Origin: Ruegeria sp. R14_0
Lineage (GTDB): Bacteria; Pseudomonadota; Alphaproteobacteria; Rhodobacterales; Rhodobacteraceae
Assembly (NCBI RefSeq): GCF_017743975.1
Contig: NZ_JAGHRC010000003.1
Span: forward strand, 186,001-250,000
Direction of reading: 5' to 3'
DNA length: 64,000 bases
The stretch's first letter is position 1; the number at the start of each line of letters is the position of its first letter. Below are positions 1 to 64,000 of this stretch, piece after piece. A model generated the notes under the pieces. That model saw nothing but the letters and a program-made list of their open reading frames with translations. It had not been told where the DNA came from and ran no database searches. The translations under genes were made by a program, and so were the position numbers.

Positions 1-756
1 TACAATGCCCTGTTCGAGGAATGTGCCGAACTGGGATACCTCGAAGCTGATCCAAACCTCGACGTGGGCGGCATCGACGCGGCGCACAAGCTGGCGCTTT
101 TGTCCTCAATCGCGTTTGGCACCAAGCCGAATTTCGACGGCATCCAGATTGAAGGTATCCAGCAGATCAGCCTGGATGACATCCATCAGGCCGATGACAT
201 GGGGTATCGCATCAAGCTGCTGGGCGTTGCGCAACGTTCGGCCCGTGGTCTGGAACAGCGGATGCAGCCCTGTCTTGTCCCCAGCGGCTCGCCTCTGGGT
301 CAGCTGGAAGGCGGCACTAATATGGTCGTGATCGAAGGCGACGCCGTCGATCAGGTTGTTCTTCGTGGACCCGGCGCGGGCGAAGGTCCCACGGCCAGCG
401 CTGTAATGGGCGACGTCTGCGATCTGGCTCGCGGCCTGCAGATTCCGACCTTTGGCCGACCCGCCACCACATTGGAAGACGCCAAACCGGCCATCACCGG
501 CCTGCCTGCGCCCTATTACCTGCGTCTGGCCCTGTTCGACAAACCCGGAGCACTGGCCAAAGTCGCCGCGATACTCGGCGACGCAGGGGTCTCCATCGAC
601 CGGATGCGCCAGTATGGCCATACCGACAGCACCGCACCTGTTCTGATCGTGACGCACAAGACAACCCGCGCCACGCTGGACGTCGCGCTGGACGGTCTGC
701 GCGCGACCGACGTCGTCGCGGCCGAGCCCGTCGCATTGCGGATTGAAGAGGTTTGA
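1..756 (+). CDS. hom: Homoserine dehydrogenase, C-terminal part (5' end outside window)
   Basis: The reading frame is open from base 1, so only the last 251 residues are visible and the NAD(P)-binding half is missing. The visible part reads through the homoserine dehydrogenase catalytic domain (LGYLEADPNLDVGGIDAAHK, with the Asp and Lys of the family active site) and ends in an ACT-like regulatory domain (about the last 80 residues, beginning YYLRLALFDKPGALA). The enzyme reduces aspartate semialdehyde to homoserine on the route to threonine and methionine. The ACT tail suggests feedback control, as in other long bacterial forms. It is followed 69 bases later by glpX and then recJ on the same strand. 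Identification is secure; nothing can be said about the true start. Confidence 0.95.
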   Translation, partial: YNALFEECAELGYLEADPNLDVGGIDAAHKLALLSSIAFGTKPNFDGIQIEGIQQISLDDIHQADDMGYRIKLLGVAQRSARGLEQRMQPCLVPSGSPLGQLEGGTNMVVIEGDAVDQVVLRGPGAGEGPTASAVMGDVCDLARGLQIPTFGRPATTLEDAKPAITGLPAPYYLRLALFDKPGALAKVAAILGDAGVSIDRMRQYGHTDSTAPVLIVTHKTTRATLDVALDGLRATDVVAAEPVALRIEEV

Positions 757-825
757 CCCTTGCAGCCCGCGTGAAACGCAGGCTATGCCCGAAGAAACGC
801 CTTTACTGACCTGAGGATACCTAAA

Positions 826-1803
826 ATGAGCGCTGCCAAAATCGACTTCAACGACCGCCTATTGTCTTTGGGCCTTGCGCGGGTCGCGGAACAGGCCGCA
901 CTGGCCTCGGCCTCGCTGGTCGGGCGTGGCGACGAAAAGGCTGCGGATCAGGCGGCTGTGAACGCTATGCGCGAACAGCTGAACCTGCTGGACATTGCTG
1001 GTGTCGTTGTCATCGGCGAAGGCGAACGCGACGAAGCACCGATGCTCTACATCGGCGAAGAAGTTGGCACCGGTAACGGCCCTGGCGTGGACATCGCGCT
1101 GGACCCGCTGGAAGGCACCACGCTGACGGCCAAGGATATGCCGAACGCTTTGACAGTAATCGCTATGGGTCCGCGCGGCTCGATGCTGCATGCACCTGAC
1201 GTTTACATGGACAAGCTGGCCATCGGCCCGGGATTTCCGGAAGGCGTCGTGAACCTGGACATGAGCCCGCGTGAACGCGTCGAGGCGCTGGCAAAGGCCA
1301 AAGGGTGCGAGCCTGCCGACATCACCGTCTGCATTCTGGAACGCCCCCGTCATGAAGCAATGATCGCCGAAGTGCGCGAGACCGGCGCCTCGATCCGCCT
1401 GATCACTGATGGGGACGTGGCCGGGGTCATGCACTGTGCCGAAAGCGAAGAGACGGGCATTGACATGTATATGGGCCAAGGTGGCGCGCCCGAGGGCGTT
1501 CTGGCCGCTGCGGCGCTGAAATGCATGGGTGGTCAGATCTTTGGTCGCCTGTTGTTCCGCAATGATGACGAACGTGGCCGTGCAGCCAAGGCGGGCATCA
1601 CCGATCTGGACCGTGTTTATGCGCGGGATGAAATGGTCACGGCCGACGTGATCTTTGCTGCTACCGGCGTGACCGGAGGCTCGCTGCTGCCGCGCATCAA
1701 GCGTGAACCGGGCTGGGTTGAGACCACCACCCTGCTGATGCGTTCGAAGACAGGATCGGTCCGTCGCATGTCCTACCGCACGCCGATGTGGTCGCATACC
1801 TGA
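826..1803 (+). CDS. glpX: Class II fructose-1,6-bisphosphatase
   Basis: A 325-residue GlpX-type phosphatase of gluconeogenesis and, in some alphaproteobacteria, of pentose recycling. The family metal/phosphate signature is visible as DPLEGTTLTAKDMPNA, with the acidic stretch VVIGEGERDEAPMLY upstream and the EETGIDMYMGQGGAPEG segment downstream. Length is typical of the class. The ATG is preceded by a Shine-Dalgarno-like GAGGAT at a good distance. It lies between hom and recJ, probably co-transcribed with hom; a strong hairpin separates it from recJ. It should act in the cytosol on fructose-1,6-bisphosphate (or sedoheptulose-1,7-bisphosphate). Confidence 0.96.
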   Translation: MSAAKIDFNDRLLSLGLARVAEQAALASASLVGRGDEKAADQAAVNAMREQLNLLDIAGVVVIGEGERDEAPMLYIGEEVGTGNGPGVDIALDPLEGTTLTAKDMPNALTVIAMGPRGSMLHAPDVYMDKLAIGPGFPEGVVNLDMSPRERVEALAKAKGCEPADITVCILERPRHEAMIAEVRETGASIRLITDGDVAGVMHCAESEETGIDMYMGQGGAPEGVLAAAALKCMGGQIFGRLLFRNDDERGRAAKAGITDLDRVYARDEMVTADVIFAATGVTGGSLLPRIKREPGWVETTTLLMRSKTGSVRRMSYRTPMWSHT

Positions 1804-1857
1804 GGAAAGCGGCTTGCGCCGCGGCCTTCGGCGAGAGTATTTGTAAAAAGATGAAGA

Positions 1858-1881
1858 GGCCGGGTCCGAGAGGGTCCGGCC
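1858..1881 (+). terminator. GC-rich hairpin between glpX and recJ
   Basis: GGCCGGGTCC, loop GAGA, GGGTCCGGCC: a 10-pair stem (two G-T wobbles) 55 bases after the glpX stop and 21 bases before the recJ start. It is followed by TT rather than a long T run, so it may be a weak terminator or attenuator. A second small stem (GCGGC/GCCGC, 1809-1822) sits directly after the glpX stop. Confidence 0.5.
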
Positions 1882-1902
1882 TTGGCATATGAGAGGCAGG
1901 GC

Positions 1903-3645
1903 ATGAGCTTTTTAGGCATTGAGCAGTCACTGACCGGGCGGCGTTGGATCGGGCCGGAGGCCGAGGTCGAACGCGCAACAGAAATGCTGGTGCAGCAGGC
2001 CGGGCTGCCACGGGCCGTGTGTCAGGTTCTGGCCCGGCGCGGCGTCCCGCCAATGGAAGCACAGAGCTTTTTGGAGCCTAAGCTGAAAGAGCTGCTGCCT
2101 GATCCCCGGTCCATGAAAGATATGGAAACCGCGGCGACACGCTTTATTAAGGCCGTACGGGAAAAGCAGCGGGTTGCGGTCTTTGCAGACTATGACGTGG
2201 ACGGAGGAAGTTCGGCTGCTTTACTGCTGGTCTGGCTGCGTCAGATGGGGTCGCAATCAACGCTCTATGTTCCCGACCGCATTGACGAGGGGTATGGCCC
2301 CAATGTCCCCGCAATGCAGGAACTGGCGGCGGCGCATGAGCTGATTATCTGCGTGGATTGCGGGACACTCAGCCACGAGCCGATTGCGGCGGCAAAAGGC
2401 GCGGATGTCATTGTTTTGGACCACCACCTTGGGGGCGAGACCCTGCCGGACTGCGTCGCCGTGGTGAACCCTAACCGGCAAGATGAAAGCGGTGAATTGG
2501 GCTATCTCTGCGCGGCTGGGGTGGTGTTCCTGATGCTGGTTGAGGTCGGTCGGCAGCTGCGCGACTCCGGGGCAAAAGGTCCCGATCTTATTGGCTTGCT
2601 GGATCTTGTGGCCCTCGCGACCGTGGCAGATGTCGCGCCGCTGATTGAGGCGAACCGGGCCTTGGTGCGACAAGGTCTGAAGGTCATGGCGCAGCGACAG
2701 CGGCCGGGCCTTGTCGCGTTGTCGGATGTGTCGCGCATGGACGCGGCACCCAACAGCTATCACCTGGGTTTTCTGCTGGGCCCCCGCGTCAATGCGGGTG
2801 GGCGGATCGGTCAGGCCGATTTGGGCGCGCGTCTGCTGAGCACCGACTCGATGACCGAGGCTGAGGCGCTGTCGCAAAGATTGGATGAGCTGAACACCGA
2901 GCGGCGCGATATTGAGAACGCAGTGCGTGCCGCGGCGCTGGAACAGGCTGAGGAGCGTGGGCTGGACGCGCCTTTGGTCTGGGCGGCAGGTGAAGGGTGG
3001 CACCCTGGCGTCGTCGGTATCGTCGCCTCGCGCCTCAAAGAAAGCGCCAACAGGCCTGCGATTGTCATCGGATTTGACGGGGATGAGGGTAAGGGCTCGG
3101 GCCGGTCGGTCTCGGGCGTTGATTTGGGCGCGTCGATCCAAAGATTGGCGGCAGAGGGCCTGTTGGTCAAAGGCGGCGGTCACAAGATGGCCGCAGGACT
3201 GACCGTCATGCGCGATCAGTTGGAGCCCGCCATGGCGCGTTTAAGTGAGCTGCTTGCCAAACAAGGTGCTGGTCAAGGCGGACCGGCGGATCTGAAACTG
3301 GACGGTGCATTGATGCCTGGCGCGGCCTCGGTCGACCTTATTGAACAGATTGAAAAGGCCGGTCCGTTTGGGGCCAGCGCCCCTGCCCCGCGTTATGCCT
3401 TGCCGGACTTGCAGGTGCGCTTTGCCAAGCGCGTGGGGGAATCGCATTTGAAGCTGTCCTTGTCCGATGGAATGGGCGCAGGACTGGACGCCATCGCCTT
3501 TGGTGCCTTTGACACTCCGATGGGTGAACGGCTGTCCAATCACGGTGGTGCCCGGTTCCATTTCGCCGGACGGCTTGAGGTGAACACCTGGGGCGGACGG
3601 CAGAGCGTGCAGCTGAGACTGGAGGACGCGGCGGAGGCAATCTGA
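1903..3645 (+). CDS. recJ: Single-stranded-DNA-specific exonuclease RecJ
   Basis: A 580-residue RecJ, the 5'-3' ssDNA exonuclease of recombinational and mismatch repair. DHH-family motifs are present: DYDVDGGSSAAL (motif I) near residue 95, VDCGT, and VLDHHLGG (motif III) near residue 165. The DHHA1 motif is seen as GSGRSV and GGGHKMAAGLT. An OB-like C-terminal region follows. I chose the ATG at 1903 because it follows GAGAGG at normal spacing; an in-frame TTG at 1882 would put the start inside the preceding hairpin. Length is normal for the family. It is third in the hom-glpX-recJ run. Confidence 0.96.
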   Translation: MSFLGIEQSLTGRRWIGPEAEVERATEMLVQQAGLPRAVCQVLARRGVPPMEAQSFLEPKLKELLPDPRSMKDMETAATRFIKAVREKQRVAVFADYDVDGGSSAALLLVWLRQMGSQSTLYVPDRIDEGYGPNVPAMQELAAAHELIICVDCGTLSHEPIAAAKGADVIVLDHHLGGETLPDCVAVVNPNRQDESGELGYLCAAGVVFLMLVEVGRQLRDSGAKGPDLIGLLDLVALATVADVAPLIEANRALVRQGLKVMAQRQRPGLVALSDVSRMDAAPNSYHLGFLLGPRVNAGGRIGQADLGARLLSTDSMTEAEALSQRLDELNTERRDIENAVRAAALEQAEERGLDAPLVWAAGEGWHPGVVGIVASRLKESANRPAIVIGFDGDEGKGSGRSVSGVDLGASIQRLAAEGLLVKGGGHKMAAGLTVMRDQLEPAMARLSELLAKQGAGQGGPADLKLDGALMPGAASVDLIEQIEKAGPFGASAPAPRYALPDLQVRFAKRVGESHLKLSLSDGMGAGLDAIAFGAFDTPMGERLSNHGGARFHFAGRLEVNTWGGRQSVQLRLEDAAEAI

Positions 3646-3695
3646 GCCAGTTTCCAGCCCGACCAAAAAAGTTTCGCATCCCTGCATTTTTCGGC

Positions 3696-3724
3696 TTGCG
3701 GGGGTTAGAGGTAAACCGTAAAAG
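3696..3724 (+). promoter_or_regulatory. Possible promoter of the tRNA-Glu pair
   Basis: TTGCGG (3696-3701) and TAAAAG (3719-3724) are separated by 17 bases and end 20 bases before the first tRNA. This fits a sigma-70-like promoter, but the -10 match is weak and it is called from spacing and position only. Confidence 0.35.
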
Positions 3725-3743
3725 GCCCTCCACAAGCCAGCGT

Positions 3744-3818
3744 GGCCCGTTCGTCTATCGGTTAGGACGCCAGGTTTTCAACCTGGAAAGAGGGGTTCGA
3801 TTCCCCTACGGGCTACCA
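3744..3818 (+). tRNA. tRNA-Glu (anticodon TTC), copy 1
   Basis: A full cloverleaf can be drawn. The acceptor stem is GGCCCGT/ACGGGCT with one G-T pair, and the D stem is GTCT/GGAC. The anticodon stem is CCAGG/CCTGG around loop TTTTCAA with anticodon TTC. The T stem is AGGGG/CCCCT with TTCGATT in the loop. The discriminator is A and CCA is encoded. It is 75 bases long and identical to the second copy 24 bases downstream. Confidence 0.97.
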
Positions 3819-3842
3819 CTTTTGCTTGTGCCATTACCAAAT

Positions 3843-3917
3843 GGCCCGTTCGTCTATCGGTTAGGACGCCAGGTTTTCAACCTGGAAAGAGGGGTTCGAT
3901 TCCCCTACGGGCTACCA
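3843..3917 (+). tRNA. tRNA-Glu (anticodon TTC), copy 2
   Basis: Identical over all 75 bases to the copy at 3744-3818, including the encoded CCA. The spacer between the two is only 24 bases, so they are almost certainly cut from one transcript. The 3' end is 11 bases from the stop codon of the convergent V-type ATPase A-subunit gene, with no recognisable terminator in between. Confidence 0.97.
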
Positions 3918-3928
3918 TTTCTCCTGAT

Positions 3929-5770
3929 CTACACTCCAAACTTATCGTGGCACAGGTCCGTGATCTGACCCCAGATCGACTTGAATTCCGGCGTGTTTTC
4001 CGCAGCATAGTGGAAGTTCTTCATCAGTCCGGTCAGTTGAGTGAATACCTGACGCACTTCAGCCTTATCGGCAAAGCTCGCCGTGGATTGCGTGACATTG
4101 TAAACCAGCTTGAAGGTCATCTTCTGACGCTCCAGCGGGACGGTTGCGTCCACTTTGTCAAAGGCGTCCTGCTGCAGATAGACCATGTCGACGAACAGCG
4201 CTTTTTGCTGGGTGACGAAATCCTCGATCGTGACGCCTTCTTCGCCGGTGACCTGCATCATCTGGTCCACCTGCTCGCCCTTTTCGATCAGAGCCAACAA
4301 TTCGCGCACCTTTCCGGTCCAGCCGGGTTCGGCGTTTTTGTCGTACCAGTCCGAAAGCTGATCGGTATAGCGCGACCAACTGAGCATCGGGTCGACCGCC
4401 GGGTAGAACCGTTTGTAAGCGCGCTCGGATGACAGGCCGAGGAAACACTTTACCGTCGACAGTGTCGACTGCGTCACCGGCTCGTCAAAGTTACCGCCGG
4501 CCGGGGAAACCGTGCCAATCAAAGTCAGACTGCCCAGATCGCCATCGTTGGTCTTCAGCGCGCCCGCGCGTTCGTACAGGCCCTTGATCGAGCTTTCCAA
4601 GTAGGCGGGGAACCCCTCCTCACCCGGAATTTCTTCAAGCTTGCCTGAGGTTTCGCGCATAGCCTGCGCCCAGCGGCTTGTACTGTCTGCGATCAGCAGG
4701 ACGTCATAGCCCATCTGCCGGTAATACTCGCCAAGAGTAATGCCCGTGAAAATTGACGCTTCACGCGCGGCGACGGGCATCGACGAGGTGTTACAGATGA
4801 TGATCGTCCGGTCCATAAGGCTGCCGCCAGACATTGGGTCGGTCATCTTGGGAAATTCGTGGATCGTTTCCACCACCTCGCCTGCGCGTTCACCGCAGGC
4901 CACGACGATCACGATATCGACTTTGGAGTTCCGCGCGATCAGGTTCTGCAGCACGGTTTTGCCCGCTCCAAACGGACCGGGTATGCAAGCCGTACCGCCG
5001 CGGGCGATGGGAAAGAACGTGTCGATCAAGCGTTGCGAGGTCAGAACCGGTTCGGTCGGATAAAGTCGCTCCGATAGGGCACGTTTCAGGATGCTTTCAG
5101 GCAAAGGTCGACGAACGGGCCACTTCTGAAACAGGGTCAGAGTGTGCTCACCGCCGTGCTCGTCTTCAAGACGCGCGACGATCTCATGGATGGACGCGGC
5201 TCCTTTCTGAACCCAAACGACCTTGTAGTCGCCGACCCAGTTGAACGGCAGCATGATCTTGTGGGTGAACCGCCCCTCGGGGACGGTGCCGATGCTGTCG
5301 CCTGCTGTGACCGTGTCACCAACCTTGACCGACGGGGTGAAAGACCACTTTGCCTGATCGTCCAGCGGAGCAACATCCGCGCCGCGCGGCAGGAACGTCC
5401 CGAACTCGGCGGCCACTTTCGGCAAGGGCGACTGCAGACCATCGAAAACCTGCCCCAGCAGACCGGGCCCAAGCTCGACCGACAGCAATTGGCCGGACTG
5501 TTCCACAGGGTCACCCACGGCAACGCCATCGGTGCTTTCGTAAACTTGAACGTCCGCCGTGTCGCCGCGCACGCGCAGCACCTCGGCCTTCAAACGTTCC
5601 TGACGGCCACCGGGTCCGGGGCGTGTGGGCAGGATGAACACCACTTCGTTTTTGACCAATTGCCCGGGAACGCCCGCGGCATCGTGATTGGCCTGAATTT
5701 GAACCAGCCCTTCCTGGACCGAGACGACGCGGGCAGTTGTGGTTTGAACCGAAGGTGATTGGGCAGTCAT
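3929..5770 (-). CDS. ntpA: A/V-type ATPase catalytic subunit A
   Basis: A 613-residue catalytic subunit of an archaeal/vacuolar-type rotary ATPase. The N-terminal beta-barrel is followed by the non-homologous region typical of A subunits (about residues 110-200, containing FLPRG and WSFTP). The Walker A motif GPFGAGKT lies at 265-272, then [13 protein letters not shown] and [11 protein letters not shown]. It is the last gene of a seven-gene operon and overlaps the preceding DUF2764 gene by 4 bases. The enzyme couples ATP to H+ or Na+ movement across the cytoplasmic membrane; direction cannot be told from sequence. Confidence 0.96.
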
Positions 5771-6459
5771 GCGCTTACTCTCTCAAAATCGAAATCTGCG
5801 ACATTGGCCATGGCCTGTTGGGCCAGCTTCTCAAATCTTATGGCCGCATCCTGAGCGTTACTTTGCGCCCAGCGGTCAAAAATGTTCCAGATCAGAACGT
5901 AAATCGCCACGGCTTCGAAATCGAAGATATGGCGGCCGGCGTGCCGTTTCAGCTGCTTGTGGCTGACAGACAGCAACAGACGTTCAAGGCCAAGCGGGTC
6001 TTCGGCCTCCAACAGTTGCCGCGCTTCTTTAATCCAGGGCATCGGCACCGACAGGCGAAAGTCGGGATCGCCCCAGTTGGCGGGGATATGACGGCTCCAG
6101 CGACCAAAGCCAAAGGCACCCGCAGGTGGAGAGCCCCCCTGCATGCGCATGCGCAATGCGGCAACGACAGTGCGCAGGTCCATGCGTTCAAGAAATAGGC
6201 TACGCAAGGTCGGTTGCGGAATGTCGGCAAGCGCCTGTTTGCACCGCTCGACAGCCTGAGCGTCGGTGACATCCATGTTGTATTCGTTCCAGCTCAGCGC
6301 GTGTTCCATCACCTTCAGGACCCGCGCGTCTTCGGGCGTCAGCGCCTTCAAGCGGCCGTCCAGCCGTAGCCGTGACAGCGGAGGCTGCTTGGCCACAAAC
6401 AGCCGCTCAGAGCCCGGCAGGCTGCTGATCAGGGCGATATAGGCGTCAGGGTCCGACAT
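5767..6459 (-). CDS. DUF2764 protein of the V-type ATPase operon
   Basis: A 230-residue soluble protein with no membrane segment or signal peptide, beginning MSDPDAYIALISSLP. It resembles DUF2764 proteins, which occur in bacterial V-type ATPase operons next to E and A. Its position between E and A, with a 4-base overlap onto A and a 1-base gap after E, supports a structural or assembly role. The operon has no recognisable central-stalk C or F gene, so this protein may fill the C-like place, but that is inference. The C-terminal part (residues about 130-225) is rich in predicted helix with aromatic residues. Confidence 0.75.
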   Translation of the reverse strand: MSDPDAYIALISSLPGSERLFVAKQPPLSRLRLDGRLKALTPEDARVLKVMEHALSWNEYNMDVTDAQAVERCKQALADIPQPTLRSLFLERMDLRTVVAALRMRMQGGSPPAGAFGFGRWSRHIPANWGDPDFRLSVPMPWIKEARQLLEAEDPLGLERLLLSVSHKQLKRHAGRHIFDFEAVAIYVLIWNIFDRWAQSNAQDAAIRFEKLAQQAMANVADFDFERVSA

Positions 6460-6460
6460 C

Positions 6461-7138
6461 TCAGCGGATTACACCTTCCAGCACGGCGCGGAACCGCGGC
6501 TGCAGATGTTCCATCAACAGGGACGCGACGGCCTTGTCGGTCAGATCCAGAACCACGCCCTGATCCTCGGCCCGAACTCGGATACCGTTTTGTGCGTCGT
6601 CAGAGGCGTGCAGTTCGACCTGCTCGCGCAGCATCTTGGCGGTCAGACCCAAAACATACTTGGTCAGCTTTCCCGATTGAATGTCATCAGCGTTTTGCTT
6701 GATGTCTTCTTGTGTGGCGACTTTGGCGGGCAGAATGACCTGAACCTTCCCATCCAAGTTGACGCCTTCGGCCTCGCGCCCGACAACCTCAAGGATCATC
6801 TGCTTCAACAACTCCGGGTCGGCCATTTCCTTGGTCACGAGGCGTTCGACATCTTCGCGAAACCGATCTGTCAGCCCGCCTTTCATCGTCAACACCGCAT
6901 CCCGCATCGCAGTATTCAGCGCCTCTTCCCCGGCCGCGCGATAGTTGTCGGATTCCGTGCGGGCCTTTTTCTGGTACTCGTCCGCTTCGCGCTTGGCGTC
7001 TGCAAGTATCTTGGCCGCTTCGGCCTTTGCATCGGCGCGCAGCTTTTCTGCGTCCGCCTGACCTGCGGCCACGCCGTCGTTGCGCAGCTTGTCGATCAGG
7101 GCATCCACGCCGTGAGAAATCATGCCATCCTGTGCCAT
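6461..7138 (-). CDS. ntpE: A/V-type ATPase peripheral-stalk subunit E
   Basis: A 225-residue protein with a long charged, alanine-rich N-terminal helix (about residues 20-90, e.g. AEKLRADAKAEAAKILADAK), typical of the E subunit that pairs into the peripheral stalk. A globular C-terminal domain follows (KVQVILPAKV...). It shares one base with the upstream K subunit stop and is followed after 1 base by the DUF2764 gene. No separate G/H partner was found, so E may pair with itself or with an unlinked protein. Confidence 0.85.
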   Translation of the reverse strand: MAQDGMISHGVDALIDKLRNDGVAAGQADAEKLRADAKAEAAKILADAKREADEYQKKARTESDNYRAAGEEALNTAMRDAVLTMKGGLTDRFREDVERLVTKEMADPELLKQMILEVVGREAEGVNLDGKVQVILPAKVATQEDIKQNADDIQSGKLTKYVLGLTAKMLREQVELHASDDAQNGIRVRAEDQGVVLDLTDKAVASLLMEHLQPRFRAVLEGVIR

Positions 7139-7581
7139 CAGCTGATCCCCGCGCTGATAACGAGGGCAAAGACGAAGGCAAAGACGCCAAAGCCTTCAAT
7201 GATCGCCGCCGGGGCGAGCGCCAATCCAAAGATCTCAGGCTTTTCCTTGGTGGCATTGATCGCTGCCGCACAGGCCCGTCCCTGCCAGATCCCGCAATAC
7301 ATAAGTGCGATGCCTGACAGGATGCCGATCCCGAACAGCCCACCCGCGTTTTCCGGCGTTACGTCCCGGTTCAGGGTGAACATGATGACAATGCCGTAAA
7401 TCACCATGGTCGAAGGAAAGGCCGAGACGCCGACGAACCGACCATAGCCGCCTTCGGTCTCGGTCATGGCACCGATACTGGCCTGCCCGGCGATGGCGCA
7501 GCCGATGGCGCTTGCTGCAGCGCCCAGCGCCATTGGCGCATAAATACCTAGCCAACCCAATGTCAAAACAAGCTCATTCAT
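7138..7581 (-). CDS. ntpK: A/V-type ATPase membrane rotor subunit K (proteolipid)
   Basis: A 147-residue proteolipid of four hydrophobic helices, i.e. the duplicated-hairpin form used by V-type rotors. The carboxylate that carries the ion is Glu129 in helix 4 (AIIEGFGV). Gln100 in helix 3 (WQGR) and Thr58 in helix 2 (PSTM) match two of the Na+ ligands known in the Enterococcus hirae NtpK ring. The Gln that follows the Thr there is Met59 here. I start at ATG 7581 (MNELVLTLGW), which overlaps the stop of subunit I by 4 bases; a longer frame upstream encodes the tail region of subunit I in another frame. The carried ion is therefore uncertain. Confidence 0.92.
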   Translation of the reverse strand: MNELVLTLGWLGIYAPMALGAAASAIGCAIAGQASIGAMTETEGGYGRFVGVSAFPSTMVIYGIVIMFTLNRDVTPENAGGLFGIGILSGIALMYCGIWQGRACAAAINATKEKPEIFGLALAPAAIIEGFGVFAFVFALVISAGIS

Positions 7582-9374
7582 TCCTGAACCTCCTTGCGGG
7601 CGAACGGGCGAAAGACGATGCCTTCGTCCGGCAAACCCCATTTAAAAAATTCGATGTAATTGAGACGCAACCCGTGGACGACGCCGCTCATCATGGCGAG
7701 GGCGAAGTTGAGAACATGGCCGATGATCAGGATCAGAAGGCCGAACAGTATCCCCGGCCCCTTCAGCGCCTGCATGACCGAGACCGCCAAATCGTTGAAC
7801 GTGATCGCCAGCGAGGCCGACGCCAGACCCAGTGCGAACAGGCGCATATAGCTAAGCACATCTCCAAAAGCGCCCATGGCACCGGCAAGGCTTTGCAGCC
7901 CTTCGATCAAACGCCATAGCCAGTCGGTCGGCTTCTTTATGACGCGCTCGCTTGAGAACCAAACGATTGCCAGAACACCAGCACCCATGAGTACCCCACC
8001 CGGCACAGCAGAATTGCCTTTCATGTAGCTGAGCCACAGGACAAAGCCGCCAATCAGCGCTGCGATCCAGCCCAGATTGGCGATGGCTTTCCGGTGCCCC
8101 CATGCCGCCCGCGCGGCCAGCGCGTTGGCCAGAACCAAATGCAGAACGCCCACGACGATTGAAACCATCATCATCGCGCCGAAATTGTTTAAATCCAGCA
8201 CTTTGAGTCGCGCCCAAAACGACCCCTCCGGCGGCGATACGCCAAAGTAACTTCCCACCAGAATGCCGTAGAGGATCGTGGCACCCGATATGATGACACC
8301 GAAACGTCGCCACGACCTTTCGCCAGGCGTGGCGTCCATCCGTTTCCAGAACAGCAAAAGACCCAGCAATATGACCGCTCCGTACCCCGCATCGGCCACG
8401 ATCATCGCGAAGAAGATCGCGAAGGATGCAGCGACGATCACGCTGGGATCCCAATCCTTGTATCCGGGCACTTGATAAAACAGCGCCAAGTCCACGGCAG
8501 CGCTGCGTTTTTCCGGCTGTTCCAGCAGTGTCGGCGGGCTGTCTTCGGGGCCGGGTTCTTCGATCAGAACGGCGGCGTTTTTGGTACCTGCCATCTCAAG
8601 TACCGCGTCCACGCGATCCTCGGGGACCCACCCCTGCAGGGCAAACATCGTCTCTTCATCGCGCACTTTTTGTGTCGCATGGGCTAGCTCGGCCGCGCTT
8701 TCGGCAACGGACAAGTTCCGTCGCATCAAGGTCAGGTACCGGGTCTGTGCGATCCGTTCAGCTTCCAGAGATTCAATCGCGATCTCCGCCTCTTCCAGCT
8801 GCGCCTCAAGCTCGTGAATAGGCAGCGATCCGGTATGCGTCCGCGGGACCGGCAGGATGTCATCACCCGGTTCGTCCGGAGCGATCAGGACCGCATAGAC
8901 GAACCGATGGTCCTGCTCCAGAATGGCCCAGGGCATGTCCAGCGCTTCAAGCGCATCCCGATGCTTGAGCGGTAGCTGATAGAACCACAACCGGTTGCCC
9001 GCCAGCACGTCATCGGGTGGAAAATCCAAATCGCCCCAAGGGCGCACCTGCGCGATCCGATTGGCCAAAAAGTCCCTGCGGTCCGTCATATCCCGGGTGC
9101 GCTGCATCAGGTCCAGCACGTCCTTGACGAACTGGTCCATGTCAAACCCCAGATCGCGCTGAATCTGCCGACGCTGTTCGGCGGCGTCATTCAGAAACCG
9201 TAGCGCCTTGTAAGCATCCCGCGCACCACGTTCGCTGATCTTCTCGGGTTCACTGGGCGGAGGGGCAAGCGGCAGGACATGCATACAGCCAAGATCCTGC
9301 AATGCCTCAAGCGTCTCGGTCTTCTGGGCGGCCCGCCCGACCAGCGACAGTTTCTTGAGGCGCGCGACACTCAT
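7578..9374 (-). CDS. ntpI: A/V-type ATPase membrane subunit I (a-subunit)
   Basis: A 598-residue stator subunit with a cytosolic coiled-coil N-terminal half (to about residue 340) and a membrane half of about seven helices. The essential arginine facing the rotor is Arg511 in SYMRLFALGLASASLA, matching the conserved YxRLxALxLAxxxL segment of V-type a/I subunits. It overlaps subunit D upstream and subunit K downstream by 4 bases each. With K it forms the ion channel of the complex. Confidence 0.93.
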   Translation of the reverse strand: MSVARLKKLSLVGRAAQKTETLEALQDLGCMHVLPLAPPPSEPEKISERGARDAYKALRFLNDAAEQRRQIQRDLGFDMDQFVKDVLDLMQRTRDMTDRRDFLANRIAQVRPWGDLDFPPDDVLAGNRLWFYQLPLKHRDALEALDMPWAILEQDHRFVYAVLIAPDEPGDDILPVPRTHTGSLPIHELEAQLEEAEIAIESLEAERIAQTRYLTLMRRNLSVAESAAELAHATQKVRDEETMFALQGWVPEDRVDAVLEMAGTKNAAVLIEEPGPEDSPPTLLEQPEKRSAAVDLALFYQVPGYKDWDPSVIVAASFAIFFAMIVADAGYGAVILLGLLLFWKRMDATPGERSWRRFGVIISGATILYGILVGSYFGVSPPEGSFWARLKVLDLNNFGAMMMVSIVVGVLHLVLANALAARAAWGHRKAIANLGWIAALIGGFVLWLSYMKGNSAVPGGVLMGAGVLAIVWFSSERVIKKPTDWLWRLIEGLQSLAGAMGAFGDVLSYMRLFALGLASASLAITFNDLAVSVMQALKGPGILFGLLILIIGHVLNFALAMMSGVVHGLRLNYIEFFKWGLPDEGIVFRPFARKEVQE

Positions 9375-9976
9375 GACACCGCCTCCTGCGCATGTTTGCG
9401 CTTAGAGATTTTCGACCGGACCACGGCCTGCATTTGCTCATCACTCAGATAGATGCGGATTTTCTTGATGTTGGCCTTCGCGCGCGGGATCAGAACCTTT
9501 TCGAACAGGTTGACCCGCTGGGTGATCGTGGCGACGGCCTTGTCGAATATCTTCACCCGCTCTTCGGCCACTTTGACGCGCAAGCGCGCCTCGATCATGT
9601 CATGCAACAGGCTCGCCGCCGCATCGACCCAGTGGGGCTTTGCCAGATAGGAGTACGGACGCACCGCGACCTCAATCCGATCCAACGCGGGCATCTTGAC
9701 GCCCACAACGTTGACCTCTTTGACCTGATAATCCTTCAGCTCGACCAACCCGTCCAGATCGACGCCCTGCTGGGCCAGCATGGGCAGCTTTTCCCCGACT
9801 TTCTGCGCCAGTTCCTGCACCTCAGTTTCAAGGCGCTGCACATCCTCTCGCGCCTTGGCGCGTTCCGCCATCAATTGCTGACGCTTGAGGTCCAGCGACG
9901 GCAGGAACCTCTCATAGCTTTTTAGCTGGGTCTGCTGGCGGGCCAGCGACGATTTATTCAGCTGCAACCGCGCCAT
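9371..9976 (-). CDS. ntpD: A/V-type ATPase central-stalk subunit D
   Basis: A 201-residue rotor-shaft protein, mostly two long antiparallel helices, with the family start MARLQLNKSSLARQ. I use ATG 9976 because AAGGA stands 5 bases before it; the ATG two codons upstream overlaps that ribosome-binding site. The gene overlaps the end of subunit B by 23 bases and the start of subunit I by 4. It links the catalytic A3B3 head to the K ring; no F subunit gene is seen next to it. Confidence 0.92.
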   Translation of the reverse strand: MARLQLNKSSLARQQTQLKSYERFLPSLDLKRQQLMAERAKAREDVQRLETEVQELAQKVGEKLPMLAQQGVDLDGLVELKDYQVKEVNVVGVKMPALDRIEVAVRPYSYLAKPHWVDAAASLLHDMIEARLRVKVAEERVKIFDKAVATITQRVNLFEKVLIPRAKANIKKIRIYLSDEQMQAVVRSKISKRKHAQEAVS

Positions 9977-11315
9977 TGGCATCCTTTGGGAAATACTTGT
10001 CGATCAGAGCCTGCTTCATCAGCAATTGTTCTGGTGCGAAACACTCGGCCAGCGTCTTCCAGCCCAGATCCAGCGCCTCTTCCAGCGGGATCGAGACGTT
10101 GATGTCCATGAACCGCGTTTTGAAGAGGTCGCCGAATTTCAACAATTGGTGATCATAGTCCGAAAGGTCGAACGCCATTGCCTGTTTCTGCGCGGCGTCG
10201 CGGCTTTCGGAATAGAACCGGATCATGGTGTTCATGATCTGACTGTGGTCCTCACGTGTGGTCTTGCCGATCACGTTCTGTTTGAGACGCGAGAGGCTGC
10301 CGAACGGGTCAATCACTCCGGAATGCAGATAAAACTGCCCCTCGGTGATGTAACCCGTGTTGTCCGGCACCGGATGGGTCACGTCGTTGCCTGGCATCGT
10401 CGTAACGGTCAGCACGGTGACCGATCCGCCCTTGGCATAGTCACAGGCTTTCTCGTACCGGCGCGCCAACTGCGAATAAAGATCGCCCATATAGCCACGC
10501 TGAGAGGGCACGCGTTCCTGGCTGATGCCAACCTCTTTCATCGCGTCGGCATAGGCGGTCATGTCGGTTAGCAGGACCAGCACGCGCTTACCCTCTTCCA
10601 CGGCAAATTTCTCCGCCACGGCCAGCGCCATGTCCGGCACCAGCAGCCGTTCGACCAGAGGGTCCATCGCCTGATTGACGAACATGACGGTGCGCGAAAA
10701 CACGCCCGCGTCCTCGAAAGACGTACGGAATGTATGGTAGTCATCAAAGATCAGCCCCAGCCCGCCAAACACCACGATATCGGCATCCGCCTGAATACCG
10801 ATCCGGCTTAGGAAAGCATTGAACGGTTCGCCCGATACCGAAAAGATTGGGATTTTTTGGCTTTCGACCAGCGTGTTGAACACGTCGATCATCGGCACAT
10901 CGGTGCGGATCATCTTGTTGGGCACGGCCCGTTCCGCCGGGTTCACGGTCGGCCCACCGATATCGACACGCGGCTCGGAAGACAGATCGGGCCCGCCATC
11001 AATGGAAACGCCTGCGCCGTCAAACACGCGCCCCAGAATGTTCTGCGAATACGGCGTCTGCATCGGGTGGCCCAGAAACGTGGCCGTCGCCTCAGTCGAA
11101 ACACCCTTGGTGCCTGAAAACACTTGCAACGTGACGACATCCCTGTCGATGAAGATCGCCTGCGCCAGCGTTTTGTGACCGTCCACGGTCTCGATCACAG
11201 CCAGATCGTTGAACCGCACCGCCGCGTCGGTTGAACCATCCAGCGGCACCCTGACCTTGATCGTATCCCCGACAATTTCAAGAACACGCGTATACTTTAA
11301 AAGACTACGGGACAT
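9954..11315 (-). CDS. ntpB: A/V-type ATPase non-catalytic subunit B
   Basis: A 453-residue B subunit. It has the ATPase fold with segments IPIFSVSGEPFNAFLSRI, VFGGLGL and LTDMTAYADAMKEVG but no Walker A P-loop, as expected for the non-catalytic partner of A. It is the first gene of the operon, with GAGGA about 8 bases before the ATG. Order in transcription is B-D-I-K-E-DUF2764-A, so A and B are at opposite ends; in the operon orders I know from other bacteria A and B are adjacent. Confidence 0.94.
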   Translation of the reverse strand: MSRSLLKYTRVLEIVGDTIKVRVPLDGSTDAAVRFNDLAVIETVDGHKTLAQAIFIDRDVVTLQVFSGTKGVSTEATATFLGHPMQTPYSQNILGRVFDGAGVSIDGGPDLSSEPRVDIGGPTVNPAERAVPNKMIRTDVPMIDVFNTLVESQKIPIFSVSGEPFNAFLSRIGIQADADIVVFGGLGLIFDDYHTFRTSFEDAGVFSRTVMFVNQAMDPLVERLLVPDMALAVAEKFAVEEGKRVLVLLTDMTAYADAMKEVGISQERVPSQRGYMGDLYSQLARRYEKACDYAKGGSVTVLTVTTMPGNDVTHPVPDNTGYITEGQFYLHSGVIDPFGSLSRLKQNVIGKTTREDHSQIMNTMIRFYSESRDAAQKQAMAFDLSDYDHQLLKFGDLFKTRFMDINVSIPLEEALDLGWKTLAECFAPEQLLMKQALIDKYFPKDANGAVAAE

Positions 11316-11403
11316 TGCTCATCCTCGGTCATTTAAGAATTTTTCAAATCGTCGCAGGAAAATCAGCAACCGTTTTCTGCAATCATAGGGTCAGCTTACA
11401 ACG

Positions 11404-11415
11404 AATTCATGAATT
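11404..11415. promoter_or_regulatory. 12-base palindrome upstream of the V-type ATPase operon
   Basis: AATTCATGAATT is a perfect palindrome 89 bases upstream of the subunit B start, inside the 203-base gap (11316-11518) that must hold the operon promoter. It could be an operator; no regulator can be assigned and chance is possible. Confidence 0.25.
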
Positions 11416-11518
11416 GGCAAATGAGGATGCGACGGACGAAAGGCCGCGCCCAAAACGTGTCAAATTATTGCCCATACAGTTGGCGCGAAAGGGTGCCACC
11501 ATTGCGGGCCAACCCAAC

Positions 11519-12910
11519 TCACCAGCCTCTGCGCCCGAACAAGGACTGCAAACGGCTTTGGCCAGCAAATGGGTCGACCGCCGCGGGCGCGGTCAGACCC
11601 GAAACGACGCGACGCACCAGCCCCCAACAGATCACAGCGAAGATGACACCGCCCAGCGCCTGCCCCAGCAGCACCCCTGGCGCGCCGGCCAGATAAGCGC
11701 CCGCAACCGCAAAGGGCCAGGTCCCAAGCGTATGGCGGCCCCAGTTAACCCACGTAGAATAAATGGGATAGCCAAGATTGTTGAAGCTGGCATTTGCCAC
11801 AAAGATCACGCCGTTGAAGAACGACGCCAGCGCCAATGGCCCGCAAAACAGATAGATCAGTGTCCGTGTCTCGCCTTGTGCCTGAAACAGATCCGCGATG
11901 GGTGCGCGCAAAACAAACAGAACGGCTGCCATCAAAACCACGTAGACCGCGGTAAACTTTACTCCGGCCAAAAAAGCGCCCCTGACGCGATCATATTGTC
12001 CGGCCCCAAAGTTCTGGCCAACGATTGGGCCAATGGCACCGGACAGAGCAAACACAACGGAAAACGCAACGGGCATCAGCCGCCCGATCACGGCCATCCC
12101 TGCCACTGCATCAGTGCCGAACTGGGCGACCTCTCGGATAACGATGGCATTGCCGACCGGCGTGGCGACGTTGGTCAGGACCGCCGGAATGGCAATCGCG
12201 CGAACCGGAGCAAGGTCATCCCGCGTTTGCGCCAAGGAAGGTTTTGCAAATCCACGGTGTACACGTATGGCGGGCCGGACTGCCGCGATCAGCATACATA
12301 TGCGCGCAATTACCGAGGCTATCGCCGCACCGTCCAACCCAAGGCCCACGGCAAAGATCAGGATCGGGTCCAGAATTGCATTCGCCAACCCGCCATAAAT
12401 CGTTGCCTGCATGGACCTGCGCGCATCACCATACGCCCGCAGAACGGCCATGCCGGTCATCGCCACAGCCATGACCCACATGGTTGGCAGAATGATGGTC
12501 ACGTATCGCACCGCCAGTTCCAGAACCTCGCCCTGGGCCCCCAGAAGGGACAGGCAAAATTTGAGGTTGGCCATGACGAGGGCCGATATGACCAAACCAA
12601 TGAGGATACCCAGAAGGGCTACGCTGGTTCCGAATTGCCGCGCTTTTTCCGGCCGCCCGGCCCCCAACTCGCGGGCCACCAACGCGCCCGCTGCGATCGA
12701 AAGGCCTACGTTGATCGCGTTGGTGAAGAACAGCAGCGTTCCGGCGTAACCGACTGCCGCCGCCAGCGCGTCATTGCCCAACATCGAGATAAAGACCATA
12801 TCCACAAAGTCGACGGCAAAAATCGCCATCAGGCCGATACTTGTTGTCAGCGACATGCGGGTCACATGCCGCATCAGGCTACCGGTCAGAAAGACGGCCT
12901 GATGTGTCAT
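11519..12910 (-). CDS. MATE-family multidrug/sodium antiporter
   Basis: A 463-residue polytopic membrane protein with about 12 hydrophobic segments and the two-fold repeated MATE (MatE) arrangement. Visible segments are FAVDFVDMVFISMLGN, GALVARELGAGRPEKA, and in the second half VGNAIVIREVAQFGTDAVAG and PIVGQNFGAGQYDRV. These export cationic compounds using H+ or Na+. I start at ATG 12910 (MTHQAVFLTG); the frame extends 21 codons further but without family similarity. It lies 203 bases upstream of the V-type ATPase operon on the same strand, and divergently from the GMC gene. Confidence 0.9.
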   Translation of the reverse strand: MTHQAVFLTGSLMRHVTRMSLTTSIGLMAIFAVDFVDMVFISMLGNDALAAAVGYAGTLLFFTNAINVGLSIAAGALVARELGAGRPEKARQFGTSVALLGILIGLVISALVMANLKFCLSLLGAQGEVLELAVRYVTIILPTMWVMAVAMTGMAVLRAYGDARRSMQATIYGGLANAILDPILIFAVGLGLDGAAIASVIARICMLIAAVRPAIRVHRGFAKPSLAQTRDDLAPVRAIAIPAVLTNVATPVGNAIVIREVAQFGTDAVAGMAVIGRLMPVAFSVVFALSGAIGPIVGQNFGAGQYDRVRGAFLAGVKFTAVYVVLMAAVLFVLRAPIADLFQAQGETRTLIYLFCGPLALASFFNGVIFVANASFNNLGYPIYSTWVNWGRHTLGTWPFAVAGAYLAGAPGVLLGQALGGVIFAVICWGLVRRVVSGLTAPAAVDPFAGQSRLQSLFGRRGW

Positions 12911-13014
12911 TGGCGGGTTCCAGTGTTTTTCATGGCCAATCTGCCTGCCAAGTGGCCCGGACAGCAAGGGCAAAGATGCGTGTCTTGGATTTACCTATAA
13001 CCCGCCGCGAAACC

Positions 13015-13059
13015 TCATGTTCATGTCGTGCTGTTGAGTTGCGCGCCGTCATGTTCATG
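13015..13059. repeat. Direct repeat TCATGTTCATG in the MATE/GMC divergent promoter region
   Basis: The 11-mer TCATGTTCATG occurs at 13015-13025 and again at 13049-13059, 34 bases apart (about three helical turns). Both lie between the divergent starts at 12910 and 13135. Each copy is itself a repeat of TCATG. It may be a regulator binding site. Confidence 0.35.
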
Positions 13060-13134
13060 CCATAGTGTGATGGCTTGTTACGGTTGCTGTTCCTCAGCCT
13101 TTTGTTTGAAGAGTAAAAAGGTCATCCTGTTGCC

Positions 13135-14547
13135 ATGCGGCGCGTATCCCTAGATCAGGCCAGCTCACGCGAATGGGACGTCATCATTGCGGGATCCAGT
13201 TTTTCCGCGATGTTCTTTGGCCATGGGCTGCCACCAGACCTGAACGTCTTATTTGTCGAAAAAGGTGTCGAGTACACCCACGCAGACCAGATTGAAAATG
13301 GCTGGGCCGTGCGCGAGACGTTCAACCAGCGCAACAGTTCTGGGCTGAAAAAGAACTGGGTTGCTTTCACCTTGTTCGGTGGCAATTCGAATTATTGGTG
13401 GGGCAATGTTCCCCGGTTCCATCCTGATGATTTCTCGCTGAACAGCAAGTTTGGCGTCGGTATGGACTGGCCGATCACCTATCAAGACCTTGAACCTTTT
13501 TGGGAGCGGGTCGAGGACATCATCGAAGTTGCCGGTGGCGAGAATGATCATATCCTCCCCCGCCGCACACCGTTCCCCTACCCTCCACACACACCGTCCC
13601 GTGCGGATGTCGCGCTGCGCGCGTCTTCGCCGCTGTGGGTTCCTGTCTCAAGTGCCACATCCAACGGCGGTTCGCGCCCGACCTGTTGCGTCAACGGCGT
13701 GTGCAGAATTTGCCCGATCGACGCGAAATTCACCGTTTTGAACGGGTTAGAGAAGCTTACCCACCCCGTTGCACACTACCTGTTCGACGCCGAGGTTCGG
13801 ACCGTGGACATCGAGGGCGGTCGCGCAACCGGGGTCAGTGTCAAAACCGCGGACGGTGCCGATGCACGCCTGCGCGGCAATACCGTCGCTTTGGGCACCA
13901 ACGGGATTTTCAATGCAGCCATCCTGCAACGCTCAGGCGTGCGCAACGAGGCGCTGGGCAAATACCTACACGAGCAAGCGGTCATCAACGTCTACGCCGA
14001 CACCGCAAACATCAAAGGGTTCTTTGGCGGCACCTCGGAAACCGGACATGGCTATCATTTCTATCACGATATTGACCGAAGCACGGCGGCAGCAGCACTG
14101 ATCGAGACGGTGAATGCCCCGGCCTCTGTCCGGCGCGAGCGCGGGAAATGGGCAAATCGCATCCACATGCGGATCGCTGTCGAGGATTTGCCCCGTGCCG
14201 AGAACCGCGTGTTTCTGGAAGAGGACGAGCCTGTGATCGAATGGACCGGCTATTCGGATTACGCAAAGCGTGGCGTTGAACGGGCAAAAACGGGCCTTCC
14301 TGATGTTATTCCGGACACGATTGAGCATCTTGAAGTCTCGGACATTCTGCCCTCGGACGCGCATATTCAGGGCACACACCGAATGGGCCTGTCCGCCGAC
14401 GACTCGGTCGTGGATGACCGGCTGCGTCTGCATTCGGCATCCAATGTATTTGTGCTTGGCTCTGGTGCGTTTCCAACCTGCTCTCCGGCAAATCCATCTC
14501 TGACGCTTTCGGCACTGGCGTTGCGCGCATCGGAGGCCGTCGGATGA
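13135..14547 (+). CDS. GMC-family oxidoreductase (FAD)
   Basis: A 470-residue flavoprotein of the glucose-methanol-choline family. The N-terminal FAD-binding strand is WDVIIAGSSFSAM. The cysteine-rich insert CCVNGVCRICPIDAKFT near residue 185 is typical of bacterial membrane-associated GMC dehydrogenases. The second GMC signature is seen as GTNGIFNAAILQRSGV, and the C-terminal active-site region as IQGTHRMG and ANPSLTLSALALR. There is no signal peptide; the next gene, overlapping by 4 bases, has a twin-arginine-like leader and may be its exported partner. The substrate (an alcohol or sugar) is unknown. Confidence 0.88.
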   Translation: MRRVSLDQASSREWDVIIAGSSFSAMFFGHGLPPDLNVLFVEKGVEYTHADQIENGWAVRETFNQRNSSGLKKNWVAFTLFGGNSNYWWGNVPRFHPDDFSLNSKFGVGMDWPITYQDLEPFWERVEDIIEVAGGENDHILPRRTPFPYPPHTPSRADVALRASSPLWVPVSSATSNGGSRPTCCVNGVCRICPIDAKFTVLNGLEKLTHPVAHYLFDAEVRTVDIEGGRATGVSVKTADGADARLRGNTVALGTNGIFNAAILQRSGVRNEALGKYLHEQAVINVYADTANIKGFFGGTSETGHGYHFYHDIDRSTAAAALIETVNAPASVRRERGKWANRIHMRIAVEDLPRAENRVFLEEDEPVIEWTGYSDYAKRGVERAKTGLPDVIPDTIEHLEVSDILPSDAHIQGTHRMGLSADDSVVDDRLRLHSASNVFVLGSGAFPTCSPANPSLTLSALALRASEAVG

Positions 14548-14975
14548 AGCTGTCGCGCCGCAAAGTAATGGCCTTAGGGGTCGGGGCGGTTGGTGCCGGT
14601 CTCGCCTACCGAGGGCTGAAAGGACATGGCATCGCCGGCCATGCCCTGGACATCATCCGCGATGTCTATGGCCCCGACATCGCAGCCGATCCGGCGGCGT
14701 TGGAATTTGCCCAAGCCTATGAATCGTTTGTTCTGGCGAAGGGCGTACAGGGCCGTATGTTGGATATGGGCTATTGGGCCGGTCTTCAGACCCTACCGTA
14801 TGTCAGCGACACACTCAGTCGGATCAATGACAGCGTGATCGACAAATTCGCGACATCGACAAATGTGATCCTTGCCACGGAACAAAGTGTCCCGCTTGAG
14901 TTTGTCGCCCTGTTCGACCCCTACGAAAACAGCTGCCAGAACCAATTGGGCGCGCTGGCCTACTCTGTCGCCTAG
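14544..14975 (+). CDS. Small Tat-signal protein, probable partner of the GMC oxidoreductase
   Basis: A 143-residue protein starting MKLSRRKVMALGVGAVGAGLAY. This is a twin-arginine-type leader (SRRKVMALG) followed by a hydrophobic stretch. The rest is helical and not confidently assigned to a family. The 4-base overlap with the GMC gene suggests coupled translation. By analogy with gluconate/sorbitol dehydrogenases, where a small Tat-exported subunit carries the flavoprotein across the membrane, it may be the small subunit; that role is inference. Confidence 0.7.
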   Translation: MKLSRRKVMALGVGAVGAGLAYRGLKGHGIAGHALDIIRDVYGPDIAADPAALEFAQAYESFVLAKGVQGRMLDMGYWAGLQTLPYVSDTLSRINDSVIDKFATSTNVILATEQSVPLEFVALFDPYENSCQNQLGALAYSVA

Positions 14976-15100
14976 CGAAGCTGCGCAGACGAGCGCTGTA
15001 CTGACAAAAAAATCTGTACAAAATCCCACGCTAATACATTATAAGAAATGAATATACTAAAGTTGATATATACAACGACCGAACGTCTGGGGAGGGTTCA

Positions 15101-17023
<1,923 letters not shown>

Positions 17024-17056
17024 TAGAACGGCAAATTCTGGAAGTTCGGACTATAC

Positions 17057-17887
17057 ATGCGATTTTATAAAGAGCCGCTGTTCCATTTCATACTAATGGG
17101 CATTGCGATCTTCTGTTGGTTTGCTTGGGTCTCGCCTGCCGAAGATGTGGTCGAAGACCCTGATACGATCACCATCGACGACAATGATGTCGCCCTTTTG
17201 AAAACGCGTTTCGAAGCTAGCTGGAACCGCCCGCCTACAGACAGTGAGCTGCAATCCCTTATCGCCGCAACGGTACGAGAGGAGGTCTTGGTGCGCGAAG
17301 CACGCAAGCTGGGTCTGGATCAGGGGGATCAGGTCATTCGCGCCAGGCTGTCGCAAAAGATGGACTTTCTTACCGAGGCGATCGCCGCATCGGTCGAACC
17401 TGAACCCGAAGTTCTGCAAGCCTTTCTGGAGGAGAACACAGATCGGTTCACCACCCAGCCGAAGATCGCGTTCGATCAGGTCTATCTGGGAGAAAGCGTC
17501 GGGTTGGACGCTGTCGAAAGCGCAATCGCGGCTGCAAACGCAACCCAAAACTGGAGCGATATCGGCTGGACAACGTTGTTGCCAAAATCCATGCCTCTGA
17601 CCACTTTGCGCGTGGTCGATTCCAGTTTTGGCGTGGGCTTCGCCGCAGCCCTGAACGACGCGGAAACGGGCAGTTGGACCGGTCCGGTCCGCTCTGCTTA
17701 TGGCGTCCACATCGTGCGCGTGACCGACAAACGCCCCCCCGAACTGCCTGAACTGGACGACATCCGTGAAACTGTGCTGTTGGAATGGCGGCGCGCAACG
17801 TCGGATGAGTTGGCGCAAGCGCAGTACGAAAGCCTGGCGTCGCGCTATCGGGTCGAAACACCTCAGGTCGAGGTGACGCCGGAATGA
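17057..17887 (+). CDS. Membrane-anchored parvulin-type peptidyl-prolyl isomerase
   Basis: A 276-residue protein with one N-terminal membrane helix (FHFILMGIAIFCWFAWV). It continues with a SurA-like N-domain, and a rotamase/parvulin domain near residues 130-235 (PKIAFDQVYLG... TGSWTGPVRSAYGVHIVRVTDKRPPE). It should fold or hold exported proteins at the outer face of the cytoplasmic membrane. It sits 33 bases after the DUF3604 gene and overlaps the next gene by 4 bases, so it may be a dedicated chaperone for its neighbours. Confidence 0.85.
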   Translation: MRFYKEPLFHFILMGIAIFCWFAWVSPAEDVVEDPDTITIDDNDVALLKTRFEASWNRPPTDSELQSLIAATVREEVLVREARKLGLDQGDQVIRARLSQKMDFLTEAIAASVEPEPEVLQAFLEENTDRFTTQPKIAFDQVYLGESVGLDAVESAIAAANATQNWSDIGWTTLLPKSMPLTTLRVVDSSFGVGFAAALNDAETGSWTGPVRSAYGVHIVRVTDKRPPELPELDDIRETVLLEWRRATSDELAQAQYESLASRYRVETPQVEVTPE

Positions 17888-18885
17888 GGCATTTGCTGTG
17901 TCTGCCGCTGGCTCTCTGGCTGCTTCTCGCCGCGCAGACGAGCCACGCCCATGCGCTTGACCCCGGCTATCTTGACCTGCGGCAATTGGCGACCAACACG
18001 TGGCAGGTTCTATGGCGCAAGCCTGATGTGAACGGCCAACCGATGGACATCGACGCCGTCCTGCCCAGCCAATGCTCTGAGCCCCGCGGGCCCGAGCCGC
18101 GCTCCGATGGTTCCGCGTGGATTGCGACATGGGTCGTCGATTGTACTGGCGGTCTTGCGAGCCAGATCATCACCATTGAGGGGTTGGAACGGCAACGTAA
18201 CGACGTGCTGCTGCGCGTTCAGCCACTGTCATCCTCACCGGCGACCTTTCGATTCACTCCGGATGCGCCCTCCTTGACCATTCCTGAACGGCCCACAACC
18301 TGGTCGGTTCTTGGCAGCTATTTTCAACTGGGTTTTGAACACATCCTTGAAGGCTGGGATCACCTTCTGTTCGTCTTTGCCCTGTTCGTACTGGTGCGCG
18401 ACCCATGGCGATTGGTTGGGGCGGTAACGGCGTTTACCGTCGCGCATTCCATCACTCTGGCGCTGGCAACGCTGGGGGTACTGCATGTGCCTGGCCCGCC
18501 GGTTGAAGCCGTCATCGCCCTGTCGATCGTGTTTCTTGCGCTCGAGATACTCAACCACAAAGACGGCACCCTGCGCCTGTCCGAGAAATACCCATGGATC
18601 GTCTGTTTCTGCTTCGGGCTGTTGCACGGTTTGGGGTTTGCCGGCGCACTTGCCGAGATCGGCGTGCCCTCGGACGACCTTTTTGCCGCTTTGCTGGCTT
18701 TCAATCTCGGCGTCGAAGCGGGACAGCTGTTGTTCATCGGCGCATTGTCGGCCGTGATCCTGGCGTGGCGCTTTGTCCTGCCCACCGTTTCAAAGGCGAT
18801 CGCCCCGGCTGTGATCCCGGTAACCGGATATGCCATCGGCTGCGTTTCGATGTACTGGCTGGTGGAGCGTGTCAGCGGTTTCTAA
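17884..18885 (+). CDS. HupE/UreJ-like membrane protein
   Basis: A 333-residue protein with a signal peptide (ending SHAHA), an exported domain of about 130 residues, then about seven membrane helices. The HupE/UreJ_2 motifs GFEHILEGWDHLLFVFAL, AFTVAHSITL and FGLLHGLGFAGAL carry the conserved His and Asp residues, and FNLGVEAGQL follows. Relatives are linked to metal (nickel/cobalt) import, but many members of this subfamily are unassigned. It is translationally coupled (ATGA) to the parvulin. A second, partial member is at the end of the window. Confidence 0.87.
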   Translation: MRHLLCLPLALWLLLAAQTSHAHALDPGYLDLRQLATNTWQVLWRKPDVNGQPMDIDAVLPSQCSEPRGPEPRSDGSAWIATWVVDCTGGLASQIITIEGLERQRNDVLLRVQPLSSSPATFRFTPDAPSLTIPERPTTWSVLGSYFQLGFEHILEGWDHLLFVFALFVLVRDPWRLVGAVTAFTVAHSITLALATLGVLHVPGPPVEAVIALSIVFLALEILNHKDGTLRLSEKYPWIVCFCFGLLHGLGFAGALAEIGVPSDDLFAALLAFNLGVEAGQLLFIGALSAVILAWRFVLPTVSKAIAPAVIPVTGYAIGCVSMYWLVERVSGF

Positions 18886-19003
18886 CCGAAGCACGACCAG
18901 GCCCGAACGCAACGGAACGGTGGTAACCCGTGGCCGAACACTCTTTACTCAACCCCAAGTGAAACCTGAGGAGGAGACCGGCGCGGCCGGTTCGGGTAAC
19001 TGA

Positions 19004-20341
19004 GTGATCGTCAAAGCACTAAAGATCGTCGCAGCCACGCTGGTTGTGGGTGTCATTGCAATCGTGGGCTATCTGCTGATCGCCCCACCTGACTTGCTGA
19101 AGGTTGGAACGAACTATTCGGCCAAGATGGTCTGTTCCAATGTCTTTATCGCGGGCCGTGACCCGGACGAGGTTTTGAAGGTCGACGTGCAGGCACCGGG
19201 TCACCCCCTGCTCCGCCAGATTTCAATCGACGTGGACCGGGACCAGCAGGTGGTAACGGCGCGCATCTTCCGGTTCTTCGCGCCCGCCACCTCGCAATTC
19301 CGCGACGGCTTGGGCTGTGCCAATGTCCATGACGCAACGCTTAGCGATGCATCCATTGCAGCGCTGCCGCCTTTGTCCGACGCGCTCTGGCCCGCAGGAA
19401 ACAACGTCGCTGTCTCTCAAAACCCAGAGGTCGCCCGAATTCTGTCGGACCAAACGCTTCTTGGCGAAGGTTACCGGGCCGTTGTCGTCGTGAAGGACGG
19501 GCGCATCGTTGGCGAAACATATGCCGAAGGGTTCGATGAAAACACCCCGCTGCTGGGGTGGTCGATGACCAAAACCGTGACTGCGGGTCTGATCGGTACG
19601 CTGATCCAATCCGGCCAAATGTCACTGGAGGATACACTGACGGCCAGCTACCCCTATTGGGCAGAAGACGCGCGCGCGGACATCACGATCGCGGACATGC
19701 TGGCCATGGCCAGTGGCCTGCAGTGGAATGAAGGCTATGGCGACGTCTCGGACGTGACCAGAATGCTATTTCTCACCGACGACATGGCAGAGTTCGCCGC
19801 CGACCAACCGGCAGCCAGCGAGATCGGAACCGATTTCAACTATTCATCCGGAACAACCACCGTCCTGTCGCGTGTCTGGCAGGACAAGCTGGGCGATGGT
19901 AACCTGACATACCCGCAAGACGCGTTGTTCGAACCGCTGGGAATGACATCCGTCGTACTTGAAACCGACGCAAAAGACAGCTTTGTCGGGTCCAGTTACA
20001 TGTACGCCACCGCGCGGGATTGGGCGCGTTTTGGGCAACTGCTGTTGCAGCAGGGCGAATGGAATGGGCAGCAAATCCTGCCCAAAGGCTTTACGGATTG
20101 GATGTTCGAACCTGTCGCCGTATCGGATGGAATGTACGCCAAGGGGCATCTGTGGCTGGAATCTCCGGGGGGCTTGCCGCCCTACGAGGATGCCATCTGG
20201 TTGCAAGGCCATGACGGGCAGTTTATCGGCGTCTTCCCCTCGGAAAACATGGTCGTGGTTCGACTAGGCCTGACCCCGTCGCGGCAGGGGTACTCCTCGT
20301 TGCCGCTGGCCAAGGAACTGATTGCGGCGTTCCGGAACTGA
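19004..20341 (+). CDS. Beta-lactamase-fold serine hydrolase (class C / esterase type)
   Basis: A 445-residue protein with an N-terminal membrane helix or uncleaved signal (residues 5-27). The serine beta-lactamase/DD-peptidase fold shows the nucleophile motif S187-M-T-K190, the second motif Y280-S-S and a late HDG near residue 404 in place of KTG. This pattern fits esterases and amide hydrolases related to class C beta-lactamases, such as 6-aminohexanoate-dimer hydrolase, rather than true beta-lactamases. The start is a GTG directly after an in-frame stop; no strong Shine-Dalgarno is adjacent (GGAGGAG lies about 28 bases away), so expression may be low. Confidence 0.83.
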   Translation: MIVKALKIVAATLVVGVIAIVGYLLIAPPDLLKVGTNYSAKMVCSNVFIAGRDPDEVLKVDVQAPGHPLLRQISIDVDRDQQVVTARIFRFFAPATSQFRDGLGCANVHDATLSDASIAALPPLSDALWPAGNNVAVSQNPEVARILSDQTLLGEGYRAVVVVKDGRIVGETYAEGFDENTPLLGWSMTKTVTAGLIGTLIQSGQMSLEDTLTASYPYWAEDARADITIADMLAMASGLQWNEGYGDVSDVTRMLFLTDDMAEFAADQPAASEIGTDFNYSSGTTTVLSRVWQDKLGDGNLTYPQDALFEPLGMTSVVLETDAKDSFVGSSYMYATARDWARFGQLLLQQGEWNGQQILPKGFTDWMFEPVAVSDGMYAKGHLWLESPGGLPPYEDAIWLQGHDGQFIGVFPSENMVVVRLGLTPSRQGYSSLPLAKELIAAFRN

Positions 20342-20345
20342 TGTG

Positions 20346-20370
20346 AAAGGCCCGCGCGCCGGGCCTTTTT
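20346..20370. terminator. Bidirectional intrinsic terminator
   Basis: AAA, stem GGCCCG, loop CGCGC, stem CGGGCC, then TTTTT lies between two convergent genes (stops at 20341 and 20372). The flanking A and T runs let it work in both directions. Confidence 0.88.
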
Positions 20371-20371
20371 G

Positions 20372-21154
20372 TCATTCCAGAATTTGCGTTGCGATACGGG
20401 TTTCTGTCAGCTCATCTTCGACCAGAGCATAGATCTGGTCCGGCGGTGTATTCAGTGAATAGAGCATCAGCGCCGGATCAACGCCCATGTCGATCAGATG
20501 CTGCATCGTTTCGCCCTGCCCTTTCTGGATGCCCTCAACAGCAAAGACGACCGGTATCAGGCGCGGCTGGTCATAGTAACGCTGATGCAGCCCCACAATA
20601 CCCTGTAGCGATACCAGACGCTCGACACCGCCTGCCAGAATGTACGGGCAGGCAGACATGCAAACTGCACCTTCCAGAACCGCCGAGGACAGCGCGGCCT
20701 CGCGGATATGACCGCCAATCAATAGGGCCTCGGGAACCTTGCCACCGGGGCTGTGCAGTGCCACCAGATCGGGTTGGTCCTGCATGCCGGACAGGTATGA
20801 ACTGAACCGTTCGGCGTCACCGGTTTCGATCTGACCACTCACGAGTAGAACGCGCCCCAGATCGTCGACCGTCTGTTCTTTGAACTCCAGTCGCGTTGGA
20901 AAATTCTGAGGCACCGGGACGTCCAGCGGGCGGTCCTGCGGCAATAGCGTCGGATCGGTGCGGTCGGTTCGGTATTCGCGACGCTGATCCCCGGGCGAGA
21001 TCGGCCCCGTCGGCAAATCAACAGCGGGCCTGAACGGGTTTTGCACGACCCTCCCAACGTCCGACAGGATCAGGATTCCCGCGATCAGCAGTTGAAGGAC
21101 CAGCACGTATCGCAACCCCGTGCGCAGATCAATTTTGGACAGGAACCCCATCAT
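20372..21154 (-). CDS. ClpP-fold periplasmic protein (COG3904-like)
   Basis: A 260-residue protein with an N-terminal membrane helix (about residues 15-31) and a ClpP/crotonase-like domain. The oxyanion motif is SPGG (135-138), the likely nucleophile Ser167 lies in CMSACPYI, and His190 is in VGLHQ. This is the order seen in ClpP/SppA-type serine peptidases and in COG3904 predicted periplasmic proteins. The neighbouring gene overlaps by 4 bases and encodes a membrane protein with a coiled coil, suggesting a membrane-bound pair. The substrate is unknown. Confidence 0.75.
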   Translation of the reverse strand: MMGFLSKIDLRTGLRYVLVLQLLIAGILILSDVGRVVQNPFRPAVDLPTGPISPGDQRREYRTDRTDPTLLPQDRPLDVPVPQNFPTRLEFKEQTVDDLGRVLLVSGQIETGDAERFSSYLSGMQDQPDLVALHSPGGKVPEALLIGGHIREAALSSAVLEGAVCMSACPYILAGGVERLVSLQGIVGLHQRYYDQPRLIPVVFAVEGIQKGQGETMQHLIDMGVDPALMLYSLNTPPDQIYALVEDELTETRIATQILE

Positions 21155-22431
21155 GTTTCGTCTTTTTTCGGCGGTGCGCGATCGAGGATTGCCGCATCTG
21201 CAACACCCATCGTCGCCTCGACATCCTTCATTGCGTTCATTGCGGCGCGCAGGTCGGACAGTGTCAGAGTGTCCTCAATGCTCATCCCATCTTTGCCGCT
21301 GCGAATAGCGGCTTGGGTGATTGCCAAAACGAACACCAGAACGGCCGGCAGCAGGTCGATCGCAATAGCACCGGCCCAGGACGGTACAAAGTTATGGGCA
21401 TATTTGATCACAGCATCCGCGCTTGAGATCGGGTTGTACGCGGTCTCAATCGGAGGTTCGATTTCCAACACCTCTTCCGCCGCGTTCTGCAGAGTTTTGC
21501 CCCGCTGATCCAACGCATTCAGGACCGAGTTGATGGTCGAGGACTGCGCATCCCGAACCTCGGAGCTACGCCCGTCAAGCTCGGGCAAAACGACCGACGA
21601 GGGCAAATCCTGCGCTGCTCGCGCCACAAGCGGCGCGACGTTGTACTGGTTCAGGCGCGAGATCACCCCCGCCAGCTTGACGCTTTCCTCGGAAAACTGA
21701 ACCGAGCGGCGGTCGACCGGCCCCGGGGCCACGGTCAGCTCGCGCATAGTGGCGAGGATCTCATTGCCCTGCTGAAACGCGTCCTCGATCAGAGGTTGCT
21801 GATCAGCGATCTGCTCTTCCAGATTGCGCAGCTCTTCGGCCTTCTGGGTCAGAACGCGAAACACCGCGCCCCTTCCGGCCGTGCCGGACAAATCCCCGGA
21901 TTGTTCAAGCTCGGCCAGCTCTTCAAAGCTTTGGCGCGCCCGTTCAACCTCGCGCCCCAAGGCCTGGCCACTGAGTGCGATGTCATGGGCCTGCTCGAGC
22001 GCGGCTTGGTAGTCGCGCACGGTGTTTTCGAGGTGCTGTTCGACTGCTGCCGCCCCGGCCAACGCAGCGGCGTTCAGCCAACTGGACATCGCTATGATCG
22101 CGACCGAACCAACTATCGTGGAAATCGTAAGGCCAATAAACCCGCTGGCAGTGCGCATCGATGGCAAAAGGCGCAGCATGTAGCTCCAGAAGACGAAGAT
22201 ACCGACTGAGACTGCGATGGAATATGCGACTGCGGCGAAAAAGGTCACCGCGCCATTGTCCTCTAACAGAGACGAAACGCCGAGATAGGTGTAAATCCCC
22301 GAGGCGATCGCCAACACCCCCAAAGCTGCGGGCGTGAATGTGTCCAGCCAGGCCAGATGCGCCTCAAGCTCTTTGGCCGTGCGCAGGCCCCTCGCCTCCT
22401 CCGCGGTCAGGCGGTCCTTTTTGTCAGTCAT
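21151..22431 (-). CDS. Uncharacterised membrane protein with long coiled coil
   Basis: A 426-residue protein. Residues about 33-125 hold three hydrophobic helices. A long charged, glutamine/glutamate-rich segment (about 130-330, e.g. RARQSFEELAELEQSG, KAEELRNLEEQIADQQ) looks like an extracytoplasmic coiled coil. A final membrane helix is near residue 360 (GAIAIDLLPAVLVFVLAI). I do not recognise the family. It is translationally coupled to the ClpP-fold gene, so it may anchor, regulate or feed that protease-like protein. Confidence 0.7.
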   Translation of the reverse strand: MTDKKDRLTAEEARGLRTAKELEAHLAWLDTFTPAALGVLAIASGIYTYLGVSSLLEDNGAVTFFAAVAYSIAVSVGIFVFWSYMLRLLPSMRTASGFIGLTISTIVGSVAIIAMSSWLNAAALAGAAAVEQHLENTVRDYQAALEQAHDIALSGQALGREVERARQSFEELAELEQSGDLSGTAGRGAVFRVLTQKAEELRNLEEQIADQQPLIEDAFQQGNEILATMRELTVAPGPVDRRSVQFSEESVKLAGVISRLNQYNVAPLVARAAQDLPSSVVLPELDGRSSEVRDAQSSTINSVLNALDQRGKTLQNAAEEVLEIEPPIETAYNPISSADAVIKYAHNFVPSWAGAIAIDLLPAVLVFVLAITQAAIRSGKDGMSIEDTLTLSDLRAAMNAMKDVEATMGVADAAILDRAPPKKDET

Positions 22432-22553
22432 GTCACCCCACGCTCCAAATCGTTAACAACAAGATAATAACGCATAGATATAATTGATACGGCTGGGCCC
22501 GTAACTTCAAGTTGAGGAACGGGGTTGGCAAGCAGGCAGCCGGCCCAAGACGC

Positions 22554-23222
22554 TTATTTGGCAGGCTCCAGAACAGCGGCAAGCCCGGCCTGACAGAATT
22601 GCAGCAGGCTCTGGATTGCCTCCTCGGGGTCCGGTTCACCATCCGGCCCGGACAGTGCCGTGATCCGCCATTCGGATGTACACAGCGCCAGCATTGATGA
22701 CACAGAAAACACCAACGCTCCGGCTGCGCGTGCAGGATCAGCTTGGGGGTAGCGCGCGCACAATTTCTGTACGACCAGCGAGGCGACCGGATCGAAATGG
22801 GTTTTCGCAAGTGCATGCCAACGTGCATCCGCGGAGACGATCGCCACGATACGCGCATAGGCCAGCCATTGGGGATCCTTGCCAAAAGCGCGGTTGAGAA
22901 GCGGCCGCATGAAGGCCGAGATAAGGTCCGCCGCATCCCATTCGCCCTGTGCCTCAAGCTGTGCAATGGCCTGACGCCGTTCCCGGGACAATTCACTGGC
23001 GCGACGCGCGACGATGCGTTCGAACAACTCATCCTTGGGGCCACCGTGAAAGTTCACGTTGGCCTTCTGAACCTGCGCCCGCTCAGCAATGTCGCGAATC
23101 GATGCGCCTTCGAATCCCCGTTCGGCAAAGACGAGTTCCGCAGCGTCAAGAATACGCTCTCGCGCAGCAATGGAGCGTTGCGACGGTGCTCTTTTTCTTT
23201 CTTTTACAGCGTGTTGTGCCAT
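22554..23222 (-). CDS. TetR/AcrR-family repressor
   Basis: A 222-residue regulator with a TetR helix-turn-helix at residues about 17-65 (ERILDAAELVFAERGFEGAS, then RDIAERAQVQKANVNFHGGP). The recognition region has NFHGGPKDEL where most members have YYHFGSKEEL. The C-terminal ligand domain includes an FSVSSMLALC segment. It is divergent from the flavin monooxygenase gene, and a 12-base perfect palindrome lies between the two starts, so it very likely controls both. The ligand is probably a substrate of the adjacent catabolic genes (inference). Confidence 0.9.
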   Translation of the reverse strand: MAQHAVKERKRAPSQRSIAARERILDAAELVFAERGFEGASIRDIAERAQVQKANVNFHGGPKDELFERIVARRASELSRERRQAIAQLEAQGEWDAADLISAFMRPLLNRAFGKDPQWLAYARIVAIVSADARWHALAKTHFDPVASLVVQKLCARYPQADPARAAGALVFSVSSMLALCTSEWRITALSGPDGEPDPEEAIQSLLQFCQAGLAAVLEPAK

Positions 23223-23240
23223 CTCAAAAACTAGTTTGCC

Positions 23241-23266
23241 TTATTTCGAACGATCGTTCAAGATAA
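23241..23266. promoter_or_regulatory. Probable TetR operator
   Basis: A perfect palindrome GAACGATCGTTC (23248-23259) sits inside a 26-base dyad matching at 22 of 26 positions (flanks TTAT/ATAA). It lies 19 bases before the TetR start and about 30 bases before the monooxygenase start, the usual place for an operator serving both genes. Confidence 0.75.
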
Positions 23267-23289
23267 AAGCATTGCGGGAGGAGAGACGC

Positions 23290-24645
23290 ATGGAACAGGT
23301 GCAAGTAGGAGCGGGCCAGCCGGTCACGGTAAAGGCCCGCCCGGAAGAGTGTTACGCTCTGATCGGAGCCGGACCGATGGGTCTGGCGATGGCCAAGACG
23401 CTTGTCGAGCAGGGAGTGCCATTTCAGGGATTTGAACTGGCAGATGATGTGGGTGGTCTGTGGAACATCGATGCACCCCGGTCCACGATGTACGAGACCG
23501 CCCACCTCATATCCTCAAAGAAGATGACGGAATTCACCGACTTCCCCATGCTGGAAGAAACGGCGGAGTATCCGTCGCATCGTGAATTGAAGACGTATTT
23601 CCGCGACTTCGCGAAGGCGTTCAACCTGTATGAACGCTTTCATTTCGGTGCCGAAGTTCTGAGCACCACGCCACTGGACGCGGGCGGCTGGGAGGTCAAA
23701 TGGCGCGACAAGGACGGCGCCGAGCACAGCCAAACCTTTGCCGGCGTTCTGATCGCCAACGGCACCCTGTCCGAGCCGAACATGCCGCAATTCGAAGGTG
23801 AATTCACAGGCGAGTTCATCCACGCGTCGGACTACCGCTATCCAACGCAGTTCACAGGCAAGCGTGTGTTGGTTATTGGGGCCGGAAACTCAGGCTGTGA
23901 TATCGCAGTTGACGCCATTCACCACGGTCAGTCCTGCGATATCTCAATGCGCCGCGGGTATTACTTTGTGCCCAAATATGTCTTTGGCGTTCCTGCGGAC
24001 ACGATGGGCGGGAAAATCAAACTGCCCATGTGGCTCAAGCGCAAAGTCGACGGAGCAATCCTGAAATGGTTCGTCGGTGATCCGCAGAAATATGGCTTCC
24101 CCAAGCCAGACTACGCCCTTTACGAATCCCACCCCGTGGTCAATTCGCTGATCCTTTTCCACGCCGGGCACGGCGATCTGAAGGTCCGCGCAGATGTTGA
24201 ACGGTTCGACGGCAAGACCGTGCATTTCCGCGATGGCAGCAGTGCTGAATATGACATGGTTCTGGCGGCAACCGGTTATAAGCTGCACTACCCGTTCATC
24301 GACAAAGCCCATTTGAACTGGCAAGGCGAGGCCCCGCATCTGTATCTGAACTGCATGCACCCAAATCGCGACGACCTGTTTGTGCTGGGCATGATCGAGG
24401 CCTCGGGTCTTGGCTGGCAAGGCCGCCATGAACAGGCCGAGATGGTCGCGCGCTATATCGCCGGACTAAAAACAGGCAACTCGGCGGCAAAGGCTATCCA
24501 GGCGACCAAATCCGAAGGGTTTGAACGCGCGACTGGCGGAATGAACTATATCGACCTGCCCCGCATGGCCTATTACGTCGACAAGGCGACCTATCGAGGG
24601 GAAGTCACCGGCCAGATCGCCGCCCTGAAAGCGGCCCAGTCATGA
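23290..24645 (+). CDS. Flavin-containing monooxygenase
   Basis: A 451-residue FAD/NADPH monooxygenase. The FAD Rossmann motif GAGPMG is at 26-31. The FMO fingerprint FxGxxxHxxxY spans residues 172-182 (FTGEFIHASDY), the NADPH motif GAGNSG is at 197-202, and ATGY appears near 333. Such enzymes oxygenate N or S atoms or do Baeyer-Villiger reactions; the substrate is unknown. I start at ATG 23290 because GGGAGGAGAG precedes it closely; an open frame extends 67 codons upstream but crosses the TetR operator and the TetR gene start. It heads a four-gene operon. Confidence 0.9.
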   Translation: MEQVQVGAGQPVTVKARPEECYALIGAGPMGLAMAKTLVEQGVPFQGFELADDVGGLWNIDAPRSTMYETAHLISSKKMTEFTDFPMLEETAEYPSHRELKTYFRDFAKAFNLYERFHFGAEVLSTTPLDAGGWEVKWRDKDGAEHSQTFAGVLIANGTLSEPNMPQFEGEFTGEFIHASDYRYPTQFTGKRVLVIGAGNSGCDIAVDAIHHGQSCDISMRRGYYFVPKYVFGVPADTMGGKIKLPMWLKRKVDGAILKWFVGDPQKYGFPKPDYALYESHPVVNSLILFHAGHGDLKVRADVERFDGKTVHFRDGSSAEYDMVLAATGYKLHYPFIDKAHLNWQGEAPHLYLNCMHPNRDDLFVLGMIEASGLGWQGRHEQAEMVARYIAGLKTGNSAAKAIQATKSEGFERATGGMNYIDLPRMAYYVDKATYRGEVTGQIAALKAAQS

Positions 24646-25556
24646 GCGGGATCGACGACGTTGCGCTGAACTTCGACGCTGGAAACCTAAAGCTTCTGAA
24701 CGCAATCCTCGCCATCGTCATGTTCTCGATCGCGCTGGATCTTCGGATGGATGACTTCCGGCGTATCGTGCGTGGACCCAAACCGCTGCTGGTCGGGTTG
24801 GCCTCACAGTTTTTGGTTCTGCCTGCGATTACCTTTCTGATGCTTCTGGTGGTCAATCCGATGCCCTCGGTTGCGATGGGGTTGATCCTTGTTGCGGCAT
24901 GCCCCGGCGGGAATATCTCGAACTTCATGACCCACCGCGCGGGTGGAAATGTGGCGCTTTCAGTGTCCATGACAGCCTTTGCGACCGTGGGGGCGATCCT
25001 AGTCACGCCCGCGAACATTGCGTTGTGGGGCAACCTCTATGGCCCGACGCGGGAAATCCTGCAACGGACCGAGATTGACCCCGTCGCGGTGGCCATCACA
25101 GTCGGCTTTATGCTGATCCTGCCCTTGATCCTGGGGATGTTGGTCAATGCACGCTTTACCGCTTTTGCCGATAAAATACGCCGTCCGATGCAATGGCTTT
25201 CCATGGCGATCTTCATAGCCTTTATCGTCGTCGCCCTTGGGGCAAATTGGGATAACTTCCAGCGGTTTGCCACGGGGATCATCGGGATCGTGATCCTGCA
25301 TAACGCGCTGGCTTTTCTGGGGGGCTATCTGACCGCCACGGCGGCAAACCTGTCCGAACGCGACCGCCGCTCGGTTACCATCGAAACTGGCATTCAGAAT
25401 TCGGGCCTTGGCCTAATCCTGATCTTTGCCTTTTTCGGCGGGCTTGGTGGTATGGCCGTTGCTGCCGCATTATGGGGCATCTGGCACGCAATTTCGGGGC
25501 TGGCGCTGGCCGCCTTTTTTGCAAGACGGGAGGTGCCCGAATGCGCCACATCCTGA
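24642..25556 (+). CDS. Bile acid:sodium symporter (BASS) family transporter
   Basis: A 304-residue protein of about ten hydrophobic helices. Family segments are ACPGGNISNFMTHRAGGNVALSVSM near residue 90 and IETGIQNSGLGLIL near 247, which correspond to the crossing helices that bind Na+ and substrate. It overlaps the monooxygenase gene by 4 bases and the epimerase gene by 16. It probably imports the organic acid or steroid-like compound acted on by the operon (inference). Confidence 0.9.
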   Translation: MSGIDDVALNFDAGNLKLLNAILAIVMFSIALDLRMDDFRRIVRGPKPLLVGLASQFLVLPAITFLMLLVVNPMPSVAMGLILVAACPGGNISNFMTHRAGGNVALSVSMTAFATVGAILVTPANIALWGNLYGPTREILQRTEIDPVAVAITVGFMLILPLILGMLVNARFTAFADKIRRPMQWLSMAIFIAFIVVALGANWDNFQRFATGIIGIVILHNALAFLGGYLTATAANLSERDRRSVTIETGIQNSGLGLILIFAFFGGLGGMAVAAALWGIWHAISGLALAAFFARREVPECATS

Positions 25557-26479
25557 TAACCGGAGCGGCAGGTGCAGTAGGGTCCGCCCTGCTGAGGCGG
25601 TTGGGTGAACGTGCTGACATCACCATCACCGCGACGGATATTCGCGAACCGGAAAGCCTGCCCGAGAACGCCCGTTTCATTAAGATGGACGTCACCGGCA
25701 ACGCGCCTCTGAATGTCATTCTTGACCGAGCACCAGATACCATCGTGCATCTTGCGTCGATCGTGACGCCCGGGCCGAATTCGACCAGAGAACTGGAGTA
25801 TCAGGTCGATGTCGAAGGCACACGAAACGTTCTGAACGCCGCGATCGCTGCCGGGGTGCGCCGTCTTGTGGTAACCTCGTCCGGGGCAGCGTACGGATAC
25901 CACGCCGATAACCCTGTCCCCTTGCGCGAAACGGACGCGATACGCGGCAATCAGGAATTCGCCTATTCCTGGCACAAGCGCCTGGTAGAAGAGATGCTGG
26001 CAGATGCCAGAGGATCCGCACCCGATCTGGAACAGGTCGTCCTGCGCGTGGGTACAGTGTTGGGCCGGAAGGTCGAAAACCAGATAACCGCGCTTTTCAA
26101 AAAACCACGCCTATTAGGGCTGAAAGGATCGGACAGCCCATTCGTATTCATCTGGGACGAAGATCTGGCTGATATCCTCGTACGCGCTGCCACGGACGGC
26201 CCAGCTGGTGTTTTCAACGTTGCAGGCGACGGCGCGCTCAGCGTGTCGCAGATCGCCTCAGAGATGGGTAAAACTGTTCGCTGGCTGTCGCCCGGTTTGG
26301 TCAAGGCCGCCTTGGCCATTGCCCGACCCTTGCGTCTGTCACGCTATGGGCCGGAACAGGTGCGGTTTCTTTTGTACCGCCCCGTTTTGAACAACGCCGC
26401 GCTCAAAAGCGATTTCGGATACCGCCCCAGATTCTCAAGCGCTGAGGCGTTCAAACACTGGTGGGAGGGCGCTCAATGA
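25541..26479 (+). CDS. NAD-dependent epimerase/dehydratase (extended SDR)
   Basis: A 312-residue extended short-chain dehydrogenase. The nucleotide motif is TGAAGAVG near residue 7, followed by MDVTGN, HLASIV and TSSGAAYG. The catalytic YSWHK (Tyr and Lys in YxxxK) lies near residue 142. I use ATG 25541 (MRHILITGAAGAVG); the frame extends 23 codons into the transporter gene without family match. It is coupled to the next SDR by ATGA. The substrate could be a sugar nucleotide or a 3-beta-hydroxy compound; the context favours catabolism. Confidence 0.87.
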   Translation: MRHILITGAAGAVGSALLRRLGERADITITATDIREPESLPENARFIKMDVTGNAPLNVILDRAPDTIVHLASIVTPGPNSTRELEYQVDVEGTRNVLNAAIAAGVRRLVVTSSGAAYGYHADNPVPLRETDAIRGNQEFAYSWHKRLVEEMLADARGSAPDLEQVVLRVGTVLGRKVENQITALFKKPRLLGLKGSDSPFVFIWDEDLADILVRAATDGPAGVFNVAGDGALSVSQIASEMGKTVRWLSPGLVKAALAIARPLRLSRYGPEQVRFLLYRPVLNNAALKSDFGYRPRFSSAEAFKHWWEGAQ

Positions 26480-27255
26480 AACCTACAGCTGTGATTACCG
26501 GAGGCGCAGGCGGATTGGGTCGCGCGCTGTCGGCCGCTTTGCGGGAAACCGGGTGGCATACGGTCCTGATCGACTTGCCCGGCCCCGAACTGGACGCGCT
26601 TGCCAATCTGGACGATGTCAGCACCTACGCCTGTGACCTGACCGATCCTGACCAATGCGCAGACACGTGTGACCGGATCCTGCACGCCTCGGACTCGATT
26701 GATCTGGTCATCTACAACGCTGGTGTCTCGCAGATCTCAGCGTTTTCTGACAGCGATATGGGAGCCCACCGGAATCTGTTCGAAATAAACTACTTTGCGG
26801 CCGTAACCTGCGCGCAGCACTTCCTGGAAGCCGTTAGGTCGGCCAAGGGCACACATCTGGCGATCTCATCCGTCGCAGGTTTTGCCCCGCTTATTCACCG
26901 CACCGCCTATGCCGCCAGCAAACACGCTATGGAGGGGTTCTTTAAGTCCCTTCGGGCCGAGGAGGCTGCGCACGGGGTACAGGTCTCGATCGCGGCACCG
27001 TCTTTCGTGGCGACCAATATTGGGCGACCCGAGGCGGCAGGCGACGGTTTTGTCCGTCCCGGCTCTGCCACTGATGGGATCGACTACATGGAACCGGAGG
27101 CGGCGGCGCAGGTGATCTTGCGTGGCTATCAACAGCGCAAGGAATACATTCCGGTCGGACGCGTGGCGCGGATTGCCAATCTTCTGAATCGCGTGGCACC
27201 ACGGTTTTATGTTCGGCAGATGATGCGGACGGTTGGTAAGCAGCGACCTTCCTGA
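26476..27255 (+). CDS. Short-chain dehydrogenase/reductase
   Basis: A 259-residue classical SDR. It has TGGAGGLG for NAD(P) near residue 8, YNAG (NNAG-like) near 78, the catalytic Ser in ISSVAG, and YAASK as the YxxxK pair near 143. It overlaps the epimerase gene by 4 bases and ends the TetR-controlled operon. A seven-pair stem with loop GCT (27251-27267) covers its stop codon. Confidence 0.9.
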   Translation: MKPTAVITGGAGGLGRALSAALRETGWHTVLIDLPGPELDALANLDDVSTYACDLTDPDQCADTCDRILHASDSIDLVIYNAGVSQISAFSDSDMGAHRNLFEINYFAAVTCAQHFLEAVRSAKGTHLAISSVAGFAPLIHRTAYAASKHAMEGFFKSLRAEEAAHGVQVSIAAPSFVATNIGRPEAAGDGFVRPGSATDGIDYMEPEAAAQVILRGYQQRKEYIPVGRVARIANLLNRVAPRFYVRQMMRTVGKQRPS

Positions 27256-27267
27256 GCGCTGCTCAGG
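27251..27267. terminator. Hairpin between convergent genes
   Basis: CCTGAGC, loop GCT, GCTCAGG: a perfect seven-pair stem overlapping the SDR stop codon and 10 bases from the stop of the convergent histidine kinase gene. There is no T run, so it may reduce read-through or be only a structural element. Confidence 0.4.
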
Positions 27268-27276
27268 CGGTAAGCG

Positions 27277-29481
27277 TCAGCGAACCAAGGCCTCCAGCAC
27301 AGATTTGAACCGTTGCACATCAATTGGCTTGTGCAGCAAGGGAAAGCCGGCAGCTTTGCAGAATTGCTCCAACGCGGTCGAACGATCGGCCGAGATTATG
27401 CAACCGGGTAAGCGCCCGAATTCATGAGCCAGTTGTGCAATGGCCTGGGTTCCCGTCTGATCCTCTGCTAACTGTTCGTCAGCAACGATTACATCTGGCA
27501 AGATACCGATTTCTTTCAGCAGACTTGAGGCCTCTTCCCTGCTGACCGTTTCAAGAACCTGAACGCCCCATGTTTCCATCATCATGCAAAGTGCAGAGCG
27601 CAGATTGTCATCGCTTTCGATCAACAGAGCGACGGTTCTTTGCAGCACGTCGGGACAAACCCGTGCCGCCAATGCCCCCTCGGTCTGCACAGCAAGCTTC
27701 GGGCCCACCGTGGGAACCTCGACCGAGAATCCGGTCCCTCGCCCAAATTCAGAGTGCAGGTGAATCGGATGGTTCAGCAATCCGCAGGCGCGTTCCACGA
27801 TTGCAAGGCCCAGCCCCATCCCCTCGGCCGCGCTGGCGTCAGAGTTCAGACGCTTAAACTCCTGAAATACAACATCTCTCTGATCTGACGCGATACCGAC
27901 ACCGGTATCCCAAACCTGGATCAAATGGTTCCGCCCCTTGCGCCGGACACCGACCAGAACCTTGCCGTGATCTGTGTAGCGGATCGCATTCGACAACAGG
28001 TTTTGCAGGATACGTCGCAGGTAACTGGCGTCACTTCTGACCATCGCGCTGGTGCTTACAAAGCGCAAACCAAGCCCCTTGGCCTGAGCCACCGGTCCAA
28101 AGGCATCCTCCATCTGGGAAAACAGCTCTGCGACTGGGATTGCGGACAGGTGCACCGACGCCCGCCCCGAGTCCAGTTTCGAGATATCCAACAGCGCTTC
28201 AAGAATATGTTCAACGCTGTTGAGCGCGCTTTCAGCCTTGGTCGCAACCGCGTGCGCCTCGTCTGCGTCCAACCCGCTGCCCAAGGTCGAGACATAGAGT
28301 TTCGCCGCCGATAAAGGTTGCAGCAGATCGTGGCTGGCAGCCGCGACAAAACGCGATTTCGACGCATTTGCGCGCTCCGCATCGCTCAGCGCGTCGGCCA
28401 GCTCCATTGTGCGCGACGCGACGCGTTGTTCCAGCAGCTCCTTTGCCTCGACCAACGCTTGCGCGGATTTTCTTTCGTCTGTGACGTCAGTGAAGGAAAT
28501 CACGAAACCACGATCTGGCATCTCCTGCGCAAAGACCGACAAGATCTTGGCCCCTCCGCTGTGCATCTGGAATTGCAGCGGCGGACGTTCCGTTGTGTGG
28601 TTGACCCAGGCCAGCAAGTCCGCATCGCTGACACCGCCTTCGAAACGGATCGTGGCGCTCAGACGGTTGAACACGGTCTGAAACCGCGCCCCCATCTGGA
28701 ATTGCGCGTTGGGGATGGCCAGCAACGCGCTGGCGCGGTTGTTCCACCCAACCAGGCGCAATGTGCTGTCAAAGATACAGACCCCCTGATCGATATGTTC
28801 CAGCGTCGCTCGGATCAACTGGGCCTTGTCGTCAAGGATACGGTCCCTCTCTCTCCGCTCGACGCGCATGATGTCAGAGACGTCCGTCTGCAGAATTACA
28901 GTGCCGCCGTCCGGGGTGCGATGCTCGGACACCTGCATCCAGCGACTGCCGCTGAGACGGACGTTGAACACCACGTGATCGTCCGCATGGCGGGCAAGGC
29001 GCCGTTCGACCCAATCCGCAGGCGCAACCGCCTTGGGCAGCGACAGAAACTTCGACCGGCTCACCAGCTCCGCATATTGCGAAAACTGCAATCCGGGAAC
29101 CAATCGGGCTTTGATGTCAGGCATATGCAGACCGAACCGGCTGTTGCACAGCACCAGTTCGTCGTCCCGGTTGAACAGCGCAAAGCCTTCCTGCACGGCC
29201 TCAATCGCATTCGCCAGGTCTGCGCGTGCGGCCTCGGTTTCCTGGTTTGCAAGCGCCAGCCGTGCGTTCGAATCGTTCAGAAGTTCAAGCGCACGCTCAA
29301 GCTCATCTGTCCGCGCCCGGACCTCCTGCTCCAGCATGGCGGCCCGTTGAAACTGCGCATAGGCCGCGCCCGAAGCGTCTGTGGATTCCTCAACCCGCCG
29401 CATCAGGGCCGCAACGATCTTCAGCAGCTTCTCATTCTGCCGGTCCAGCGGGTCATTAGGGTCGGTCAGAGATTCAATCAT
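27277..29481 (-). CDS. Hybrid sensor histidine kinase, NahK/ErcS'-like
   Basis: A 734-residue soluble hybrid kinase without membrane segments. Order: an N-terminal coiled-coil (residues 1-80), two PAS-like domains (about 85-210 and 215-340), a dimerisation/phosphoacceptor helix with His384 in ASHDLLQPLSAAK, an ATPase domain with N box LLSNAIRYTDHG and G boxes DTGVGIAS and GMGLGLAI, and a C-terminal receiver with Asp668 and Lys718. The SHDLLQPL box and N-terminal pattern resemble Pseudomonas NahK, which is inhibited by the NO sensor NosP. The FIST-domain gene is immediately upstream (3-base gap), the same arrangement. It probably passes phosphate to the operon's response regulator or an unlinked phosphotransfer protein. 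Confidence 0.88.
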   Translation of the reverse strand: MIESLTDPNDPLDRQNEKLLKIVAALMRRVEESTDASGAAYAQFQRAAMLEQEVRARTDELERALELLNDSNARLALANQETEAARADLANAIEAVQEGFALFNRDDELVLCNSRFGLHMPDIKARLVPGLQFSQYAELVSRSKFLSLPKAVAPADWVERRLARHADDHVVFNVRLSGSRWMQVSEHRTPDGGTVILQTDVSDIMRVERRERDRILDDKAQLIRATLEHIDQGVCIFDSTLRLVGWNNRASALLAIPNAQFQMGARFQTVFNRLSATIRFEGGVSDADLLAWVNHTTERPPLQFQMHSGGAKILSVFAQEMPDRGFVISFTDVTDERKSAQALVEAKELLEQRVASRTMELADALSDAERANASKSRFVAAASHDLLQPLSAAKLYVSTLGSGLDADEAHAVATKAESALNSVEHILEALLDISKLDSGRASVHLSAIPVAELFSQMEDAFGPVAQAKGLGLRFVSTSAMVRSDASYLRRILQNLLSNAIRYTDHGKVLVGVRRKGRNHLIQVWDTGVGIASDQRDVVFQEFKRLNSDASAAEGMGLGLAIVERACGLLNHPIHLHSEFGRGTGFSVEVPTVGPKLAVQTEGALAARVCPDVLQRTVALLIESDDNLRSALCMMMETWGVQVLETVSREEASSLLKEIGILPDVIVADEQLAEDQTGTQAIAQLAHEFGRLPGCIISADRSTALEQFCKAAGFPLLHKPIDVQRFKSVLEALVR

Positions 29482-29484
29482 CGC

Positions 29485-30654
29485 CTAACCATTTTCCGGA
29501 GGATAGATCGCCACGCCCGTTAGCGTCTGGTTCACATGGATCGAGTTGAATTGCTCTCCATACGTCGAAAACCCAACCACGTGGTTCTCGGACAGCAAGC
29601 AGGATAGCTCGCCTGTCTTCTGCTTCTCCTGCGCCTCAAGTCGGCGGAGGATACAATCACACCCCAAGATCGTATCAGGCCGCGCATCCTGCGTCAGGGC
29701 GGCTAGTTCTTCCTGCAAGTGCGAGACCATGTCCCGAGGTTCTGCCAGCGTCAGAACCAACCCCTCGTCAATTGCAGAGAAGAACACCAGATCGCCGTTA
29801 CCTGCGACTTGCTGGATAGCCCGCACGTGATGTTGACCACCGATCTGAACAACCAGCGGATGGGCGGCAAAGGTGAAGGTCGTCAGCTGCTCCGGGTCTT
29901 TTCCAAGCAGGCGCGCATATTCGCGTGCGGCAGGTTCGGCATTGATCTCTTGCACCACCCGGTTTGCGGGGTCGGCTTTGGTCACGACCATACGCCGCGC
30001 AGTCGGCAGCAGATGATCTGTCTTGAATACCTTGATCGGACACCGCGTTCGGACCTGAGTCAGGATTGCAGCGTTCTGTAAGGCCTGCCCCTCGGTCAGA
30101 ACATAGGCACTGCCGAAACGGGTTCCGTCCCCTGCCGACCCACCAAACAGCGGAACCGGGCCCAGGCCAACGGCCAATTCCGAGGTCAGCAGATCTTCTT
30201 TGGTCGAAAGACCGTCGATCATCAGGAAGGTAAATTCATGCGGCCAATCCGGCGCAGAGGCGGCCATGTCATTGCGGTTGCGGATCATTTGATCGATGAT
30301 TTCTTGCGCAGAAAACGCAGCAAGATCAGGCACCAGAAGTGTCCGCGCCTCGAAATGCGACGACGGCAGGCCAATGGCAACGATCTGGTCTTCACCATAG
30401 CCGCAATCAGCAAGCTCGCCGGCGGTGGTGCATCCGATCACTGGGGTTGGAGCAAACGCGTCGGCCGCATCGGCAATAACCTCGGCCGCATCCGCACCCG
30501 GGCTCACGAACAGTATGACCAATGCCAAGTCATCATCACCAAGCGATCCGGCAAGCTTTGCAATTGCCTGATCTGTATCCCGGTGAACGAAACCTGTTTT
30601 GACGATACCTGGCGCACGGGCTGCGGCTGTCGCCCACCCGACTGCTTGGTTCAT
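29485..30654 (-). CDS. FIST-domain sensor, NosP-like
   Basis: A 389-residue protein with FIST-N (about residues 25-220, containing VIGCTTAGELADCGY and FGGSAGDGTRF) and FIST-C (about 225-375, ending VVGFSTYGEQFNSIHVNQTLTG). FIST proteins are input modules; NosP members bind haem and sense nitric oxide, modulating a partner kinase encoded next to them. Here the partner is the hybrid kinase 3 bases downstream. The response regulator lies 51 bases upstream. GGGAGGAGG precedes the ATG. The NO role is inferred from synteny and family; haem binding is not evident from sequence alone. Confidence 0.85.
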   Translation of the reverse strand: MNQAVGWATAAARAPGIVKTGFVHRDTDQAIAKLAGSLGDDDLALVILFVSPGADAAEVIADAADAFAPTPVIGCTTAGELADCGYGEDQIVAIGLPSSHFEARTLLVPDLAAFSAQEIIDQMIRNRNDMAASAPDWPHEFTFLMIDGLSTKEDLLTSELAVGLGPVPLFGGSAGDGTRFGSAYVLTEGQALQNAAILTQVRTRCPIKVFKTDHLLPTARRMVVTKADPANRVVQEINAEPAAREYARLLGKDPEQLTTFTFAAHPLVVQIGGQHHVRAIQQVAGNGDLVFFSAIDEGLVLTLAEPRDMVSHLQEELAALTQDARPDTILGCDCILRRLEAQEKQKTGELSCLLSENHVVGFSTYGEQFNSIHVNQTLTGVAIYPPENG

Positions 30655-30705
30655 CGTGCCCTCCTCCCTAAAGCGCGACGTTGCCTTAAGATATGGCGCG
30701 TAAGC

Positions 30706-31383
30706 TCAGTCTTGCAAGACACTGTTCAGCGAAGCTTTGTTGGCCAAAAGCACCGCTTGCGTGCGGCTTTGCACGCCGAGTTTGCGCATGATTGCTGTGA
30801 CGTGCGCCTTGACCGTCGTTTCAGCAATCGAGAGGTCATAGGCGATCTGCTTGTTCAACTTCCCCTCGCAGATCAGCTGCAGGATACGCGACTGCTGAGT
30901 TGTCAGAGTTGCCAAGCGGTTCACTGCATCGCTTTGTTCAGTGTCAGCATCTCCTTCGGTGAGCACGTAGCCCTCGGGCACAAAGACAGTTCCCGCATGG
31001 ACGGCCTCGAAAGCTGTGCGGAACACGTCGCGTTGGCTGTGCTTGGGCACATAGCCAGAGGCTCCTGCCTGAATGACCTGGCTGATGACGCGATTGTCCG
31101 AGATTGACGACACGACAATAACCGGCGCGTCTGTTGCGGCCTTTACACGTGCCAACCCCTCAAGCCCGTCAACGTCGGGCAAATTCAGATCCAGCATGAC
31201 AGCGTCTGGTCGCAACCCTTCGACCATCAGATCAATTGCCCGGCCCAACCTGTCAGCTGTGTGGATTTCGCCAATTTGCGCAACGCTTTGCAGCGTCATC
31301 GACAGGGCGTCACAGAACAACGGATGATCATCAACAATCAGGACCTTGTCGAAATCAATCTCTCGGACGGATTTTGCACGCAT
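30706..31383 (-). CDS. NarL/LuxR-type response regulator
   Basis: A 225-residue two-domain regulator. The receiver has Asp18/Asp19 (IVDDHP), phosphoacceptor Asp65 (VMLDLNLPD) and the SGYVPK lysine. The C-terminal LuxR helix-turn-helix reads LTTQQSRILQLICEG... ETTVKAHVTAIMRKLGVQSR. I start at ATG 31383, which has GAAGG 9 bases upstream; the frame continues to a TTG six codons earlier. It is the first gene of the operon with the FIST sensor and hybrid kinase, so it is the likely output of the system. Confidence 0.9.
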   Translation of the reverse strand: MRAKSVREIDFDKVLIVDDHPLFCDALSMTLQSVAQIGEIHTADRLGRAIDLMVEGLRPDAVMLDLNLPDVDGLEGLARVKAATDAPVIVVSSISDNRVISQVIQAGASGYVPKHSQRDVFRTAFEAVHAGTVFVPEGYVLTEGDADTEQSDAVNRLATLTTQQSRILQLICEGKLNKQIAYDLSIAETTVKAHVTAIMRKLGVQSRTQAVLLANKASLNSVLQD

Positions 31384-31476
31384 GAATTCTGGCCTTCGCA
31401 ATCACGTGACCCGACCCTATCAACCGAAGGGCGCTGCGCCTACTGGCGAAACGTCGTAAATCCAAACCGACCAAAA

Positions 31477-31959
31477 TCAGTTGTTGGTGCCATTTGAAGT
31501 CAGAACTTGCTGCAGCACTGCGGTCACCTGTGACCCGATACCCGGCGCTTCGCTTTCTCTGGGACCCGCTATGTTCAGATTGCTCACGGGGTGCGAAGCG
31601 ATCCACGAATTGATCTGGTCCGCACATGCCGCGATCCCCAACCGCAGATCGACCACCAGACAGGGCTTTCCGATGTCCTGCGCAAAATCAATGGTCAGCT
31701 GCGTTCCCGGGCTGATGGCTCCGTCAACAAATACCAGCAGTGCGTCGCAAGACTGCACGTTCTTCTTGGTACGCACGGCAACATCTTCGGATTGGGTTTC
31801 CATCAGCCCCTTGAAGCGGTCTGGTATACGCCCGTCCTCATTCAGCCGCCCTTTCGGAACCCACCCGCCATAGGGGATGCCATTGTCCAGCGCATACTGC
31901 CAGGCCGCCAGATCAACACCCGTTTGGCCACCGGTCACGATCTTCACGACACCCTCCAT
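31477..31959 (-). CDS. Putative molybdenum-cofactor carrier-like protein
   Basis: A 160-residue Rossmann-like protein. It starts VVKIVTGGQTGVDLAAWQYAL and continues GGWVPKGRLNEDGRIPDRF, the pattern of the family annotated as putative molybdenum carrier (related to YpsA/LOG folds). VFVDGAISPGTQLTIDFA is a second conserved segment. It may bind a nucleotide or molybdopterin; no molybdoenzyme gene is nearby. It is the last gene of the glycosyltransferase operon, 12 bases after the hypothetical gene. Confidence 0.75.
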   Translation of the reverse strand: MEGVVKIVTGGQTGVDLAAWQYALDNGIPYGGWVPKGRLNEDGRIPDRFKGLMETQSEDVAVRTKKNVQSCDALLVFVDGAISPGTQLTIDFAQDIGKPCLVVDLRLGIAACADQINSWIASHPVSNLNIAGPRESEAPGIGSQVTAVLQQVLTSNGTNN

Positions 31960-31971
31960 AGTCAGTGGAGC

Positions 31972-32406
31972 TTAGCGTAACATCCCAATTTCATGTCCGT
32001 TGATGATAATCGCCAGATCCCAGTATTTCCTGATTTCTTCCTCGGCGGCCTGCGCAGCGGCGGAGTCCTCGGGAATGCGTTCGACCCGAAACCCAAACCT
32101 TTCAAGTCCGCAATAATCAACCCGGCTGAGGATGATCGGATAAACGTCCCGCTCCATCGCTGCTGCCGCCAACAGTCTTGCGACTGTGTAAGGCGTCTCT
32201 GGCGGTTCGAGAATCCGGACGCCAATGTAAACGGGGCCGCCCTGCTCTCTTGGCCAGAGGTTAACTGCGGGAGCCAACCGCATCTGTGGAAAGACAACTT
32301 TGCCCATAGTTTGCGGGTCGTGGTCGTCATTCAAAAGATCATCCAGCGACACGGGTACGTTTGGCGACGCGCGGCTCAGGATTTCGAACCACATGTTATC
32401 CTTCAT
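31972..32406 (-). CDS. Hypothetical protein, 144 residues
   Basis: A soluble protein with no signal peptide, membrane helix or motif that I recognise. It overlaps the tandem glycosyltransferase gene by 11 bases and precedes the molybdenum-carrier-like gene by 12. Conserved operon placement suggests a real gene; codon use and composition match its neighbours. Confidence 0.65.
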   Translation of the reverse strand: MKDNMWFEILSRASPNVPVSLDDLLNDDHDPQTMGKVVFPQMRLAPAVNLWPREQGGPVYIGVRILEPPETPYTVARLLAAAAMERDVYPIILSRVDYCGLERFGFRVERIPEDSAAAQAAEEEIRKYWDLAIIINGHEIGMLR

Positions 32407-34468
32407 GTCTGGCCTCCAATCCGGTCAACAGGGCCGCAGCCTTGGAAGCCCCTGTTTCGGGCAGTTTGAATGCGTTCAACGCAGTTTGGTAAAACGCCGT
32501 TCCCCCGTGATCCAAACAATCTGTCACTGTGCGCTCAAGCTTCATGAACTCTCGCTCGGTGATCATGGCGCACAGATCGCGGTCGGCCATGGCCTGCGCG
32601 CGGCGTTCCTGATCATCCAGATACGGTGCCGATTGCGGGATAAAGATCGCAGGAATACGGTGATAAAGCATCTCAAGAACCGAGTTATACCCCGCCGCCG
32701 AAATAACCAGATCAGCTGCAAGACACAGCTTGGTCGCCTCGAGCGTCTGCACCACATGCGTATTCGTCCAGCCGAATGCCGCCGGCTGAACCGTACTGCC
32801 GGGCCAGGTCACGACCAGATGCAGGCAGTCTTTTCGCGACTCAACCATGCTTGAGATCGCCTGCAACTGGGCCGAGCGATCCGACGCGACGCCACCACCC
32901 AGCATACTGACGACCAGTTGTTTGAAATCCCGACCGAACCGTTTCGCCAAACGGGCCCTAAGCTGTTCTTTTTCTTCTGCCGACTGCTCGACCTGACGAA
33001 CGATCGGACCCACATAATGCACGTGATTGCCAAAGCTGTAGGCGTCGTTCAATTCTTCAAACGCCTCGGATGGTACGATCACACGGTCAAACACCCCTTC
33101 GCGGCGCAGCATGGATTGCCGCGAGCGGCCCTCGGGCCAGAGCCCGCGCCGGATCCACACCGCCAACAAACTGCGTTCGCGGATCACGCGATAGACAGAG
33201 TCGAAAACATAGCCCCCGTCAAAAACCAGCGTGTCGTTGTCGCGCAAGGCCGCGCTCAGACGACGATAGGTCAGCACGTCATTCCCGTCTGCACTGGTCT
33301 TGGTGTCGATGCGTTGAACAAGGGGGATGCAATCAATGCCTTCACGGCGCACCAGCGGCACACAACTTGGAAAGGCTGCAAACATCTTGGGCGCGGCTTC
33401 AGGCATCTCGCGCGCTATGACCGCGCACCGCTGAGCATGGCCCAAGCCGACCCCATTTGTTGGAAAGAACAGTGTTTTTTCCTCGGCTGGCGCGGGCTTG
33501 CGTTGTTTGGGTCGAAGGCCAGCGGCCGTTTCCAAACGCGAGATGTCGACCGTATGCCTCCACTGTGACTTGGCGGCCTGTTCGGCAATATGCGCGACGT
33601 TGCCGATCACCTGCCCCGTCAGATAACCGTCCAAAGCAAAGGGTGTCTTCGGGCCCAATACCGCGGGCGCACCGGATGCCATCAGTGCCTCGTCTTCGGT
33701 ACAGTCAATGACCACGCCACCCGTGACGATCAACTCAACCGCAAACGCAGCCATGCGCACACCTGCAATACCTTTGCCGAACATTGCCAGAATATCTGTG
33801 GATTTGGCCAAGCTCAGCGGGGACAGGCCGGTGTACATATAAGTAGACAGATCGTGAAACGGCGAGGCTTTGATAGCTTCGTTCTGGGCCCCGCTAACAA
33901 TCAGCCTGAGGTTATAACCACCCTGGCTGCTCATCCTCGAAAAGCACGACAGTGTCTCGGGGTTGTCCAATTCCATCGAACCCAAAACCACTGTTACATT
34001 CGGAAACTCCCGGCTTGGACGCCGGGACGGGGACCGAATATCCGAAACCAACGGGCTTGCGGTTGCTGCCATTACTGGACGCGGCTGAAAATCAGTCAGG
34101 TCCATCACCCGAACTTCGCGCCCCAGCGCATACGCCAGGCGCGCCTTGGCAGCGATATAGCTTTGCTGGGTCGGAAACCGGCCGGTTGCGATCACCGGGA
34201 CACTCGGGTCCAGCTCTTTCTTTCGCAGCGAGGCAAGCAGCTGATCGTCGATCTCTTCGACGCCCAGGACAAACACGGTCTGCGCCTTGTGCTCTTCGGG
34301 GTCGGCAAGAAACTTGGACGCCTCATAGAACCTGCCGCGGCCCGGGTCTTCGGGAAAATACTCGGCATCAATACAGACATTGAAGCCGCGCGCCGCAAGC
34401 TGTTCAGCAAAGATCAGCTGCGCATCAAACGAGCGCAAAGAACGCGTGCCGGATTCGACGTAAATCAT
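32396..34468 (-). CDS. Two-module glycosyltransferase-like protein
   Basis: A 690-residue protein in two halves. The N-terminal half (about 1-310) has a Rossmann-like GT-B start (SLRSFDAQLIFAEQLAARGFNV) and VVLGSMELDN and YTGLSPLSLAKSTDI segments. It resembles a degenerate GT4-type domain, possibly inactive. The C-terminal half (about 330-690) resembles GT28/MurG-like enzymes: NGVGLGHAQRCAVIAREM at its start, SMLGGG, then LVISAAGYNSVLEMLYHRIPAIF, the nucleotide-sugar binding region. The fusion suggests two-step or allosterically controlled sugar transfer to an envelope polymer. It overlaps the upstream glycosyltransferase by 4 bases. Confidence 0.75.
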   Translation of the reverse strand: MIYVESGTRSLRSFDAQLIFAEQLAARGFNVCIDAEYFPEDPGRGRFYEASKFLADPEEHKAQTVFVLGVEEIDDQLLASLRKKELDPSVPVIATGRFPTQQSYIAAKARLAYALGREVRVMDLTDFQPRPVMAATASPLVSDIRSPSRRPSREFPNVTVVLGSMELDNPETLSCFSRMSSQGGYNLRLIVSGAQNEAIKASPFHDLSTYMYTGLSPLSLAKSTDILAMFGKGIAGVRMAAFAVELIVTGGVVIDCTEDEALMASGAPAVLGPKTPFALDGYLTGQVIGNVAHIAEQAAKSQWRHTVDISRLETAAGLRPKQRKPAPAEEKTLFFPTNGVGLGHAQRCAVIAREMPEAAPKMFAAFPSCVPLVRREGIDCIPLVQRIDTKTSADGNDVLTYRRLSAALRDNDTLVFDGGYVFDSVYRVIRERSLLAVWIRRGLWPEGRSRQSMLRREGVFDRVIVPSEAFEELNDAYSFGNHVHYVGPIVRQVEQSAEEKEQLRARLAKRFGRDFKQLVVSMLGGGVASDRSAQLQAISSMVESRKDCLHLVVTWPGSTVQPAAFGWTNTHVVQTLEATKLCLAADLVISAAGYNSVLEMLYHRIPAIFIPQSAPYLDDQERRAQAMADRDLCAMITEREFMKLERTVTDCLDHGGTAFYQTALNAFKLPETGASKAAALLTGLEARHEG

Positions 34469-35547
34469 GGATGTACCCCGCTGTCGGCAGACAGAATGCC
34501 GGACAGCATCGCCTTGAATTTCTCTGGGGAATAAGCCTTGAGCGCCGCTTGCGACTTGGCCACCTGATCATGGTACTTCTTCGGGTTCGCGACCAGATCG
34601 GTGATGATTTTGTCCACTCCCGCTGGTTCGCAGGTCAGAACCGCATTGCCGAATGTTGCCCCGGTGTCGGGGTTGGTCAGAACCACCTTGCCCGCGGCAA
34701 TCGCCTCGGCCACGACGCGACCAAAGCTTTCCTGCCAAGTCGGCGCTGTGAAATATACGAAAAAGTCAATCATTCCAAAGAACTCTTCCACACTTATGGC
34801 ATCGAAGGGAAGCAACTTCCAATGCGCGCGCAGAACACGGGCATTCAACAAAGCATCCGCCCCGAGGATGACATTGCACTGAGAATGTGGCGGAAAACAG
34901 TTATCCAGATCGGCGATTGCAGGAAATTTTTCGAACCCCGGGCGTGAGTGCCGCCCACGGCGATCCTGTGGTCTTTCGCACGGGCCGCGCATGTCGGACT
35001 GGCATATGTTGAACCAGTCGTTGTCCAGAACTTCCCATTGCCGCGCCACGCGGGATGTGGCCAACCAGTCGGTTACGGTCCGCCGGTTATAGGGCGAGAT
35101 CGGTGCCAGTGTTTTTCTCAGCGAAATCGCTGAAGTCTCAATCTGGTTGAGACAGGCCGCAACATCAAACCCTTCAGCGCCCCCCGGACGCAGGAAATTC
35201 TCATGCGTGATCACATATAGATCCCGCGCTATGATCCGGGTGTTCAGCGTGTCCTGGTATTTGAGAAAGGACGGGTTGTGCAGAAAAACGAAATCCGCGT
35301 TTATCCGTGGCGCATCCCAGATTAGCGGAATGTTCAATTCGTCCAAAACCCGCCGCAAAACCGGCGAGATATGCTGATTGCCGCCAAAGGTCCGGGACGT
35401 GATTGCATGCACGACAACCTGCCCGAACTGGGCGGCCACCGGCAGTTCAGCGGCCACTGCGGCCGATGTCCCACCCGAGAAACGCGGTTCGATAACATAG
35501 GCGATCTTAGGTGCGTTCGATCGCCCGACGGCTTGCAATTCGGACAT
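34465..35547 (-). CDS. GT4-like glycosyltransferase
   Basis: A 360-residue GT-B type protein. The N-terminal region is IAYVIEPRFSGGTSAAVAAELP. The C-terminal donor site is seen as WQESFGRVVAEAIAAGKVVLTNPDTGATFGN, carrying the E-x7-E-like motif of family GT4. A cysteine-bearing insert lies near residue 190 (ICQSDMRGPCERPQDRRG). It is cytosolic and coupled to the tandem glycosyltransferase by a 4-base overlap, so both probably act on the same glycan. The acceptor is unknown. Confidence 0.78.
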   Translation of the reverse strand: MSELQAVGRSNAPKIAYVIEPRFSGGTSAAVAAELPVAAQFGQVVVHAITSRTFGGNQHISPVLRRVLDELNIPLIWDAPRINADFVFLHNPSFLKYQDTLNTRIIARDLYVITHENFLRPGGAEGFDVAACLNQIETSAISLRKTLAPISPYNRRTVTDWLATSRVARQWEVLDNDWFNICQSDMRGPCERPQDRRGRHSRPGFEKFPAIADLDNCFPPHSQCNVILGADALLNARVLRAHWKLLPFDAISVEEFFGMIDFFVYFTAPTWQESFGRVVAEAIAAGKVVLTNPDTGATFGNAVLTCEPAGVDKIITDLVANPKKYHDQVAKSQAALKAYSPEKFKAMLSGILSADSGVHP

Positions 35548-35552
35548 CCGGT

Positions 35553-35870
35553 TCAGTGCTGCAGGGTTGAGAACGTGTTGTCGGACAGGCCGCTATCGGC
35601 AGTGGCGGACGCAGTTGTGGCATACCCAAGGTTGACGTCACCAACGGACGCGGCCTCGTGAAAGCTTCTTAACTCAAGCGACAGCTCGTCCTCACCCGTC
35701 AGCAATTCCGGGTTTCTTTCAAGGTATGAATACAGTGCCTGAATGTCGTTGGTCGAAAGCATCTCATCAATTACAAGCAATTGCTCAAGCGTGATCTCGG
35801 CGCGCGCGCCCTGCGACGTGGTCAGGAATAAGAGCGCAGTAACTATGCCGATCAGTCTTCTATCCGTCAT
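35553..35870 (-). CDS. Small secreted protein, 105 residues
   Basis: Starts MTDRRLIGIVTALLFLTTSQGARA, a clear signal peptide with cleavage after ARA, leaving about 81 residues of acidic, cysteine-free protein. No family is recognised. It lies 5 bases upstream of the GT4-like gene and is probably first in that operon. It could be a glycosylation substrate or an envelope structural peptide; neither is shown. Confidence 0.6.
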   Translation of the reverse strand: MTDRRLIGIVTALLFLTTSQGARAEITLEQLLVIDEMLSTNDIQALYSYLERNPELLTGEDELSLELRSFHEAASVGDVNLGYATTASATADSGLSDNTFSTLQH

Positions 35871-35947
35871 CGTTAGAAACCCCGTGGGAAATAATTAACA
35901 GTACACAAAAATGGTCGAATCCTTCTTAGTATAACTCAAGACAACCC

Positions 35948-38017
35948 TCATTGGGTCGTCGCTTTTTTCAGTTTGCTCAAAACCTGACTTCTCAGGCGAT
36001 TTACGCGGTTCGGTGCCGGTGCTTGCGCCCTGGTCTGACGCGTGGTCCGTTTGACGGCGGCAACGCCCGATCCCTCTCCGGCCAGCCACAACTCGATGAT
36101 CCCGCTTGGTGTTTTTGTGCCGGCGTCGGTGAAGTCGCGCAACAATGCGCCGGCGTCCTCAGCAAGGGCTGCGGCCCGGGCCTCGTCCTGACGATGGTAG
36201 AAGCGAACGTTGGACTGGCTGATCCCAAACCCGACGCGGGCCTGCCCGCTCAGTTCATGACCGGTGGTTGTCAGGTCGCTTACGACCGAATCCACCACAC
36301 CCTGCGGCAGGTTGTTGGGCGCATATAGCCTGAAGGCGACCTGCGCAGCTGGCGGAGGCGTCTCTTCTGGCGTGACTTCAACCTCAAGAACCGCCGTACG
36401 GTCGATCGCAGTGGGCGGAATGGGCGCCGCTGACGGTGCGGGCGATTCCGTCGGAAGGGTTTCCGGCTCTGCGGACAGCGCAGCGGTCTCAATCTGCTCT
36501 GATGGCGCGGGATCAGTGCTTTGAGGAGCGATCGCCGTGCCCTCTGGCTGGAGGGTCGGATCAATTGACTCGACCTGCAAATCACCCCTGTCTGGCACCG
36601 CCGGCGGGGGCGCAACAGGAGGTAATTCGATGTCCAAAGAGGCCAGTGCTTCGGGTTCAATGAGGTCCACGCGGGGTGCACCGGCATCCAGACCACGATC
36701 TTGCGGCTGGTAAACCAAAGCCTGCTCAGACAGTGTCGCCTGACCAACAGGCACCTGCGGCGGTACAAAGACCAAGGCCTCGGGCTGCACTGGAACCGTA
36801 GGAGCGCTCTGCCGGGCCACCGGCGTTTCTGGTGGCACCACGGCAATAGGCGCGCGCACTGCGGTGATCGTGGCCCCGGCCAAAAAATCTTCTGGCCGTG
36901 TTCCGGTCACTGTTTCTTCGAGCAGCGCGACAGACGTGCTGAAAATCTCGGGCGTGGATTGAAACCGCACAAAGCCAAGGTTCATTTCTTCCCTCGGCCG
37001 ATAGCTAAGCAACGTTAAGGGCAGCGGCGGCTGCGTCAGAGACGGCACGAAAGGTCGAACGCTTGGGGCCAACCTAAGCAATTTTGGCTCGACTTCGCCG
37101 GACGATTCCGGGTTTGACAAAGGATCGGTCAAACCCGCCACATCTTCCGTCTCGGTGATCGCATCATCGGACGGCAACGAACCCGTCGGCGCGTCAAAGA
37201 CACTGGCCGATAATCCGGCCTGCTCAGCCGTCGTGTCCGGCGCAATTGTTTCGGTATCCGCGAACAGCTCTCGACTGGCCAATTCGGTTTCTTCGCTTGC
37301 AAACCCTGCGCTTTCAACCGGGACAGAGGTGCCCCGATCAGACATCGCAATGAACACCGAAGACGATGCCGCCACACCAATGACGCATCCGATGGCAACA
37401 AAGCCAAACTTCAGTTTGCGACGATTGCGCTTTTGATCTTCCATCCGTTCCAGAAGGGTCTTGCGCAAGCGATCGGCCACCTCACCCTCGGACAACCTCA
37501 GACTGGGTTCTGCGGCCAGCGCGGCTGTTTCGCTGTACTCGGAACCTGCACCGACAGGGTGCGCGTCGTCCTGAACGGCTTCTTGTTTGGGTTCTTTGTT
37601 TTGGTTTTGAGCGTCAGGGGGAGCGGCAGCATTTCCCTGAATGCCCCCTTCTGTTTTGACGTTTTGGCTGCTTTCCGCCCTTTTGGGCGAGATTGTTGCC
37701 GACTCACTCGGTTGCCCCCCAGAGGTGGGTTTGGGCTTATTTTGAACCGCCTTTGGCTGCCCCGCCCCGGCCGGAGCGGCTTTTGGAGCCGCGCTACCAG
37801 AGGTTGAAGTCTTGACTTCAGACTGGCCAGCATTCGGCTGACCGCCCTGACCCGCCGTCTGCCCCTGCGCAGCCTGAGCCATGTCCTGCTGTATCCGCGC
37901 GTTTTCAAGCACCTCCTGCCATTCAGGAGATTGCACGAAGTCATAAAGGTCAGACACTTTCTGAGTGCCTTTTTTCGCAACTTTAGGTCGAGCTTTTGGG
38001 CCGCTGGCCTTTGTCAT
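35948..38017 (-). CDS. Membrane-anchored Pro/Ala/Gln-rich protein with LytR_C-like end
   Basis: About 689 residues from ATG 38017. The N-terminal 190 residues are charged and low-complexity. A single membrane helix follows (about 207-227, FGFVAIGCVIGVAASSSVFI), then a long Pro/Val/Glu-rich spacer of about 330 residues. The end (residues about 560-660: FRLYAPNNLPQGVVDSVVSD... VRFYHRQDEARAAALAEDAG) resembles LytR_C domains of envelope proteins. The layout is a cytosolic tail, one helix and an extended periplasmic arm. The frame extends 22 codons further to a GTG, adding MYLVCPSCDSVERV, which looks like the start of a zinc ribbon; if that start is used, the protein has an extra metal-binding-like tip. 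It sits 77 bases upstream of the small secreted gene. Confidence 0.7.
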   Translation of the reverse strand: MTKASGPKARPKVAKKGTQKVSDLYDFVQSPEWQEVLENARIQQDMAQAAQGQTAGQGGQPNAGQSEVKTSTSGSAAPKAAPAGAGQPKAVQNKPKPTSGGQPSESATISPKRAESSQNVKTEGGIQGNAAAPPDAQNQNKEPKQEAVQDDAHPVGAGSEYSETAALAAEPSLRLSEGEVADRLRKTLLERMEDQKRNRRKLKFGFVAIGCVIGVAASSSVFIAMSDRGTSVPVESAGFASEETELASRELFADTETIAPDTTAEQAGLSASVFDAPTGSLPSDDAITETEDVAGLTDPLSNPESSGEVEPKLLRLAPSVRPFVPSLTQPPLPLTLLSYRPREEMNLGFVRFQSTPEIFSTSVALLEETVTGTRPEDFLAGATITAVRAPIAVVPPETPVARQSAPTVPVQPEALVFVPPQVPVGQATLSEQALVYQPQDRGLDAGAPRVDLIEPEALASLDIELPPVAPPPAVPDRGDLQVESIDPTLQPEGTAIAPQSTDPAPSEQIETAALSAEPETLPTESPAPSAAPIPPTAIDRTAVLEVEVTPEETPPPAAQVAFRLYAPNNLPQGVVDSVVSDLTTTGHELSGQARVGFGISQSNVRFYHRQDEARAAALAEDAGALLRDFTDAGTKTPSGIIELWLAGEGSGVAAVKRTTRQTRAQAPAPNRVNRLRSQVLSKLKKATTQ

Positions 38018-38227
38018 CAATACCCCCGAACTGGTCGCCGAAACACGCTCTACGCTGTCGCAACTCGGGCAAACCAAATACACTCGTGAACATCAAAAAT
38101 TCCAAAATAAATGCGTTAATCAGTATAAAAAAAAGGCCGCACGAAAACAAGTAAAGCGGTGACGGGGGTCATCCGCATGCAGTTTTCAGCGGCGTTGAAT
38201 TCTGTTGATGTCGGCGGTAGGGCGACG

Positions 38228-39232
38228 TTAATCCCACTTGAATTTTGAGATCAGAATGTCGGCGACGCAGGAGCATGACTCTTTCGTGCAAATGACCGCC
38301 CCCTCGGGCAGAGCGATGTCACCGCCGATTTTTCCGATACGCCCTCCGACACCGCATACGGCGCGAAACACGCCCCCATCTCCGGCAATGCGCAAAGACT
38401 CGATCCCCGCATCACAGGTCCAGCCTTTCCAGCGGTTTTCGCCACGCATAATCAACTCATTGGGCCGGAACGTCTCGCGCGAGCCGTCAGCGTTGTTTCG
38501 AACCATGATCCCACGTGGGTGACGCAGCTTGCCGCCCGATCCGCCGGGGTTGGACATCCGCTCGCGCATCTTGGCAAGCTGTTCGTCGCTATAAGGATAA
38601 AGCTCGTTGCGAAACTCTAGCCGCAGGGGCTTCATGACGATCCCAATACGGGGGAATTCCTGTCCCAGTTTGCGCGCAACGTCATAGCTTTCGTCAAAGC
38701 GGTCCGGGTTCATGGTGATATTGACCTGAACGTGGATCACCTCGGATAAAATTGCGATAACGCGGCGGACATGCTCAAAATCCGCCTCTTCCAGATGGTA
38801 GGTCAGGATCAACGAGTCCAGCTTGTCACGAATAGCCTGCCAGAACCGCTCGGTCCGCGACCCATTGGAGATCACGCTGACCTTCATACCGTGCGAGCGA
38901 GCGGCACTCAGGATGTCCTTGATTTTGGGGTGCAGCGTCGGTTCGCCCCCAGTCAACTGCAGCCACACCTGACTGCCCAGACCTTCCTGATAGTGTTCCT
39001 GCAGCGCTTCGATCATGCCAACGACGTCTTCGAGGCTTTGCCATCCTATTGATCCATCATGCAGCGCAGCGGGACAGTAGCTGCACGCATAGTTGCAGCG
39101 ATTGCCCAGCATCCAGTCGACCAGGACAACCTTTTTGTGGATGTCATCTGCGTGTTCGATCCATTCCAGCGGGCGCGGATGCATCTCTGTCAGCGGGTCA
39201 TCGGCCCATTCTGTATTGTGTATAGACTGCAT
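38228..39232 (-). CDS. Radical SAM enzyme with C-terminal cysteine cluster
   Basis: A 334-residue radical SAM protein. The [4Fe-4S] motif CxxxCxxC is Cys46, Cys50, Cys53 (CNYACSYC), followed by LTGGEPTLHP (SAM-binding GGEP) near 94. Five more cysteines cluster at the end (273, 293, 315, 320, 322), the pattern expected for an auxiliary iron-sulfur cluster of SPASM or twitch type. Such enzymes often modify peptides, tRNA or cofactors. The nearest small peptide-like gene is the 105-residue secreted protein about 2.4 kb downstream; a link is only a possibility. Upstream is a 487-base region containing a LacI-type palindrome. Confidence 0.85.
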   Translation of the reverse strand: MQSIHNTEWADDPLTEMHPRPLEWIEHADDIHKKVVLVDWMLGNRCNYACSYCPAALHDGSIGWQSLEDVVGMIEALQEHYQEGLGSQVWLQLTGGEPTLHPKIKDILSAARSHGMKVSVISNGSRTERFWQAIRDKLDSLILTYHLEEADFEHVRRVIAILSEVIHVQVNITMNPDRFDESYDVARKLGQEFPRIGIVMKPLRLEFRNELYPYSDEQLAKMRERMSNPGGSGGKLRHPRGIMVRNNADGSRETFRPNELIMRGENRWKGWTCDAGIESLRIAGDGGVFRAVCGVGGRIGKIGGDIALPEGAVICTKESCSCVADILISKFKWD

Positions 39233-39719
39233 CAGTAGCGTACCTGCTCAGGCTGGGTTTGGAAGTCGTCGAGCGATCTGTCGCGCGGGTGTCCGTTTCC
39301 TCTGTCCGGTCTCTGATCACTGTTGTTGTATCCCTTGGCGAGACAGTTGCCATTTCCAATAGCAACGCGGGAACCGCGACAATTCAGGCTAAAACAACTC
39401 ACTCAGGTCACAACTCAAACATAGGAATAATCAACTTCAACTTGCGCACTTTATTCCAGTAAGCGCTTACACGCAAATCGGGGTGGTTTGTGAAAAGGCT
39501 TGCCCGTTGCAAAGGGGTCAATCTGGTCGACGGAGGCAGGCGATTGCTGCAGTTAGCCCTGCAATTCTGCCTTGGCCCATTCGCCAACTGCTTGCTCTGG
39601 CATACCGATGCCTTCGACCGCGAAGGAAGAAACCCTGGCAGGTTCAAATGTGACGGTGCCCTTGCAAGGTCGCGCAGGGTCATGTCCTTGGGACAGTTCA
39701 CAGGGCAACTGGCCGAATT
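39233..39719. other. 487-base region without a confident gene
   Basis: This lies upstream of the radical SAM gene and downstream of HxlR. Overlapping short frames occur on both strands (plus 39490-39726, minus 39408-39701, minus 39553-39762), none with a signal, family match or ribosome-binding site. The minus frame has an ending (PARVSSFAVEGIGMPEQAVG...) that could be a decayed gene remnant. The region also contains the perfect palindrome GTAAGCGCTTAC listed separately. Confidence 0.5.
39459..39470. promoter_or_regulatory. LacI-family-type palindrome upstream of the radical SAM gene
   Basis: GTAAGCGCTTAC is a perfect 12-base palindrome with the central CG usual for LacI/GalR operators. It is 227 bases upstream of the radical SAM start. 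It differs from the operator pair found near 58.5 kb, so an unlinked regulator would be expected. Confidence 0.4.
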
Positions 39720-40094
39720 TCAATAGTCGTTGGGCAAGCCATTGGGCAGCTTTTCTGTCCACCTGCGCAGCTCATCAAGGAAACCAAGGGCCGTTTGGCC
39801 CAGTTCGGTGACCGAGTACTGAACAGATACGGGGGCTGTGTCCATCACTTCACGATGCACCAGCCCCTGATCCTCGAGCTGACGCAAACGTTCGCTGATC
39901 ATCTTTTTGCTGGCGCCGCCCACCATGCGGGACAGATCGTTGAACCGGACCGGACCGTCCTTCAGGTGCCAAAGGATAGATCCGGTCCATTTGCCGCCGA
40001 TGATCCGCATTCCACGTTCAATCGCACAAGGTTCCAAACAGGCGTCGGTTACCCGTCGGCGCCCTTTCGCGTCCTCGTCAATTCGCGCGCGCAT
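39720..40094 (-). CDS. HxlR-family transcriptional regulator
   Basis: A 124-residue winged-helix regulator with the HxlR pattern: C-x4-C near the N-terminus (ACLEPCAIERGMRIIGGKW), LWHLKDGPVRFNDLSRMVGGASKKMISERLRQLEDQGL, and YSVTELGQTALGFLDELRRW. It is divergent from mdaB, with a 27-base dyad between them. HxlR proteins often sense aldehydes, quinones or thiol stress through cysteine; the quinone reductase, GST and DsbA-like genes it faces fit that role. Confidence 0.9.
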   Translation of the reverse strand: MRARIDEDAKGRRRVTDACLEPCAIERGMRIIGGKWTGSILWHLKDGPVRFNDLSRMVGGASKKMISERLRQLEDQGLVHREVMDTAPVSVQYSVTELGQTALGFLDELRRWTEKLPNGLPNDY

Positions 40095-40112
40095 CGTCGT
40101 CCTTTCGTTAAA

Positions 40113-40139
40113 AACTAGGTTACCAAAAGTATACTAGTT
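40113..40139. promoter_or_regulatory. Probable HxlR operator
   Basis: A 27-base dyad: arms AACTAG and CTAGTT, inner TAC and GTA, centre AAA, so 18 of 26 paired positions match. It lies 19 bases from the HxlR start and about 84 bases from the mdaB start, in their shared divergent region. Confidence 0.7.
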
Positions 40140-40222
40140 GCATTTCTTCACTTGCAAACTCAAATTCCCTGTGAACCCGCCGCAAGTCAAGGGTTCAGAG
40201 ATTGCACATATAGGATATGGAC

Positions 40223-40831
40223 ATGAGCAAAATCCTGATCGTGAACGGCACGCAGCCCTACGAATTTGCCCCCGGCCAATTGAACGCCAGTTTGGCCGAG
40301 CACGCGCGCGACGCACTGACTGCCATGGGGCACGAGGTACGCGTGACCACCGTCGCCGATGGCTATGACCCCAACACAGAAGTCGAGTCGCACCTGTGGG
40401 CCGACACAGTCATCATGCAATTTCCGGTGAACTGGATGGGCGTGCCTTGGGTTTTCAAGAAGTATATGGATGAGGTTTATACCGCCGGAATGGATGGGCG
40501 ACTTTGTGCAGGCGATGGCCGGACAACTGACGCCCCCAAGGCCAATTACGGTACCGGCGGCACGTTGAACGGCAAATCCTACATGCTGTCGGTCACGTTC
40601 AACGCGCCAAAAGAAGCGTTCGACGATACGTCCGAGCCGTTCTTTGCCGGCGGCAGCGTCGATGACCTGTTGCGACCGATGCATCTGAACGCAAAGTTCT
40701 TTGCCATGCAGCCCTTGCCGACTTTTGCAGCGTTTGATGTTATGAAGAACCCCGAGATCGAGGCGGATTTTGCCCGATTTGACGCGCATCTGAAAACCAC
40801 ATTTGCCGAGGTCGAACATGTCCCAGCCTGA
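40223..40831 (+). CDS. mdaB: NAD(P)H:quinone oxidoreductase, MdaB type
   Basis: A 202-residue flavodoxin-fold protein (KILIVNGTQPYEFAPGQLN at the start, MQFPVNWMGVPWVFKKYMDEV, TGGTLNGKSYMLSVTFNAP). This matches MdaB, which reduces quinones by two electrons and protects against redox cycling. ATG 40223 has AGGA 7 bases before it; the ATG two codons upstream would overlap that site. It overlaps the GST gene by 14 bases. Confidence 0.9.
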   Translation: MSKILIVNGTQPYEFAPGQLNASLAEHARDALTAMGHEVRVTTVADGYDPNTEVESHLWADTVIMQFPVNWMGVPWVFKKYMDEVYTAGMDGRLCAGDGRTTDAPKANYGTGGTLNGKSYMLSVTFNAPKEAFDDTSEPFFAGGSVDDLLRPMHLNAKFFAMQPLPTFAAFDVMKNPEIEADFARFDAHLKTTFAEVEHVPA

Positions 40832-41537
40832 TATCCATCTTTATACCGCCGGAACGATGAACGGTTACAAACCGGTCATCTTTTTGGAAGAGGCAGGCGT
40901 GCCGTACGACCTGACTCATATCAACTTTTCCAAACAAGAGCAGAAAGCGCCGGACTATCTGGCGCTGAACCCCAACGGTAAAATCCCGACCATTGAGGAC
41001 CGCGCTGAAGGGCGCGCGATCTTTGAATCCGGCGCGATCCTGTGGCATCTGGCCGAGAAATACGGGCAGTTTCTGCCATCGGACCCGGTTAAGCGTTCCG
41101 AGGTGATGCAGTGGATGTTGTTTCAGGTCGGCCATGTGGGACCGATGATGGGACAGGCCATGTATTTCCAGCATATCGCCGCGCCCAATGGCCATGACGA
41201 GCCATTCTCGATCCGTCGTTATGTGGACGAAAGCCGTCGGTTGATGGAGGTGATGAACACGCACCTTGAGGGGCGCGAATGGGTCGCCGCGGACGAATAC
41301 ACCATCGCCGACATGATGCTGTACCCCTGGGCACGTGCCTATGTCTGGGCGCGGGTTGATGTGTCGGACCTGCCGCATTTGAATGCCTGGTTCGACCGCA
41401 TTGACGCCCGGCCCGCCGTACAGCGGGCGCTGACCATTCCCAAGGCCAACCCTCAGTTCTGGGATGCCAATGCGGATGCCAGTGCCTTCGCCAAAGAAAA
41501 CGCCGCGCGCTTTTCCAGCGACGTGAAAGGAAGCTGA
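40818..41537 (+). CDS. Glutathione S-transferase
   Basis: A 239-residue cytosolic GST. The N-terminal thioredoxin fold reads YTAGTMNGYKPVIFLEEAGVPYDL, with NPNGKIPTIED (cis-Pro) and ESGAILWHLAEKYG for glutathione binding. The helical domain has YTIADMMLYPW. The spacing resembles the Ure2p/YfcG-like branch. It overlaps mdaB and is followed after 2 bases by the DsbA-like gene, forming a thiol/quinone stress operon under HxlR (inference). Confidence 0.92.
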   Translation: MSQPDIHLYTAGTMNGYKPVIFLEEAGVPYDLTHINFSKQEQKAPDYLALNPNGKIPTIEDRAEGRAIFESGAILWHLAEKYGQFLPSDPVKRSEVMQWMLFQVGHVGPMMGQAMYFQHIAAPNGHDEPFSIRRYVDESRRLMEVMNTHLEGREWVAADEYTIADMMLYPWARAYVWARVDVSDLPHLNAWFDRIDARPAVQRALTIPKANPQFWDANADASAFAKENAARFSSDVKGS

Positions 41538-41539
41538 CC

Positions 41540-42193
41540 GTGCAGGATCCCCTCCCTATCCGCGTCGATATCATATCAGACGTCGTCTGCCCTTGGTGCG
41601 TCATTGGTTATCGGCAACTGGCCAAGGCGGCACAGAACACTGGAAGCGAACTTGATATCCACTGGCATCCGTTCGAGTTGAACCCTCAGATGGCCGAAGG
41701 TGGAGAGAACCTGCGCGAACACCTGGCGGCCAAATATGGAACGACTTTGGAAGGGTCGATTAAGGCACGGGAGCGCCTTACGGACATGGGGGCCGCGCTT
41801 GGGTTTACCTTCAACTATGCGGACGACATGCGGATGTACAACACGTTTCGTGCGCATCAGTTGATCGACTGGGCCTCAGAGCAGGGCAAGGGGCACGACA
41901 TGAAACAGGCGCTCTTTGCGACGTTCTTTACGCGACGCGAGGACGTTTCGGATATGCAGGTTCTGGCCGACTCAGCAGCCAGCATCGGGTTGGATCGCAA
42001 CGATGCACTGACCATGTTGCAGAGCGGTGAGAGGGCTGACATCGTGCGCCAGAAGCAACAGTTCTGGATCCGCCAAGGCATTCAGGGCGTCCCCGCAATG
42101 GTGTTCAACCAGCGCCATCTTGTGACCGGCGCGCAAGGCGAAGACAATTACGCGCGAATCCTGCAACACCTGCAAGACAATCAGGCCGCGTGA
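41540..42193 (+). CDS. DsbA-family (FrnE-like) oxidoreductase
   Basis: A 217-residue cytosolic protein with the active site Cys17-Pro-Trp-Cys20 (DVVCPWCVIG) and the cis-Pro region GVPAMVFNQ near 185. It has no signal peptide. It matches FrnE/2-hydroxychromene-carboxylate-isomerase-like DsbA proteins that act in thiol or polyketide metabolism. The start is GTG, 2 bases after the GST stop. Confidence 0.9.
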   Translation: MQDPLPIRVDIISDVVCPWCVIGYRQLAKAAQNTGSELDIHWHPFELNPQMAEGGENLREHLAAKYGTTLEGSIKARERLTDMGAALGFTFNYADDMRMYNTFRAHQLIDWASEQGKGHDMKQALFATFFTRREDVSDMQVLADSAASIGLDRNDALTMLQSGERADIVRQKQQFWIRQGIQGVPAMVFNQRHLVTGAQGEDNYARILQHLQDNQAA

Positions 42194-42333
42194 CGCCAAC
42201 AGAGCGCGCGGGCTCAATCGTCCCATGGCGGACACGCGGATGCCCGGCATTCCCGTGCCGAACCATCGTCATGGGGGTTGCATGGTGCGGGTCTGCACGA
42301 CAACCTTGGATTAGCACCAAAGTCAAACACAAG

Positions 42334-42352
42334 GTGGCCGCTTGTCGGCCAC
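42334..42352 (+). terminator. Hairpin after the mdaB-GST-DsbA operon
   Basis: GTGGCCG, loop CTTGT, CGGCCAC, then TTCTCCTTCT. It is a seven-pair stem in the 193-base gap (42194-42386) between the DsbA-like gene and LtrA. The T content after it is moderate. Confidence 0.55.
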
Positions 42353-42386
42353 TTCTCCTTCTATCACTTTCAAGAGTTCATTCTTT

Positions 42387-43577
42387 ATGGCCCTTCACGA
42401 ACACCCCATGTGGCGAAAGCCCCAGCACCACCAAGATCTTGACCACGCGCATGACCACGTCCACTGGGCCGAGTTGTTCTATGACCTGATCCACGTTGTG
42501 ACAATCTTCCTGCTGGGCAACTACCTGTCGCACCACCTTGATTTCCATGGGTTTCTTGTTTTCGCGGGAGTCTTTATCACGCTCTGGTATGCGTGGGGCG
42601 AGCTCAGTATTTTCAACTCGATCTATGTCAGCACGGATTTCTGGCACCGCCTTATCATGTCAGTGATGATTTGTACGGTGATGTTCATGGCCGCAGCGAT
42701 TCCGGCCATAGATGGCAAGGGCTGGGTTTTCTTCGCATTGGGATTTGCCGCGAACCGGGCAATGATTGCCGCGTTGTATTATCGCGCCCGACGGGTCAAC
42801 TCATCGGGCCAGTCGATGTCATCCGCGCAAATCCGCAACTTCTCGGTCTTTGCCGTGATTTTTGCGATTACCGCGTTCCTGCCGACACCGCTGGCCTACT
42901 GGGTGTTTGCCGCCGCAATGGTCGCCACGCAGGCGATGTATATGATCCCCGGCGTCACAGTTCTGCGCTTTGACCGGTTCGTTCCGCGCCTTGGTCATAT
43001 GGCCGAACGGTTCGCCCTGCTGACATTGATCGTACTGGGCGAAGGGTTCTTCAAGCTGGTCGTCACCCTGTCGGAAAAAGGCATCTACAAAGTGTCGCCC
43101 GACGTGCTGGTCAACTTCGTCATCGGCGGGGTTTCGATGTTCGTCATGTGCTGGATCTATTTCGACTTTGTCGGCAATGCCAAACCCAAGGACAAGAAGG
43201 TGTCCACGCTGGTCACCTGGTGGCTTGCGCATCTGGTCCTGATGTTGTGCGGCGTCATGGTTGGCGTCGCACTGGCCGCCGAGGTCAAGGTCGGTTTTTG
43301 GGAGCCCTACCCCACCGAATACGCCGCCGTCGGCTGTTTCGGCCTTGCTGGCTACATCGCCATGCTTTGGGTCCTGCAGAACGTGATCGAACACCGGTTG
43401 GCTACGGATTTCGGTCGTTGGGACGTGCGCGTGTTCGGAATCGTGTTGGCAATTGCCTGCTTCTTCATCGTCCCCCACGTCCCGGCATTGGTCGGTAACA
43501 TGATCTGGGGCACCGCACTGCTCTCGCAAATCGTGGTTCCTGTGGCACGTGCGTGGTCGAAGTTCCGGCATGATTAA
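42387..43577 (+). CDS. LtrA-family low-temperature-requirement membrane protein
   Basis: A 396-residue protein with about ten hydrophobic helices. It opens HVHWAELFYDLIHVVTIFLLGNYL, the LtrA pattern WxELFYDLxxV, and has MAERFALLTLIVLGEGFFKL later. The function is unproven in the family beyond a link to cold growth in Listeria. I start at ATG 42387; the frame extends 15 codons upstream across the terminator hairpin. It overlaps the K+ channel gene by 8 bases. Confidence 0.85.
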   Translation: MALHEHPMWRKPQHHQDLDHAHDHVHWAELFYDLIHVVTIFLLGNYLSHHLDFHGFLVFAGVFITLWYAWGELSIFNSIYVSTDFWHRLIMSVMICTVMFMAAAIPAIDGKGWVFFALGFAANRAMIAALYYRARRVNSSGQSMSSAQIRNFSVFAVIFAITAFLPTPLAYWVFAAAMVATQAMYMIPGVTVLRFDRFVPRLGHMAERFALLTLIVLGEGFFKLVVTLSEKGIYKVSPDVLVNFVIGGVSMFVMCWIYFDFVGNAKPKDKKVSTLVTWWLAHLVLMLCGVMVGVALAAEVKVGFWEPYPTEYAAVGCFGLAGYIAMLWVLQNVIEHRLATDFGRWDVRVFGIVLAIACFFIVPHVPALVGNMIWGTALLSQIVVPVARAWSKFRHD

Positions 43578-44529
43578 TACGATGACCGATCGGAACGAAT
43601 TGCGAAAAAAAGTCTATTGGTGGCTCGAACGTCCGGACCGGGCCGCCACAGGCCCATGGTTGCTGGAAATTGCCCTGATCCTGCTGATCACGCTGAACGT
43701 CGCCGCAGTCATTTTGGAAACCGTCGATTCCATCTATGAACGCTGGGGCGCAGCGCTGCTTGTGTTCGAAGGTCTATCCCTTTTTGTTTTCGTGGTCGAA
43801 TACGCGTCTCGGCTGTGGGTCGCGCCGGAAAACCCTGACTATGAGTCTCGTGCGAAATGGGCGACCTCGCCGATTGCCGTGATCGACCTGCTGGCGATAC
43901 TGCCGGCGCTGCTTTATCTGTTCTTTCCGGTCGATCTGCGGTTGCTGCGCACCTTCCGCATGTTGCGGTTGCTCAAACTCACGCGCTATTCACCCGCGCT
44001 TGGCATGTTGCTGGCCGTGTTCGAGGAAGAGGCCGGAGCCTTCTTTGCCGGGTTCTTCATCCTGATGGTCATGCTCATATTTGCCGCCAGCGGCGCGTGG
44101 CTGGCCGAGCACGAGGCGCAACCCGAAGCATTCGGCTCAATCCCTGCAGCGATGTGGTGGGCGATGGCGACGCTGACAACTGTCGGCTATGGCGACGTGA
44201 CCCCAATTACGGTGGCTGGCAAGATCTTCGGCGCCGCGATCACAGTGATTGGCATCGGTATGGCTGCGCTGCCCGCTGGTATCATCGCCAGCGGCTTGAA
44301 CGACCAGTTGCACCGACGACGCGCAAGCCTTGAACGCGAGTTCAGAAAAGCGCTGGAGGACGGTGACATCTGCGAGGCCGACGAGGCCGACATCGAGGCC
44401 CTGCGCAAGCAACTGGGCCTGTCGCGCCGTGCCGCCGACCATATCCGCGTCCGGGTTCATGCCGAGACGGACCCGAATAAGGCACGCTGCCCGACTTGTG
44501 GTCAGCCAACCGAAAAACGACAGCCCTGA
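43570..44529 (+). CDS. Voltage-gated-type potassium channel with C-terminal zinc-ribbon-like tail
   Basis: A 319-residue six-helix channel subunit. The S4-like helix is LRTFRMLRLLKLTRYS, with basic residues every third position. The selectivity filter is T204-V-G-Y-G-D209 in ATLTTVGYGDVTP. After the last helix a cytosolic region of about 75 residues ends with Cys307-x2-Cys310 (CPTCGQP); only one CxxC pair is visible, so a metal site would need dimer contacts. Start could also be ATG 43582. It is coupled to LtrA. Confidence 0.9.
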   Translation: MINTMTDRNELRKKVYWWLERPDRAATGPWLLEIALILLITLNVAAVILETVDSIYERWGAALLVFEGLSLFVFVVEYASRLWVAPENPDYESRAKWATSPIAVIDLLAILPALLYLFFPVDLRLLRTFRMLRLLKLTRYSPALGMLLAVFEEEAGAFFAGFFILMVMLIFAASGAWLAEHEAQPEAFGSIPAAMWWAMATLTTVGYGDVTPITVAGKIFGAAITVIGIGMAALPAGIIASGLNDQLHRRRASLEREFRKALEDGDICEADEADIEALRKQLGLSRRAADHIRVRVHAETDPNKARCPTCGQPTEKRQP

Positions 44530-44558
44530 CTCCATAGCGGGTCCGGGGGCCGGGGGGA

Positions 44559-45254
44559 TTACGTCCGCGACGCCTCAAATGTGGCCCAGGCGGTTTCGAA
44601 GGCTTCGAAATCAAAACCTGGCTCGCGGGCTGGCGCGAGGATCAGCTTTTCGGTTTCCAAGAGCTTGTTGATGGCTTGCTCTAACCCATCCACAACCTCG
44701 GGCGGGATCACCAAAGCGCCGTGCCGGTCGGCGTGCACAAGATCGCCATCCTTGATCGACAGGCCAAAGATATTCACGGACGTCCCGATTTCTTTTACAT
44801 GCACGAAACCATGGCTTGGGCCAACGGACCCGGCCACAACCGGAAACCCATCCGGCAAATCGCCCAGATCGCGCATCACGCCATTGGTCAGCGCACCGCT
44901 GACACCAAATCCTTTGTGAACGGTCGTGTTGATCTCGCCCCAATAGGCCCCGATGCAATGCGGGTAGTCCACGTCTTCAACAACGGTGACCGTCGGGCCT
45001 GTGCCCGTTGCCATGTGGCGATAGTAGTCCATTCGACGTTTGCGGATGACCTCGGGAGGTTCTTCAGGCGGGTTCACGGCGGCGATCTTGGCCGTTCTGG
45101 CATAGCCGACCATCGCGCCAGCGTCCGGGTCCGAACACAGCATCGTGCCTCGGGTAAAAGCATTGAACCCGCGCTTGCCTTGGGCGACCTCAATCGCATT
45201 GCACACTGTCGGGGTGTCAACGGACTTCAGAAGGTCCAGCAGGGATTGTTTCAT
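44559..45254 (-). CDS. RraA-family aldolase/decarboxylase-like protein
   Basis: A 231-residue RraA-fold protein. Family segments are GAYWGEINTTVHKGFGVSGALTNGVMRDLGDL (with the G-x3-R-D substrate/metal motif) and GDLVHADRHGALVIPPE. Relatives include 4-hydroxy-4-methyl-2-oxoglutarate aldolase and oxaloacetate decarboxylase; RNase E inhibition is a property of a different branch. It overlaps the alpha/beta hydrolase gene by 4 bases and ends the large catabolic locus, where it could cleave the final 2-oxo acid (inference). Confidence 0.85.
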   Translation of the reverse strand: MKQSLLDLLKSVDTPTVCNAIEVAQGKRGFNAFTRGTMLCSDPDAGAMVGYARTAKIAAVNPPEEPPEVIRKRRMDYYRHMATGTGPTVTVVEDVDYPHCIGAYWGEINTTVHKGFGVSGALTNGVMRDLGDLPDGFPVVAGSVGPSHGFVHVKEIGTSVNIFGLSIKDGDLVHADRHGALVIPPEVVDGLEQAINKLLETEKLILAPAREPGFDFEAFETAWATFEASRT

Positions 45255-45946
45255 ATCGCCTCCAACCAGCGGCGCAGAGCCGCTGTTGTCTTTTCAGGTT
45301 GTTCCAGGGTGGGCAGGTGTCCGGCCTGCTCGATGATCTCAAGCCGGCTGTCAGGCACCAGTTCATGCATCAATTCGTGCCGCGAAACAGGACACAGCGC
45401 GTCATCGCGACCGCACAGAATCAGCGTCTTGCGGGTATAGTTGCGCAGTGTTTCGCTTTGATCGGGACGGTCGCGCAACGCAATGGATTGGTTGACAAAT
45501 ACGTCCGCCCCCAGACCCATCGCCATATCCATACACAAGTCCAGAATGGTGGCGCGATTGGGACCGTCGGTCAGGTAATTCGGCTTCATCTCCTCCGCCA
45601 TCACCGTCCGCAAGCCACCTTTCTTCGCCGCCTGAATCTGCGGGGTGCGACGGGCTTTGACCTCATCCAGTTCGGCCAGAGGGTTCGTGTCCAGCAGCGC
45701 CAAGCCCGAGACACGCTCTGCCGCTTGGCGCAGGATTTCCATCGCAACGATCCCGCCCATGGACAATCCCGCCAAAGCAAACCGAGGCGGCGCATGGGCC
45801 AGCACCTCGTTCGCCAGAGCGGTCATCGTGTCGTGCCCCCCAATCGGTGCGCACAGGATCGGATAGCTGCCCGACAATGCCGCGATCTGAGGGCCGTACA
45901 GCCGCGCATCGCACATCATGCCGGGCAGAAGAACAAGCGGCGTCAT
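45251..45946 (-). CDS. Alpha/beta hydrolase
   Basis: A 231-residue hydrolase. The oxyanion region is LLPGMMCDARLY, the nucleophile elbow GLSMGG is near residue 60, the acid is in ILCGRDDALCP and the His in EQAGHLPTLEQP. It is compact and lacks a signal peptide, so it acts in the cytosol. It overlaps the MetE-like and RraA genes by 4 bases each. It may hydrolyse an ester, lactone or C-C bond formed by the locus. Confidence 0.88.
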   Translation of the reverse strand: MTPLVLLPGMMCDARLYGPQIAALSGSYPILCAPIGGHDTMTALANEVLAHAPPRFALAGLSMGGIVAMEILRQAAERVSGLALLDTNPLAELDEVKARRTPQIQAAKKGGLRTVMAEEMKPNYLTDGPNRATILDLCMDMAMGLGADVFVNQSIALRDRPDQSETLRNYTRKTLILCGRDDALCPVSRHELMHELVPDSRLEIIEQAGHLPTLEQPEKTTAALRRWLEAI

Positions 45947-47067
45947 TTGACCAGAGCAGCCCCTTCGGCCAGCGCGCCCAGTTTGGCATATGCGATATCG
46001 GGATCAACTGACCCGAACCCCGCAAACGTGCCAAATCCACAATCGGACCCGGCAATCACCCGATCCGCACCCACAATTCCGGTAAACCGCTCAATGCGTT
46101 GCGAAACCAGTTCGGGGTGTTCGATAAAGTTCGTTGTCGTGTCGACGACACCGGGAACCAAGACCTTGTCGTCCGGGATTTCCGCCTTGCGATCGCGGAA
46201 CACAGTCCATTCATGCGCATGGCGTGGGTTTGAGGTCTCGAACAACAAGTAACGCGCCTTGGTCGACATCAGGGTGGAAAACACCTTGTCCATACCGATA
46301 TCGCAGCAATGCGGCCCCTCGTAGTTGCCCCAGCAGATGTGCACGCGCACCTTGTCAGATGGCACGTTTTCCAACGCGTGATTCAGCGCTTCGACATGCA
46401 TGTCTGCGACCTTCACGAAGTCTTCGTCCGACAGGTCGGTGAACAGCATGTGGCGCGACAAGGCCAGATCCGGGCAGTCCAACTGCAATTCCAGCCCTGC
46501 ACCCACGATCGTCTCGTATTCCTGCTTCATCGCGTCTGCGAGCGCTTCCAAATAAGCCTCGCGCGACGCATAGAAATCGTTCTGCAGGAACAGTGAAATA
46601 ACCCCCGGACTCGCGGCATTCATAAACCCGCGTTCGACCCCATGCGCGGCCATGGCAGCTTTAAGATTGTCGATGTCTTTCTGCAGCTCTCCCTGCCCCT
46701 TTGATCGAACTTCACCCACGCACATCGGGCGCGCGTATTGCGGCGTACCGCCGTCATCAGCCAGCCGTTTTAGAAAGCCTGGGAACATCTTCAGATCCGC
46801 CGGAGCATTGCGCGGGCTGTCCCCGTCAAAACCGGTGTAGCGGTCTTTGACGTAGGTCGCGTACGAGATTTTCGACGTCTCGCCATCCGACACGACATCG
46901 ACCCCCGCCTCAACCTGCTTGCGAACGGTCTCGGAAACCGCCGAGGTCATGCAGGCGTCAAATGCGGCTTGGTCAAAAGGCTCCTCCCGCTCGCGTGCGA
47001 AGATGAAATCGACTACCTCCTGCGTGCGCGGAAGGCTTCCTACATGCGTGGTCGAAATGCGGGTCAT
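45943..47067 (-). CDS. Core-MetE-type zinc methyltransferase
   Basis: A 374-residue protein matching only the C-terminal catalytic domain of cobalamin-independent methionine synthase (start TTHVGSLPRT). The zinc ligands are all present: His243 and Cys245 (VHICWGN), Glu277 (LLFETSN), Cys343 (GSDCGFGT). The N-terminal half of normal MetE (about 750 residues) is absent. Relatives include core-MetE and epoxyalkane:coenzyme M transferase. In this catabolic operon it may remove a methyl group or activate a thiol rather than make methionine (inference). Confidence 0.83.
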   Translation of the reverse strand: MTRISTTHVGSLPRTQEVVDFIFAREREEPFDQAAFDACMTSAVSETVRKQVEAGVDVVSDGETSKISYATYVKDRYTGFDGDSPRNAPADLKMFPGFLKRLADDGGTPQYARPMCVGEVRSKGQGELQKDIDNLKAAMAAHGVERGFMNAASPGVISLFLQNDFYASREAYLEALADAMKQEYETIVGAGLELQLDCPDLALSRHMLFTDLSDEDFVKVADMHVEALNHALENVPSDKVRVHICWGNYEGPHCCDIGMDKVFSTLMSTKARYLLFETSNPRHAHEWTVFRDRKAEIPDDKVLVPGVVDTTTNFIEHPELVSQRIERFTGIVGADRVIAGSDCGFGTFAGFGSVDPDIAYAKLGALAEGAALVK

Positions 47068-47124
47068 ATCGTGTCTCTTACCAAGTTATTTGAAGCGCCG
47101 CCCACAAAAGGCGGCGCAAATGCT

Positions 47125-48087
47125 TTAGCTGCCAGTCCAGGTCGGACCGGCGGGGTCGTCGGTTGCGGTAATCCGGTACAGGCCCGCATCGCCGGTCATG
47201 GACGGCGCGGCGCTGTAGCTTTCGCCCGGCAGAACCAGCGCGGTGTCTCCGTTGGACAGCGTGACTTCAACGTCATCAATCGCAATGCGCCAATGACCGC
47301 TGGCGGGCATCAGAACCACTGGCTTGTCTGCCTTCACAGGATCAATCACGCTGGAACCGCGCCCAAGGAAATCGACCTCGAACCCAGGCTTGTCCTTGAT
47401 CAGGCCGTTTTCACCGATGACCGCAGCGGGCTTGTTCGACGACAGCGCCATCAGGTCCCAATAGCGGGCCACGTATTTGCCAATGACATTCTCAACGGGC
47501 ACTTCTGGATAGGCCTTCAACTCTTCTTCGGTCAGCAGAGGCATCGGCTGTACATTGTGCGGAAGTTCCTGGCCTTTCTTGCTGTCATAGAGCACACCGT
47601 TGTTGCCCAGCATCAAGCCATGGGCTTGCGCGTCCTCGATGACCTGAGGTGCCCAGGTGACCCCTCCGCCTGCGTCGTCGCCGCCAAGGATCGACATGAT
47701 CATGCCGTAGTCCTGACCAACGTTTTCGAAGCCGCGGAAGATACCCGTCGGGATGTTAAAGATATCGCCTTCTTCGGCAATGACCTCACCCGCGGTGCCA
47801 TAGCGGCCCCAGAAGAACCGCCACCGGCCCTTGGCCACAAAAAATACCTCGGCCGTTGTGTGGCTGTGCAGCGAGTTGCGGCATTTCGGAGGTTGACCGG
47901 CTGCGCCGATGTTGAAACCGATCTTGTCGGTGATGTGGACGTGCTGATCAGGGCTTTCCGAAACGCCGCCACCGACAATGGTAAAGTTCTCTTTCTGATC
48001 CGAACCCGGCGTGTGTGCGTCGATGAACGCGGTTTTACAGGGTTGCAATTCGCCATAACGGACGATGCGGCTTTGGATTGTGCTCAT
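47125..48087 (-). CDS. Two-cupin-domain protein
   Basis: A 320-residue bicupin. The first barrel (about 75-150) has the metal motif HSHTTAEVFFVAKGRWRFFWG and GDIFNIPTGIFRGFEN. The second barrel (about 225-310) has PASGHWRIAIDDVEVTLSNGD and lacks most metal ligands. It resembles gentisate/homogentisate-type or sugar-binding cupins; the reaction is unknown. It is 57 bases upstream of the MetE-like gene in the operon. Confidence 0.75.
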   Translation of the reverse strand: MSTIQSRIVRYGELQPCKTAFIDAHTPGSDQKENFTIVGGGVSESPDQHVHITDKIGFNIGAAGQPPKCRNSLHSHTTAEVFFVAKGRWRFFWGRYGTAGEVIAEEGDIFNIPTGIFRGFENVGQDYGMIMSILGGDDAGGGVTWAPQVIEDAQAHGLMLGNNGVLYDSKKGQELPHNVQPMPLLTEEELKAYPEVPVENVIGKYVARYWDLMALSSNKPAAVIGENGLIKDKPGFEVDFLGRGSSVIDPVKADKPVVLMPASGHWRIAIDDVEVTLSNGDTALVLPGESYSAAPSMTGDAGLYRITATDDPAGPTWTGS

Positions 48088-48238
48088 ATCTGTTTTCCTT
48101 CTGATTGGGATTTGATTGGTTCAAACCCCAAACCCCGGAGGACGATTGTTCAGCCGCCGGGCGCGCAGGCTGGCGCGATGGGCATGAAACCGCCGCGCCC
48201 CCTGCCCCGCATCCAGATTTGTAACCCGGCGCGGCATT

Positions 48239-49228
48239 CTACAGATCGCCGGACTTCAGCAGGATCTGCTTCCAGACCGAAGTTTCGTCGAACAGAGTGT
48301 ATTCGCGGCGCAGCTGCGGCTGACCACCGATCAACTCACCGAATTCACCATGGCTTATGCCCAGCACATAGACCTGAGCGCCGGTCGGAACGCCAAAAGC
48401 ACCCCAGCCTTCATGCTTGCCCCACAGGCTCCAGCGTACAGCTGCGCGCGGGGCCATGTTCGGGTCGTCACGGCCGATCTGGTGTTCGATCGTGAACTCG
48501 GCATTCGGGAAGCTGGCGCGCAGTCCCATCCAGAACCGGTCAACGGCATCCCAGCCATGCCCCGTCACGCCACCCACGTATTCGGATTGAACGGCACGGT
48601 CATACTCGGCTTCGATCGCGCCCATATCGGCACCCATGATGCGGGTCAGAATATCGGCATAGCGCTGACCCCATTCATTATCGTTGCCGGTGCCCTTGTA
48701 GGGGCCGGGCTGGTCGGTGTCAGGTGTCAGCGGTTTGACGCACTTGTCCGGCCCGCCCTCACGCGCGATCAGATCAGCCGCATAATCTTTGGGGTCCCAC
48801 CCCATCTGGCGGACGATCGCGCCCTGATCGCGGATCAACCATTCATCGTTGATCTGATTGTCGATGGCATGACAGTCGGCCAGAATCCGATAGCGCAGCT
48901 TGGTCCCCGTCGCCTTGCCATAGACGCCATCCGACTGATGCGTTGCCGTCGAGATGATGCGGTGCGAGCTCAACATGCCCTCTTCCGGCGTGCCGGACCA
49001 GATCACATCCTCGCCCAGCAATTGCCGGTCAGGAAACTCGGCCAGCGTCGCCATGGTTGCGCCGATGACGTTCTGGTTGCCCAACACCACCGATGCGGGC
49101 GAACGCACGACAATGTCCGGCGAATAGTAGTGATGCAGCGTTGAGATACCGCGGTCTTCCCAGATCTCTTTGGTAATCCCGATAATATAGTCGGGAAAGT
49201 CTTTGAATTTGGGATCAAATCCCTTCAT
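48239..49228 (-). CDS. Tandem SnoaL/NTF2-like protein 1
   Basis: A 329-residue protein with two NTF2-fold domains (about residues 5-150 and 180-320). The first has IGITKEIWEDRGISTLHHYYSPDIVVRSP; the second has GWDAVDRFWMGLRASFPNAEFTIE, typical of ester cyclase/SnoaL-like enzymes that cyclise, dehydrate or isomerise. I choose ATG 49228: it overlaps the LacI stop by 4 bases (ATGA) and has AAGGA 8 bases before it, whereas the earlier ATG (49237) has none. It is one of four such proteins in the locus. Confidence 0.8.
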   Translation of the reverse strand: MKGFDPKFKDFPDYIIGITKEIWEDRGISTLHHYYSPDIVVRSPASVVLGNQNVIGATMATLAEFPDRQLLGEDVIWSGTPEEGMLSSHRIISTATHQSDGVYGKATGTKLRYRILADCHAIDNQINDEWLIRDQGAIVRQMGWDPKDYAADLIAREGGPDKCVKPLTPDTDQPGPYKGTGNDNEWGQRYADILTRIMGADMGAIEAEYDRAVQSEYVGGVTGHGWDAVDRFWMGLRASFPNAEFTIEHQIGRDDPNMAPRAAVRWSLWGKHEGWGAFGVPTGAQVYVLGISHGEFGELIGGQPQLRREYTLFDETSVWKQILLKSGDL

Positions 49229-50244
49229 GTCTTCCATCCTTCAGGTATGCGGGCCGAGCCGCGAACGATCAGCGGCCCGTCGATCTCTAACCGGCGCGGA
49301 CCAACGTCCGGGCCTTCGATTTTGCTCAGTAGAATGTCTACAGTTTCGGCAACCATACGGTTGGCAGGCTGGCGCACTGTGGTCAGGTCATAGGTGGGCC
49401 AAGCAGCCACGGCCACGTCATCATATCCGACAACAGAAACATCGTTGGGTACGTTCAGGCCCAACTCGAATCTCAGAGCGTCCATCACCGCAATTGCCAT
49501 GTGATCGTTGGCCACAAAGACGGCGTCCGGCGGGTCAGCGGCAAACATTTCGCGTGTCGCCTCGCGCGACTTTTCACTGGAAAAGTCACCAACCCCGCGC
49601 GCGTGCAGCGCGACGCCCGCGTCTTTCAACGCAGCCCTAAATCCCGCTTCACGGTCCCGCTGGGTCGAGGCCCCCTCCCAGCCCGCGATGTACCCGATTT
49701 TCTTGTGACCGCCGGCTAGGAGAAACTCCGCCACCTTGCGGCCTCCGGCAATATTGTCGGACGACACAGCTGACATCCCCGGATCATCCTGTGCGCGGTT
49801 GAACAGCACCACCGGAATACCGGCTGCCTGACACCGGTCAGACAGATCCGACGACAAGGCCACCGACGCGGCAATGATCCCATCCACTTGGAAATCAAGA
49901 ATTTCCTCGACAACCTTGTCGATGTTCTGCGCCGAGTTCGATGCCATGAAGACCAGCACGTGATAGCCGCGTTCCTGCAGCGCGTTCGTCAGCTTTTCTA
50001 GCGCTTCGGGGTAGAACTGGTTGTTCAGATACGCCACGACCAGACCAATGATCCGACTTTTGCCGGAAACAACCGCGCGGGCTAAAACGTTGGGTCGGTA
50101 CCCCAGCTGATCCGCCGCCTTGCGCACTTTCTCAGCTGTTTTCTTTGACGCGGATGCGCCGGGCGTGAAAACCCGGCTGACCGCAGATTGACTGACCCCG
50201 GCCAGACGAGCAACGTCCAAAGATGTGATCTTTTGCCCAGGCAT
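49225..50244 (-). CDS. LacI-family transcriptional regulator
   Basis: A 339-residue LacI/GalR regulator. The helix-turn-helix is ITSLDVARLAGVSQSAVSRVF and the hinge helix is PNVLARAVVSGKS. The periplasmic-binding-like effector domain follows (IGLVVAYLNNQFYPEALE ... VSVVGYDDVAVAAWP). ATG 50244 shares one base with the SDR stop (TGATG). It lies within the locus and is the natural controller of the operator pair at 58474-58541, probably relieved by the imported sugar-like compound. Confidence 0.93.
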   Translation of the reverse strand: MPGQKITSLDVARLAGVSQSAVSRVFTPGASASKKTAEKVRKAADQLGYRPNVLARAVVSGKSRIIGLVVAYLNNQFYPEALEKLTNALQERGYHVLVFMASNSAQNIDKVVEEILDFQVDGIIAASVALSSDLSDRCQAAGIPVVLFNRAQDDPGMSAVSSDNIAGGRKVAEFLLAGGHKKIGYIAGWEGASTQRDREAGFRAALKDAGVALHARGVGDFSSEKSREATREMFAADPPDAVFVANDHMAIAVMDALRFELGLNVPNDVSVVGYDDVAVAAWPTYDLTTVRQPANRMVAETVDILLSKIEGPDVGPRRLEIDGPLIVRGSARIPEGWKT

Positions 50245-51011
50245 CAGTCTGCTGTCCACCCCCCGTCAATCATCATCGCGGTCCCGGTAACAAGCGCCGA
50301 GGCATCTGACGCGAGATAGACAACTGCCCCCATGATGTCTTCGATTTCGCCGGGGCGACCCAGCTTGATCTTGTCCAGAATCCAGGCACGTTTGTCCGGG
50401 TCATCGAAGGTCGCGCGCGTCAGGTCCGTCAGGATAAAGGTCGGGCAAATGGTATTGACCCGGATCTTTGCCGGACCGAACTCTAGCGCCATCGCCTTTG
50501 TGAACCCTTCGACCGCGAATTTCGAGGCGCAATACACCGCCCTTTCCCGCCCGCCGACATGCCCCATCTGGCTGGAGATGTTGATCAACGATCCGGCCCG
50601 TCCGGTCTGCAACAAGCCTTTGGCCACCGCTTGGGTCAGGAAATACGCGCCGCGAACATTGACATCCATCACGGCGTCAAAATCTTCTGTTGCCGTTTCG
50701 ACCGCCTTGCCATGCCGCGCCAGACCGGCGGAGTTCAGCAAGATGTCGAACGGCCCGTTCTCTGCGACAGCAGCAGCCGTTTTGTCGACGTCCGAGACGT
50801 CGAGCTCAAGCGTATTGGCCGCCCACCCCCGCGCCTTCATCTCATCCGCGATATCCTGCAGTGCGCCAATGCGGCGCGCTGCCAAAGTCACCTCAGCACC
50901 GTGTTCGGCCAACGCAACAGCACAGGCCATACCGATGCCGGAGGATGCTCCGGCTATCAACGCGCGCTTGCCGCTGAGTTGGAAACTTGGGGTGCTGGGG
51001 AATTGGGGCAT
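50244..51011 (-). CDS. Short-chain dehydrogenase/reductase
   Basis: A 255-residue classical SDR. The NAD(P) motif is GASSGIG near residue 21, with LNSAGLA for NNAG, NISSQMG (catalytic Ser) and YCASK (YxxxK) near 160. It resembles gluconate 5-dehydrogenase and 3-oxoacyl reductases in the family. It is 1 base from the upstream SnoaL gene and shares a base with LacI. Probably oxidises a ring hydroxyl of the substrate (inference). Confidence 0.92.
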   Translation of the reverse strand: MPQFPSTPSFQLSGKRALIAGASSGIGMACAVALAEHGAEVTLAARRIGALQDIADEMKARGWAANTLELDVSDVDKTAAAVAENGPFDILLNSAGLARHGKAVETATEDFDAVMDVNVRGAYFLTQAVAKGLLQTGRAGSLINISSQMGHVGGRERAVYCASKFAVEGFTKAMALEFGPAKIRVNTICPTFILTDLTRATFDDPDKRAWILDKIKLGRPGEIEDIMGAVVYLASDASALVTGTAMMIDGGWTAD

Positions 51012-51012
51012 A

Positions 51013-52065
51013 TCAGACCTCGCCGACCGGGAATGGAATTTCGCCCATTACACGAGCCTTGTTGAACTCGCGCAGACGGGCGAAGACATCTACGCCCAGT
51101 TGCCGGTACGCGTCCAGCAGGTCAACCATCACCCAGTTTTCGCGGATCAAGCCGTTTTCGAGCCGCCAGAAATCCAGCGACCGCATGGTGATCCGCTGAG
51201 CAGAGGGGGCAATTCCCATCCAGCCGTCATGGGTGACAGTCTGGATCATGTTAGGCCAACCGGTTACCGCCGCGTATTCGGCATCACCGAAGAAATGATA
51301 GGTGATGTCGTCCACGTATTTGCCGCGATCCGGCATGCCATTTAGAAACGGGATCTGGTGCCAATTGCGGAACCCGGCGATACCTCGACCGGTTCCGATA
51401 CCCGCGGGCCCGTACCAGTTCATGCGCGGATGCCAGAACTTGTCCATCTCCATCACCTCTGGCCCACCCTGGCTGGGGTGCTTTTTGAGGTGATTGAGCA
51501 TCTCGACAATGTGGTCGCACGAGGCTTGGGATTTGGCCTCGTCCCATGGACCGGGCACGATACCGTCCAGCGTCGCAGGGCCGGGAATGCAGAATTCCAG
51601 CCCCAAGGACGGGGCCATCGGCCAGGCATTCGCCTGCATCATGACCTCGGGGATGTCCCAAAGCGTCTGGATCTCGACGATCTGGCCGTCCTCGATGCGG
51701 TAGAACTCATGGAACCGCATGTGGGTCAGATGCCCGGTCGGCGGAATGTCCAGCCATGGCGCGACAAATGTACCGATGTAGTGCCCACCACATCCGATCC
51801 AATCGCCGCCATGTTCGGTGCGTCCGCCCATGACGATCCAGTCGCGACGTTCAAGATCAGGCATGGCCTTCAACAGCGGCGCGTAACACGTATCGTACAG
51901 TTCCTGCGGACCGGTCAGATCGCCAAACGGATGCGGCATGTGCACCACGGCATCCGAGGCGATGGCCCCCTTCAGCGCAGCCTGCACACGGACCGCATCA
52001 AAGTCATACATCGCGGCCCTAAGCGGCGCGATCAGCGCCTTGTTGGCCGTATGGACGTCGCTCAT
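51013..52065 (-). CDS. Tandem SnoaL/NTF2-like protein 2
   Basis: A 350-residue protein with two SnoaL-like halves. The motif [23 protein letters not shown] (first half) is echoed by [33 protein letters not shown] (second half). It is clearly homologous to the plus-strand protein at 58607 and to the single-domain protein at 53405. I start at ATG 52065 (MSDVHTANK), which overlaps the HisD-like stop by 4 bases; the longer frame adds 38 Arg-rich residues of no family match. Cytosolic. Confidence 0.82.
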
Positions 52066-53393
52066 TCTGCGGCCTCTCGATATGGGGCACCTTCGCCGTA
52101 GGGAACATTGATACCGCCATAGCGACGGACCCGGACGTTGCACTGTTCGGCGTGCCCAACAAACCCTTCGAGCATACACAGGCGCGAGCCATATTCGCCG
52201 ATCACGGTCGCGGCTTCGTCGGTCAGAACTTTCTGATAGCTGTGGGTTTTCAGAAACTTACCAACCCATAGACCACCGGTGTACCGCCCGGCCTTTTTGG
52301 TCGGCAACGTGTGGTTCGTACCGATCACCTTATCGCCGTTGGCAACGTTGGTGCGCGGACCAAGGAACAACGCGCCATAACACGTCATGTTTTCCAGGAA
52401 CCAGTCGTCGCGATCCGTCATCACCTGCACATGCTCCGAGGCGATATCATCGGCCACCTCAAGCATTTCGTCATAGGTATCGCAGACGATGACCTCGCCG
52501 TATTCTTCCCAGCTGACTTTAGCAGTGTCAGCAGTCGGCAAAATACCCAGAATGCGGTCGACCTCGTCCAGAGTGGCCTCGGCCAGTTTGCGCGAGTTGG
52601 TCAGCAGAACGCAGGGGCTGTTATACCCATGCTCAGCCTGCCCCAGCAGGTCAGTGGCGCACAGCTCGGCGTCAGCGGCGGTTTCATCCGCGATCACCAT
52701 GGTCTCGGTTGGACCTGCGAACAAATCAATGCCGACGCGTCCAAACAATTGACGCTTGGCTTCGGCGACGAATGCGTTGCCGGGGCCGACCAGCATATGA
52801 ACCGGTTTGATGGATTCCGTGCCAATCGCCATTGCGCCGACAGCCTGAATGCCACCCATGACGTAGATTTCATGCGCGCCACCCAGATGCATCGCAGCGA
52901 TCACCGCAGCATTGGGCTTGCCCTGAAATGGAGGTGTACACGCAATGATGCGGGGAACACCCGCCACTTTGGCCGTGGCAACGGACATATGAGCCGAGGC
53001 TACCATCGGGAACTTACCGCCCGGAACATAGCAGCCGACGGATTGTACGGGGACGTTTTTATGGCCAAGGATCACACCGGGTTGCGTCTCGACTTCGATA
53101 TCCAGCATCGAGTCGCGCTGTGCCTGCGCGAAATTCATCACCTGCGCTTGCGCGAACTTGATGTCAGCCAGCTCCCGGTCGCTCAGCGAGGCGATCAGGT
53201 CGTCGATCTCTTGCTGGCTCAGACGGAAGCTCTCGGGCGAATAGTTGTCGAATTTCTCCGACAACTCTCGTACAGCCGCATCGCCGCGCGCCTCGATATC
53301 CTTCAGCGTCGCCTCGACGACGGCGCGGGTTTTGGCATCATCCTCGGCCCTGTCGGCCTCGGGTTTACCGCGTTTAAGATATTCGATTGCCAT
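52062..53393 (-). CDS. Histidinol-dehydrogenase-family alcohol dehydrogenase (catabolic)
   Basis: A 443-residue HisD-fold enzyme. The zinc ligands of the family are present: Gln252 and His255 (GQAEHG), Asp354 (NGDKVIG), His414 (FVGHAEQ). The catalytic Glu320-His321 pair (ASEHVQV) is also there. No other histidine gene is nearby; it sits among SnoaL, SDR and ABC transporter genes. The family also includes sulfopropanediol 3-dehydrogenase (HpsN) of marine bacteria, which oxidises a terminal alcohol to an acid. The same four-electron chemistry on a polyol or sugar-like compound is the likely role here. Confidence 0.85.
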
Positions 53394-53404
53394 TGTCTTA
53401 TTCC

Positions 53405-53935
53405 TCAGTTGTCGGGCCGGGGCGGTGTTTTTTCGCCCCGGTCAAATGCTTCCCAGCCTTCGCCGTTGAACACGTCCACGCCCAATTGCGCAGCGACGTG
53501 GGCGAAATCGACGTTCACCCAGTTGTCGACGATCTTGCCGTCAACGACCTTCCAGAAGTCCATGTACCGGATCTCAACCCGTTTGCCGGTCGGTGCGATC
53601 CCCAGAAACTCGCCCGAATGGGTTGCCTCTTGCCGGCCAAAGGCCGCGGCCCATTCGCCCATGTAAAGGCGCGCTTCATCAATGCAGGTCTTGTCGGAAA
53701 ACGCAGCCTGAAACGGGCGCTGCCAGTTGTTCTGAAACTCTTCCAACCCGGTCTTTGTTCCACAGCCTTGGTTGCCCAGCCAGCGAAACCCTTGCGAGAA
53801 GAACTCGCCAATGTCGTCGATGCGGTGGTCGTTCAATCCGTCGACCATCCCTTCGATAACCGCTCGGGTTTCTTCGGTTTTGCTCATGTCCGTGTCTTTG
53901 GTCAGCACGGCCTGTTCGGGGCGTGAACCCTTCAT
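53405..53935 (-). CDS. Single-domain SnoaL/NTF2-like protein 3
   Basis: A 176-residue SnoaL-like protein ([20 protein letters not shown] ... [28 protein letters not shown]). It matches the C-terminal half of the tandem members. I start at ATG 53935 because AAGGA precedes it at normal distance; an internal ATG at 53887 lacks one. It is 11 bases upstream of the HisD-like gene and follows the transporter genes after a 135-base gap with no hairpin that I could find. Confidence 0.82.
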
Positions 53936-54070
53936 GATTTTCGTCCTTGTTCTGATGCATTAGGAATTTTCTGATTTTCCGAGCGGTTTAAATCTCAGAC
54001 AGAAAATCCCTCGGCATCCGGTTGAGCGCCGGGTGGCGCCCAATGGCATTATGTCGTGCAGAGGCGCTCA

Positions 54071-54952
54071 TCAGCCTTTCACCGCCCCTGCAGTCAGACC
54101 GCTGACAATCTGGCGCTGGAAGAACAGAATCAGCACGAACAGCGGCGCGGTGGTCGAGACCACGGCGGCAACCGCGTACATCACCTTGCCTTCGACCTGG
54201 GTGGTGCCCATGAAACTGTTGATTGCCGGAATGATGGTTTCGTTGTCTGCACTCAGCAGCATCGCCGTAACGGCAAAGTCGTTATAGGCCAGCAAAAAGC
54301 TGAACAGGCCGGTGGTAATCACGCCCGGCCACATAACCGGAACGATCACATGCCAGAACGCCTGAAACCGGGTACAGCCGTCGACCATTGCGCTTTCATC
54401 CATGTCTTTCGGGATATTCTTGAAGAACGAATGCAGCATCCACAGGGTGAAGGGTTGGTTGATTGCGACCAACACAATGATCGTGGTCGGCAGAATGCCC
54501 CAGACATTCCACTCGAAGAACGGCAACAGGTAACCTGAAACCAGGGTGATATGCGGCATGGCACGGAACACCAGAGCAGCCATCAAAATCCAGAAGGCAT
54601 AGCGGAAGCCGGATCTTGCGAGCGCATAACCACCGAGTGTCCCGAAGGTCAGCGAGATGACAACGGTAAAGAACACCACAATCCCGGTGTTTCTGAAATT
54701 GAACCAGAAATCCTCAAGCACCCAAGCGCCATAGTAACCCGCTCCGGTGAAGGCGCTGCCGGTTTGTTCGATTGTGTTTGTGCCCCGCAGCGCGTTCATC
54801 CAGTCGGCCTTGGACAGAAAGTCAGCCTGAACTTTAAAGCTGCCCCAAAACGTCCAGAAGAAAGGGAACGCCGCGATAATGAGCCAGACTGCAACAAAGC
54901 CATAAGAGAACAGCTTGAGCGGAGTCATGCGGGATTGTGCTTTGGTCGCCAT
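54071..54952 (-). CDS. CUT1-type ABC sugar permease (MalG-like)
   Basis: A 293-residue permease with six hydrophobic helices and the EAA-type coupling segment DESAMVDGCTRFQAFWHVIVPVMWPG near residue 200. It is of the MalG/UgpE type. With the MalF-like, binding-protein and ATPase genes upstream it completes one importer. Confidence 0.93.
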   Translation of the reverse strand: MATKAQSRMTPLKLFSYGFVAVWLIIAAFPFFWTFWGSFKVQADFLSKADWMNALRGTNTIEQTGSAFTGAGYYGAWVLEDFWFNFRNTGIVVFFTVVISLTFGTLGGYALARSGFRYAFWILMAALVFRAMPHITLVSGYLLPFFEWNVWGILPTTIIVLVAINQPFTLWMLHSFFKNIPKDMDESAMVDGCTRFQAFWHVIVPVMWPGVITTGLFSFLLAYNDFAVTAMLLSADNETIIPAINSFMGTTQVEGKVMYAVAAVVSTTAPLFVLILFFQRQIVSGLTAGAVKG

Positions 54953-54961
54953 GTCGTGTCC

Positions 54962-55993
54962 TCAGTGAGATTTGCGGGTGAAGTCGCGCCATGTGCGTAT
55001 CAGCACGGGCGTCATCAGGATGACCACAAGGATGATCGTGATCAGCGAGGTCGCGCCCGCAGATGCGTAGAGCGGATTGCCGCTTTCGCGCAGGTCGTTG
55101 TAGATGATCCAGCTGAGCGACTGGGCATGCGCCTCGGCCTTGAAGCTGACGATCGGCTCGAACACGCGGAAGTTGTCCATGATCAGCATCAGTGTCACGA
55201 ACGATACCAACGGCATCAGATGCGGAACAACAACGTGGATCATGCGCTGCCATTTGCTGGCACCGTCGATCTGGGCGGCTTCCATCGTGTCTTCCGGCAC
55301 GGTCTGAAGACCAGCGTAGAAGGTGATGAAGCTGAACGGCAGGGTGTGCCAGACGCCATACACCATCAGCATTGTCCAGGTCAGCGCGGTCGAAGCCTTT
55401 AGGCTGAGGGATGGATCATTGAATATACGTTGAATGGTGGCGCCAATTACACCATCGCTGTCGACCATCCAGAACAGGATCAACGAACCGACAAGCGGGG
55501 TGACAAGAAAGGGCAAAAGCGAAACAAAGATCGCCAACCCCTTGAGCATACCTGGCAAGTTGTTGACGCCAACCGCGATGGCCATACCAAGGATCAGAAC
55601 CAGCGGTGTGACGACGGCGGTGTAGGCCAGTGTGAATGCCAGCGCGCTGTAGAAGGGCAGGTTGTAGACATTGCTCCAGAACTCACCGAACGAAGCGGAA
55701 CTGGACCATGCCTCACCTACCTCGGAAAAGGCCAGATGCGAACGGTTGGTATATGTCCCAAGCCCGTTGAATTGGCCAAGCGGCTGATCAGCGCGCAACT
55801 TTTCGGTGGCCTCGACATCCACCGCAGTGGCTTCAGTACACCCAAAAGGGCCGCAGTTTTCGGTTACGACCAAAACCTGCTCATGCTCGACAAACAGCGA
55901 TTGAACAAAGACCGAGACAATGGGCAGCGCGATAAACAGGATCATCGCGGTGAGCGTCGGCAGAATGAACCAGAAAAAGGTACGGTGCTTCAT
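54962..55993 (-). CDS. CUT1-type ABC sugar permease (MalF-like)
   Basis: A 343-residue permease with an extended periplasmic loop between helices 1 and 2 (about residues 35-110, containing CGPFGCTEA, a possible disulfide). The coupling motif is EAAQIDGASKWQRMIHVVVPHL near 240. It is 9 bases upstream of the MalG-like gene. Confidence 0.92.
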   Translation of the reverse strand: MKHRTFFWFILPTLTAMILFIALPIVSVFVQSLFVEHEQVLVVTENCGPFGCTEATAVDVEATEKLRADQPLGQFNGLGTYTNRSHLAFSEVGEAWSSSASFGEFWSNVYNLPFYSALAFTLAYTAVVTPLVLILGMAIAVGVNNLPGMLKGLAIFVSLLPFLVTPLVGSLILFWMVDSDGVIGATIQRIFNDPSLSLKASTALTWTMLMVYGVWHTLPFSFITFYAGLQTVPEDTMEAAQIDGASKWQRMIHVVVPHLMPLVSFVTLMLIMDNFRVFEPIVSFKAEAHAQSLSWIIYNDLRESGNPLYASAGATSLITIILVVILMTPVLIRTWRDFTRKSH

Positions 55994-56059
55994 AGCGTAT
56001 GTCCCGGTCTAAATCCGAAAAGAGAGGGGGCCAGATACAGCCCCCTCAGTCGGGGAGAG

Positions 56060-57304
56060 TTACTGAAGGAACCCGGCTTCTTTGGCCGAGGTTCTGTATG
56101 CAGATTCAACATCCGCCAGCGCCTGTTCGGCACTCTCGTCGCCTTTGATAAAGTCCGACAGTTCGGTACCCAGCGCCGCGTGCAACAGTCCCATTTGCGG
56201 GATCATCGGGTAAGGTTTCGCCCCACCCTGCGCGGTCTGGGCAACACCTGCCGCAGCCGGTCCGGGTGTAAAGCCATCCAGCAACCAAACGGCGTCATCG
56301 TTGTTCGCTGAAACCATTTCGGGTGTCAGGGCACTGACGAGGGCCGCAAAAGTCGCCTCAGCTTCTTCATCCGATACGTTAGTGGCAATCGAGATGCCAT
56401 CCCACCAAAGGGTTGCGGATGGGATCGAACCGCCTCCTACAGTCGGCGCGCCGGACAAGACGGTGTTCGATGTCACTTCTTCGGTCGAACCTTCGTCGTC
56501 CAAGATCGGCGAACCGCGCGAACCCCACATGACGCCCAGAGCAGCCTGGCCGGATTCCCACAGGCCCTGCGTTTCGTTTGACGCATGTGTCAGGTGGTCG
56601 GGATGCGCATATTCAGCAATCGCCTTCATGGTTTCCAGCGTGGCCAGACCTTTTTCGTTGTTGATCGAAGGTTCCGCCGATCCGGGCTCGAAGAACTCGC
56701 CGCCATGGCCGAGGTAGATCATGTTGAAGACTTCGGCGAGGTTCCAACCGGTCTGCATGTTGATAACGATCGGATGCTCCATGATGCCCGCCTCGCGGAT
56801 CATTTTTGCAGCCTCGATCACTTCCTCGTAGGTCGCGGGGATACCCTCGAAACCAGCTTGCTCAAGGATGTCCTTGCGCGAGAAGAGATGCTGAGAGTTC
56901 GCCATGAACGCCACAGCCATAATGTTGCCGTCGATGGTGATCAGAAGGTTCGGCGAGATGTTTTCGCCATACTTCTCAACCAGATCGTTCAGCGGGCGGA
57001 CCAGACCGTCATTCATCAGCTGGGTCAGGGTCGCGTTGGCCAGAATAACCGAGGAGTACTCGGACGGGTTCGGCGTCAGAGCCGCATTCATAATCGAACG
57101 CGCTTCGGTCGTGTGGTTTGTTGCAAAGTCAGACGCGCCGCTTGCACAATTGGCTTCCGCCGCGCCCGCGACGGCGTGGATCGCCGGGAAGTCGCTGGCC
57201 AGAATGCGGATGGATTGACCTTCCGGCCCACAATTGGCGGCATAAGCGGCCGAGCCCATCAGACCCACAAAGGTCGTTACGGTTGCTAGCTTTCTCAGAA
57301 ACAT
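56060..57304 (-). CDS. Extracellular sugar-type solute-binding protein
   Basis: A 414-residue binding protein with a signal peptide (MFLRKLATVTTFVGLMGSAAYA) and a MalE-like fold. Segments include YEEVIEAAKMIREAG, GLWESGQAALGVMWGSRGSP and ATLWWDGISIATNVSDEEAEATFA. Aromatic residues in the last segment (WW) are the type that stack on sugar rings. The start is ATG 57304 with AGGGAG before it. A small GC hairpin lies between this gene and the ATPase gene upstream, which could stabilise a shorter, more abundant transcript. Confidence 0.92.
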   Translation of the reverse strand: MFLRKLATVTTFVGLMGSAAYAANCGPEGQSIRILASDFPAIHAVAGAAEANCASGASDFATNHTTEARSIMNAALTPNPSEYSSVILANATLTQLMNDGLVRPLNDLVEKYGENISPNLLITIDGNIMAVAFMANSQHLFSRKDILEQAGFEGIPATYEEVIEAAKMIREAGIMEHPIVINMQTGWNLAEVFNMIYLGHGGEFFEPGSAEPSINNEKGLATLETMKAIAEYAHPDHLTHASNETQGLWESGQAALGVMWGSRGSPILDDEGSTEEVTSNTVLSGAPTVGGGSIPSATLWWDGISIATNVSDEEAEATFAALVSALTPEMVSANNDDAVWLLDGFTPGPAAAGVAQTAQGGAKPYPMIPQMGLLHAALGTELSDFIKGDESAEQALADVESAYRTSAKEAGFLQ

Positions 57305-57365
57305 TTCAGTCTCCCTGTTTCTTTGAGTTTTGGTTGCGTGCCCCTTACACGCAGTGGGTTTGATC

Positions 57366-57382
57366 CCGGGGCTTTTCCCCGG
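57366..57382 (-). other. GC hairpin between ATPase and binding-protein genes
   Basis: CCGGGG, loop of five, CCCCGG: a six-pair stem in the 97-base gap. It has no T run. It could be a processing or stability element allowing higher binding-protein levels, as is common for such operons. Confidence 0.35.
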
Positions 57383-57401
57383 TGATTGAGCGGGGGTAAT
57401 G

Positions 57402-58448
57402 TCAGATCCGTTGCCCGGTCTGACCGTCAAACAGATGACAAATCTCACTGGGAACCGAGATCGACACCATGTCGTCAATTTCGGCGCGATAGTTTTTGTC
57501 GGCCTTCACGGACACCAGCGCCCCGCCCACGCGGACGGAAATCATGGTCGCATCGCCCAGCAATTCCTGGGTGTAGATCGGCGCGTTGATCTGACCCTGA
57601 CCGTCAGTGGCCAGTGTGGCATCTTCGGCGCGGAAGCCGAGGGTCATGGGGCCGTCAGGTGCATTGACACCGGAAATCTCGACATTCTTCGCGGTGAAGG
57701 TGCCGCCCCGCACTTCGCCTTCCATCAGGTTCATCGCAGGGTTGCCGATAAAGCTAGCGACAAAGGTGTTGGCGGGCGTGTCATAAATCTCGGTCGGGCT
57801 GCCAACCTGCTGCACAACACCGCTTTTCATCACGACCACACGGTCGGCCAAAGTCATCGCTTCGATCTGGTCGTGGGTCACGTAGATCGTAGTGACGGCC
57901 AGCTCATGGCTTAGATTCTTGATCTGGGCGCGTGTCGAAACGCGCAGCTTGGCGTCGAGGTTCGACAGCGGTTCATCCATCAAAAAGACGTTTGGTTCGC
58001 GAACGATTGCGCGCGCCAGTGCAACCCGCTGACGCTGACCGCCCGACAATTCGGCCGGTTTGCGGTGCAGGAAGTCATCCAGTTCAACCATGGCCGAGGC
58101 GCGACGGACCTTATCGTCATGCGTCGAAGGGTCAATGCCCCGCACTTTCAGCGGGAACCGGATGTTTTCGTAGACATTCATGTTCGGGTACAGCGCGTAA
58201 GACTGGAACACCATCGCCACATCGCGGTCTTTGGGTTCCATGTCGTTGACGCGCTGACCGTCAATCAGGATGTCGCCTTCGCTGGCATCCTCGAGCCCCG
58301 CGATCATGCGCATCGTGGTGGTCTTGCCACAGCCGGACGGGCCAAGAAGCACCAGAAACTCTTTGTCAGAAATTGTAAGATCGAAATTGTCGACCCCAAC
58401 AAACGAGCCCCAACGCTTTCCAACATTGCGAAGTTGAATCTCGGCCAT
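57402..58448 (-). CDS. ABC transporter ATPase (MalK/UgpC-like)
   Basis: A 348-residue ATPase with Walker A GPSGCGKTT near 37, the signature LSGGQRQR near 134, Walker B FLMDEPLSNLD and a C-terminal TOBE regulatory domain (TLGFRAEDATLATD). It energises the MalF/MalG-like pair. I start at ATG 58448 (MAEIQLRNVGK); the longer frame runs 42 codons into the operator region. It is the first gene of the long minus-strand operon. Confidence 0.95.
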   Translation of the reverse strand: MAEIQLRNVGKRWGSFVGVDNFDLTISDKEFLVLLGPSGCGKTTTMRMIAGLEDASEGDILIDGQRVNDMEPKDRDVAMVFQSYALYPNMNVYENIRFPLKVRGIDPSTHDDKVRRASAMVELDDFLHRKPAELSGGQRQRVALARAIVREPNVFLMDEPLSNLDAKLRVSTRAQIKNLSHELAVTTIYVTHDQIEAMTLADRVVVMKSGVVQQVGSPTEIYDTPANTFVASFIGNPAMNLMEGEVRGGTFTAKNVEISGVNAPDGPMTLGFRAEDATLATDGQGQINAPIYTQELLGDATMISVRVGGALVSVKADKNYRAEIDDMVSISVPSEICHLFDGQTGQRI

Positions 58449-58473
58449 TCTGTCCTCCCTGCCGCATGCACGG

Positions 58474-58541
58474 TGCATACGTTTGCAAAAGCATAGACAT
58501 CTTAAGGAACATCTGGCAAGAATTTTTTGCATGCGCATGCA
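58474..58541. promoter_or_regulatory. Paired LacI-type operators in the divergent promoter
   Basis: TTGCATGCGCATGCAA at 58527-58542 is a perfect 16-base palindrome with central CG. TGCATACGTTTGCA at 58474-58487 matches its core at most positions (consensus TGCATRCGYWTGCA). Centres are 54 bases apart, about five helical turns, suiting a looped repressor. Both sit between the ATPase start (58448) and the plus-strand SnoaL start (58607). The LacI regulator at 49225-50244 is the likely binder. Confidence 0.7.
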
Positions 58542-58606
58542 AGCCGCCTGGATCCTTCTTGCACAGCACTGCACCTAACCGGTTAATGCACTGAAAGAAA
58601 AACAAA

Positions 58607-59608
58607 ATGTCCTATGAAGCCGAAAAGCAGGTCGTCCTCGATTTCTATGACGCAATCGACAAGGCACAAGAATCGTCCATCGTCAGTGCAATCGCCGACC
58701 ATTGCGCGCCAGACTTTTTGTGGCGCGGTTTTCATCCCTTTGACGAGCAGCACGGCGCAGAGGCCGTAGCGCAGAATTTCTGGACCCCGCTCAGAAAAAG
58801 CCTGACCCGTCAGCAACGCCGCATGGATGTATTCATGGCCGGCGCCAACGAAATGGATGGCTTCGATTCGGTCTGGGTGGCGTCGATGGGTCACCTGATG
58901 GGTCTGTTTGACACCCCCTGGCTTGGGATCGCGCCAACGGGCAAACTGGCCTTTCTGCGGTATTGCGAATTCCACAAGGTCGAGAACGGCAAAATCACTG
59001 AAACCGCAATGTATTTCGATATTCCGCATCTCATGATGCAGGCCGGTCTGCAGCCCTTCCCTCCGCAAACCGCGGCACAGCTGGTTCAACCAGGGCCCAT
59101 GACCCATGACGGGCTGATGTTCACGCCTCAGCCCGCTGATGAGGCCGATCGGACGCTGGCTGCGATCAACGCGATGATTTCGGACCTGGGTCAGTGGAAC
59201 AGCGGCCTGAGCCTTGAGGATGAATTGCGGCGCACCTGGCACGAGGACATGCTCTGGTGGGGGCCGACGGGTATCGGCGCGACCTACACGATCGAACGTT
59301 ACGCCAAACAACACGCTGGCCCGTTCCGTGCCTCGTTCGCCGATCGGTCGAAAACCGGGCATATCTGCCGTATGGCCGAGGGGCACTATGGCGGCTTTTT
59401 TGGTTGGCCCAACTTCACCGCCCGCCCGACCGGCGGTTTCATGGGCATGCCCGCAACCAACAAACTCGGCGAGTTTCGCGTGATCGATATCTACCGCCGC
59501 GACGGCGACAAGCTGGCCGAAAACTGGATCTTCATCGACCTGCTGCATTTCTGGAAACAGCAGGGCGTCGATATTCTGGCGCGCATGGCCGAGGTGCCTA
59601 AGACATGA
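58607..59608 (+). CDS. Tandem SnoaL/NTF2-like protein 4
   Basis: A 333-residue protein with two NTF2-like halves. The first half has FHPFDEQHGAEAVAQNFW and GIAPTGKLAFLRYCEFHKVENGKITE; the second has WWGPTGIGATYTIERYAKQHAG and KLAENWIFIDLLHFWKQQGVDILARM. It is homologous to protein 2 (51013-52065) over both halves. It is transcribed divergently from the importer operon under the paired operators, and its stop overlaps the amidohydrolase start by 4 bases. Confidence 0.83.
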   Translation: MSYEAEKQVVLDFYDAIDKAQESSIVSAIADHCAPDFLWRGFHPFDEQHGAEAVAQNFWTPLRKSLTRQQRRMDVFMAGANEMDGFDSVWVASMGHLMGLFDTPWLGIAPTGKLAFLRYCEFHKVENGKITETAMYFDIPHLMMQAGLQPFPPQTAAQLVQPGPMTHDGLMFTPQPADEADRTLAAINAMISDLGQWNSGLSLEDELRRTWHEDMLWWGPTGIGATYTIERYAKQHAGPFRASFADRSKTGHICRMAEGHYGGFFGWPNFTARPTGGFMGMPATNKLGEFRVIDIYRRDGDKLAENWIFIDLLHFWKQQGVDILARMAEVPKT

Positions 59609-60498
59609 CACACTGGATCGACGCCCATCACCATCTTTGGGACCTGAACGCCTTAAACTATCCCTGGCTGATGGCGCGCGGGGTCGAGCGGTTCTTTGGT
59701 GATCCTACTCCGATTCAGCGAGACTATCTGCTGGATGAGTTCCGGTCCGAGGCCGAGCCGTGCGGTGTTCGCGCCTCGGTGCATATTCAGGTTGGGGCCG
59801 AAAGCGGCCTGGACGAAGCCCGCTGGGTCCAGTCTGTCGCCGATGCCAACCGTGATTGGCCGATGGCACAGGTTGTGTTCTGCGATCTGACCTCGGCGGA
59901 CCTTTCTACACAGTTGGACACGTTCCAGACCCTGAAAACCGTGCGAGGCCTGCGCCAGATTGTCGGGCGCGCGCCCGGAGAGGACGCGCAGACGGGGACA
60001 AACACACTTCTCGACAACGCCGCGTTTGTGACGGGCCTGCAAGAGGCCGGTCGTCGCGGCCTCAGCTTTGATCTGCAGCTCATCCCCGAACTGATGGAAA
60101 AAACCGCCCGCGTTCTGGCGCAAGCCCCCGAGACGGAGATCGCCCTATGTCATGCCGGATCGCCCCATGACCGCAGCCCCGAAGGGCTTAAAGACTGGGC
60201 TCAGCACCTGCGTACACTGTCCGCCCTGCCCCACGTGACTTGCAAACTGTCCGGGTTGGGTATGTTCGACCACACATGGACGCCAGACAGCATCCGCCCG
60301 ATCATCGAAACCTGCCTTGATCAATTTGGCCCGGACCGGGTCATGTTCGGATCAAATTTCCCGGTCGATAAGCTGTATGGCGACTACGCCACTCTGGCGA
60401 ACGCATATCGCGATCTGATCCCGGCCGAGGCGCACCAAGCTGTGTTCCAAGACTCTGCAGCGCGGTTCTATGCTTTGCAGCAACCGCAGGCAGACTAG
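59605..60498 (+). CDS. Amidohydrolase-2 family hydrolase (lactonase-like)
   Basis: A 297-residue TIM-barrel hydrolase of the COG3618/amidohydrolase-2 type. Metal motif HxH is in WIDAHHHLWDL at the N-terminus, with LCHAGSP near 180 and VMFGSNFPVDKL near 250. Relatives include L-fuconolactonase and 2-pyrone-4,6-dicarboxylate lactonase. In this locus it would open a sugar lactone made by the SDR or by the HisD-like enzyme (inference). Confidence 0.87.
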   Translation: MTHWIDAHHHLWDLNALNYPWLMARGVERFFGDPTPIQRDYLLDEFRSEAEPCGVRASVHIQVGAESGLDEARWVQSVADANRDWPMAQVVFCDLTSADLSTQLDTFQTLKTVRGLRQIVGRAPGEDAQTGTNTLLDNAAFVTGLQEAGRRGLSFDLQLIPELMEKTARVLAQAPETEIALCHAGSPHDRSPEGLKDWAQHLRTLSALPHVTCKLSGLGMFDHTWTPDSIRPIIETCLDQFGPDRVMFGSNFPVDKLYGDYATLANAYRDLIPAEAHQAVFQDSAARFYALQQPQAD

Positions 60499-60550
60499 AG
60501 AGGCTGTTTGATAACATCCGCCTTGACCTGAGCGTTATCTAGGCCACGTG

Positions 60551-61873
60551 ATGCGAACGATGGCGAAACGTTTGGCGATAGTCTCAAGTGGAGTGGCTAG
60601 CCCGCTCAGCAGCGCATTGGAATTTGCCAAGCGCGCTCAGTCGCTTGGGTACGAGGTGGGTGTGTTCGCGCATCACGCCGCGCGCGAGTTGATTTTGCAT
60701 TGCGACCTGCAACATATCGAAATCCCCGAGCCGCGCGTCGACGCTTTTGCACCGCTCCTGACGCGGGAAGAGATGAAGGGCCTGACCGCACAACAGCGGA
60801 AAGATGCAGCCGTGGACGCGCTGGAAGCAAAGGCATTCGCCGATGCGCTGGCTGGATTTCGACCCGACGCCCTTTTTGTCGATTGCGAGCTTCATGCGCA
60901 AATTCTTGTTGGGCTGTCCCAGGATATTCCCGTGGTCCAGTTCAGCAACATGTTCCTGTCTCCCCCCGGCCTTCGCGCCCCACCACTGAACAAACGCGCC
61001 CAACCGGGGACGGGCCTGCTCGGCAGTCGCATCGGTGTTTCGCTGATTTGGGCCAGCTTCCTTCTATGGAAGCTCAAGAAACGCCTGCGCAACAGAATCA
61101 GGTATGGCGGGGCGGAATACGGCACTGCTCTGATAGAATTGGCCGGACGCCTTGGCGTACCGCTCGCGCAGAAGCGCAGGCTGATCTGCTGGCAAATGCC
61201 CTGGACCTACCGCATTCCCACCGCGCTGTTACTGCCCAAAGCCCTGGACCTGCCCACGCGGCTGTATCCGAGTTTCACGTATCTTGGCGCGATGATCCTG
61301 CAGGATCGGCCGGAAAAACCTCATGACCCGGAATCCGCTGCGAGGTTTTGTGCACCTACAGACGGCAAAAAACGAATATTCGTTGGCTTCGGCACGATGA
61401 TGCACCCCAAAAGTCGGCTTCTGTCCAACCTTTGGGCCGTTGCCCGCAAACACCCCGAATGGCAATTCCTTTTCGCGGCCGGTCGGACATGGGATGAAAG
61501 GTCTTTATTGGACCTGCCTCCCAATGTTGAAATGGTGGCCTGGGTTCCCCAGCAATCACTGCTGCACTATGCGGATCTGGCCATCATGCATGGCGGCACA
61601 GGCGGTTTTGTCGAAGCAGTTGGGGCCGCAACCCCTGTTTTACTCTATCCTCATGTTAACGATCAGCAGGGCAGCGCAACCAGGGCCGTTTTCCACGGGA
61701 TCGGCCGCGCAGGACAGCAAACGGATTCGCCGGATCAGATCGAAGCGGACATTCAAGCTCTGCTCAGTGATGCTCGTTACAAAGAAAACTGTGGCGCATT
61801 GCAGGCGGCGTACCGCAAAGAGCATGATGAGGCGAGCCTGGCTGAATATTTGCGGAGTATCACCGTTTCCTAA
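60551..61873 (+). CDS. GT1-like glycosyltransferase
   Basis: A 440-residue GT-B protein of the macrolide/UDP-glucuronosyl type. The N-terminal acceptor domain begins LAIVSSGVASPLSSALEFAKRAQSLGYEVGVF. The donor-site motif is MHGGTGGFVEAVGAATPVLLYPHVNDQQ near residue 355, with a PPNVEMVAWVPQ segment before it. The start could be GTG 60548, ATG 60551 or ATG 60560. It follows the catabolic locus after 52 bases but has no clear functional link to it. The inverted repeat GATAAC/GTTATC (60510-60539) lies just upstream. Confidence 0.82.
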   Translation: MRTMAKRLAIVSSGVASPLSSALEFAKRAQSLGYEVGVFAHHAARELILHCDLQHIEIPEPRVDAFAPLLTREEMKGLTAQQRKDAAVDALEAKAFADALAGFRPDALFVDCELHAQILVGLSQDIPVVQFSNMFLSPPGLRAPPLNKRAQPGTGLLGSRIGVSLIWASFLLWKLKKRLRNRIRYGGAEYGTALIELAGRLGVPLAQKRRLICWQMPWTYRIPTALLLPKALDLPTRLYPSFTYLGAMILQDRPEKPHDPESAARFCAPTDGKKRIFVGFGTMMHPKSRLLSNLWAVARKHPEWQFLFAAGRTWDERSLLDLPPNVEMVAWVPQQSLLHYADLAIMHGGTGGFVEAVGAATPVLLYPHVNDQQGSATRAVFHGIGRAGQQTDSPDQIEADIQALLSDARYKENCGALQAAYRKEHDEASLAEYLRSITVS

Positions 61874-62085
61874 ACTTCAAAATCATTTAAAAACAAATCA
61901 CTAAACTAAGAATCTGAACACACGACCACGCTGTTCAAATCGCCTTTTTTATGCGAAACGAGTGGCACCGCGGTCACGCGCGCAGCTACGCCTGACGCGC
62001 AAGACGCATCGGTCCCTCTGAATATAGTGATCCGCGCCCGTTGTGATTGCGTAACAATTACATGCGCAATTGAATACGTACGACA

Positions 62086-63258
62086 GTGGACCAGAAGACA
62101 AGACATAATGATCGCGACCGCAGCGGGGATGTCCGGATATTTGCGGAAACCATCCGTGATACCTCGCCCGACACCCTACGCGACCTTTGGAAGTCGGCGG
62201 GTAAAAATGGCGTGTTTCGCCATTTGGTGCCGTCCGCAGACGGGGGATCGGGCGACAATGCCCGTGCACTTGTTGAAGACATGCTTACGTTTGGGGCGCA
62301 CTGCCTGGATGGCGGATTCGGGATGGCTGTTCTTTCCCAGATCCTGACCATTCAGAAACCGCTGCTTCGGTTCGCAAGCCCTGAGGCCCGCCAGCACTAT
62401 ATTCCGCGCCTGTTGGCCGGCGACCTGATCGGAGCCTTTGCCCTGACCGAACCCTCCTCTGGATCTGATGCATTGTCTCTGACCACCACGGCCACACCCA
62501 AAGATGGCGGGTATGTTCTGAACGGCCATAAGGCGTTTGTCGGGATGGGACCGATATGTGATTTTGCGATCGTTTTCGCGCAGACCGCACCGGACAAGGG
62601 CCGTTGGGGGTTGTCGGCCTTCATAGTGCATTCCGACGATTCGGGCTTCTTTCGGCGTGATCGGCAGGAAAAGCTGGGTCTGAATACATCCCCAATCGGC
62701 GAGCTGGAGTTCCGCGACTGCTGGATCCCCGAAACGCGCCGGATCGGGCCAGAGGGCGCAGGAGCGACCATCATTCAAACAACGCTCGACTGGGAGCGTT
62801 GCTTTATCCTGACCGCTCATGTGGGTGCGATGCGTCGTCAATTGGCAGAATGTGTTGAGTTCGCGGCATCCCGGCACCAGTTTGGCAAACCCATCTCGGC
62901 GTTTCAGTCAGTTTCAAACCGCCTTGCGGACATGCGTGTTCGCCTGGAAACCTGCGAACTCATGCTGGCGCGCGCGGCCCAGCTGTACGATTCCGGTCAA
63001 CCGCTTAGTCAGTTTGCCGCCATGGCGAACCTCCACATTGCCGAGGCCTACCTGAGCTCTAGCCTCGATGCGATGCGTACCTTTGGTGGGCGTGGATACC
63101 TGAAGGGATCGAATGCGGGCGCTGACGTGACCGACGCCTTGGGCGGTGTGATCTACTCCGGCACCTCGGACATTCAGCGCGAGATCATTGCAAAGATGGA
63201 GCTTGGGCAAAGGTCCCAACCCAATAAAGTGGGAGACGGGACCAATGGCAGTAACTGA
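62086..63258 (+). CDS. Acyl-CoA dehydrogenase family protein
   Basis: A 390-residue FAD enzyme of the acyl-CoA dehydrogenase fold. FAD/substrate segments are GAFALTEPSSGSDA and YVLNGHKAFVGMG; the C-terminal segment is GGVIYSGTSDIQREIIAK. The usual YEGT glutamate is Ser358 here. A glutamate stands at 237 in LDWER, the place used as catalytic base in isovaleryl-CoA dehydrogenase. Start is GTG 62086, with a 212-base untranslated region before it. It is followed, with a 14-base overlap, by a HupE/UreJ-like gene; the pairing is unexplained. Confidence 0.87.
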   Translation: MDQKTRHNDRDRSGDVRIFAETIRDTSPDTLRDLWKSAGKNGVFRHLVPSADGGSGDNARALVEDMLTFGAHCLDGGFGMAVLSQILTIQKPLLRFASPEARQHYIPRLLAGDLIGAFALTEPSSGSDALSLTTTATPKDGGYVLNGHKAFVGMGPICDFAIVFAQTAPDKGRWGLSAFIVHSDDSGFFRRDRQEKLGLNTSPIGELEFRDCWIPETRRIGPEGAGATIIQTTLDWERCFILTAHVGAMRRQLAECVEFAASRHQFGKPISAFQSVSNRLADMRVRLETCELMLARAAQLYDSGQPLSQFAAMANLHIAEAYLSSSLDAMRTFGGRGYLKGSNAGADVTDALGGVIYSGTSDIQREIIAKMELGQRSQPNKVGDGTNGSN

Positions 63259-64000
63259 ACGCGAGGCCATGGCGCGCCCAGCGCCTTGCAGCACACCTAA
63301 AACACTGGGCCTGGCAGCACTGTTTCTCTGGCTTGGCGCTTTCTTATTGACGGCCCTTGCCACTCCGGCACACGCCCACAGGGTCAACGAAACTTACGTC
63401 TATTTCGACGTAACCGAAAACACGTTGAGCGGCCGTATCGAGGTCACACTGACTGACTTAGCCCGCATTCAACAAGGTCTACCGCAGGTCGAAAGCGCAC
63501 TTTCCGAGGATGAAGTGCGCGCGACACGAACCGCGTTCTTCGACTACTTCAAAGACCGGCTGAAACTGTCGGCAAACGACCAGCCCTTCCAGTTTGAATT
63601 TGACGAGATCACCTTTTTTGGCTCGTCCATCGACACATTCGCACAGTTTCATTTCAATGTGGTTGGCGTCGACAAAACACCGACCACAATCCAGATGTCC
63701 TATGACGGCTTGCTGGATGTCGATCCCGGCCATCGCGGCTTTGCGCTGATCGGCAGTAACAGCCGAAATGGGATGGATGAAAACGAGGCTTATATCTCGC
63801 TGGTGTTTGCGCCCGGGGATGGCAAGAAAGACCTGTACCTTAATGATGAACCGATCAAGGATATTGCGCGCTTATTCTTTGAAAATGGCGTTTGGCATAT
63901 TTGGCTGGGGTTCGACCATCTTCTGTTTTTGATTACGCTTCTTCTGTGCGCGGTTATGCGGATCGAAAATGACCATTGGGTGCCTTCGGACAGCATCCGT
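63245..64000 (+). CDS. HupE/UreJ-like protein, N-terminal part (3' end outside window)
   Basis: An open frame of 252 codons runs off the end of the window. It has a signal-like segment (LGLAALFLWLGAFLLTALATPAHAH), an exported domain of about 170 residues (TYVYFDVTENTLSGRIEVTLTD...), and then the first HupE/UreJ motif VWHIWLGFDHLLFLITLLL. The start is ATG 63245, overlapping the acyl-CoA dehydrogenase gene by 14 bases; ATG 63269 is an alternative. It is a relative of the protein at 17884-18885 with a different exported domain. Confidence 0.85.
   Translation, partial: MAVTEREAMARPAPCSTPKTLGLAALFLWLGAFLLTALATPAHAHRVNETYVYFDVTENTLSGRIEVTLTDLARIQQGLPQVESALSEDEVRATRTAFFDYFKDRLKLSANDQPFQFEFDEITFFGSSIDTFAQFHFNVVGVDKTPTTIQMSYDGLLDVDPGHRGFALIGSNSRNGMDENEAYISLVFAPGDGKKDLYLNDEPIKDIARLFFENGVWHIWLGFDHLLFLITLLLCAVMRIENDHWVPSDSIR

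Follow-up and report, generated by a model that had tools for sequence, protein, structure and literature searches.

The window examined here, a stretch of 64,000 nucleotides from Ruegeria sp. R14_0, contains at positions 44559..60498 a cluster of 16 genes which, on balance, we take to be a locus for the import and degradation of mycosporine-like amino acids (MAAs) and related mycosporines. This reading comes from comparative sequence analysis, and in particular from amino-acid genes attached to relatives of the locus, which suggest a substrate that carries serine, threonine or glycine. These three amino acids occur as substituents in shinorine, porphyra-334 and mycosporine-glycine.

Gene content of the locus

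The original prediction had placed 16 genes here, and Pfam and NCBIfam profiles recovered all of them, at those positions and in those families:

44559..45254, minus: RraA-fold aldolase (Pfam RraA-like, 55 bits); proposed last step, a pyruvate-forming retro-aldol
45251..45946, minus: alpha/beta hydrolase, distant PcaD relative below cut-off; lactone or beta-diketone hydrolysis proposed
45943..47067, minus: core-MetE-type zinc thiol methyltransferase (profile matches, Zn motifs), accessory; O-demethylation proposed
47125..48087, minus: bicupin with invariant H74, H76 and E80; ring-cleaving dioxygenase proposed
48239..49237, minus: S1, double-domain SnoaL/NTF2 protein (profile match)
49225..50259, minus: LacI-family regulator, proposed regulator of the locus (profile matches, operator sites)
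50244..51011, minus: SDR oxidoreductase (profile matches)
51013..52065, minus: S2, double-domain SnoaL/NTF2 protein; glycine release proposed
52062..53393, minus: HisD-like dehydrogenase; four-electron oxidation of CH2OH to COOH proposed
53405..53935, minus: S3, single-domain SnoaL/NTF2 protein (profile match)
54071..54952, minus: CUT1 permease, MalG type (profile matches)
54962..55993, minus: CUT1 permease, MalF/UgpA type (profile matches)
56060..57304, minus: CUT1 solute-binding protein (profile match)
57402..58451, minus: CUT1 ATPase, UgpC/MalK type (profile matches)
58473..58488, unstranded: operator site 2, GTGCATACGTTTGCAA, predicted LacI-type site
58527..58542, unstranded: operator site 1, perfect palindrome TTGCATGCGCATGCAA, predicted LacI-type site
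58607..59608, plus: S4, double-domain SnoaL/NTF2 protein; proposed hydrolase releasing serine or threonine
59605..60498, plus: amidohydrolase-2, fuconolactonase-like accessory lactonase (profile matches)

The CUT1 ABC importer is thus complete in the window, with a binding protein, two permeases and a UgpC/MalK-type ATPase. The most likely start sites are 52065 for S2, near 58451 for the ATPase and 57304 for the binding protein; the longer open reading frames listed for these three are mechanical extensions. Among the 16 window proteins, the same profile collections revealed neither a sugar kinase nor a glycosidase, and no ring hydroxylase, CoA ligase or sulfite-lyase type.

Seven NTF2/SnoaL domains had been predicted, and seven are present in four proteins (two each in S1, S2 and S4, one in S3), all four of which score above the gathering threshold of Pfam SnoaL or SnoaL_2. 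The motif described as common to S2, S3 and S4 (originally P2–P4) is real, and blastp relates these proteins to one another (S2–S4, 4e-53; S2–S3, 3e-20; S3–S4, 8e-14); S1 gave no blastp match to any of them at 1e-3, so only three of the four SnoaL proteins are evident recent relatives. The domain is also that of SnoaL-like polyketide cyclases (IdmH, 6hnn; TsrD, 5x7l), from which the window proteins differ in their two fused domains, their catabolic operon and their weak sequence match (E about 1e-4).

Conservation and regulation

The central SnoaL protein, S2, was matched in 133 of 292 genomes sampled from the window's order. When 40 loci (about 35 genus codes) were sampled from the S2 matches, the HisD-like enzyme, the cupin, S1 and S2 were found together in 32, the remaining eight being partial or cut by a contig end; the earlier idea of a single locus is borne out by this co-occurrence. 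Judged from such comparisons, the 16-gene set is a real co-inherited catabolic unit, beyond chance, and is widespread among marine bacteria. Its members are not equally constant, with S1 in 113, S3 in 85 and the amidohydrolase in 31 of 130 loci. Genes of S2 or S4 type extend to sequences from SAR116, SAR324, vibrios and haloarchaea, and soil isolates with the locus include Ensifer and Paracoccus alcaliphilus. Searches of the open-access literature on SnoaL catabolic loci and on MAA catabolism yielded no title or abstract naming the gene set.

Several neighbours were recorded in passing: sulfatases lie near locus genes in 8 of 187 loci, TonB receptors, unexpected for a small solute, occur in two (L163 and L169), and an SMP-30/gluconolactonase and an HpcH-type aldolase stand beside S4 in another (L003). 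FAD-dependent/GcvT-kind paralogues are common in roseobacters. An N-methyl substrate, read from neighbours of this kind in 11 of 130 loci, was dropped because of that frequency and because the group was mixed, pooling the dimethylglycine-dehydrogenase type, sarcosine oxidase alpha and GcvT itself.

A LacI-type operator was found in the divergent S4/ATPase promoter, with 128 exact sites in 184 loci compared to at most four for permuted controls. We propose that the LacI-family regulator controls the locus through this CG-centred palindrome, whose conservation is established for the promoter between S4 and the ATPase alone; the co-regulation by LacI that had been predicted is, in silico, supported by an operator that marks the divergent promoter of the locus. 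The related cassettes of Vibrio carry two LacI-type sites, one per divergent promoter, in 18 of 18 cases when up to 4 mismatches are allowed; a tighter count gave 16/18 against 7 for the best different shuffled palindrome, with a motif derived from the same sequences. A search for near-perfect CG palindromes (7/8 pairs) gave no consistent site in Vibrio, and it was the looser search that yielded the operator.

Links to serine, threonine and glycine metabolism

The S4 proteins of the window, Vibrio and Halomonas form one clade with a support of 100/100. In Vibrionaceae, this clade forms a cassette in which S4 and an MFS carrier are divergent from an SSS symporter, in some cases followed by SdaA, with LacI adjacent in 15 of 18. 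SdaA (L-serine ammonia-lyase) stands directly behind the symporter in ten of the 18 cassettes (L164, L165, L167, L189, L191, L192, L198, L200, L202 and L212) and is an extra copy in nine of these ten genomes; kbl-tdh (threonine) follows LacI in one (L186), and seven have neither (L009, L183, L184, L185, L187, L188 and L190). The deposited annotation of V. europaeus also shows the S4 cassette with its SdaA link. The locus of Halomonas smyrnensis has tdh-kbl within it, between S4 and S3, and in a Granulosicoccaceae MAG (L101) an S4 fragment and S2 are divergent and are then followed by gcvP and gcvT; gcvP likewise neighbours the locus in L115 and in the closely related L123. Counted over 187 loci, leaving out a Leucothrix locus without SnoaL genes (L214), SdaA occurs at 11, Tdh-Kbl at three (two of them one genome) and GcvP at four.

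In favour of the MAA reading, bacteria other than the window's source couple the S4 clade to the catabolism of serine or threonine, and one relative has glycine cleavage genes next to S4 and S2. On the other side, all of these links are in relatives and the window itself has none, the vibrio cases are related by descent, more than a third of the vibrio cassettes carry no serine or threonine gene, and the gcv genes face S2 or MetE in convergent orientation, not co-transcribed. In addition, no tdh besides the linked one was found in the genomes of L186 and H. smyrnensis, so that the locus may have landed there next to a housekeeping pair.

These links to SdaA, Kbl-Tdh and Gcv, together with the sugar-type importer, would also suit some other serine, threonine or glycine conjugate, such as a glycosyl-serine/threonine or an N-substituted hydroxyamino acid, from which the SnoaL proteins would free the amino acid. 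We regard such a substrate as unlikely, although worth keeping in view: no kinase or glycosidase is among the 16 proteins, and the bicupin, the HisD-like enzyme and the pyruvate-type aldolase would better fit a cyclic carbon skeleton.

Catabolic enzymes and other candidate substrates

The original prediction envisaged a methylated sugar or cyclic polyol that is oxidised, opened as a lactone and split by RraA, core-MetE providing a methyl transfer. The CUT1 importer, LacI, an SDR of KduD/gluconate-dehydrogenase type, the fuconolactonase-like amidohydrolase and the gluconolactonase and aldolase neighbours of L003 all speak for such a substrate. However, core-MetE and the amidohydrolase are both accessory, since the former is absent genome-wide (E <= 1e-40) from 12 of the 14 genomes searched (a set chosen mostly because their locus is without MetE), including all ten Vibrionaceae, and the latter occurs in under a quarter of loci. 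With no sugar kinase or glycosidase, and with the amino-acid genes of relatives unexplained, a sugar or polyol is not supported and appears improbable, less likely than an MAA; the HisD-like oxidation and the RraA-type aldol cleavage of the earlier scheme both remain plausible. The core-MetE protein keeps the Zn-ligand motifs of the Core-MetE/MetE-II family (HxCWGN in 86/86, ETSNPRH in 82/86 and (S/T)DCGF in 86/86 homologues) but is dispensable and falls below all methionine-synthase equivalog cut-offs of NCBIfam, its best score for a B12-independent methionine synthase being 89 bits vs 406.

The window RraA shares the RraA-like domain and RD motif of aldolases such as LigK/PcmE, which act on 4-carboxy-4-hydroxy-2-oxoadipate (CHA), and 69 of 79 homologues contain NGx(hydrophobic)RD; its scores are far below the NCBIfam equivalog cut-offs for that aldolase (26 and 23 bits vs 179 and 304.5), and a CHA-aldolase-like role is proposed from fold family and motif. 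In some relatives it is replaced by an unrelated HpcH/HpaI-type aldolase (RraA only in 63 of 92 loci, HpcH only in 8, both in 2, neither in 19). Profiles of acireductone and quercetin dioxygenases match the bicupin weakly, the former without significance domain by domain. The combination of bicupin, PcaD-like hydrolase, amidohydrolase-2 and RraA resembles the end of protocatechuate 4,5-cleavage, and aromatic-acid symporters give the vibrio MFS carrier its best, though sub-threshold, score. An aromatic or polyketide-like compound, unrelated to amino acids and degraded by dioxygenase cleavage and a CHA-type aldolase, is nevertheless highly improbable given the CUT1 importer, the serine, threonine and glycine links, and a set of 16 proteins with no ring hydroxylase or CoA ligase.

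The HisD-like enzyme is closest in the PDB to HpsN, the R-DHPS 3-dehydrogenase (8v35, 8wwe; E 3e-115), with which its fold family, Zn ligands and catalytic Glu-His pair align; the superfamily residues GQAEH, SEH, DK and a C-terminal H are all in place. According to PMC11382572, HpsN recognises sulfonate through His126 (CpHpsN numbering) and a four-electron oxidation of alcohol to acid is expected, as it would be for the window enzyme, whose gene, unlike that of HpsN, is linked to SnoaL genes. Despite this likeness, a sulfonate such as DHPS (sulfonates were among the substrates first suggested) is hardly credible and was rejected, since the His126 position is never His in 119 readable sequences among 122 homologues (Met 112, Leu 7, unreadable 3), and no sulfite-lyase type is among the 16 window proteins.

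A proposed route for MAA degradation

Vibrio harveyi has been reported to remove the hydroxyamino acids from shinorine and porphyra-334 (work of Dunlap and Shick, described in the accessible part of PMC3083659); this conversion is the activity that we propose for S4, and that part of the account names no gene. Shinorine, porphyra-334 or mycosporine-glycine would be brought in by the CUT1 importer, or by the SSS/MFS carriers in vibrios, after which S4 would hydrolyse the serine or threonine imine to give mycosporine-glycine, and S2, with S1 and S3, would hydrolyse the glycine enaminone to 4-deoxygadusol. The HisD-like enzyme might then oxidise the C5 CH2OH to a carboxylate, and core-MetE, where present, might take the enol-ether methyl. 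The bicupin would open the resulting reductone. Lactone or diketone forms would be opened by the hydrolases, and the acyclic acid, expected from the structures to be 4-carboxy-4-hydroxy-2-oxoadipate, would be split by RraA (or HpcH) into pyruvate and oxaloacetate.

As a complete sequence, from a putative new class of double-NTF2 hydrolases (S4, then S2) through the HpsN-like carboxylate, MetE-type demethylation and reductone cleavage to pyruvate and oxaloacetate, this route is tentative and somewhat doubtful; how the ring steps are ordered, and what S1, S3 and the SDR do, is guesswork. The alternation of two unrelated pyruvate-aldolase types among loci speaks for MAA breakdown. Against it stand the frequent absence of the proposed demethylase, a binding protein with a weak likeness to sugar binders (best E 2e-9), the non-significant acireductone dioxygenase match, the rarity of GcvP, the TonB receptors and the soil isolates. 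We also know of no case of such C–N hydrolysis by the NTF2 fold.

Significance

MAAs are common sunscreens of marine phototrophs (algae, cyanobacteria) and corals. Bacteria have been reported to break them down, although searches of open-access titles and abstracts found no gene for this. If the MAA reading is true, the locus would supply candidate genes for that breakdown and show the NTF2 fold in a new, hydrolytic role, and could serve as a marker for MAA turnover in metagenomes, with a reach that, by its S2 matches, may extend to nearly half of the sampled genomes of the window's order.

Gene content and distribution of the locus

The locus at 44559-60498 of the window is one unit, for which mycosporine-like amino acids (MAAs) are the proposed substrate class. 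All 16 genes and seven NTF2 domains of the original prediction are present, each where it had been placed. Four of the products are SnoaL proteins, and kinship is evident among S2, S3 and S4, with S1 further removed:

48239-49237, SnoaL protein S1
51013-52065, SnoaL protein S2
53405-53935, SnoaL protein S3
58607-59608, SnoaL protein S4

The genes had been read as a single pathway, and the set does recur in other genomes. Within the window's order, S2 matches at E <= 1e-10, part of which are S4-type relatives, were found in 133 of 292 Rhodobacterales genomes and 55 of 112 genera, with a best E <= 1e-80 in 107 of the 133 (counted from the listing). HisD, cupin, S1 and S2 were all present in 32 of 40 loci around hits, representing approximately 35 genus codes; the eight loci lacking the full set are L048, L055, L062, L070, L075, L076, L078 and L080. 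A profile built from 12 S2/S4 proteins returned at least 584 relatives in named genomes, the best 80 of which were kept; those listed include Halomonas, SAR116, SAR324, Thioalkalivibrio, Leucothrix and Roseibium.

Gene content was tallied by best blastp match (E <= 1e-6) in 130 loci chosen for an S2/S4-type match: S2 127, S1 113, LacI 106, binding protein 105, permeases 103 each, ATPase 102, HisD-like 99, cupin 95, SDR 89, S3 85, MetE 83, S4 74, RraA 71, alpha/beta hydrolase 59 and amidohydrolase 31. These counts are not independent (same or near-identical genomes are included, and some loci end at a contig or fetch edge), and labels for common families (ATPases, SDRs, LacI) may include unrelated neighbors. 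Two SAR116 loci comprise only LysR, binding protein, two permeases, S2 and S1.

Beyond the window's order, the distribution is patchy. A match was found in 22 of 398 genomes sampled phylum-wide (6 of these outside the window's family), in 9 of 369 genomes from the class of the Vibrio-like genome G387, and in 2 of 101 from the family of Halomonas smyrnensis. An S4 match occurred in 40 of 150 genomes of G387's family, whose assignment to Vibrionaceae rests on 84-96% identity between the S4 of G387 and that of named Vibrio records. The haloarchaeon Halobellus limi carries a plasmid-borne tandem of five SnoaL genes with core-MetE, a zinc thiol methyltransferase (L006:12914-19307), and a GcvT-like aminomethyltransferase approximately 10 kb from these genes.

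A conserved predicted operator

The divergent S4/ATPase promoter of the locus carries a conserved predicted operator of LacI type, in line with the LacI control originally envisaged. Between the two genes lie a perfect 16-base palindrome (58527-58542) and a further site (58473-58488). Across 184 loci, TTGCANNCGNNTGCAA occurs 128 times, spread over 91 of them, compared to at most 4 for the other 59 permuted half-sites and at most 6 for 200 random half-sites; the nearest gene start is that of the ATPase for 61 sites and of S4 for 43. The window's own genome contains five exact sites, and the cores differ in the four besides the locus's own, which probably serve different regulators. Another contig (G000:C19:116044-131262) has three TTGCAACCG(A/G)TTGCAA sites within 15 kb, probably operators of a second LacI-type regulon.

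Neighboring genes

Adjoining the locus, window 60548-63258 may mark the border of a biosynthetic cluster. It encodes an acyl-CoA dehydrogenase similar to prolyl-carrier-protein dehydrogenases, scoring below the cut-off against both PigA (313 bits) and RedW (298 bits), and a macrolide-type glycosyltransferase. The copy in Ruegeria sp. THAF33 (L010:1-5270) likewise has an acyl-CoA dehydrogenase as a neighbor, along with an ACP malonyltransferase. Sulfatase-family genes lie near 8 of 187 SnoaL loci (L096, L099, L101, L113, L165, L167, L198 and L205), three of the eight having been checked by profile. Sulfated MAAs are on record (PMC3083659), but choline or phosphate esters are equally likely substrates. 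On the Marinovum algicola plasmid pMaD9 (L224:1-29023), genes annotated for DMSP demethylation follow approximately 3 kb past the locus, an arrangement resembling an island for algal metabolites. In several roseobacters (L054, L063, L066 and L078; L063 checked) the locus contains a GMC-type oxidoreductase gene. A SAM methyltransferase recurs in 17 loci and a PNPOx-type flavoprotein in 5. TonB-dependent receptors, unusual for a solute of approximately 300 Da, occur inside gammaproteobacterial (L163:7028-9532) and alphaproteobacterial (L169:6338-8983) loci.

Amino-acid genes beside relatives

Window, Vibrio and Halomonas S4 form a clade of 31 rows with 100/100 support in a tree excluding the S4 fragment of the MAG locus L101. 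In Vibrionaceae, a compact cassette joins S4 and an MFS carrier to a divergent SSS symporter; we compared it across 18 loci (17 of 29 places at >=89% identity, plus L009). LacI adjoins S4 in 15 of the 18, and a porin, annotated as such in V. europaeus and without a Pfam match, often lies in between. At up to 4 mismatches, both divergent promoters show a LacI-type site in all 18; a tighter count gave 16, with 7 for the best different shuffled palindrome. An L-serine ammonia-lyase (TIGR00720, 650 bits versus a cut-off of 345) lies directly behind the symporter in 10 of 18 cassettes, and is an additional copy in 9 of the 10 genomes. The deposited V. europaeus annotation also has this serine version. 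Glycine C-acetyltransferase and L-threonine dehydrogenase stand behind LacI in one cassette, and seven of the 18 have neither serine nor threonine genes. Since the vibrio cases have common ancestry, these links are few independent events.

In H. smyrnensis, tdh-kbl sits between S4 and S3, and the linked tdh is the sole tdh detected in each of the two genomes with tdh-linked loci. In L101, the S4 fragment is divergent from S2, followed on the opposite strand by gcvP and gcvT, with 32 bases separating the S2 and gcvP stops. Such serine, threonine and glycine links were found in relatives, and none at the window.

A proposed pathway for MAA catabolism

Shinorine, porphyra-334 and mycosporine-glycine carry serine, threonine and glycine as their amino-acid substituents, and Vibrio harveyi reportedly removes the hydroxyamino acids (PMC3083659); therefore, S4 and S2 are proposed as amino-acid-releasing hydrolases, in which S4 would free serine or threonine and S2, together with S1/S3, would free glycine. 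Neither this gene set nor MAA-catabolism genes appeared in the titles and abstract openings found in the open-access literature, and an earlier description in print is possible. Homologues of the binding protein were uninformative as to substrate.

The remaining genes fit the 4-deoxygadusol ring, whose C5 bears OH and CH2OH, and which also has an enol-ether methyl and a reductone. The closest relative of the HisD-like enzyme is HpsN (E 3e-115), with metal and catalytic residues retained. HpsN binds the sulfonate through His126 (PMC11382572). At this position, 112 of 122 HisD-like homologues have Met and 7 have Leu, with the remaining 3 unreadable, which makes a sulfonate-binding enzyme of the HpsN type unlikely. 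In both HisD and HpsN, zinc binds a vicinal amino or hydroxy alcohol; the likely target is therefore a CH2OH adjoining a carbinol, and the enzyme would act on C5. Core-MetE would take the enol-ether methyl; 12 of the 14 genomes searched have no copy anywhere, so demethylation must take another route or is not always required. The bicupin would act on the reductone; in the PDB, acireductone dioxygenase was the best match to its profile, at E 0.0012 over the full chain but without significance for the individual domains, and was followed by unnamed cupins and quercetin dioxygenase.

Pyruvate aldolases of two unrelated types alternate across the 92 loci that combine HisD, cupin and SDR: RraA only in 63, HpcH/HpaI only in 8 (two from one genome), both in 2 and neither in 19. 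Derived from the ring structure, the product of reductone cleavage would be 4-carboxy-4-hydroxy-2-oxoadipate, a substrate of known RraA-fold aldolases.
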